This document shows, piece by piece, positions 1 through 29,282 of a stretch of DNA of 29,282 nucleotides. Position numbers and translations under genes: made by a program. How positions within the stretch are numbered: the first letter of the stretch is position 1; each line of letters starts with the position of its first letter. The stretch covers positions 1 through 29,282 of IMG/VR virus record IMGVR_UViG_3300030104_005206; one strand, written 5' to 3'. The notes beneath the pieces are model-generated. The model saw nothing but the letters and a program-made list of their open reading frames with translations, ran no database searches and was not told where the DNA came from. This DNA comes from a virus.

Positions 1-99
1 AGAACTAAAGCCGAATACGACAATGACACAATTTAGAGTAATAAACCGAGAAACACGCGAAGAACAGGTGTTTAATACAGAAGAAATACAGAGATTCTT
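1..99. repeat. Left copy of 99-bp terminal direct repeat
   Basis: Bases 1-99 are identical to 29184-29282. The repeat lies inside coding sequence: it holds the end of the MSYCRF-type gene (stop at 34-36 in this copy) and the start of the next gene at 23. A repeat of exactly 99 bases inside genes fits the k-mer overlap left by a short-read assembler on a circular or permuted genome better than a biological terminal repeat. Confidence 0.95.
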
Positions 100-283
100 C
101 CACTTAGAATACTGCGAACAAACTAAGAAAATAAAACACTACAATAAATGGAGCGACTATGCAGTGTCAACTATTAAAACAAAAGCGCAAAGAATGAATG
201 AATTTGTAGCTAATTTTTTAATAGCTTGCGCAGGTCTTGCCTTTGTTGTTATAACTACTAAAATTATAATGCAATGGATTTAA
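23..283 (+). CDS. Small membrane-anchored early protein, unknown
   Basis: An 86-residue protein, not recognised. The first 55 or so residues are polar and charged. Residues about 61-83 form a hydrophobic segment (NFLIACAGLAFVVITTK) that looks like a C-terminal transmembrane anchor, so the N-terminal part could be held at the inner membrane. Its start lies in the terminal repeat and overlaps the end of the preceding gene (28983-29219) by 14 nt in the circular genome, so both belong to the first operon behind the host-type promoter at 28909-28939. Its stop region overlaps the next start at 274. An early host-takeover or anti-defence role is possible from position alone, but nothing in the sequence shows it. 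Confidence 0.75.
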   Translation: MTQFRVINRETREEQVFNTEEIQRFFHLEYCEQTKKIKHYNKWSDYAVSTIKTKAQRMNEFVANFLIACAGLAFVVITTKIIMQWI

Positions 284-654
284 TAGCGCAAACTATAACT
301 TTTATGCCAGAAATAACAACAGTTTCAACAAGGGACCCAGAGCTTACAGGAACCAATATAACGGACTTTAAAGAATACTCAAGAAGCATACTTATATACG
401 GAACCGAAAAGCAAATAAACAAAGCGTATAAGGACTACAGCAAATACCACGGTTTGACACTAGATGAAGTTTATAACTACAAAAAACTAAACAATGAAAG
501 CTACTGGAATGGTATTTGTTTCAATGACAAGCCAGAAAGTCCGCTCCCTACTTTAAAAGAATACAACGCAGAAATTGGCAAAAATTTAAAAGAATTTAAA
601 AAGCTTTATATTAGCAAAGAAAATAATAACAAACCTTTAATATTTACACAATGA
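274..654 (+). CDS. Hypothetical early protein
   Basis: A 126-residue soluble protein, not recognised. It is rich in Lys, Asn and Tyr, with no signal peptide or membrane segment. The start at 274 overlaps the stop of the previous gene by 10 nt, and its own stop overlaps the next ATG (ATGA at 651-654), so it is translationally coupled on both sides in the early operon. The middle region (residues about 45-75) is predicted by eye to be helical and rich in Tyr/Lys. No catalytic motif is visible. Confidence 0.75.
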   Translation: MDLIAQTITFMPEITTVSTRDPELTGTNITDFKEYSRSILIYGTEKQINKAYKDYSKYHGLTLDEVYNYKKLNNESYWNGICFNDKPESPLPTLKEYNAEIGKNLKEFKKLYISKENNNKPLIFTQ

Positions 655-854
655 AAAAAGAACGAAAAACACTAATGAAAAACCTCCACGACATCAACTC
701 GATGTACCATTCAGACCACGGAGAAACAATACTTGTAGGTAGCGATGAAAACGGTGATGAACTACACCTTACAATTTCAACCTATGAGTTAATACACTGG
801 ATTGACAAAGAAGACTTAAAAGAAAGTTTAATTAAATACATACAGAAAATATGA
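651..854 (+). CDS. Hypothetical small early protein
   Basis: A 67-residue protein, not recognised. It is coupled by ATGA overlaps to both neighbours. The ATG at 651 is used here; a second in-frame ATG at residue 10 (codon at 678) is an alternative start. The centre is acidic (GSDENGDELHLTIS) and could form a beta hairpin. It sits directly upstream of the recombination/SSB genes, which suggests an accessory role in that module by position only. Confidence 0.65.
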   Translation: MKKERKTLMKNLHDINSMYHSDHGETILVGSDENGDELHLTISTYELIHWIDKEDLKESLIKYIQKI

Positions 855-1240
855 ACACAGAAAAAATAAAAGAGATGTATTATAAGTATAAACTAGACTC
901 AAATACTGACGTTTTCAGACATCAGCATTATGTTATACTTACAAGAAGCGCAATAGAGAAAATACAAGCACAAGAAGACATAAAAATAAACTATGATATT
1001 GTACGGTCAGAGCCTAACTTCGCTTCAGTTAAAGCAACAGCAACAAAGGATGACAAGACAATACAAACAACAGGTTCAGCTTTAAAAGGAAACACTTATA
1101 AAGACGGTAATACCAATAGTTGGTATGTCCTAGAGATGGCAGAAAAGCGCGCATTTGCACGCGCCACCTTGAAGCTTTTAGGCTTATACGAAATAGGTGT
1201 TAAAAGCGAAGATGAAAGTGAAGAATTCAGAAAAAAATAA
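851..1240 (+). CDS. Probable ssDNA-annealing/recombination protein (ERF-like)
   Basis: A 129-residue protein. Residues about 92-120 carry YVLEMAEKRAFARATLKLLG, which resembles the helix MAET-RA-aRAL-r-lG seen in phage ERF-type single-strand annealing proteins. The preceding stretch (residues 48-80) has the alternating pattern expected of a beta sheet core. It is shorter than typical ERF proteins (about 200 residues), so it may be a minimal version or another recombination mediator. The context supports the call: the next gene encodes an SSB-like protein, and a NinG/Rap nuclease follows 3 kb downstream. The acidic tail (SEDESEEF) is typical of proteins working with DNA-binding partners. Family membership is inferred from one motif and position. 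Confidence 0.5.
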   Translation: MNTEKIKEMYYKYKLDSNTDVFRHQHYVILTRSAIEKIQAQEDIKINYDIVRSEPNFASVKATATKDDKTIQTTGSALKGNTYKDGNTNSWYVLEMAEKRAFARATLKLLGLYEIGVKSEDESEEFRKK

Positions 1241-1261
1241 TAACTAAAAACAATAAAACAA

Positions 1262-1603
1262 ATGGCAGAAATACTAGGAACTTTAATAAAAAAACAAAAC
1301 GTAGTGACAGGGACCACTCAGGCAGGCAATGAGTGGAAAAAGCAAGAAATAGTAATAGACCAACAGTCAGACTTTAAACCAGAAGTAGTTGTTACTTTTT
1401 GGAATGATAAGATAAATCAAATAGACAAGTTAGAACTGGGAACCTTTGTGCAATGTTCTGTTAATTTATCCTCGCGAGAATTTAACGGAAGATACTACCA
1501 TAACATCGAAGGTTGGTGGTTAAGCGACCAAAGTAACAATCCAGAAGTAAACAAAAAGATACAAGAACAACCTGAAGAAGAAAATAAAGACCTCCCTTTT
1601 TAA
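1262..1603 (+). CDS. SSB-like DUF3127 single-strand DNA-binding protein
   Basis: A 113-residue protein with the layout of the Bacteroidota DUF3127 family, an OB-fold relative of SSB. Residues 1-85 show the family pattern: an N-terminal strand with GTLIKKQNVVTG, then GNEWKKQEIVID, VVVTFWNDKI and the SSREFNGRYYHNIEGWWL stretch. It ends in an acidic tail closing with DLPF. That is the classic SSB C-terminal tip (D-D-I/L-P-F) by which SSB recruits replication and repair partners, here with host-like sequence. It probably coats single-stranded DNA during replication and recombination. The gene follows the annealing protein after 21 bp and precedes the DnaA-like gene by 1 bp. Confidence 0.8.
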   Translation: MAEILGTLIKKQNVVTGTTQAGNEWKKQEIVIDQQSDFKPEVVVTFWNDKINQIDKLELGTFVQCSVNLSSREFNGRYYHNIEGWWLSDQSNNPEVNKKIQEQPEEENKDLPF

Positions 1604-1604
1604 T

Positions 1605-2123
1605 ATGACAGACAAGGATAATTTTAAAGAAGTGTGTGACCTTACAACGCGCGTGTTGGGTTTACGCAAAGGAACGCACAGATACTCAGGCAGAATGCAG
1701 GACATCACCCTGTGTAGACTTGTAGCAGCTAATATAGGAAGACAAGAAATGAAAATAAAACACACTATAATAGCAAAGGAATTAAACAGGCACAGGAGCT
1801 CCATTTATTACTACGAAAAAGAACACGAAGACAAACTGGTTGGATGGGGAAAATACAGAAAAGCTTATTTAAAAGTTTTAAAAGCTTATGAAAACCTTTC
1901 AGATGATAAAGATTTCTTTGTTTCAGATAGTCAACTGGAGCAACACTTGAAGAGATACGACCTTTCAGATTGCGACAGACAAGATATGAAGATTGTAATA
2001 ACATCAGGAAAAGCAAAAACAGAAATTAAATCGTCCGTTTTTAAATTTTCAGATAAAGTAAAAATTATTAAGTTAGCTTTAAATGGTTATGATTTTAAAA
2101 CAAACATCGACATTATAAGATGA
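1605..2123 (+). CDS. DnaA domain IV-like DNA-binding protein
   Basis: A 172-residue protein. Residues about 28-72 read like the DnaA C-terminal DNA-binding domain: a helix with C-R-L-V-A-A-N-I-G, then IIAKELNRHRSSIYYYEKEHE, which parallels the DnaA signature in which an IG--F-RDHSTV-hA helix-turn-helix contacts the DnaA box. There is no AAA+ domain, so it cannot act as a full DnaA. It could mark the phage origin, or compete with or recruit host DnaA. The C-terminal 70 residues (131-172) are unrecognised. It sits between the SSB-like gene and the replication initiator and overlaps the latter by ATGA, which supports a replication role. Confidence 0.6.
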   Translation: MTDKDNFKEVCDLTTRVLGLRKGTHRYSGRMQDITLCRLVAANIGRQEMKIKHTIIAKELNRHRSSIYYYEKEHEDKLVGWGKYRKAYLKVLKAYENLSDDKDFFVSDSQLEQHLKRYDLSDCDRQDMKIVITSGKAKTEIKSSVFKFSDKVKIIKLALNGYDFKTNIDIIR

Positions 2124-2752
2124 AGCACTTGCTAAGTAGCACCGCTTATTTAATTTTAAATAAAAGACTTGCCTCTCAAATAGGAATACAACCAACGGTA
2201 TTATTAGCAGACTTAATAAGCAAAGAGGAGTACTTTATAAACAATAATTTAATAGAAGACGGGTGGTTTTTTAATACTGAAGCAAACATAGAAAAAGATA
2301 CAACCCTGACTCCTTATCAACAACGGAAGATAATTAAAACCTTGAAGGACCTGGAATTAATAGAAGCTAAAAGAAAAGGGGTTCCTGCTAAAATGTTTTT
2401 TAAAATAAATGAAGAACAAGTTGTTAAGTTTCTTAAGGACAAGACCTTTAATAACTCAACAACTATTAATAAGAATAAAAAAATAAGAATAAATAAAAAA
2501 ACTAATATAAAGGAACGTTTTATTTTTGAAGTTTTAACTCACGAATACCCAAAAGCAATGCTAGAAGATTTTATAGATTACTGGACAGAAGGCAAAATAA
2601 AAATGAGGTTCCAAAAACATAAAACATTTGAAATAAAAGCTAGGCTTGCTCGTTGGGAAAAAAACGAGAAAAAATGGGAAAAGAAAAGAATACCAATGAG
2701 CAAACTAGATAGCCAATTAGACAGCTGGGAAAAAGCAAAAAAAGAACTATGA
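2120..2752 (+). CDS. Winged-helix phage replication initiator / replisome organiser
   Basis: A 210-residue protein. Residues 1-105 look like the N-terminal winged-helix domain of phage replisome organisers and DnaD-like proteins: LLADLISKEEYF, then GWFFNTEANIEKDTTLTPYQQRKIIKTL and a basic wing. A Lys/Asn-rich linker (about 112-130) leads to a C-terminal helical part (131-210) rich in Trp and Lys that may bind ssDNA or the helicase loader. In this family the N-terminal domain binds origin DNA and the C-terminal part recruits the helicase machinery. No helicase or polymerase is encoded, so the host replisome must be recruited. It is coupled by ATGA overlaps on both sides. Confidence 0.6.
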   Translation: MKHLLSSTAYLILNKRLASQIGIQPTVLLADLISKEEYFINNNLIEDGWFFNTEANIEKDTTLTPYQQRKIIKTLKDLELIEAKRKGVPAKMFFKINEEQVVKFLKDKTFNNSTTINKNKKIRINKKTNIKERFIFEVLTHEYPKAMLEDFIDYWTEGKIKMRFQKHKTFEIKARLARWEKNEKKWEKKRIPMSKLDSQLDSWEKAKKEL

Positions 2753-3117
2753 AAAAACTAAAGGACGAAAACTACAACGAATTAAAACATAAAGTATTAG
2801 ACTTAATATCAGTGACCTCAATAGAAATAGGACACAGGACAGATTCTAAAACTTTAATAACTCTTAGCAGGATTTTCGCAACAGACTTAATGGACGAAAA
2901 AAGATTCCGTAATTTAACCTTTGAACAAGTCACGGAAGGGTTTAAGATAGGTGTACGATTTGGAAAAGACGACCCGTACATAAACATTAGAACGTTTTTT
3001 AAATGGCTGTATGAGCATAAAAAGCGCATTGACGAAGCTTACTATAAAGTACATACCTTAAACCAACCTAAAGAAAAGACTCCTTATTATTTAGAACCAA
3101 AAAAATTATTAAAATGA
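2749..3117 (+). CDS. Replication-associated hypothetical protein
   Basis: A 122-residue helical protein. It contains RNLTFEQVTEGFKIGVRFG followed by YINIRTFFKWLYEHKKRI. Phage proteins next to replisome organisers often carry this kind of L-T-l-e-e-v-…-F--G / N--T-f--WL-- pattern, and some act as helicase loaders or initiator partners; that assignment here is inference. It overlaps the initiator stop by ATGA and the methyltransferase start by ATGA, so it is made stoichiometrically with them. No Walker motif is present. Confidence 0.6.
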   Translation: MKKLKDENYNELKHKVLDLISVTSIEIGHRTDSKTLITLSRIFATDLMDEKRFRNLTFEQVTEGFKIGVRFGKDDPYINIRTFFKWLYEHKKRIDEAYYKVHTLNQPKEKTPYYLEPKKLLK

Positions 3118-3758
3118 AAATACTAAATTTATACGCGTGCCTTGGTGGAAACCGCTATAAATGGAATGAAGTAAAAGATGAAATAGAAGTAACCGCTGTA
3201 GAATTAGATAAAGAACTAGCCAGGCTTTATCAAAAAAGATTCCCTAAAGACCGAGTCATAGTAGGAGACGCACATCAGTACTTACTAGATAATTATAAAC
3301 ACTACGATTTTATATGGAGCTCTCCACCCTGCCCTACACATAGCAGATTTAATTTATCAATGAAAACAACCAGAACAATGCAATACCCTGATATGAAACT
3401 ATATCAAGAAATAATTTTTTTGAATTACTTTTATAAAGGCAAATACGTAGTAGAAAACGTGATACCGTTTTATCAACCTTTGATTCCAGGACACAAAAGG
3501 GGTCGTCATTTATACTGGACAAATTTTAATTTACCTCAAGTTTTAAGCGACAGAACAAATCCAGATTTAAGTAGAACAAAAAACTTAATAAAAGTATTGT
3601 CAGATTTTCATCAGTACGACTTTAATCAATACAAAGGGAAACAATCAAAAAAAAAGATAGCTAGAAATTTAGTAGATTTTAAAGCAGGCAAAACAATTTT
3701 TAAAACCTTACTAGGAATTAAACAAAAAGAAGACGAAAAACAAACGCAATTATTTTAA
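3114..3758 (+). CDS. DNA (cytosine-5) methyltransferase, short form
   Basis: A 214-residue C5-methyltransferase. Residues 6-14 (LYACLGGNR) are the SAM-binding motif I and E30 fits motif II. PPCPTHSRF at 71-79 is motif IV with catalytic Cys73, ENV at 114-116 is motif VI, and RGRHLYW at about 129-136 corresponds to motif VIII. I do not see a clear target-recognition domain or the usual motifs IX and X, and the protein is shorter than the usual 300 or more residues. No restriction partner is adjacent, so it is an orphan enzyme, probably modifying phage DNA against host restriction. It is coupled by ATGA to the replication gene upstream. Confidence 0.8.
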   Translation: MKILNLYACLGGNRYKWNEVKDEIEVTAVELDKELARLYQKRFPKDRVIVGDAHQYLLDNYKHYDFIWSSPPCPTHSRFNLSMKTTRTMQYPDMKLYQEIIFLNYFYKGKYVVENVIPFYQPLIPGHKRGRHLYWTNFNLPQVLSDRTNPDLSRTKNLIKVLSDFHQYDFNQYKGKQSKKKIARNLVDFKAGKTIFKTLLGIKQKEDEKQTQLF

Positions 3759-3760
3759 AA

Positions 3761-3829
3761 ATGAAAATAGCAATAATGATACTTATACTTTTACTTATTA
3801 TTTTAATACACAAAAACCACAACAAATGA
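3761..3829 (+). CDS. 22-residue hydrophobic microprotein
   Basis: The ATG two bases after the methyltransferase stop opens a 22-codon frame: MKIAIMILILLLIILI followed by the basic tail HKNHNK. It is a single predicted transmembrane helix with a positive end. Its stop overlaps the next ATG (ATGA, 3826-3829), the same junction used by real genes here. Two similar microproteins occur elsewhere (28791, and the longer 27056). The tight packing supports translation, but such a short AT-rich frame could also arise by chance. Confidence 0.4.
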   Translation: MKIAIMILILLLIILIHKNHNK

Positions 3830-4137
3830 AAACAAAAGAAACAGTAGAAAAACTACTTATTAAAAGTCCGCATTTAAAAGATAGCGATGCAAAGCTTCAA
3901 GCAACGTACTGGTATAAAGAACTAATACACAATAAACTAGACCCAGAAAAAACATCAGCGATGGAATTTTTGCGTCTTTTTTCTTTAAGTAAAGTAACAA
4001 ACCCAGAAACAATACGTAGAATGCGTGCAAAGCTTCAAGAAGAAAAGCCAGAATTAAGAGGTGAATCCTATAAGCTACGAAATGAAAAGCTACAGAAAAA
4101 ATGGAGAACAGACCTCGGATATGAAAACAATCAGTAA
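3826..4137 (+). CDS. Conserved-looking phage hypothetical, NinG neighbour
   Basis: A 103-residue protein. The N-terminal half is helical, with TYWYKEL and a SAMEFLRLFSLSKVTNPETI stretch. The C-terminal half has IRRMRAKLQEEKPELRGESY, a basic region suited to nucleic acid binding. From memory, similar proteins precede NinG in flavobacterial phages, but I cannot verify this. It overlaps the microprotein stop by ATGA and the NinG start at 4121 by 17 nt. The exact role is unknown; a DNA-metabolism partner is likely by position. Confidence 0.65.
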   Translation: MKTKETVEKLLIKSPHLKDSDAKLQATYWYKELIHNKLDPEKTSAMEFLRLFSLSKVTNPETIRRMRAKLQEEKPELRGESYKLRNEKLQKKWRTDLGYENNQ

Positions 4138-4528
4138 ATTAAAAAAAGAACTAGACAAATGGTTCAGTTTATTTATAAGACTTAACGCAGCAACAGAAGA
4201 AGGACTAGTACAGTGCATAACCTGCGGAATAGTTAAGCACTATAAAGACGGAATGCAAAACGGGCATTTTCAGAGTCGTCGACACCTAAACACTCGCTAC
4301 TCAGAATTAAACTGCGCTCCCCAGTGCGTCAAGTGCAACATTTACTCCCAAGGTGAGCAGTACTTATTCGCTTTAAAATTAGACGCAAAATATGGCGAAG
4401 GAACAGCAGAAGAACTACAATACGAAGCAAAGCAAATGTGTAAAATGAACCGCGTAGATTATCAAGAAGAAATAAGTTATTATAAAAACGCTGTTAATAA
4501 GTTAAAAAAAGAAAAAGGAATAGAATAA
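4121..4528 (+). CDS. NinG/Rap-like HNH recombination nuclease
   Basis: A 135-residue protein of the lambda NinG (Rap) family, structure-specific nucleases that act on recombination intermediates. CITC at residues 32-35, NGHF at 47-50 with the HNH histidine, and the Cys cluster C65, C69-x2-C72 make the zinc-binding core, followed by the family-typical NIYSQGEQYLFALKLDAKYG region. I chose the ATG at 4121 (MKTISKLKKELDKWF) because it gives a short overlap and starts at the family N-terminus. An upstream ATG at 4061 would add 20 unlike residues inside the previous gene. It closes the early recombination cluster. Confidence 0.85.
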   Translation: MKTISKLKKELDKWFSLFIRLNAATEEGLVQCITCGIVKHYKDGMQNGHFQSRRHLNTRYSELNCAPQCVKCNIYSQGEQYLFALKLDAKYGEGTAEELQYEAKQMCKMNRVDYQEEISYYKNAVNKLKKEKGIE

Positions 4529-4537
4529 TTTTTTTTA

Positions 4538-4545
4538 TAACTTTG
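4538..4545 (+). promoter_or_regulatory. Possible host-type -7 element before 4550
   Basis: TAACTTTG matches the Bacteroidota -7 consensus TAnnTTTG exactly and lies in a 21-bp gap after NinG, directly before the ATG at 4550. No TTG is seen at the expected -33 position. If used, the transcript would begin at or next to the ATG. It would drive the middle genes, including the sigma-like gene. Confidence 0.35.
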
Positions 4546-4549
4546 ACAA

Positions 4550-4906
4550 ATGCTAAAGCCATTATACGCCTCTCTAAAGCACGAAGTAATTATCCGCCAG
4601 TATTTAGAGATGAACCTGGAATTCGTCGCGGAAATCGCACCTAAAGCACGATACAACAACTATCTAGAAGTTTATAAGATTGTGATAGAGTACCATAACA
4701 ACTACGGAAAAGGAAGAAACGACTACAACTACTGGGACTGGTTGATGGTTTTACCGATTAACGTAGCAATTTTAACAAATGGTTTTTTTGCAGCGATAGA
4801 AACAAAAACCAACGCACCGAAAATAAACTCTTATAAAACTTTATTAAATAACGCTTTAGAAGAAGTAGTAAAAAAAATAGAAAAACTGGACCCAGAAAAT
4901 GAATGA
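4550..4906 (+). CDS. Hypothetical middle protein
   Basis: A 118-residue protein, not recognised. It has a helical N-terminus, a Tyr/Asn-rich centre (KGRNDYNYWDWLMVLPINVAI) and a helical, Lys-rich C-terminus (EEVVKKIEKLDPENE). The stretch from about 64 to 80 is moderately hydrophobic but too short and interrupted to be a clear membrane segment. It is the first gene after a possible promoter and overlaps the sigma-like gene by 8 nt, so the two are co-translated. No domain can be named. Confidence 0.7.
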   Translation: MLKPLYASLKHEVIIRQYLEMNLEFVAEIAPKARYNNYLEVYKIVIEYHNNYGKGRNDYNYWDWLMVLPINVAILTNGFFAAIETKTNAPKINSYKTLLNNALEEVVKKIEKLDPENE

Positions 4907-5462
4907 AATATATATAAAAATTTCAGAACTAACCCCCAAGTTTACAAAAATGTGTTACGGAATAACACAAAACAAAACAGAAATAAAAGACGCTGTCCAA
5001 GAGTTAATGCTCTATTTTTTACAAATGAACCCCTCAATACTTAAGCGAATATACACAAAGGACGGAGAAAAAGGGATTATAAAATACGGGGCTGTAGTAT
5101 TAAGAAGAAGCCTAACTAGTGTGCGCTCCCCTTTTTATTACAAATACAAAAAATACTACACGCATTTAGATAAGCAAGCAACCTCCATTACTTACGATTT
5201 GATAGAAGAAGGCACTCTAAAGAACCCGAAAAACTTATACAACATACCCAATCCAGAAGCGGAATACAAATGGGACCAAATAGAATTAATAGAAGCGGAA
5301 CTAGAAAAAATGTACTGGTATGATAAAAAAATTTTTGAATTATACTACTACGAAGCAAACACTCTAGACTCACTAGCAAAGAAAACAGGCATCAGTAGAA
5401 ATAGTTTATTTTCAACCATTGACAAAGTTAGAACAGTATTAAAAGAAACTTTAAATGAGTAA
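4899..5462 (+). CDS. Sigma-70-family-like transcription factor
   Basis: A 187-residue protein with the two-domain layout of small (ECF-like) sigma factors. Residues about 8-45 (FTKMCYGITQNKTEIKDAVQ, then ELMLYFLQ) resemble region 2, where a D-x-x-Q-E segment contacts the polymerase clamp. Residues about 60-90 are basic and aromatic (AVVLRRSLTSVRSPFYYKYK). Residues 140-183 match region 4: KKIFELYYYEANTLDSLAKK, then TGISRNSLFSTIDKVRTVLK is a helix-turn-helix. It may redirect host RNA polymerase to the phage late promoter motif first seen at 6429. It could alternatively be a non-sigma DNA-binding regulator with a LuxR/sigma4-type HTH. It overlaps both neighbours by 8 nt. Confidence 0.6.
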   Translation: MNEIYIKISELTPKFTKMCYGITQNKTEIKDAVQELMLYFLQMNPSILKRIYTKDGEKGIIKYGAVVLRRSLTSVRSPFYYKYKKYYTHLDKQATSITYDLIEEGTLKNPKNLYNIPNPEAEYKWDQIELIEAELEKMYWYDKKIFELYYYEANTLDSLAKKTGISRNSLFSTIDKVRTVLKETLNE

Positions 5463-5859
5463 ATTCCTAGCACCTGAAAACGTTTATAAAGACAGAATAA
5501 AAATATGTCAGAGTTGTGAGTTTTACTTCAAGCTTACAGGAAACTGCCGAGTCTGCGGTTGTTTTATGTCTTTGAAGGCTAGAATTGGTGCGTTAGAATG
5601 TCCAAAAAAATACTGGGGAAAAACAACTGAAGTCACAATAAAAGAAGAACTTCCAGAAGAAGTAATAAACGAAGTTTTACAATTGTGGGACCACTTAAAA
5701 ACTGGGGTAGCTAAAACCCAAGAAGATAAACAAAAAATGATAGAACTGTGGAATGTTATATCAGGAAGCAACTACAACCCAAGGTCAAACTGCGGAAGCT
5801 GTGTCAGCGCGTGCTTTGACGGAATAAAAAAAGTTTATTATAAATACAAAAAAAAATGA
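5455..5859 (+). CDS. Zinc-ribbon phage protein, unknown function
   Basis: A 134-residue protein. The N-terminal 55 residues hold a four-cysteine knuckle: IKICQSCEFY and CRVCGCFMSLKARI, followed by ECPKKYW, a pattern common in phage Zn-ribbon proteins with C-x2-C…C-x2-C. The C-terminal part (residues 104-134) contains YNPRSNCGSCVSACFDGIKK, a second small cysteine cluster of the form C-x2-C-x3-C. The middle is helical. The function is unknown; a nucleic acid or polymerase partner is plausible since it follows the sigma-like gene with an 8-nt overlap. Confidence 0.7.
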   Translation: MSKFLAPENVYKDRIKICQSCEFYFKLTGNCRVCGCFMSLKARIGALECPKKYWGKTTEVTIKEELPEEVINEVLQLWDHLKTGVAKTQEDKQKMIELWNVISGSNYNPRSNCGSCVSACFDGIKKVYYKYKKK

Positions 5860-6074
5860 ATTACTTAAACCATTTAAAAAAAACCAAAATGCACTACAAG
5901 AACCGATGGGTTGTAAAATACAACACCCAAGGATTGGTGCGTGAAGTGAAATTAATTTTTAATCCAGAAGAGTATAGAAAAGGAAAAAAACCTCGACAAT
6001 TACATACACAAAAAGGACTAATAAAAATACTAGAAAATGACAAACAAAAAAGAATACTTGAAGCAAGCAATTAA
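5856..6074 (+). CDS. Small basic hypothetical protein
   Basis: A 72-residue, strongly basic protein, not recognised. It runs NRWVVKYNTQGLVREVKLIF, suggesting two beta strands, then a Lys/Arg-rich helix ending in EASN. The charge suggests nucleic acid binding. It overlaps the upstream stop by ATGA and shares its last 38 bases with the start of the next small gene (6037) in another frame. Confidence 0.6.
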   Translation: MNYLNHLKKTKMHYKNRWVVKYNTQGLVREVKLIFNPEEYRKGKKPRQLHTQKGLIKILENDKQKRILEASN

Positions 6075-6183
6075 AACCTTAAACCAAATAAAGGAAAAAG
6101 AAACAAACAAAGAAATACAGTTAATAAGAAAAGCAATAACATACCTACATTATGAGTTAGAAATAAGAGTAAAAAATGATTAA
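6037..6183 (+). CDS. 48-residue helical microprotein
   Basis: An ATG at 6037 opens a 48-codon frame ending TAA at 6181-6183. It fills a gap of 101 bp between the genes at 5856 and 6176 and overlaps both. The product is a charged, amphipathic helix (LKQAIKTLNQIKEKETNKEI then QLIRKAITYLHYELEIR). Gap filling, coding-like composition and overlaps with both flanking genes support it. The function is unknown. Confidence 0.55.
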   Translation: MTNKKEYLKQAIKTLNQIKEKETNKEIQLIRKAITYLHYELEIRVKND

Positions 6184-6445
6184 ATTTATATGCGAATGTG
6201 GAGAACAAATCAAAGAACTACAAAAAGCCACAATAAAAGTAATAGACGGTAAAGTAAGAACAGAACAGGCGCAATGCAAATGCGGAAAATGGATGCAAGA
6301 ATTTGAAAAAGACTTCCAAGGCTTTCCTGGAATAATAAGAACAGAACCAACACTAGACAAAAAGCGGAATAAAATGTGGAAACAAACTAAAGAAAAACTA
6401 GTGGGAAAACACACCGCAAAGAACCTATTTAATAAAAACAAATAA
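6176..6445 (+). CDS. Zinc-ribbon hypothetical protein
   Basis: An 89-residue protein with ICECGEQI near residue 5 and CKCGKWMQEF near residue 34, two C-x-C-G knuckles that would form a single zinc ribbon. The C-terminal half is basic and includes FPGIIRTEP. Small ribbons of this kind are frequent in phages and usually bind nucleic acid or a protein partner; nothing more specific can be said. It is the last gene before the first late-type promoter box, which begins at 6429 inside its 3' end. Confidence 0.65.
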   Translation: MIKFICECGEQIKELQKATIKVIDGKVRTEQAQCKCGKWMQEFEKDFQGFPGIIRTEPTLDKKRNKMWKQTKEKLVGKHTAKNLFNKNK

Positions 6446-6460
6446 TTTCTATTATATACT
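6429..6460 (+). promoter_or_regulatory. Phage late promoter motif, copy A
   Basis: Upstream box ttAATAAAAA (6429-6438), 11-nt spacer, then TATTATATACT (6450-6460) immediately followed by the ATG at 6461. It aligns without gaps with four other copies. TTTCTATTATATACT is identical in copies A, B and C. It does not match the host TTG/TAnnTTTG consensus. Confidence 0.7.
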
Positions 6461-7711
6461 ATGAAGAAATCAATAAACGACATACACCTAAATGCAGACA
6501 ATCCGCGTTTAATAAAAGATGAAAAATTTCAACAGTTAGTTAAAAGCATTGAGGAGTTTCCTGAAATGCTAGAATTAAGACCCATTATAGTAGATGAAAA
6601 TATGGTAATACTGGGCGGGAATATGCGATACAGAGCCAGCGTAATAGCAGGATTAACAGAAGTACCCGTCAAGGTTGCAAAAGGACTAAGCGAAGAACAA
6701 AAGCAAGAATTTATAATAAAAGACAATGTAGGCTTTGGAGAATGGGACTGGGATATTTTAGGAAACGAATGGAACAACGAAAAACTGTTAGAGTGGGGGC
6801 TTGACGTTTGGCAAGACCCAGAAGACGAAGAACCTAAAGACGGTTTAATAGATGACGACTTTATACCAGAACCAGAAGAACCAAAAGTTAAAAAAGGCGA
6901 TGTGTGGATTCTAGGAGAACACAGACTGATGTGTGGCGATAGCACGAACGGAATGGATGTGACAAAACTAATGAACGGTGAAGAAGCAACCTTGTTATTT
7001 ACAGACCCACCATACGGAGTGTCTTATCAAGGAACAAACAACCCTGAAGGTGAAGAGTGGCAAATAATAGAAGGCGATAAGTTAAGAGGTGAACCATTGT
7101 ACGAATTACTGCACGGAGCTTTTAAACAGATGTACGACCACTCAATAAACAACCCTGCTCTTTATGTTTGGCACGCAAGTAGAAATCAAATGATATTTGA
7201 AAGCGCAATGAATGATGCAGGCTTTGAAGTTAAAGAACAATTAATATGGAACAAAGGAATGGTACTCAGCAGAAGCGACCATCACTGGGCGCACGAGCCT
7301 TGCTTTTATGCTAGGAAAAAAGGTTTTAATAACGAGTGGTATGGAGATAGAAAAAACAAAACAATTTTACAAGAAGGGAAAATAGAATTTGACAAATTAA
7401 AGAAAACAGAACTGGTACAAATAATAACTGCAATGCAAAGCGAAAGCACAGTCTGGGAAGTTAAAAGAGATAACGTAAGAACATACCTACATCCAACGCA
7501 GAAGCCAGTAGAACTTTGTATGCGAGCCTTACTAAACAACACACAATCAAAAGACGGAGTGCTTGATTTATTTGGTGGTTCAGGAAGCACTCTCATAGCT
7601 TCAGAAAAGCTTAATAGAAAATCATACACGATGGAACTAGACCCAAAATACGCAAGCATAATAGTAGAGCGATGGGAACAGTACACAGGACAAAGCGCAG
7701 TCAAGGAATAA
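6461..7711 (+). CDS. ParB-like nuclease domain fused to N6-adenine DNA methyltransferase
   Basis: A 416-residue two-domain protein. Residues 1-115 are ParB/Srx-like, with ADNPR at 12-16 and GGNMRYRA at 52-59, the characteristic ParB box. Residues 145-416 are a beta-class amino methyltransferase: DPPY at 182-185 is motif IV, and FGGSGS at 371-376 is the SAM-binding motif I, placed near the C-terminus as in N6/N4 beta-class enzymes. The acidic linker at 118-143 joins them. It probably methylates phage DNA against restriction; the ParB part may add DNA binding or CTP-dependent clamping. ParB-methylase fusions are widespread in phages. It is the first gene behind late motif A and starts directly at the motif end. 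Confidence 0.9.
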   Translation: MKKSINDIHLNADNPRLIKDEKFQQLVKSIEEFPEMLELRPIIVDENMVILGGNMRYRASVIAGLTEVPVKVAKGLSEEQKQEFIIKDNVGFGEWDWDILGNEWNNEKLLEWGLDVWQDPEDEEPKDGLIDDDFIPEPEEPKVKKGDVWILGEHRLMCGDSTNGMDVTKLMNGEEATLLFTDPPYGVSYQGTNNPEGEEWQIIEGDKLRGEPLYELLHGAFKQMYDHSINNPALYVWHASRNQMIFESAMNDAGFEVKEQLIWNKGMVLSRSDHHWAHEPCFYARKKGFNNEWYGDRKNKTILQEGKIEFDKLKKTELVQIITAMQSESTVWEVKRDNVRTYLHPTQKPVELCMRALLNNTQSKDGVLDLFGGSGSTLIASEKLNRKSYTMELDPKYASIIVERWEQYTGQSAVKE

Positions 7712-7810
7712 AAAAACCCCCTAAATAAAAAAAATAGAGGGTTTAATTAGGGAGCCTTATCATCACCCCCAAATAAAGAACGATGAACAAAGATAAAAAA
7801 AATAAATACA
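7712..7810. other. Noncoding gap before terminase, possible packaging-site region
   Basis: A 99-bp gene-free gap between the methyltransferase and TerS. It starts with an imperfect hairpin (7716-7744) and then carries C-rich and G-rich patches (AGGGAGCC, CACCCCC), which are unusual in this AT-rich genome. Phage cos or pac sites often sit just upstream of terminase genes, so this is a candidate, on position alone. Confidence 0.3.
7716..7744 (+). terminator. Weak hairpin terminator or processing stem
   Basis: AACCCCCTA and TAGAGGGTT pair with a single mismatch around an A-rich loop. The run following the stem is TTTAATTAG, not a long T tract, so termination would be inefficient. It would reduce rather than stop readthrough from the methyltransferase into the terminase genes. 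Confidence 0.4.
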
Positions 7811-8164
7811 ATGGACAAAAGTAGACACATAAAAAAAGAAACAATACTCCAAGCTTTAGAGAACAGCCTAGGAGTTGTGACAGTAGCGTGCAAACAGGCA
7901 GGAATTCCAAGAAGCACTTATTATAAATGGTTAAAAGAAGACGAAGACTTTAAAAAGGAAGTCAAAGAAATAGAAAACATAGCCCTAGACTTTGGAGAAA
8001 GTCAACTACACAAACAAATGAAGGAAGGAAGTACAGCAGCTACAATATTTTTCTTAAAAACAAAAGGAAAACGTAGAGGTTTTGTAGAGCGAAGCGAACT
8101 AGACCTAAGCTCAGGAAACGAACCAATTAAAATAAACGTTAATATAGATGGCGTTGATTATTGA
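7811..8164 (+). CDS. terS: Terminase small subunit
   Basis: A 117-residue protein of the phage small-terminase type that starts with an HTH: KKETILQALENSLGVVTVAC, then KQAGIPRSTYYKWLKEDEDF (residues about 9-46), as in phBC6A51-like subunits. A helical middle follows, then AATIFFLKTKGKRRGF (about 77-93), which resembles the segment that often follows the HTH in these proteins. TerS recognises the packaging site and regulates TerL in the packaging motor. It overlaps TerL by 17 nt. No late motif precedes it, so it is probably transcribed from copy A. Confidence 0.8.
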   Translation: MDKSRHIKKETILQALENSLGVVTVACKQAGIPRSTYYKWLKEDEDFKKEVKEIENIALDFGESQLHKQMKEGSTAATIFFLKTKGKRRGFVERSELDLSSGNEPIKINVNIDGVDY

Positions 8165-9464
8165 TACCAAATTTACTTATACACAAAAAAAAGCAATTGT
8201 TTATTTGTTTGACAACAGAACAACTGAGGTGTTATTCGGTGGAGCAGCAGGGGGTGGAAAATCGTGGGTAGGATGTGCCTGGTTAATTTTGATGTGTATG
8301 AAGCGACCGAATGTGCGATATTTAATGGGCAGAAGCAAACTGGACAGTTTAAAGAAAACAACACTTAATACTTTCTTTGAAGTTTGTCAACAATGGAAAA
8401 TAGAAGCAAACGTGCATTATAACTTTAACGCAAGCTCTAATATTATTAAATTTTATAACGGTTCAGAAATTATGTTAAAAGATTTATTTTTATATCCCAG
8501 TGATAGAAACTTTGACAGCTTGGGTAGTTTAGAAATAACGGGAGCATTTATAGACGAAGCAAACCAAATAACAGAAAAAGCAAAAAACATAGTAGCCTCC
8601 AGAATAAGATACAGACTCGATGAAAACAACTTAATACCCAAAATGCTAATGACGTGCAATCCTGCAAAGAACTGGACGTACACGCAATACTACAGACCCG
8701 CAAAAGAAGGCAAACAAAAACCTTATAGACAATTTATACAAAGCCTGGTAGATGATAATGAATACATTTCAAGCTTTTATAAAAAGCAACTGCAGACACT
8801 AGACGAACTAAGCAAACAACGTTTATTATTTGGGAACTGGGAATACGATGCAAGCAATGACGCGCTAATAGATTACGATGCAATTATAAACCTTTTTAAT
8901 CAGCAAGGAATAAAAGGAGAAAAGTACATAAGTTGCGATGTGGCGCGATTCGGAAGCGATAGAACGGTTATTTTATATTGGGAAGGTCTCACTATCAAGA
9001 AAATACAAACGTTGCTTAAAAGCGCTATAAATGACGTTGTGGACAAAGTAAGGCAAATACAACAAAACAACCAGGTGCCACTAAGAAACATAATAATTGA
9101 CGAAGACGGAGTAGGTGGTGGTGCAAAAGACTACCTAAGATGTACAGGATTTGTAAATAACGCGCGCCCTTTGAAAAGCGAAAACTACCAAAATTTAAAA
9201 ACACAATGTTATTATAAATTATCAGACTTAATAAACAAAGCTCAAATAGGTATAGAGTGCAAAGAAATAAACGTCAAGAATGACATAATAGAAGAGCTAG
9301 AACAGGTCAGAACAAAAGACGCGGACAAAGACAACAAACTGCAGATAATACCTAAAGACACAATCAAAGATATTATAGGACGTTCTCCAGACTATGCAGA
9401 CGCAATAGCAATGAGAATGTACTACGAAATAGACGGAAACTACGGTAAATATTTCATACAATAA
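8148..9464 (+). CDS. terL: Terminase large subunit (ATPase-nuclease)
   Basis: A 438-residue packaging motor protein, usual length for the family. Walker A is GGAAGGGKS at 31-39, and Walker B is AFIDEA at 133-138 with D136 and catalytic E137. MTCNP at 168-172 is the ATPase coupling motif. The RNase H-like nuclease domain carries D264 in SCDVARFGSD, D318/D320 in IIIDEDGVGGG and a C-terminal Asp in DYADAIAM. It cuts concatemers and pumps DNA into proheads. The start at 8148 overlaps TerS, giving coupled synthesis. A 40-bp gap follows that holds late motif B. Confidence 0.95.
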   Translation: MALIIDTKFTYTQKKAIVYLFDNRTTEVLFGGAAGGGKSWVGCAWLILMCMKRPNVRYLMGRSKLDSLKKTTLNTFFEVCQQWKIEANVHYNFNASSNIIKFYNGSEIMLKDLFLYPSDRNFDSLGSLEITGAFIDEANQITEKAKNIVASRIRYRLDENNLIPKMLMTCNPAKNWTYTQYYRPAKEGKQKPYRQFIQSLVDDNEYISSFYKKQLQTLDELSKQRLLFGNWEYDASNDALIDYDAIINLFNQQGIKGEKYISCDVARFGSDRTVILYWEGLTIKKIQTLLKSAINDVVDKVRQIQQNNQVPLRNIIIDEDGVGGGAKDYLRCTGFVNNARPLKSENYQNLKTQCYYKLSDLINKAQIGIECKEINVKNDIIEELEQVRTKDADKDNKLQIIPKDTIKDIIGRSPDYADAIAMRMYYEIDGNYGKYFIQ

Positions 9465-9472
9465 AAGCCAGT

Positions 9473-9504
9473 AAACTAAAAACTAATTTTTTCTATTATA
9501 TACT
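9473..9504 (+). promoter_or_regulatory. Phage late promoter motif, copy B
   Basis: Upstream box aaacTAAAAA (9473-9482), 11-nt spacer, TATTATATACT (9494-9504), then ATG at 9505. TTTCTATTATATACT (9490-9504) is identical to copies A and C. It would drive the tail gene cluster from 9505. Confidence 0.7.
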
Positions 9505-10146
9505 ATGAAGGTTAAAATAAAAAACAAAGGCAAAACAAAAGAATTTAAACTGATAGACAAGTGGACAGATGTCACACTGGAAAAGTGGGCAGAACTGGTA
9601 CGCTTAAATTCAGACAATAAAGGGGACGAAGCAATAGAAACAATAGAAGCTTTGTCTGACATACCAAAAAAGATAGTGGCGCAACTTTCAGTCGCGGACG
9701 TTGCCTTAATTTTACACAAGATAGCAAAAGCACAAAAGAAAACAGATGACCACTTAAAAAGAATTATAACAATAGAAGGCGAAGACTACGGATTCCATCC
9801 AGACCTGGAAGAGCTTACGATTGGTGAGTATGCAGACCTGGAGCATTTCCTCAAGCAAGGAGTGGAAAACACACTGCCAGAAATAATGGCTATTTTTTAT
9901 AGACCCATAACAGAACGAAAAGGGGACCTTTATACAATTGAAGCGTATGATGGAAACATAACAATGCGAGCAGAAAAAATGAAACAAATGTCAGCAGAAC
10001 AAGTACAAAGCGCTCTGGTTTTTTTTTGGACTTTAGGAAAAGAATTGTGGAAGACTATGCTATTGTGTTTAATGGCGGAGTCAGTGAAGACACTACAATC
10101 AGTGGTGAGGGAAAGTTTCAAGAAAGATGGGGGTGGTTTGGAGTGA
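9505..10146 (+). CDS. Putative tail assembly chaperone, upstream (G-like) frame
   Basis: A 213-residue protein, mostly helical and acidic/Lys-rich, consistent with a tail assembly chaperone. In siphophages this protein is made alone and as a longer fusion produced by ribosomal frameshifting. Near residue 172 the gene crosses a run of nine T residues (10019-10027) in codons gtt-ttt-ttt-tgg. A -1 slip joins it to the frame at 10026, giving a 260-residue product. Without the slip translation ends at 10146. The C-terminal stretch SALVFFWTLGKELWK is typical-looking for phage proteins of this position. The family call rests mainly on the frameshift arrangement. The gene follows late motif B directly. 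Confidence 0.5.
   Translation: MKVKIKNKGKTKEFKLIDKWTDVTLEKWAELVRLNSDNKGDEAIETIEALSDIPKKIVAQLSVADVALILHKIAKAQKKTDDHLKRIITIEGEDYGFHPDLEELTIGEYADLEHFLKQGVENTLPEIMAIFYRPITERKGDLYTIEAYDGNITMRAEKMKQMSAEQVQSALVFFWTLGKELWKTMLLCLMAESVKTLQSVVRESFKKDGGGLE
10018..10029 (+). promoter_or_regulatory. Candidate -1 ribosomal frameshift site (T9 run)
   Basis: GTTTTTTTTTGG: the T run (10019-10027) spans frame-0 codons gtt ttt ttt tgg. Frame -1 is open from here to 10286, and its first codon after the slip is ttg at 10026. A homopolymer T run satisfies the X-XXY-YYZ slippery rule. I did not find a clear strong downstream stem-loop by eye. Confidence 0.5.
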
Positions 10147-10286
10147 TGTACAGACTGACAAATGGTGAGATTGTGAATTTAGAAAGGATAACAAAATTAA
10201 AATTATTAGAATGTTTGACTTGGTTAAGTTACGAAACCGATTTGAACGAAGTAAAAAGCGTAAAACGAGATGTCAATAACGAATAA
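10026..10286 (+). CDS. Putative tail assembly chaperone, frameshift extension (T-like)
   Basis: The 86-codon frame is offset -1 from the gene at 9505 and overlaps it by 121 nt. It has no ATG at its beginning: the first codon is ttg, inside the T9 run, so the natural route is frameshifting. The residues around WGWFGVMYRLTNGEIV form a confident-looking folded patch that begins before the first in-frame ATG (10146-10148). An alternative is reinitiation at that ATG (TGATG junction), giving 47 residues. The C-terminal part is LLECLTWLSYETDLNEV. Its stop overlaps the next gene by 17 nt. The function as tail chaperone extension is inferred from the arrangement. Confidence 0.5.
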   Translation: MDFRKRIVEDYAIVFNGGVSEDTTISGEGKFQERWGWFGVMYRLTNGEIVNLERITKLKLLECLTWLSYETDLNEVKSVKRDVNNE

Positions 10287-10806
10287 AACATACAACAACA
10301 TAATAAACACCCTGAAGAATATCGGGAACAACCATAACCAGATAACGACTACAACAACAGGCGATATATGGGAAATTGACCTAAACAAAGAAACGCTGAT
10401 GCCTTTAATGCACATAACACCAGTTAATGTGACTGCAGGAGAAAGCGAACTAAACTACAACTTCCAAATTTTTATAATGGACTTAGTAAGTGAAAAAGAA
10501 AACTGGACAGAAGCAAACTATCAAAGCGCAGACTACCTAAGTAACGAACAACAAGTACTGAGTGACAACTTGCAAATTTGTGTCGATATAATAGGAATGC
10601 TAAGACACGGAGTACAACAGTCGCTAATACAAACTAACGACATTAACTCCCCTGTTTATTTCACAGACGGAGAACCGACTATAGAGCCGTTTCAAGAACG
10701 TTTTGATAATTTACTAGCAGGGTGGACCTTTAGCTTTACAGTAACGGTAATGAACGACTTCACAGCCTGCAATACACCAATGCAAGACGCAGGACAAGGA
10801 GAATGA
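10270..10806 (+). CDS. Putative tail terminator/completion-like structural protein
   Basis: A 178-residue protein. It alternates strands and helices: LMPLMHITPVNV, FQIFIMDLVS, EQQVLSDNLQICVDIIGMLR, then a C-terminal strand GWTFSFTVTVMND. This alpha-beta layout with a mid-protein helix resembles tail terminator proteins that cap the tail tube. I infer the role from fold pattern and position among tail genes, so confidence is modest. The start at 10270 overlaps the previous gene by 17 nt, and the stop overlaps the next small frame by ATGA. Confidence 0.4.
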   Translation: MSITNKTYNNIINTLKNIGNNHNQITTTTTGDIWEIDLNKETLMPLMHITPVNVTAGESELNYNFQIFIMDLVSEKENWTEANYQSADYLSNEQQVLSDNLQICVDIIGMLRHGVQQSLIQTNDINSPVYFTDGEPTIEPFQERFDNLLAGWTFSFTVTVMNDFTACNTPMQDAGQGE

Positions 10807-10871
10807 TAAAGTTTAAAATATGGAAAATAACAATACAATTAATACCACCAAAAATAACTTATAAGCTATGA
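10803..10871 (+). CDS. 22-residue microprotein
   Basis: A 22-codon frame (MIKFKIWKITIQLIPPKITYKL) spans the 61-bp gap between the genes at 10270 and 10868, with ATGA-type overlaps at both ends. It is basic and amphipathic. It may be translated simply as a coupling leader that lets ribosomes reach the next start. The function is unknown and it could be a chance frame. Confidence 0.35.
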   Translation: MIKFKIWKITIQLIPPKITYKL

Positions 10872-11224
10872 ATTATGATGACTTATTAGAAAAGCTAGAA
10901 GACATAAGTATTAAACTTGAGTCTTATAAAGACTATCCTCAAGCAGCAACTAACAACGCTAAAAGAGCTAGAAAATGGAAAGAAGAAAATGGTAGTACTT
11001 GTGGAACAAGAACTGGATGGACAAGGAGCTCACAACTCGCAGACAGAAAACCAATCTCAAGAGATACAATAGCACGAATGGCTTCTTTTAAGCGACACCA
11101 ACAGCATAAAGACGTACCCTATAGCGAAGGCTGTGGGGGCTTGATGTGGGATGCGTGGGGAGGTTCTAGCGGAGTAAATTGGGCGATAAGTAAATTAAAA
11201 CAAATAGACAAAGAAAAAAAATAA
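10868..11224 (+). CDS. Phage protein with AWGG-type C-terminal domain
   Basis: A 118-residue protein. Residues about 26-112 form a conserved-looking domain: AATNNAKRARKWKEENGSTC, GTRTGWTRSSQLADRKPISR, DTIARMASFKRHQQH and a Gly-rich end LMWDAWGGSSGVNWAISKL. From memory, phage structural proteins in Bacteroidota phages and cyanophages carry this module at their C-termini, here as a free-standing protein. The conserved WDAWGG and Cys residues suggest a compact fold, but its biochemical role is not known to me. It lies in the tail region and starts at ATG 10868 by ATGA overlap. Confidence 0.6.
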   Translation: MNYDDLLEKLEDISIKLESYKDYPQAATNNAKRARKWKEENGSTCGTRTGWTRSSQLADRKPISRDTIARMASFKRHQQHKDVPYSEGCGGLMWDAWGGSSGVNWAISKLKQIDKEKK

Positions 11225-11241
11225 CAATTAAAATTTAAACA

Positions 11242-11691
11242 ATGGCAGATTTAACAACCACAATAACAGAATCAGTGACGCTAAATGGTGCAGTCAGAGG
11301 TTCAACAAACATAATAACGACATCAGGAATAGATGACGTTCTAGAGCGAATTGTAACGTGTGCGCATAGCCAGGAAACGACAATCGCATTATTTGCAACA
11401 GCGAGTTATACTTCACCAGGAGCAATAGATGTGGAAAACACCGCATACGCTAGAGTTACAAACCTAAGCACAACAGACGCGGTACACTTGGCAATTGTAG
11501 GGACCGCTACAAATTACACAGTAAAACTAAGACCAGGCTCAAGTCATATGATTTTCAACGGTGAAGAAGTAATGGTAGCAGAAGCGGACACCTCTCCAGG
11601 ATTTGCAAGTTTTGAAGATGTAACCAAATTTATTATAAAACCAACTAGCGCAACAGACTGTCAAATAGAGTTATTTGTTGCACTTACATAA
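11242..11691 (+). CDS. Beta-rich virion structural protein
   Basis: A 149-residue Thr/Ala-rich protein, with alternating strands such as TIALFATASY, YARVTNL, VHLAIVG and TVKLRPGSSHMIF. No Cys-rich or catalytic motifs. The composition is typical of phage virion beta-sandwich proteins (head decoration, tail or adaptor). Its position between the AWGG-domain protein and the connector-type protein suggests a minor structural part. The stop overlaps the next ATG by TAATG. The exact role is not recognised. Confidence 0.55.
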   Translation: MADLTTTITESVTLNGAVRGSTNIITTSGIDDVLERIVTCAHSQETTIALFATASYTSPGAIDVENTAYARVTNLSTTDAVHLAIVGTATNYTVKLRPGSSHMIFNGEEVMVAEADTSPGFASFEDVTKFIIKPTSATDCQIELFVALT

Positions 11692-12284
11692 TGCAGAAAT
11701 TTAAAAACATAGAAAGATACCTGGAAAGCTTTGGTAGGTCAGTAATAAACAAAGCAAAAGGGAACCTTAAAAGAAGAGGTAAAGGAAACGGAAAACTAGA
11801 GTCTTCATTAAGGTCAGAAGTAAAAAAAGGAAACAAAGGTTATGAGGTGCAGTTTTTTATGGAGCCTTATGGAGCATTCGTAGATAAAGGAGTCCAAGGA
11901 ATAGGCGGTAGCTTTAAGTCAGAAAGTCAAGGTGGAAAAAGTAAGTACGCAGGAAAAAGCTTCTCAGGAAAACAACAGTACCTTAATTATAAAGGACAAA
12001 ACAAAAACAGTCCGTTCAAGTTTGGTAGTGGAAAAAGTCCAGGAAGCATTTATAAAGGAATAGGGTCGTTTATTAAAAAGAAGGGACTTCAGCCACGGAA
12101 CGAAAAAGGACAGTACCAGACTACGCTAGGACTTAAGATAGCAATGGTTAAAGTTTTATGGATTAAAGGAATTAAAGGAATTAGTTTCTTTCAAAAACCT
12201 TTAAGTTTAGGAATTAAAACCTTTAAAAAAGATTACACAGAAGCTCTGGAAAAAGATATAATAGCAATGCTAAAATTTAATTAA
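11691..12284 (+). CDS. HK97 gp10-like head-tail joining / tail completion protein
   Basis: A 197-residue basic protein. It shows the pattern of HK97 gp10-type neck/completion proteins: VINKAKGNLKRRGKGNGKLE at the start, then EVQFFMEPYGAFVDKGVQGI (residues about 51-70), a Gly/Ser/Lys loop-rich middle (SPGSIYKGIGSF) and a C-terminal GISFFQKPL segment with LEKDI near the end. Proteins of this type join head and tail or complete the tail end. It starts in a TAATG overlap with the upstream structural gene and is separated from the next gene by no bases. Confidence 0.6.
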   Translation: MQKFKNIERYLESFGRSVINKAKGNLKRRGKGNGKLESSLRSEVKKGNKGYEVQFFMEPYGAFVDKGVQGIGGSFKSESQGGKSKYAGKSFSGKQQYLNYKGQNKNSPFKFGSGKSPGSIYKGIGSFIKKKGLQPRNEKGQYQTTLGLKIAMVKVLWIKGIKGISFFQKPLSLGIKTFKKDYTEALEKDIIAMLKFN

Positions 12285-13826
12285 ATGTCAACACTAACAA
12301 TAAACCAACACCCAGGATACGAAACACTTCCTGCAGGACAAGAAATAATATTCGTGATAGGAGTAGGCGGACTAGCTGAAACAGAACAACTCAAAGTAGT
12401 TGCCGATATTTATATTGCCGATTCTTTATGGGCGTTTGCTACAACAGCGCAAAGATTTAAAGCTAATATAAACGCGCAGAACGTGGCAATATTTGACTTT
12501 GGAGAAATTGTAGAACAGGAACTAACACCTACTTATAGTGGGTTTGATAATAATTTAAACTTTCCACTTGCAGAATCAAAATTTAAAAATGTTACTTTCA
12601 ACGACACTAGCAACTATCATACAATACACCAAATAGATAAATACGCACAAGCGACAAATGGAATAAAATACTTTAAGGTACACTTTGGAGCAGAATACAA
12701 AGGAGCGAACTCAAGTCTACCAAATCAAGTGTCAAGAGATAACTCATTGCAAACTTTAGTGAGCAAAACTTACCTAGCTTATAATGGAGTTTTATACGAC
12801 ACAGACAAAATGAGATACGTCTATGAAAGCCCGCTAGTTTATAGCAACTATGGGTACGACTTAGTTTATAATAATTATATAATGCAGACAGGGTCAGGAT
12901 GTGCAGGTTCTGGTGGTTTTTTAACAGACGCTCCAACAACACAATACGCCAGAATTAACGACTATGGTACTCTTCCATTTTTACAAGGTTTAACAACACA
13001 ATTCTATGGATTCAATCAACCCGATGACCCCGATGGAACAACAAACCCCCACATAGAATATTTTGAAATAAAGTACTACAACAGCGCAGGCGCTCAAGTA
13101 GGAGCAACAGTACAGGTAGATAACACGCAAGCAAACGGTGGGTATTCAGGCGTAAACACCGATGTACCCTGGGCGCAATTACAATCACCACTAGCGCAAA
13201 CGAAACTAATTTATGCGGGCTTATTTCCTGGAAACTTAAGAAACTGGGAACCAGTATTTATTGTTAATTTAAACAGTATAGACCACTACACAATACAAGG
13301 ATACAGCACTAACACAAATGTAGACTGCAAGCTTATGGGTCAAATGTACACAATTAGAATACTTTGTGAAGAGTTAATGGGTTACTCTCCAATAAGACTC
13401 ACGTGGCTAAACAAACACGGAACGTGGGACTATTACACTTTTATGAAAAAAAGCGTACGCTCTATAAGCACAAAAAGAAAACCATACACACAACTCAGAG
13501 GGACCTGGAACGAAAAGAATTATAGCGTTAATACAAGAAAAGGTGGTAAGAAAAACTTTAACGTAAACACGCGAGAAGCAATAAAAATGAACTCAGATTA
13601 TATGAGCGAAGAAGAGTCGGTGTGGTTAGAACAGTTAATGAACTCCACCGAAGTGTTTATACTAAACGGATGGACAACTAGCACAGCAGGAAACATTAAT
13701 AAGTACGTAGAGCCTGTGACTGTAAAAACATCAAGCTACAAAAGGAAGACAAGAGGAAACGACAAATTAATACAATACACGTTTGAAGTAGAACGTGCAA
13801 ACATAAGAAGAACACAAAGAGTTTAA
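12285..13826 (+). CDS. Large tail structural protein
   Basis: A 513-residue beta-rich protein. The N-terminal 150 residues are Thr/Ala-rich strands (EIIFVIGVGGL, VVADIYIADSLWAF). The middle contains an aromatic/Gly-rich portion (YNGVLYDTDKMRYVYESP). The C-terminal third includes LTWLNKHGTWDYYTFMKKSV, a motif I associate with tail proteins of Bacteroidota phages, and a final strand-rich end (TFEVERANIRRTQ). No enzyme motif. It is adjacent by no spacing to the 197-residue joining protein and precedes the large hub protein by one base, so it is likely part of the tail tube tip or distal tail. Confidence 0.6.
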   Translation: MSTLTINQHPGYETLPAGQEIIFVIGVGGLAETEQLKVVADIYIADSLWAFATTAQRFKANINAQNVAIFDFGEIVEQELTPTYSGFDNNLNFPLAESKFKNVTFNDTSNYHTIHQIDKYAQATNGIKYFKVHFGAEYKGANSSLPNQVSRDNSLQTLVSKTYLAYNGVLYDTDKMRYVYESPLVYSNYGYDLVYNNYIMQTGSGCAGSGGFLTDAPTTQYARINDYGTLPFLQGLTTQFYGFNQPDDPDGTTNPHIEYFEIKYYNSAGAQVGATVQVDNTQANGGYSGVNTDVPWAQLQSPLAQTKLIYAGLFPGNLRNWEPVFIVNLNSIDHYTIQGYSTNTNVDCKLMGQMYTIRILCEELMGYSPIRLTWLNKHGTWDYYTFMKKSVRSISTKRKPYTQLRGTWNEKNYSVNTRKGGKKNFNVNTREAIKMNSDYMSEEESVWLEQLMNSTEVFILNGWTTSTAGNINKYVEPVTVKTSSYKRKTRGNDKLIQYTFEVERANIRRTQRV

Positions 13827-13827
13827 T

Positions 13828-16593
13828 ATGAGTGTACAATTAGTAGTTTATCCGCAAGAGTTTAATGGCTCAACAACCACCAACGTGTGGTACACAGCAC
13901 TAGCAGACCCGTTCTTTACAAGCGTACCTGCAACAGCAACTGTCACCCTTCCTGGCGGAACAGTACCACTTGCATACAACGCTTTAAATTCAGCAACGCC
14001 AAATACGAACTGGCAAAGCTTCGCATACGGAAGCACGACACCACCATCATACACAGGAGCTCAAGTAAGATTTTATGGACACGCAAATGATGGAACCTGG
14101 GATGGTTACTCAGGAATTTATACAGTTTTAACAAGCTTAATACCTGGTGAAGACTATTTGATTTATTTCACTATTTCAGCTCCAAGCTTTCCAAATACAA
14201 ACAGTTTATGGAAAATAGGAATACAAGGCAGTAATAATATTATTTCTTTTAACACTTTAGGGGGTGGAGTTTATCAAGACGTACCGTGTCAATACGGACC
14301 CACTAACTGGTGTCCGAATGCTTTCCAATTTACAGCGCAAAACACAGCTGAAGTATTAGCAATAACTTATCAAAGTCCAGACGTTAGTTTCACTCCAGAA
14401 ATGTACGGTATGCGAGTACAGCGACTAACAAAAAACTACTTGATAGCAAAAGGACAAGAAATTCTAGACTTATATGAAGAAACAAATATACCGCTTTCTT
14501 TATCAGTTGATGATTTTCAGAATGCAGGCGAAAAGGTGCAATCTTATAGTAAGTCTTTTAATATTCCTGCCACAAAGCACAATAATAAGGTGTTCGATAA
14601 TATTTTTGAAATAACCAGAGGAACCACTGCTTCTAAATTCAACCCTTATAAACAAACCCCGTGTATTTATAAACAAAACGGAATTACAATATTTCAAGGA
14701 TTCCTAAAACTTATAAACATACAAGAGAAAAATGGTGAAACAAGCTATACTGTTAATTTATTTTCAGAAGCGGTAGCATTAGCGGATATTTTAAAAACGC
14801 TTAATTTTAGTGATTTAGATTTTAATGAATTACAACACGACTACAACAGAACCAATATACAAAGTAGTTGGTATAAAACAACAGGAATAGAACTGACAAA
14901 TCCACTACCTGCAACGACATCACTAGCTTATAGCACAGACGTAGGAAACCTAACACACACGAACGTTTTAATTTATCCTTTTGTGGACTGGACAGGGACC
15001 ATTAAAAGGTTTGCAGACACAGCAGACATAGCAAATGGAGCTACAGCAGGACAGCCTGCAATTTCAAGCTTAGAAGACGTTTATAGACCCTGGATACAAG
15101 TCAGGTACATAATAAGAAAAATACTAGCACAGACAGGCGTAGAATTTAGCTACACTTCGCAATTTTTCGACTCGACCGAATTCAAGAATTTATTTATGGA
15201 CTTCAACTGGGGTGCAGACAACTCACCGACAAACTTTAGTCAGGCAGGTCAGGCAAACTTCCAAGGAGCAACACAAACAATACCTGCGTCAGCAAGTACA
15301 CTTGTAGCCTTCCCAAATAACAACACCTTCCCTCTTCAGGCAGGATACAACCCTGCAACAGGAAGGCTAACCGCCTCACAACACGGAACAACTTATGCAA
15401 TAAGCTCAACAGTTACTATAAAACTGAATGGCAATTCAACCTTTGCGCAAATGAACTCCATAAGACTCGTGTGGTTTAGCTCGACAGGATTCCCAACTTA
15501 CGTAATGTCAAACCAACAAATAATAGGAGCCACAAATGATGTGCTTTCTTTTACTTTGCAGTCTCCTGCAGGAATGAGTGGGGTGCAACAAAATAGTTAT
15601 TTTGCAGTAGAAATACAGAATAACAGTGGTAGCACAATGACAGTACAAAACCCGTCGTTTATTTATGGAACAGTTTCAGGAGTTGCAGTAACTGGCGGTA
15701 GTTTATTAAACACTTTGCGAGGTGAAATGAAGCAATGGGACTTTTTTAAAGGAATTGTTAATATGTTTAATCTGGTTATACTTCAAGATGAAACGAATCC
15801 AAAGAATTTAATAATTGAGCCGTATGACACGATATTTAACACTACCCACCAAACCCTTGACTGGACGCATAAAGTGGACGCAGAAGAGCTTAAAATGCAA
15901 CCTATGAAGCTAAAACAATCTACTTTATTTCAATACAAGGAAGATAAAGACTATCCTTTCTCAGTTTATAAGAACGCAACAGGAGAATACAACTACGGAA
16001 GCTTTGAATGGACAGTACCTGAATACACTAACGTGAGAGGTGAAGGAAAAGTCGAAGCTTCACCTTTTGCAGCAACACTTGTAAAACCAATTTTTGATGA
16101 TACACCAGACTTAATAGCGCCTGTAATTTATGGAGCAAATGAAGATGGAACAGAATTTAAAGGAATAAACAACAAGCCTAGAATTTTATACAGAACCTCT
16201 TCTTCTCCAACTTTACTAACGCAAACTACTTATTTCACACCACAGCAAAACGGAGTGACAGGAACAAACGCGACAGGATACTCTTTATTTAGTCATACAG
16301 AATCGGTACCACCATCACCATCAAGCAATGATTTAAACTTTGGAGCTTGCCAATTATTAATAGGTTCACCTTCGCCAAATAACTTATTTAGCTTATACTA
16401 CTCAAGTTATTTCTACGAACTTTATAACCCAGATACAAAGACGGTAAAATTAAAAGCACTTTTGACAGAAAAAGACGTTAGTAGTTTTGATTTCACAAAT
16501 AGGATTCTTATAGAAAATCGAGAATTCAGAGTTAATAAAATAAATTATAAACCCGACTCTTTGTCTTCAATTGAGTTAATATTAATACCTTAA
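13828..16593 (+). CDS. Large tail hub/tip protein
   Basis: A 921-residue tail protein. Residues 1-205 are Thr/Ser-rich beta strands resembling a carbohydrate-binding or fibre-like domain (FPNTNSLWKIGIQG region). Residues about 212-310 are hub-like: ILDLYEETNIPLSLSVDDFQ, then QSYSKSFNIPATKHNNKVF, the 'fS-sf-lPgTk-N---F' pattern seen in tail baseplate/hub proteins of Bacteroidota phages, followed by FQGFLKLINIQEKNGETSY. The C-terminal third includes GSLLNTLRGEMKQWDFFKGI and a final strand-rich end. It probably forms the tail tip or its attachment to receptor-binding proteins. The assignment is by pattern, not by motif search. Confidence 0.6.
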   Translation: MSVQLVVYPQEFNGSTTTNVWYTALADPFFTSVPATATVTLPGGTVPLAYNALNSATPNTNWQSFAYGSTTPPSYTGAQVRFYGHANDGTWDGYSGIYTVLTSLIPGEDYLIYFTISAPSFPNTNSLWKIGIQGSNNIISFNTLGGGVYQDVPCQYGPTNWCPNAFQFTAQNTAEVLAITYQSPDVSFTPEMYGMRVQRLTKNYLIAKGQEILDLYEETNIPLSLSVDDFQNAGEKVQSYSKSFNIPATKHNNKVFDNIFEITRGTTASKFNPYKQTPCIYKQNGITIFQGFLKLINIQEKNGETSYTVNLFSEAVALADILKTLNFSDLDFNELQHDYNRTNIQSSWYKTTGIELTNPLPATTSLAYSTDVGNLTHTNVLIYPFVDWTGTIKRFADTADIANGATAGQPAISSLEDVYRPWIQVRYIIRKILAQTGVEFSYTSQFFDSTEFKNLFMDFNWGADNSPTNFSQAGQANFQGATQTIPASASTLVAFPNNNTFPLQAGYNPATGRLTASQHGTTYAISSTVTIKLNGNSTFAQMNSIRLVWFSSTGFPTYVMSNQQIIGATNDVLSFTLQSPAGMSGVQQNSYFAVEIQNNSGSTMTVQNPSFIYGTVSGVAVTGGSLLNTLRGEMKQWDFFKGIVNMFNLVILQDETNPKNLIIEPYDTIFNTTHQTLDWTHKVDAEELKMQPMKLKQSTLFQYKEDKDYPFSVYKNATGEYNYGSFEWTVPEYTNVRGEGKVEASPFAATLVKPIFDDTPDLIAPVIYGANEDGTEFKGINNKPRILYRTSSSPTLLTQTTYFTPQQNGVTGTNATGYSLFSHTESVPPSPSSNDLNFGACQLLIGSPSPNNLFSLYYSSYFYELYNPDTKTVKLKALLTEKDVSSFDFTNRILIENREFRVNKINYKPDSLSSIELILIP

Positions 16594-16594
16594 A

Positions 16595-17485
16595 ATGAGC
16601 AGAACCTACTTAACAGGACAAAACTTAATGCCTGACAACATAGACCCGACAGGACAAGTTACATTCACAGATGGAAAAACAAAAGGTTTAATACCCAATC
16701 AAGAAACGTGTCTAGCTTACGGTTTTACTTACGACCAGGACAGCGGAACGTGTCGAGCCTTTCGTTTAAACACCAATTTAAATCAGCAATTCTCAGCAGC
16801 TTCCAACTCAAACCTAGGACCAAAAAATTTATTAGAACTTGGTACTAATTATACAAGAGTAAACGGTGTAGCAAACGAAGTGCAGGGACAGTCAAACTGC
16901 GGGTTTGTTTCTGGAACAAATAACGAAATTTATAACAGCATAGACAACGCAAGTGTTGTAGGACAAAACGGAAAAGCGACAAGACCTACAGAATTCGTTA
17001 TAGGTGGTGGTTCGAATAGCCTAGGGTACACTTCAGGCGAAGAAACAATTTATCAATACGTAGACAGGCAAATGAGCGTCATCCATTTATCGTGCGTTAC
17101 AACAGACAACACCACGACTAGAATGACAATGAATGGTGACCTTACAAACTACATAAACATAAGACCAAACTCAATAGTAGGGTACGAAATTTATATAACG
17201 CGTTTAGAAGTTGGTGGTACTTCAGGAACAGCAGGCGATTATTCCTATAGGAACCGCAAGGGTTGTATACAGATTGACAACAGCTACAATATGGACATAG
17301 ATGTAGGTTTTACCAGAAACATCGCAAAAGTTGGTGGAGTAAACGGGACCTTTACAGAGGTCGATGTTTCAACCTCGGACAACAAAGCGTGGACGATAGA
17401 AGTAAGCGACAGAAACAACGTAATAAACGTCTGGAGCGCTTCAATTTACCTCCACGAAACAATACTAACATCAGTAACCTTTTAA
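16595..17485 (+). CDS. Tail fibre/adhesin-like protein
   Basis: A 296-residue protein. Residues about 60-150 contain repeated short motifs built on N-x-V-x-G-x-x-N: VNGVANEVQGQSN, FVSGTNNEIY, SVVGQNG, VIGGGSNS, resembling YadA-like or fibre head repeats that form trimeric beta-rolls. A Cys pair (C39 and C53) lies near the N-terminus. The C-terminal 130 residues are beta-rich (VGYEIYITRLEVGG … AWTIEVSDRN). It is likely a trimeric tail fibre or tip adhesin. It is placed between the tail hub and the tape measure gene. Confidence 0.6.
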   Translation: MSRTYLTGQNLMPDNIDPTGQVTFTDGKTKGLIPNQETCLAYGFTYDQDSGTCRAFRLNTNLNQQFSAASNSNLGPKNLLELGTNYTRVNGVANEVQGQSNCGFVSGTNNEIYNSIDNASVVGQNGKATRPTEFVIGGGSNSLGYTSGEETIYQYVDRQMSVIHLSCVTTDNTTTRMTMNGDLTNYINIRPNSIVGYEIYITRLEVGGTSGTAGDYSYRNRKGCIQIDNSYNMDIDVGFTRNIAKVGGVNGTFTEVDVSTSDNKAWTIEVSDRNNVINVWSASIYLHETILTSVTF

Positions 17486-17495
17486 AAAATAAGAT

Positions 17496-19424
17496 ATGGC
17501 AGAATCAATGGAATTTAACTTAAAAGCGAACATAGGCTCCGTAGCAAAAGATATGGAAAAACTAGAAACCGCTACAAAAGGTGTAGAACAAGCATTCATA
17601 GACGCAAACAAAAAGGTAGAAGAACAAGAAGCGATTCTAAGCTTACTAGAAAAAGAACTTATAAAACTGCAAAGAAAGCAAAATGAATTAGGCAAAGGAA
17701 CCTATCAAGACAGTCTAACTGGAACAACAAAAAAACTAGAAGCGCAGAAATTAGAAATAAAAGACCAAAAGGGAGCGCTTAAAGATTTAAAAGGAGAACA
17801 AAAAAAGGCAGGTGCTGAACTAAAGAAATACAATGACGCACAAAAGGAACAGGAAAAGCTAGTAAAAGACGGTATCGGGAACTTTAGAATTATGGGTGTT
17901 TCTTTAAATGACGTGTCGGCTTCTTTTAGCAAAATAATACCTACAGCAAAGGCAATGTTTGGTACAATAAAAGCGGGGATTTTAAGCACAGGAATAGGTG
18001 CTCTTCTTATTGCTATTGGTTCTTTATTAACATACTTTACAAGCACAAAAAAAGGAGCAGATGAACTAGCGGTTGTTTTTGCCAAAGTAGGAGCAGCAGT
18101 AGACGTTATAAAAGATAGAATTTCAAAACTAGGGGGTGCAATTTTAAAAGTTTTTTCTGGCGATATAAAAGGCGCAATGAACGACTTTAAAGATGCAACA
18201 ACTGGAGTCATAGATGAAATAAAAGAAGAGGTCAGAGTAATGGGTGAACTAGAAATAGCAACCCAAAAATTAAGGGACCTGGAGATGGACTTCGCAATTC
18301 AAAAAGCTAAGACAAGACAAGAAATAGAAAAAGCTAGACTTGCAGCAGAAGATGAGTCACTATCAGCAGAAGAGCGACTAACCAATTTAAAAAGAGCTCT
18401 AGAACTAGAAGAAGAAACAACAAATAAGGAGTTAGACCTAGCGCGTGAAAAAGTGAGAATTCAAGAAATGCAAATGGCACAGTCAGAAAATATGGTAGAG
18501 GATGAGCAAAAACTTGCAGACTTAAAAGTAGCTTTAATAGAAAAAGAAACAGCTTCAGTAAAAATGCGAAGAAGAGTAATGACAGAAGTTAATACTTTTG
18601 AACGTGAAATAGCAGCAGAAAAACAAAAAAGAATAGATGATGAAAAAGCTGCACAAGACGAAAAAGACGCAGCAGCAGCAAAAAAGAAGGAAGAAGATGA
18701 AACTGCAAGGCTTGAACAAAAAGAAAAGGAACAGGCAGAATACGAAACTTTAAAAGAACTGCAAAATGAAAGGATTATAGATGAACTAGACACCTTGAGG
18801 GAAAAAGCGTTAAAAGAACTAGAAATAGAACACAAAAAAAACTTAGAGTTACACGCAGACAATGAAAACTTCGCAGACATAAAAATAGAGCTTGACAAAA
18901 AACTAGCAAGAGAAAAAAAGAAGATAGATGATACTACCTTTGCAGATGAAAAAGCAACACGAAAATTAACGTTAGATGACGCACAAAAAGGCTTTGACAG
19001 TATGGCAAGCATACTAGGAAAAGAAAGCAAAGCGGGCAAAGCAGCAGCGATAGCTTCAGCTACAATACAAACTTACAAAAGTGCTACTTCCGCATATTCA
19101 GCGATGGCAGGAATACCAGTTGTAGGTCCAGGATTAGGAGCTATAGCAGCAGGAGCAGCGATAGTTGCAGGATTTAAAAATATACAAGCAATAAGGTCAG
19201 AAAGCACGACACCGCCTACAACTGATGATACAGACTTAAACGCAGACGTAAGTACAGCAGTAGAAAACGCAGAAAGCGCACTACCTGCACCTGAAATGAT
19301 GTCTGGAGCTTTCACTTTATCTGGTGGACAAGAACCTGACCCTTTAAAAGCCTTTGTAGTGACAGAAGAAATTAATGACGGACAAGAACAACTAGCGGAC
19401 ATAAAAAGACAATCAACACTTTAA
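17496..19424 (+). CDS. Tape measure protein
   Basis: A 642-residue tail length-ruler protein. It has coiled-coil N-terminus (residues 1-125, highly charged Glu/Lys), a hydrophobic stretch GILSTGIGALLIAIGSLLTY at 161-180, an extended Glu/Lys/Ala-rich coiled coil (about 235-470), and a C-terminal segment (SKAGKAAAIASATIQTYKSA then a Gly/Ala-rich AIAAGAAIVAGF) that is very characteristic of phage tape measures. It fills the tail tube and can enter the host membrane at infection. At about 1.5 angstrom per residue this predicts a tail of the order of 95 nm, as an upper estimate. The gene starts after a short 10-bp gap. Confidence 0.85.
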   Translation: MAESMEFNLKANIGSVAKDMEKLETATKGVEQAFIDANKKVEEQEAILSLLEKELIKLQRKQNELGKGTYQDSLTGTTKKLEAQKLEIKDQKGALKDLKGEQKKAGAELKKYNDAQKEQEKLVKDGIGNFRIMGVSLNDVSASFSKIIPTAKAMFGTIKAGILSTGIGALLIAIGSLLTYFTSTKKGADELAVVFAKVGAAVDVIKDRISKLGGAILKVFSGDIKGAMNDFKDATTGVIDEIKEEVRVMGELEIATQKLRDLEMDFAIQKAKTRQEIEKARLAAEDESLSAEERLTNLKRALELEEETTNKELDLAREKVRIQEMQMAQSENMVEDEQKLADLKVALIEKETASVKMRRRVMTEVNTFEREIAAEKQKRIDDEKAAQDEKDAAAAKKKEEDETARLEQKEKEQAEYETLKELQNERIIDELDTLREKALKELEIEHKKNLELHADNENFADIKIELDKKLAREKKKIDDTTFADEKATRKLTLDDAQKGFDSMASILGKESKAGKAAAIASATIQTYKSATSAYSAMAGIPVVGPGLGAIAAGAAIVAGFKNIQAIRSESTTPPTTDDTDLNADVSTAVENAESALPAPEMMSGAFTLSGGQEPDPLKAFVVTEEINDGQEQLADIKRQSTL

Positions 19425-19428
19425 AAAT

Positions 19429-19460
19429 CAAATAAAAACTAATTTAATATATTATATACT
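19429..19460 (+). promoter_or_regulatory. Phage late promoter motif, copy D
   Basis: Upstream box CAAATAAAAA (19429-19438), 11-nt spacer CTAATTTAATA, then TATTATATACT (19450-19460) immediately before the ATG at 19461. The upstream box is identical to copy C. It sits just after the tape measure gene and would drive the head genes. Confidence 0.65.
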
Positions 19461-20183
19461 ATGCCTTGCAAAAAATGTGAAAACGGAAAATACAAATGGG
19501 GTGAACGTGGCGAATGCCAGTACGACACCAAAGAAGAGTGTAAACAAGCAAATCCAGAGCAACACTATGAAGAAGAAACAAAGAACACTAAAATAGTGGA
19601 GCTTGTAATTTCAGAAGACGCACAGGACCTCGCAATAGACGCTATAAGCTTAGTGTCCAATCCTGCGATAGAAGAAAATATGGTTTATATGAGTAAAGAA
19701 AAAAACAACTTGACTCTAGCAAAAGTAGATGAAGAGAAAAAAGAGATAATCAGCCCCGCTCTAATACCAAATAAACAGATATACCGATATGACGCTTCTA
19801 CAGATTCAGATTATTATGTTTACTTTAGTCCTGCAACAGTAAAAGAAGCAGCTTATTTATACCTTAAAAACAACAACCATCACAAAGCAACCTATGAACA
19901 CCAACAAAGAGTGTCGGGTGTTTTAACAGTGGAGTCGTGGATTATAGAAGACCCGAAAAAAGACAAAGCAAGTCTTTACGGATTCTCACTTCCAAAAGGC
20001 ACCTGGATGGTGAAAATGAAAGTAACAAATGAGGACCTCTGGGAAGAAATAAAAAGCGGAGCTGTGCGCGGTTTGAGCATAGAGGGGTACTTCACAGATA
20101 AGATGGAAACACTATCAGAAAGACAAGCGACAGACCAAGAGATTCTGTCTGCCTTACTTTCAATAATTAAAGAAATCAAATAA
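19461..20183 (+). CDS. XkdF-like prohead protease
   Basis: A 240-residue protein. It starts with a Cys-containing cap (PCKKCENGKYKWGERGECQY, residues 2-21) also seen on some phage prohead proteases. The core matches XkdF-type serine proteases: VYFSPATVKEAAYLYLKNN (residues about 114-132), ATYEHQQ with the likely catalytic His (139-145), then VESWIIED, KGTWMVKMKVTNEDLWEEIK and GAVRGLSIEG, whose Ser is the candidate nucleophile. Such proteases trim the scaffold and capsid N-terminus during maturation. It directly precedes the scaffold and capsid genes, as expected. It has its own late-type promoter. Confidence 0.75.
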   Translation: MPCKKCENGKYKWGERGECQYDTKEECKQANPEQHYEEETKNTKIVELVISEDAQDLAIDAISLVSNPAIEENMVYMSKEKNNLTLAKVDEEKKEIISPALIPNKQIYRYDASTDSDYYVYFSPATVKEAAYLYLKNNNHHKATYEHQQRVSGVLTVESWIIEDPKKDKASLYGFSLPKGTWMVKMKVTNEDLWEEIKSGAVRGLSIEGYFTDKMETLSERQATDQEILSALLSIIKEIK

Positions 20184-20208
20184 ATAATTAATTAATCTAT
20201 TATATAAA
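20177..20208 (+). promoter_or_regulatory. Phage late promoter motif, copy E (with leader and SD-like site)
   Basis: Upstream box CAAATAAATA (20177-20186), 11-nt spacer, TATTATATAAA (20198-20208). Unlike the other copies the start codon is 15 bases further on, and the leader carries AAAGGA (20209-20214) 8 nt before the ATG at 20223. This copy separates the promoter role of the motif from any translation role. Confidence 0.6.
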
Positions 20209-20222
20209 AAAGGACCTAAACT

Positions 20223-20924
20223 ATGGACATAAAAGAGCAAATCAAAGTAGCGCTAGGAATTACAAAAGAAGTAAAACTAGCTTTTCAAGCAAAAACAGAA
20301 GATGGTACAATCGTAGTGTCAACAGCTGAAGAATTAGAATCTGGTGTAGACATCAGTGTTATGACTGAAGATGGAACCACAATACCTCTACCACCAGGAA
20401 CGTACAAACTAGACACAGGTGTAAGCTTCCGTGTAGAAGAAGAAGGAATAGTAAGTGAGCTTATAGAATCTGAAACAGAAGAAGAAGATACGCCAAAAGA
20501 AGAAGAAATGGCAAAAGAAGATGAAGATAAAGATAAAGAAGACTATGAAGAAGAAGCTGACGTTGGTGACTGGGAAGGTATGGAGAAACGTATAAAGAAC
20601 CTAGAGGACGCTGTCGCTGACTTAAAAGCAGACCACGAAGAAGCAGGCTTAGATGAAGAAGAAGAAATAGAAGAAGAATTGTCAGCACCAGGGACCAATC
20701 CTAAAACAATTAAAACAACTGAAGTCAAAGAATTTTCAGCAGAAGACTATGAAGCTTTAAAGGCAGAAAACGAAAAGTTAAAACTAGACTTAGCAAAATC
20801 ACCTGCAGGAACAGACTTAAACACGAATAAATTTAGTGAAGAAAAAGACTTCATAGCTTTATCAAAAAAAGAAATACAAAAGCTTTCAAAAAAAGAAAGA
20901 TTTTTATATAACTTAAATAAATAA
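20223..20924 (+). CDS. Capsid scaffolding protein
   Basis: A 233-residue, very acidic protein. A small beta-rich N-terminal part (residues 1-78) is followed by a Glu/Asp/Lys-rich region (about 79-160) with a coiled-coil patch (MEKRIKNLEDAVADLKADHE). The C-terminal end is basic and helical (LSKKEIQKLSKKERFLYNL), as in scaffolds where a C-terminal helix binds the capsid. It lies between the protease and the capsid genes with its own promoter. No enzymatic motif. The acidic run gives spurious reverse-strand frames and should not be read as a repeat. Alternative: a minor capsid-associated protein. Confidence 0.65.
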   Translation: MDIKEQIKVALGITKEVKLAFQAKTEDGTIVVSTAEELESGVDISVMTEDGTTIPLPPGTYKLDTGVSFRVEEEGIVSELIESETEEEDTPKEEEMAKEDEDKDKEDYEEEADVGDWEGMEKRIKNLEDAVADLKADHEEAGLDEEEEIEEELSAPGTNPKTIKTTEVKEFSAEDYEALKAENEKLKLDLAKSPAGTDLNTNKFSEEKDFIALSKKEIQKLSKKERFLYNLNK

Positions 20925-20952
20925 TAATATTAATACTAAAATAATTTAAACT

Positions 20953-21864
20953 ATGGCATTCACAGTCACACAACCAAACTTTAATGGTAAGGCAAGCGGA
21001 TACTACATATCGGCAGCCTTAAATGACGCTAAATCGTTAGACTATATGACGGTTCTAGAAAACGTTAAATACAAAATGAATATACAGACTATGGCAGGTA
21101 GTGGTCTAGTTGCAGACAACATTTGTAACTACACTTCAGCGGGTAACCTTGCCTTGCAAGAAAAAACTATTACGCCAAAATCGTTAATGGTTAACTTGGA
21201 TATTTGTAAGGAAACATTATTAACTTCTTACGAAGCCTTACAGATGAAGGCAGGTAGAACAGCAGGTGCGCCTGTTTCTTTTGAAGACTACGTAATTTCT
21301 TATGTAGGTGAAATAATAGCAGACAGTACTGAAACTTCAATCTGGCAAGGAACTGGAGCAGCGGGGAACTTCAACGGTTTCTTAGGCGCAGCTACTGGTT
21401 GGTTATTACCTGGAGTAGATGGAACAGTTGTCCAAGACGCAGCGTCTGGAGCTTATACAGCAGGAAACATTATAGCAAATTTACAAAGTTTATCAGCAGC
21501 TATTCCTTCAGCAGTTTATGGAAAAGAAGACCTTCACATTTATATGAATATGAAGACTTATAGATTTTATATTTCTGCGGTTTCGACTTTAGGATATGTA
21601 AACGCTTATAATATGAATGGCGACTACGAGCCAGTATTCGAAGGTGTAAAAATAGCACCAGTTTACGGTTTACCTGACAATCAAATGGTAGCAGCACTTA
21701 AGGGTGATTTATTCTTTGGTACTGACTTATTAAGCGACTCAGGAAGCTCAATAACGCTTTTAGATATGGCTGACAAAGACGGGTCAGATAACATCCGTTT
21801 AATTGCAAGATACACAGCAGGAACACAAACTGGAATCGGAGCAAACATTGTAAGACAATCATAA
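20953..21864 (+). CDS. Major capsid protein (HK97-fold)
   Basis: A 303-residue protein that follows the scaffold, as usual. It has a strand/helix mix with GGLV-type core features and the C-terminal hook: FEGVKIAPVYGLPDNQMVAA, followed by LKGDLFFGTDL and DNIRLIARYTAGTQTGIG, as in HK97-fold capsids of Bacteroidota phages. The short N-terminal arm begins MAFTVTQPNF, with no long delta domain, consistent with the separate scaffold. The start lies 28 bp after the scaffold stop with AAACTATG context and a degenerate late-like box TATTAATACT about 15 nt upstream. It is followed by a hairpin at 21878-21908. Confidence 0.8.
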   Translation: MAFTVTQPNFNGKASGYYISAALNDAKSLDYMTVLENVKYKMNIQTMAGSGLVADNICNYTSAGNLALQEKTITPKSLMVNLDICKETLLTSYEALQMKAGRTAGAPVSFEDYVISYVGEIIADSTETSIWQGTGAAGNFNGFLGAATGWLLPGVDGTVVQDAASGAYTAGNIIANLQSLSAAIPSAVYGKEDLHIYMNMKTYRFYISAVSTLGYVNAYNMNGDYEPVFEGVKIAPVYGLPDNQMVAALKGDLFFGTDLLSDSGSSITLLDMADKDGSDNIRLIARYTAGTQTGIGANIVRQS

Positions 21865-21877
21865 TAAAACAATTAAC

Positions 21878-21908
21878 GAAGATGGGGGGTTTTAACACCT
21901 CCCACTTC
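21878..21908 (+). terminator. Hairpin after the capsid gene (attenuator-like)
   Basis: GAAG-A-TGGGGGGT pairs with ACCTCCCACTTC across a short TTTAAC loop, with one bulged A and one mismatch. About a dozen base pairs in total, strong for this AT-rich genome. Only short T runs follow, so it may partly terminate or protect the capsid mRNA 3' end, leaving less of the next gene. Its position inside 67 bp of noncoding sequence supports function. Confidence 0.5.
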
Positions 21909-21931
21909 ATAACTTTTAAAACACGATAACT

Positions 21932-22510
21932 ATGGCTTGTACAGCACTTACGAAGGGTAGAGGGTTAGACTGTAATCGTGTCTCGGGTGGCGTCAAATTT
22001 TTATATTTCTCAGTTTATGACAATTTTGCAAGGTCAGACTGGGCTTATTCAACAGGGACGGAAGGCGAGATAGATACAATAAACTTTCAAACTTCAACTA
22101 TATACAGATACACGGTACCAAGAGGTTCAACCAACGCAAACGAAACAATAACAGGCTCTACTGAAAACGGGACCTTGTTCTACACGCCTTCGGTTGCTAT
22201 GGTTTTAAACCGTTTAACAAAAGAAGACCAAAATGAGATACGCCTATTAGGACAGACTCAAGTTAGAATTTTCGCACAACTAAATGCAACGTTAACAAAC
22301 GGACACGATGTAATTATTTGTCTAGGAATGCACAACGGAATGAGTATGAATGCAGGGACTGCAGATAGCGGTGTTGCCTTCGGGGACAGAAATGGTTACA
22401 CTCTCAACTTTGACGGCTTGGAGGCGCAACCATTTGCAATGCTTGAAGATTATACTACAAATCCATTCGACAATAGTGGAATTACAGGATTAAGTATAGT
22501 AACATCATAG
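21932..22510 (+). CDS. Virion structural protein, major tail tube candidate
   Basis: A 192-residue beta-rich protein with the composition of a tail tube or other major virion protein. Motifs include ALTKGRGLDCNRVSGGVKFL, EIDTINFQTSTIYRYTVPRG and MVLNRLTKEDQNEIRLLGQT, with a C-terminal LDGLEAQPFAML-like stretch (FDGLEAQPFAMLEDY) and ending ITGLSIVTS. The location right after the capsid gene and before a strong terminator implies high expression. The assignment to tail tube is a memory-based guess; it could also be a capsid decoration protein. It is preceded by a hairpin and ATG in context AACTATG. Confidence 0.5.
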   Translation: MACTALTKGRGLDCNRVSGGVKFLYFSVYDNFARSDWAYSTGTEGEIDTINFQTSTIYRYTVPRGSTNANETITGSTENGTLFYTPSVAMVLNRLTKEDQNEIRLLGQTQVRIFAQLNATLTNGHDVIICLGMHNGMSMNAGTADSGVAFGDRNGYTLNFDGLEAQPFAMLEDYTTNPFDNSGITGLSIVTS

Positions 22511-22553
22511 AAACCTCTCTCCACATTAGTGGGTTTTTATATATTTTCTGAAG

Positions 22554-22586
22554 AAAGACGACAAAACGCTGTCGTCTTTTTTTTTT
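22554..22586 (+). terminator. Strong rho-independent terminator
   Basis: AAAGACGACA (22554-22563) pairs perfectly with TGTCGTCTTT (22570-22579) across a six-base loop, and the T tract runs to 22586 (ten Ts). This is the clearest intrinsic terminator in the window. It ends the capsid transcription unit, and late motif C begins 5 bp later. A weaker CCAC-ATTA-GTGG stem followed by GTTTTT lies at about 22521-22537 just upstream. Confidence 0.85.
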
Positions 22587-22590
22587 AATG

Positions 22591-22622
22591 CAAATAAAAA
22601 GGATTAATTTCTATTATATACT
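22591..22622 (+). promoter_or_regulatory. Phage late promoter motif, copy C
   Basis: CAAATAAAAA (22591-22600), 11-nt spacer GGATTAATTTC, TATTATATACT (22612-22622), then ATG at 22623. It lies 5 bp after a strong terminator, the arrangement expected of a true promoter starting a new unit. Confidence 0.75.
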
Positions 22623-23327
22623 ATGATACAAGCAACACAACAGTCAAATTTTAGCGCTTACATTTCAACAGAAGAAAATAGAATAAATAAAACTGTTGCT
22701 TCTTCAAAAATTAGGCATTTATTCAAGTTTACAAACGACTTAATAGGAACAACAGTTTATGCTTATCCAACAAATGAAACCATCACAGAAAGGTACACAA
22801 AATGTGACTTTACATACAACGCAACTCCTAACCGTTATACAGGAAGAGTAAACCTAGAACCATCAGGCTACTGGAAATACACAGTATTTGAAGTAAGCTG
22901 GACAGGCTCTGTCTCTTTAAGCTCAACAACAGCTCCCGCAACAGAGCTCGTGGTTTTACCAGTTGCAGGAACAAATGGAGTGTTAAACGGTATTGTAGCA
23001 ATTGGCAAGCTTTATCTTTCAGAAACAGCAGGGTCAGAAGAAATACAATACACGCAAAATGCAGGCACCGTATTATCACTAAAAATACAGGAAGGCGGAG
23101 CAGGCTATACAAGCGCCCCTACAATCACAATAGGAGCAGGACCGATAACTACAGCCACAGCGACCGCTACGATTGCAGGTGGAGCCGTAACAGCAGTAAC
23201 AATAACAGACGGTGGCTCAGGATATACAGAAAACCCGACCGTTACACTTACAGGCGGTGGGTTTACAACTCCTGCAGTTATAACCGCCAGTATTTATGAT
23301 ACAAATTATACTTATTATGGACAATAA
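22623..23327 (+). CDS. Adhesin-like structural protein with GGxGY repeats
   Basis: A 234-residue protein. Residues 1-105 are beta-rich (YKVR-like patterns, RYTKCDFTYNATPNRYTGRV). The C-terminal part holds two copies of a short repeat: GGAGYTSAPTITIGAG and GGSGYTENPTVTLTGGG, a motif seen in phage tail fibre and baseplate proteins. The sequence between them is Thr/Ala-rich. It is probably a receptor-binding or fibre protein. It opens a transcription unit behind late motif C, followed by two more structural genes. Confidence 0.6.
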   Translation: MIQATQQSNFSAYISTEENRINKTVASSKIRHLFKFTNDLIGTTVYAYPTNETITERYTKCDFTYNATPNRYTGRVNLEPSGYWKYTVFEVSWTGSVSLSSTTAPATELVVLPVAGTNGVLNGIVAIGKLYLSETAGSEEIQYTQNAGTVLSLKIQEGGAGYTSAPTITIGAGPITTATATATIAGGAVTAVTITDGGSGYTENPTVTLTGGGFTTPAVITASIYDTNYTYYGQ

Positions 23328-23339
23328 AACAACAAAAAA

Positions 23340-23603
23340 ATGGCAATAGAAAACGTACAACAACTACTAACAGAACAACTAGGAAAAGGCACAGTTACAA
23401 TCTTTGACAGCGAAGACGGAGCGCAATCAGGAGATTTTTATGCTGTATACTTTCCAGTAACTAGCGTTATAAGCGCAATAACAGTAGCAAATGCAACAGG
23501 TGAAGACACGCTACAAACCACAATGCCTGCAGGAACTACTTTATTTATGAATATAACAGCAGTGACAGTCTCGTCAGGAATTGGAATTTTATACCACGAA
23601 TAA
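23340..23603 (+). CDS. Small structural-type protein
   Basis: An 87-residue protein, not recognised, with mixed strands (TVTIFDSEDG, YAVYFPVTSVISAITVAN) and no Cys. Its composition is that of virion beta-rich proteins. It is preceded by a 12-bp gap and its stop overlaps the next start by TAATG. Possibly a companion or chaperone for the LamG protein that follows. Confidence 0.5.
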   Translation: MAIENVQQLLTEQLGKGTVTIFDSEDGAQSGDFYAVYFPVTSVISAITVANATGEDTLQTTMPAGTTLFMNITAVTVSSGIGILYHE

Positions 23604-24322
23604 TGCTAGCTTTAAAATTAGCAAATAGCATTACTCAGCTTGGTAAAACAGGATTTAATTTATTTTCTTTATTGTTTACCGCAACTGACGAATCTGTGAC
23701 ACTTCCTAGCGGTTTAAACAGTGACATAAATACAAGCAAAGGTACAATAAGCTTCTGGACGCAAGTGAGAACTATGAGCGCTTCTGGGGTCTTTTTTAAA
23801 GTTATTACTGCAACGAATGATAACCTTTTAAATTTATTTTATCACGCAAGCAACAATCAGGTAACTTTTAGTTATAAAGGCGGTGGTACACTTAAATCAG
23901 TAGTTATAAGTGACAACATAGAGAACGACAGTAAGTGGCACAATGTTATAGTGACCTGGGATACCACAGCAGACGAACTTAAAATTTATTTAGATGGTAC
24001 TTTAAAACAAACACAGACAGGACTCGGTACTTTTTCAGGCGCAGTAACAGGGAGCAGTATAGGAAACAACGCAGCAGGGGGCGGATACGTTAATGCTTAC
24101 ATTAGTAATTTTGCTATTTTTAGCGCAGTAAAAAGCGTAAACCAACTTTATGCAAACGGACAGAGTCCTCTAGATTATACAGGAATGGCAGGTTTATATG
24201 GCTATTATAAATTTGACGAAGGAAGCGGAGAAACAGCAGCAGACAGCTCTGGTAAGGGGCGTAATGCAAGTTTAATCAATAGTCCTGCCTGGACAACGGT
24301 AGTGCCTTATAAAGCAAATTAA
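23603..24322 (+). CDS. LamG/concanavalin-like lectin-domain protein, receptor-binding candidate
   Basis: A 239-residue protein. Residues about 28-170 read as a laminin G-like (concanavalin A-type) domain: ISFWTQVRTMSASGVFFKV, a KWHNVIVTWD strand where lectin folds have W-H-v-v-t-w-d, then LKIYLDGTLKQTQTG and SSIGNNAAGGGYVNAYISNF. The C-terminal part contains YYKFDEGSGETAADSSGKGR, a typical second motif of such fibre proteins. This suggests binding of host surface glycans and so host range. It overlaps the previous stop by TAATG. Confidence 0.7.
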   Translation: MLALKLANSITQLGKTGFNLFSLLFTATDESVTLPSGLNSDINTSKGTISFWTQVRTMSASGVFFKVITATNDNLLNLFYHASNNQVTFSYKGGGTLKSVVISDNIENDSKWHNVIVTWDTTADELKIYLDGTLKQTQTGLGTFSGAVTGSSIGNNAAGGGYVNAYISNFAIFSAVKSVNQLYANGQSPLDYTGMAGLYGYYKFDEGSGETAADSSGKGRNASLINSPAWTTVVPYKAN

Positions 24323-24323
24323 A

Positions 24324-24542
24324 ATGAAATACGTAATACTTTTAACAGAAGAACTAGCAAACGTGGAATTTAGCCAAATACTAGAAACCTCAGAAAATAC
24401 GCTCAGGTATTCGCTAGATAATAATCAATTTTTAGTTAAGTTTGAAGGCGAAACTCCTGCATTTTTAAGTGGTAAATTGCAATACAACTATGAAGAAATA
24501 CTAGAAATACTTAATAGCTCTCAATGGGCAGAACAAGAATAA
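24324..24542 (+). CDS. Small hypothetical protein before the portal
   Basis: A 72-residue acidic protein, not recognised: MKYVILLTEELANVEFSQIL with a helical/strand mix, then QFLVKFEGETPAFLSGKL. No motifs. It sits 1 bp after the lectin-like gene and 2 bp before the portal start at 24545. It may be a virion minor protein or chaperone. Confidence 0.5.
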   Translation: MKYVILLTEELANVEFSQILETSENTLRYSLDNNQFLVKFEGETPAFLSGKLQYNYEEILEILNSSQWAEQE

Positions 24543-24544
24543 CT

Positions 24545-26407
24545 ATGGAAAACATACTATCAATAAACCTAGAAACATCCTCAGCTCCAATAATAAAAGA
24601 AGCACGTGGTGGAGAATGGATAGAATATGGGACCGAAGATTTTAAAAATTTATACCCTCAGTTTATTATTGACCTTTACTATAACAGCTCGACCCAAGCA
24701 GCGATAATTAATGCAACAAGTGAGATGATTGCAGCTGAGAGTTTAGAAATAGACGAAGACGAAGTGGAAAATTTAGATGCTTTAGTAAGGCTCAAAACTT
24801 TTATGAACAGAGCAAACGGAAATGAGAGCCTACACGAAGTAATTAAAAAAATAGCTTTTGACTTTAAACTTCAGGGTGCCTTCGCTTTAAACGTAGTGTG
24901 GAGTCAAGACAGAACAGAGATAGCAGAAATCTACCACGTTCCCGTCGAAAAGTTAAGGGTAGAAAAGCCAGATGCAATGGGTAAAATAAAAGCTTATTAT
25001 TTGTCATCAGACTGGAGTAACTTAAGACACAATAAACCGTACAGAGTGCCTGCTTTTAACGTTAAAGACCGCTCAAGCACAAACCAGATTTTATATTCTG
25101 GACTTTACTCACCTGGAATGAACTGCTACCACACACCAGATTATGTTGCAGGAAACAACTGGGCGCTTATTGACCAAAGAGTCGCAGAATTTCACTTAAA
25201 CAATATAAGCAACGGGTTCTCTGGTTCGTACTTTATTAGTTTTGCAAATGGCGTACCTACATTAGAGGAACGAATTCAAATAGAAAACAATCTGTCTGCC
25301 AAATTTAGTGGTGCTAGTAATAGTGGAAAATTTGTTTTAACTTTTAGTGATGATAAAACACGAACTCCAGAAATAAACCCAATACAAATGGCAGATGCCG
25401 ATAAACAATTTTTAGCACTCCAGGAGCTTCTGGTTCAAAACGTACTTACAGCCCATCGTTGCACCAGTCCAACTTTGATGGGAATTAGAGCAACGACAGG
25501 TCTAGGAAACAATGCAGACGAACTAAACAGCGCTTCCAATTTTTATATCAACACCGTAGTTAAACCATTTCAAGACCAAATTATAAAAGAACTTAGAAAG
25601 ATTTTTGATGTAAATGATATGAACCTACCTGTTCATTTCAAGCAAGTAAAACCAATAACTAGCAGGTTTACTAATCAAGACTTAGCAGCGGTGATGACTC
25701 AAAATGAAATAAGACAAGAGCTCGGATTACCACCTTTAGATGAAACAGAAGTAGTAGTCAAAGAAGAAATGAGTAAACAAACACCAACGGAGCTAGAAAC
25801 TTTCTTAGAAGATTTAGAGGATTTACCAGAAGACTGGGAAATGATACACGAAGAAATAGTAGACGGAGAACATAGGGACTTCGACTACGAAAAAGAACTT
25901 AATAAAATAGCAGATGAAAAGATAGAATTTGTCTCAACAGGTAGAGCAAACCCGAACGCAAGAAGTAAGCAAGACGGACTTAATAGAAGTAAAACAGCTT
26001 TTTATAAAGTGAGATACGTTTATACAAAAGACGAATCACTGACTAACGAAAGCGGACAAAGAAGAGAATTCTGTCAGAAAATGGAAATAGCAAATAAAAT
26101 TTATAGAAAAGAAGACATAGCTAGAATGAGCAAAATACCAGTAAACCCTGGGTTTGGTCCTAAAGGAGCAGCAACTTATGATATATTTTTGTACAAAGGA
26201 GGTCCCCAATGTTTCCATTATTGGAGCCGTCAGATTTGGAAAGCACCTAAAGACGAAGACAACTACGTTTATTATCCAGACAAAATAACAGATGATAAAC
26301 TAATAAGTTATGCAAGCGCAAGAAGCCAAGGATTCACTGCTGAACGTAACGACAAACTGGTAGCAATACCTCCAAGACTTATGAAAAATAACGGATACTT
26401 AGAATAG
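24545..26407 (+). CDS. Portal protein with extra C-terminal domain
   Basis: A 620-residue protein. Residues about 1-420 resemble phage portal proteins: WIEYGTEDFKNLYPQFIIDL, SSTQAAIINATSEMIAAESL, a core with GIRATTGLGNNADELNSASN and a C-terminal clip-like helix. The remaining 180 or so residues add a domain with VSTGRANPNARSKQDGL, MEIANKIYRKEDIARMSKI and GGPQCFHYWSRQIW (about residues 551-564), which carries a Cys-His pair. Portals usually have 400-500 residues, so this extension is unusual. I chose ATG 24545 (context AACTATGG, MENIL) over an upstream ATG at 24524 that overlaps the previous gene. The portal forms the DNA gate. Confidence 0.75.
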   Translation: MENILSINLETSSAPIIKEARGGEWIEYGTEDFKNLYPQFIIDLYYNSSTQAAIINATSEMIAAESLEIDEDEVENLDALVRLKTFMNRANGNESLHEVIKKIAFDFKLQGAFALNVVWSQDRTEIAEIYHVPVEKLRVEKPDAMGKIKAYYLSSDWSNLRHNKPYRVPAFNVKDRSSTNQILYSGLYSPGMNCYHTPDYVAGNNWALIDQRVAEFHLNNISNGFSGSYFISFANGVPTLEERIQIENNLSAKFSGASNSGKFVLTFSDDKTRTPEINPIQMADADKQFLALQELLVQNVLTAHRCTSPTLMGIRATTGLGNNADELNSASNFYINTVVKPFQDQIIKELRKIFDVNDMNLPVHFKQVKPITSRFTNQDLAAVMTQNEIRQELGLPPLDETEVVVKEEMSKQTPTELETFLEDLEDLPEDWEMIHEEIVDGEHRDFDYEKELNKIADEKIEFVSTGRANPNARSKQDGLNRSKTAFYKVRYVYTKDESLTNESGQRREFCQKMEIANKIYRKEDIARMSKIPVNPGFGPKGAATYDIFLYKGGPQCFHYWSRQIWKAPKDEDNYVYYPDKITDDKLISYASARSQGFTAERNDKLVAIPPRLMKNNGYLE

Positions 26408-26413
26408 AAAAAA

Positions 26414-26986
26414 ATGGCAAATTATATACTCTTTATTTCAGAAACACGCTTAAAAGAAAGTACAGCGATAAACCTAAATGTAGACGTACAGCTCCTGCTC
26501 CCTTTTGTAAAGCAAGCACAGAAGCTGTATATAGAAACACGTCTAGGGACTAAACTAAACGACAAATTAAAAGCGCTTATCACCGCAGGAACAGTAGGAG
26601 CGCCTGCAAACGCAGCTTATAAAACTTTACTGGATGATTACATTGCAGAAATTCTGCCGTCAATGGCTCTATTCCACGCGATTCCATTTTTGCGTTTTAA
26701 AGTGGAGAACGGTAATATTTATAGCAAAACCTCAGAAACAGGAACAGCGCTAAGTACGGAAGAAGCTCAACACTTAAGAAGCGAAGTGCAAAACACTGCA
26801 GAATACTATATGGAAAGAATGGTGGAATACTTAAGAAACAATGGGACTAGCTTTCCAGAGTACACACAGAACACGGGGGCTGATGTGGACCCTACTAGCA
26901 ACGCGTACTACTCAGGAATAAATGTAGAAAGGTCAAGACAAGATGATGACTTTGACTGTTTAAGAAGACAAATATACGGAGCTTAA
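26414..26986 (+). CDS. Head-tail connector protein
   Basis: A 190-residue helical protein: LLLPFVKQAQKLYIETRLGT (residues about 27-46), then LLDDYIAEILPSMALFHAIP and EVQNTAEYYMERMVEYLRNN. It fits the helix-bundle head-tail connector type (gp6/DUF6712-like) that sits below the portal in many phages. The acidic C-terminal tail carries DADVDPT-like and ERSRQDDDFDC residues. It follows the portal gene by 6 bp and its stop overlaps the next small frame by TAATG. The family name is from memory. Confidence 0.65.
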   Translation: MANYILFISETRLKESTAINLNVDVQLLLPFVKQAQKLYIETRLGTKLNDKLKALITAGTVGAPANAAYKTLLDDYIAEILPSMALFHAIPFLRFKVENGNIYSKTSETGTALSTEEAQHLRSEVQNTAEYYMERMVEYLRNNGTSFPEYTQNTGADVDPTSNAYYSGINVERSRQDDDFDCLRRQIYGA

Positions 26987-27099
26987 TGAAGAAAAGATAT
27001 AAAATAAAAGAGGTTAATAAAGTTAAACTAAAGAAATACCTAACAAAAAAAAACAATGAAACAACTTCAAGACACGCTCCAAGTAGGCGTAGCAAATAG
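26986..27099 (+). CDS. 37-residue basic microprotein
   Basis: A TAATG-coupled 37-codon frame follows the connector gene. The product is extremely basic (MKKRYKIKEVNKVKLKKYL and an Arg/Ser-rich end). It overlaps the next frame at 27056 by 44 nt. The tight coupling suggests translation; the sequence gives no function other than possible nucleic acid or membrane binding. Confidence 0.4.
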   Translation: MKKRYKIKEVNKVKLKKYLTKKNNETTSRHAPSRRSK

Positions 27100-27220
27100 C
27101 ATCGGCATTACTTTTAGTATTACAGAATGCAACGAATACCTGACTTTTATTTCGCTATCGCTAGCTATAATTTTTACAATTTATAAATTTTTTAAATATG
27201 AAAAAAAGAAAACTAAATAG
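27056..27220 (+). CDS. Small single-TM protein, holin/lysis candidate
   Basis: A 54-residue protein starting MKQLQDTLQVGV with a hydrophobic stretch YLTFISLSLAIIFTIYKFF (residues about 29-47), then a basic tail YEKKKTK. It is a single-pass membrane protein with a positively charged cytoplasmic end, the arrangement of small holins or spanin-like proteins. It sits 230 bp upstream of the M15 peptidase, in a dense block of overlapping frames (26986, 27056, 27198). An ATG at 27056 was chosen as the first in frame. The holin role is inferred from size, topology and neighbours. Confidence 0.5.
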   Translation: MKQLQDTLQVGVANSIGITFSITECNEYLTFISLSLAIIFTIYKFFKYEKKKTK

Positions 27221-27356
27221 CAAAAACCCAAAATACAAGAAAGAAAAAACGGAAGAAAATAAAGCTAAAAAAAAGCTTGTAGGTGAAGTTAAAGGTGCTA
27301 AAATTTACACTGTAGTGTACGATAATGGCACAACAGTCTATAGTAAAAAACCTTAG
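27198..27356 (+). CDS. 52-residue basic small protein
   Basis: A 52-codon frame begins inside the last codons of the holin candidate (23-nt overlap). The N-terminal half is very basic (MKKRKLNSKNPKYKKEKTEE), then a short strand pair GEVKGAKIYTVVYDNGTTVY, resembling tiny phage beta-hairpin proteins. Its role is unknown; it could be an anti-holin or another lysis-module helper, by position only. Confidence 0.45.
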   Translation: MKKRKLNSKNPKYKKEKTEENKAKKKLVGEVKGAKIYTVVYDNGTTVYSKKP

Positions 27357-27450
27357 TCACCGTAACCCAGTGAATTGATTATCTTTTGTTTCTGGACCCA
27401 GAGTACCAGAAAAGAGATAAAGTCGCTTAAAACGCCTAAAAACAGCCTTT
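27357..27450 (+). ncRNA. Structured 94-bp noncoding stretch before the endolysin
   Basis: There is no gene in these 94 bases. A long imperfect hairpin occupies 27379-27420: TTATCT and TTCTGG on the left pair with CCAGAA and AGATAA on the right, around loop ACCCAGAGTA. A second, mutually exclusive stem is possible because CCAGA occurs twice (27398-27402 and 27406-27410) opposite TCTGG. It could be an RNA switch, a processing stem or another regulatory element for the downstream M15 gene. Confidence 0.4.
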
Positions 27451-27846
27451 ATGAGCATATCAGCAATAAACCTAAAATACTTTAAATTAGAAGAATTTGA
27501 CAGTCCTGATGAACCTGGTAGTGGCTCTAAAATGCACCCTGAATTTTTAGAAAAACTAGACTACGCTAGACACAATGCAGGCATTCCTTTTAAAGTAAAT
27601 TCTGGATACCGAACGTACGAATGGAACTTAAAAGTTAAAGGTCGAGTTTCAAGTACACACCTCCACGGAGTCGCTTGTGATTTAGCATACAAAGGCTCAC
27701 GAGAACGCTTTTTAATTATTCAAGCTTTGCTGTCCGTTGGAATAAACAGAATCGGCATAGCTCAGAATTTTATACATTGTGACTGTTCTCAACTAAGCAA
27801 TGTTAGTAAAAATAAAGACGAAGATGTAATATGGCTTTACAATTAA
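27451..27846 (+). CDS. Peptidase M15 endolysin
   Basis: A 131-residue zinc peptidase of the M15 (D-Ala-D-Ala carboxypeptidase/L-Ala-D-Glu type) family used as endolysins. The motifs are SGYR at 51-54, SSTHLHGVACD at 67-77 (zinc ligands H70 and D77), and IHCD at 108-111 (third ligand H109). It probably cuts peptidoglycan cross-links to release progeny. No signal peptide is visible, so it needs a holin. It starts at ATG 27451 after the structured noncoding region. The small size is typical of single-domain M15_3 endolysins. Confidence 0.88.
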   Translation: MSISAINLKYFKLEEFDSPDEPGSGSKMHPEFLEKLDYARHNAGIPFKVNSGYRTYEWNLKVKGRVSSTHLHGVACDLAYKGSRERFLIIQALLSVGINRIGIAQNFIHCDCSQLSNVSKNKDEDVIWLYN

Positions 27847-27878
27847 TTAAATTTGAATATTAACCAAAAAAAACCAAA

Positions 27879-28073
27879 ATGGATAAATTACTTAAAAACT
27901 TTCTAATAGGTAAAATTTTAAAATCAAAAAAAGCGTGGTACACAATCGCTGCAATTTTAGTACAGTTACTTAATGAGCAGTTTGGATTAGACCCAGAACA
28001 AACTACCGCGATAATGCATTCTTTAATTGCGCTAGTAATAGGACAAGGAATAGCAGACAGTGCCAAAAAATAA
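27879..28073 (+). CDS. Holin-like small membrane protein
   Basis: A 64-residue protein with two hydrophobic segments: AWYTIAAILVQLL (residues about 19-31) and TTAIMHSLIALVIGQGIAD (about 42-60), joined by an acidic turn FGLDPEQ and flanked by Lys at both ends. This two-helix hairpin with basic ends resembles a known holin type found next to endolysins. It directly follows the M15 gene and overlaps the metallophosphoesterase start by 14 nt. It probably permeabilises the inner membrane for the endolysin. Confidence 0.65.
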   Translation: MDKLLKNFLIGKILKSKKAWYTIAAILVQLLNEQFGLDPEQTTAIMHSLIALVIGQGIADSAKK

Positions 28074-28794
28074 TAGATACAGACTGAAACCGCACGAAAT
28101 ACAAGTTATTAAGAATCTGCGCAAAAGGGAAGTCAACAGACTTATTGTAGGTGATATTCATCTACCGTACACACACAAGGACTACCTCCAACATTGCGTA
28201 GATACTTATAACAAATATAACTGCACAGAGGTAAGCTTCACAGGAGATATTATAGACTCGCATTTCTCAAGTTTTCACCCTACCAGTACAGAATCGCAAG
28301 GAGCTAAGTATGAGCTTGACGCTACGATTGACCAAATAAAAGGGTGGTTTGAAGCCTTTCCACACGCTACAGTAACCCTAGGAAACCACGATTTAATAAT
28401 AGCAAGAAAAGCTGAAGACGCAGGTGTAGATAAAAGATTTGTAAGAAATTTAAACGAAGTACTAAAGTGTAAAACTTGGAAATTTGAGGAACACTTTGTA
28501 CACGACAATGTCTTATACACTCACGGAACAGGTTGTAGTGGTAAAGGAATAGTAAAAAGAGTGCAGAACTGGGGAACTTCTATGGTGCAGGGACATATCC
28601 ACACTGAAGCATTTATTATTTATACAGCTAGCCTTAAAGACCTTAAATGGGGTTTCCAGGCACCCTGCGGAATTAACTATAAAAGTTTTGCCTTTTCTTA
28701 TGCTAAATTTCATACTGCAAAACCCATACTAGGATGTGGCGTCGTCCTAGATTCAGGCAGACTTCCAATCATCGAGCCAATGATTATAAAATGA
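28060..28794 (+). CDS. Calcineurin-like metallophosphoesterase
   Basis: A 244-residue enzyme with the complete metallophosphatase motif set: GDIH at 31-34, GDIID at 62-66, GNHD at 108-111, an H at 155 in YTHGTG, and GHIH at 178-181. Such enzymes use two metal ions to hydrolyse phosphoesters; the substrate (nucleotide, protein, or DNA) is not evident from sequence. Phage homologues are common and some resemble DNA repair phosphatases. It overlaps the holin stop by 14 nt and ends the lysis operon. Possible roles include nucleotide salvage or countering a nucleotide-based defence signal, but that is inference. Confidence 0.85.
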   Translation: MPKNNRYRLKPHEIQVIKNLRKREVNRLIVGDIHLPYTHKDYLQHCVDTYNKYNCTEVSFTGDIIDSHFSSFHPTSTESQGAKYELDATIDQIKGWFEAFPHATVTLGNHDLIIARKAEDAGVDKRFVRNLNEVLKCKTWKFEEHFVHDNVLYTHGTGCSGKGIVKRVQNWGTSMVQGHIHTEAFIIYTASLKDLKWGFQAPCGINYKSFAFSYAKFHTAKPILGCGVVLDSGRLPIIEPMIIK

Positions 28795-28871
28795 TAAACA
28801 ACCGAACAGACTTAAAACTTTTCATTTTTTATATTTCTTTAATTATTATTATTCTTTTACTCAATTTATAG
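28791..28871 (+). CDS. 26-residue hydrophobic microprotein
   Basis: An ATGA-coupled frame after the phosphoesterase: MINNRTDLKLFIFYISLIII then ILLLNL. It is a single predicted transmembrane helix without much flanking charge. It resembles the microprotein at 3761 in size and hydrophobicity. It lies in the last gap before the early promoter and could be a chance AT-rich frame. Confidence 0.35.
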   Translation: MINNRTDLKLFIFYISLIIIILLLNL

Positions 28872-28982
28872 TTATTAACAATTTTCTGTAAAAAAAAGTG
28901 TTAAAAACTTGCTGTGGTTAATAAATAATGTTATGTTTGTCAACGAATTACAAACAAATTAATAACTTAAAAGAACGAAAAA
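28872..28982. other. Intergenic leader region with early promoter and possible origin features
   Basis: The largest gene-free stretch (111 bp) in the window. It is very AT-rich and contains the palindrome GTTATTAAC (28871-28879), a TTATTAACA that is two bases off the TTATCCACA DnaA box, and the strong host-type promoter. These could together form a replication origin or operator; no iteron array is seen. Confidence 0.35.
28909..28939 (+). promoter_or_regulatory. Host-type early promoter (Bacteroidota TTG/TAnnTTTG)
   Basis: TTG at 28909-28911, a 20-nt spacer and TATGTTTG at 28932-28939. Both elements and the spacing match the Bacteroidota housekeeping consensus. A transcript starting near 28946 would carry a short leader to the ATG at 28983 and continue through the circle junction into the genes from 23 onward. 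Confidence 0.7.
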
Positions 28983-29219
28983 ATGAATATGAGCTACTGC
29001 AGATTTCAAAACACCGCGCACGACTTAAGAGATTGTCTACGCGCACTACAAAACGGAGAACTTCCAGAACTTTCAAAAACCGAAATAGAAGCACTTGAAG
29101 ACCTTCTACATATGTCAGAAGAACTTGAAGAACTAAGGGACGAAATAGAAGAAGAAATAAACGAACGAATAGATAACCGATGGAGAACTAAAGCCGAATA
29201 CGACAATGACACAATTTAG
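28983..29219 (+). CDS. Small MSYCRF-type phage protein
   Basis: A 78-residue acidic protein. It starts MNMSYCRFQNTAHDLRDCLR, a pattern I recall from many phages' short conserved proteins (M-S-Y-C-R-F-x-N-T…D-C). The second half is a long acidic helix (EELEELRDEIEEEINERIDN). The function is unknown. An ATG two codons downstream (28989) is an alternative start. Its 3' end crosses into the 99-bp terminal repeat and overlaps the next gene by 14 nt in the circle. It is the first gene behind the early promoter. Confidence 0.7.
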   Translation: MNMSYCRFQNTAHDLRDCLRALQNGELPELSKTEIEALEDLLHMSEELEELRDEIEEEINERIDNRWRTKAEYDNDTI

Positions 29220-29282
29220 AGTAATAAACCGAGAAACACGCGAAGAACAGGTGTTTAATACAGAAGAAATACAGAGATTCTT
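29184..29282. repeat. Right copy of 99-bp terminal direct repeat
   Basis: Identical to 1-99. It contains the end of the gene at 28983 and the first 77 bases of the next gene, which starts at ATG 29206 (23 in the left copy) and is truncated here by the window end. Removing one copy gives a 29,183-bp circle. Confidence 0.95.

Follow-up and report, generated by a model that had tools for sequence, protein, structure and literature searches.

What is a 32-bp element doing five times in a small phage genome, mostly fused to a start codon, and what reads it? The window, that is the whole stretch of DNA analysed (29,282 nucleotides, IMG/VR record IMGVR_UViG_3300030104_005206), is a complete phage genome, probably with a flavobacterium-like host. 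Positions 1-99 are directly repeated at 29184-29282, which corresponds to a molecule of 29,183 bp, either closed or with terminal repeats. The collection classed the record as linear despite this 99-bp terminal repeat. The sequence-only reading of the window took the five copies for phage late promoters, an observation that held and an interpretation that is partly supported. It overlooked a sigma factor gene at 4899-5462, with which an unexplained motif becomes a predicted sigma/promoter regulon. From sequence comparisons, we consider it highly likely that the copies, here P1 to P5, are late promoters of this phage-encoded ECF-like sigma factor. The features are listed below, with scores from a weight matrix described further on.

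4899..5462, + strand: gene of an ECF-like sigma factor, 187 aa, predicted reader of P1 to P5, from profile and predicted fold
6429..6460, + strand: candidate promoter P1, with box, spacer and TATTATATACT; adjoins the ATG of the ParB-N/N6-N4 methyltransferase gene 6461-7711; matrix score 30.4
9473..9504, + strand: candidate promoter P2, with the box variant AAACTAAA; adjoins the ATG of gene 9505-10146; matrix score 26.9
19429..19460, + strand: candidate promoter P3; adjoins the ATG of the head-maturation protease gene 19461-20183 (Pfam Peptidase_S78_2); matrix score 30.6
20177..20208, + strand: candidate promoter P4; followed by a leader of about 15 nt, the scaffold-like gene 20223-20924 and the capsid gene 20953-21864; matrix score 30.3
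22554..22586, + strand: intrinsic terminator directly upstream of P5, stem AAAGACGACA/TGTCGTCTTT plus a T-run to 22586, read by eye
22591..22622, + strand: candidate promoter P5; adjoins the ATG of the virion-protein gene 22623-23327; matrix score 32.7
28909..28939, + strand: candidate host-type early promoter, TTG-N20-TATGTTTG, from a pattern match and its position before the early block (28983 on)

The gap-free alignment of the five copies was exact, with the anatomy described earlier: an A-rich box (10 nt) is separated by 11 nt from TATTATATACT, which is TATTATATAAA in the 20177 copy. The 15-mer TTTCTATTATATACT, reported as shared by three copies, occurs exactly three times. The boxes at 6429 (TTAATAAAAA) and 9473 (AAACTAAAAA) are each two positions away from CAAATAAAAA. 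The sequence also bears out that four copies run directly into an ATG and that only in the 20177 copy does it come later. Inspected by eye, the stretch beside the 22591 copy is a genuine terminator, though absent from the calls of a mechanical terminator scan.

All five copies lie downstream of the sigma gene. The early block extends from 28983 across the terminal repeat to about 6074, with the sigma gene in its later part. The run headed by P1 comprises the methyltransferase and the small and large terminase subunits, to 9464. P2 stands at the head of a tail-type run to 19424, with a tape-measure match at 17496-19424, P3 before the protease, P4 before scaffold and capsid, and P5 before a run of virion protein and portal (24524-26407). 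Among the gene labels given earlier, methyltransferase, protease and virion protein were supported by matches; the gene at 9505 matched only a family of unknown function, and the scaffold at 20223 had only a weak match. At the corresponding sites in relatives, the P2 box variant is also present before the homologous MKVK gene, the MPC.. protein start of the P3 gene is kept, and the P4 equivalent has leaders of 9-38 nt. The host-type promoter pattern had two matches on the + strand, against 0.46 expected, which is weak evidence alone. An early protein of 172 aa (1605-2123) has an HTH-like stretch by eye and may be another early regulator; it had no PHROG match and no meaningful Pfam match.

The genome has an A+T content of 64%, and the copies might be nothing more than chance similarity in A/T-rich intergenic sequence. 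This explanation was refuted. The 9-mer TATTATATA occurs five times on the + strand of the window and never on the − strand; the expectation on + is 0.47 (order-3 Markov model), and none of 500 simulations gave five. A capsid search yielded 80 loci of viral contigs as relatives, and 28 related records were scanned with the pattern YAAAYRAA-N13-TATTATATA, allowing one mismatch. Presence in related phages was one of the tests that the sequence-only reading had set itself, and the two-box element was found in 28 of 28 related records, on a single strand within each (85 matches vs 2 for the reversed pattern). It precedes homologous genes there and stands at the heads of late runs, as in the window. 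The upstream box CAAAYRAA lies at a fixed 21 nt in 102 of 112 sites of relatives. A weight matrix was built from these 112 unique sites, with similar sites down-weighted and the window left out. With this matrix, P1 to P5 scored 26.9-32.7 bits, the next site in the window 13.2, and the best of 300 order-3 simulated genomes 19.8. De novo motif finding in the window alone gave 126.7 vs 106-110 in shuffled controls, only modestly higher because few upstream regions exist, so that the relatives were essential. A generic sigma-70 promoter scan of the window was uninformative.

The product of the gene at 4899-5462 weakly matched the sigma factor PHROG 1740 (E 3e-4). The ECF superfamily model TIGR02937 was matched by 26 of 26 aligned members, the window sigma scoring 35.9 bits (E 5.5e-9), below the curated cut-off of 42.9. 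In the AlphaFold2 model, helices span residues 2-95 and 127-184, a loose linker covers 84-125, and the second domain has four helices. The predicted fold, sigma2-linker-sigma4 without sigma3 or sigma1.1, is the ECF (group 4) layout. By Foldseek and VIA-align, the window sigma grouped with the ECF sigmas SigE of E. coli, SigL and SigD of M. tuberculosis, and SigW. Its second domain could be laid onto SigE region 4 bound to −35 DNA with a Z of 10.3 and an rmsd of 1.9 over 67 residues. The Foldseek E-values were weak (best 8e-3), as they would be if the two domains have no defined position towards each other. A sequence search against solved structures gave chance matches only, and fold comparison was needed; searches of cultured phages with the window sigma and with the tail-region protein gave no matches. 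The modelled fold and the profile both speak for placing the protein in the ECF family, with a profile score formally below the curated cut-off. The gene very probably encodes an ECF-like sigma that reads P1 to P5. A related record, G034 (locus L304), carries two clearly different sigma copies (698-1252 and 29148-29705), which perhaps have different promoter sets.

The sigma gene accompanies the element across the relatives. It was present in 25 of the 28 records found by capsid, the three without it being records of 20-23 kb, and in 22 of 22 capsid-found records of at least 24 kb, once as a partial end piece only. A search by motif alone gave 13 records of 27 kb or more, of which 12 had it; the exception, 39 kb long, has a single isolated site. 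Within the window's own group, sigmas 90-100% identical to that of record G010 pair with TATAATATA at each of the five sites retrieved by a search blind to the core, and those of other clades with TATTATATA. G010-like genomes have further −10 variants, TATATTATA and TATCATATA, at other sites.

Useful cultured relatives came from portal, capsid and terminase searches. The Nonlabens phages P12024S and P12024L have homologous portal and capsid proteins (27-29% identity) and, like the window, a sigma-like gene before the terminase and an ATG-adjoining two-box element before late genes. They differ in the sigma (gp33), in the −10 (CGTTAATA, which accompanies gp33 in P12024S) and in a box-to-−10 spacing about 3 nt shorter. 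The P12024S element, AAAACAAA-N10-TTTYCGTTAATA, adjoins late-gene ATGs and is kept in the relatives of this phage, whose record has no promoters annotated. P12024S gp33 is a different sigma and matched Pfam Sigma70_r2 above the cut-off. A profile comparison with the window sigma aligned 45 columns, weakly, at a probability of 17%; the two are taken as homologous because both match the same sigma model. The cultured flavobacterial phages 11b, phi10:1 and P12002L, which have related terminases, gave no match to the ECF model, and the motif was absent from them: their best matrix scores (15.3, 19.1 and 15.6) were within the range of the simulated genomes. Phage 11b has host-type TATATTTG elements, with leaders. 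The sole match in a genome collection, the phage contig L203 (PAPR01000004.1) of the window's family, lies in the alphaproteobacterial bin Pseudooceanicola SP158; it is probably misbinned and was rejected as a host clue.

Three −10 types go with three sigma types, a comparison confounded by common descent. Co-occurrence and co-divergence are an association, likewise confounded by descent, with a sigma-less set of three genomes; each sequence comparison points the same way.

For the start site, offsets were counted from T1, the first T of the core. Among 240 unique sites of relatives, the ATG lies at T1+11 in 115 and elsewhere in 119, with none nearby in 6. Fusion to the start codon, as first described, is thus common but not intrinsic to the element, the ATG being elsewhere in about half of the homologous sites. 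The base at T1+11 is an A in 90% of the 119 sites without an ATG there, which makes T1+11 the likely transcription start, give or take one or two bases. The same proteins, with MPC.. or MIQA.. starts, were seen both with offset 0 and with offsets 11-13, so the adjoining ATG is a real start codon. With a start at T1+11, mRNAs from the direct sites would be leaderless, and such sites probably yield leaderless mRNAs. Leaderless late mRNA is well supported, if unproven, by inference from base conservation and ATG offsets. In F. johnsoniae, leaders exceed 10 nt in 87% of predicted transcripts (PMC6847099); host mRNAs mostly have such leaders, unlike the predicted phage late mRNAs.

The frequent contact with a start codon could also mean that the element is an A-rich, Kozak-like enhancer of translation initiation and no promoter, the more so as A residues upstream of the start aid translation in Flavobacterium (PMC6847099). 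We regard this as very improbable: the 119 ATGs away from T1+11 are nearly all 1-38 nt downstream while the core is unchanged, paired boxes a constant distance apart, with a spacer that varies, are promoter-like, and the element occurs only at the heads of gene runs, once right after a terminator. These sequence features indicate that the element is a promoter and not a start-codon motif. A different doubt concerns the exact start of a promoter read by the phage sigma, which may lie a few bases down- or upstream, in which case the mRNAs would not be truly leaderless. Distances do differ among sigmas, phiEco32 starting 6-8 bp past its element, and host promoters start 4-5 nt past the −7 element. 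A larger distance, however, would put the start beyond the ATG at the 115 direct sites, where conserved N-termini mark the ATGs as true; a shorter one would leave a leader of one or two bases at most, and the A at T1+11 is kept even where there is no ATG. A shifted start is therefore unlikely, though the least unlikely of the alternatives.

The promoter might instead be read by host polymerase with a primary or alternative host sigma and a phage activator, the sigma-like protein doing something else; many phages do use activators and not a sigma. The primary-sigma promoter of Bacteroidota, TTTG / TAnnTTTG (PMC6847099), has two boxes like the window element, yet neither box matches. The mismatch to the host consensus noted earlier was confirmed, TATTATAT differing from the host −7 element TAnnTTTG at 3 of 6 near-invariant positions (PMC6847099). 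Moreover, the related flavobacterial phages without a sigma match are also without the element, and the −10 shifts along with the phage sigma. We judge a host sigma with an activator improbable, and prefer recognition by the phage sigma.

In this preferred reading, the host's RNA polymerase, carrying the primary sigma of the host, would transcribe the early block, including the phage sigma gene. The phage sigma would then bind the host core polymerase, its region 4 reading the upstream box CAAATAAA at about −32 and its region 2 reading TATTATATA at about −11 to −3. Transcription would start about 2-3 nt past the 9-mer, at the conserved A. In four of the window's five promoters this A opens the start codon, so that their mRNAs would be leaderless or nearly so. 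By this prediction, host polymerase acts first on the early block, followed by the sigma and then by P1 to P5. With less assurance, we think it fairly likely that a large marine phage lineage, probably on Bacteroidota, runs its late programme via an ECF-like sigma, that most late operons begin leaderless, and that co-evolution of sigma and promoter has produced three or more specificities (TATTATATA, TATAATATA, CGTTAATA).

T4 late promoters (TATAAATA, read by gp55) likewise combine an A/T-only −10 before late genes with a phage sigma. They consist of a single TATAAATA with no −35 box, whereas in the window element another conserved box stands at a fixed distance. Phage sigmas with their own middle/late promoters are known from phiEco32 (gp36) and 7-11 (gp47) (PMC8948821). 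There, as predicted for the window, a phage sigma sends the core polymerase of the host to a small number of middle/late promoters, and the consensus changes between related phages with diverged sigmas, as in the window group. A recurrent element before middle/late but not early genes, a feature of this kind, is present in the window, and the 7-11 promoters are two-box, like the window element. Differences are the enterobacterial hosts, the consensus (tAATGTAtA or GTAAtg-(16)-aCTA), and starts that lie 6-9 bp from the element and do not coincide with the start codon. The match to this kind is strong, as a likeness in working and not as family membership by sequence.

The sequence-only reading had proposed an undescribed phage-specific promoter class. 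A late class is strongly supported, but there is precedent in phiEco32 and 7-11. A phage sigma with cognate late promoters is already known as a kind; new are the lineage, a two-box promoter made up almost wholly of A and T, and the regularity with which this promoter is fused to the start codon. A literature search, with most subscription journals outside it, found no description of this promoter/sigma system for Bacteroidota phages and no transcription study for this marine phage group.

This large marine phage group seems to carry a late-gene switch of its own. This provides a concrete and cheaply testable gene-timing model for a widespread, mostly uncultured marine phage group; as the cultured phages P12024S/L share the design, testing needs no new isolate. 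The leaderless mRNAs would also offer a natural test case for leaderless translation where the bacteria make no use of Shine-Dalgarno signals. The predicted sigma/promoter pairs, being unlike the host's own, could serve as parts for Bacteroidota genetics.

Two further observations were made in the relatives. A palindrome, TGAWTAATCA (often TTGATTAATCAA), lies just 3' of the first late promoter in relatives such as L123, L142 and L203; it is absent from the window and may be an operator. Of the 106 leaders in relatives that reach 20 nt or more, 60 contain it. The adhesin-site promoter of seven loci (L031, L033, L035, L036, L038, L044 and L053) has the core TATTATATTATATATG. Its box lies about 17 nt before a later TATTATATA match, and with about 4-5 nt of extra TATTA it deviates from the family spacing.
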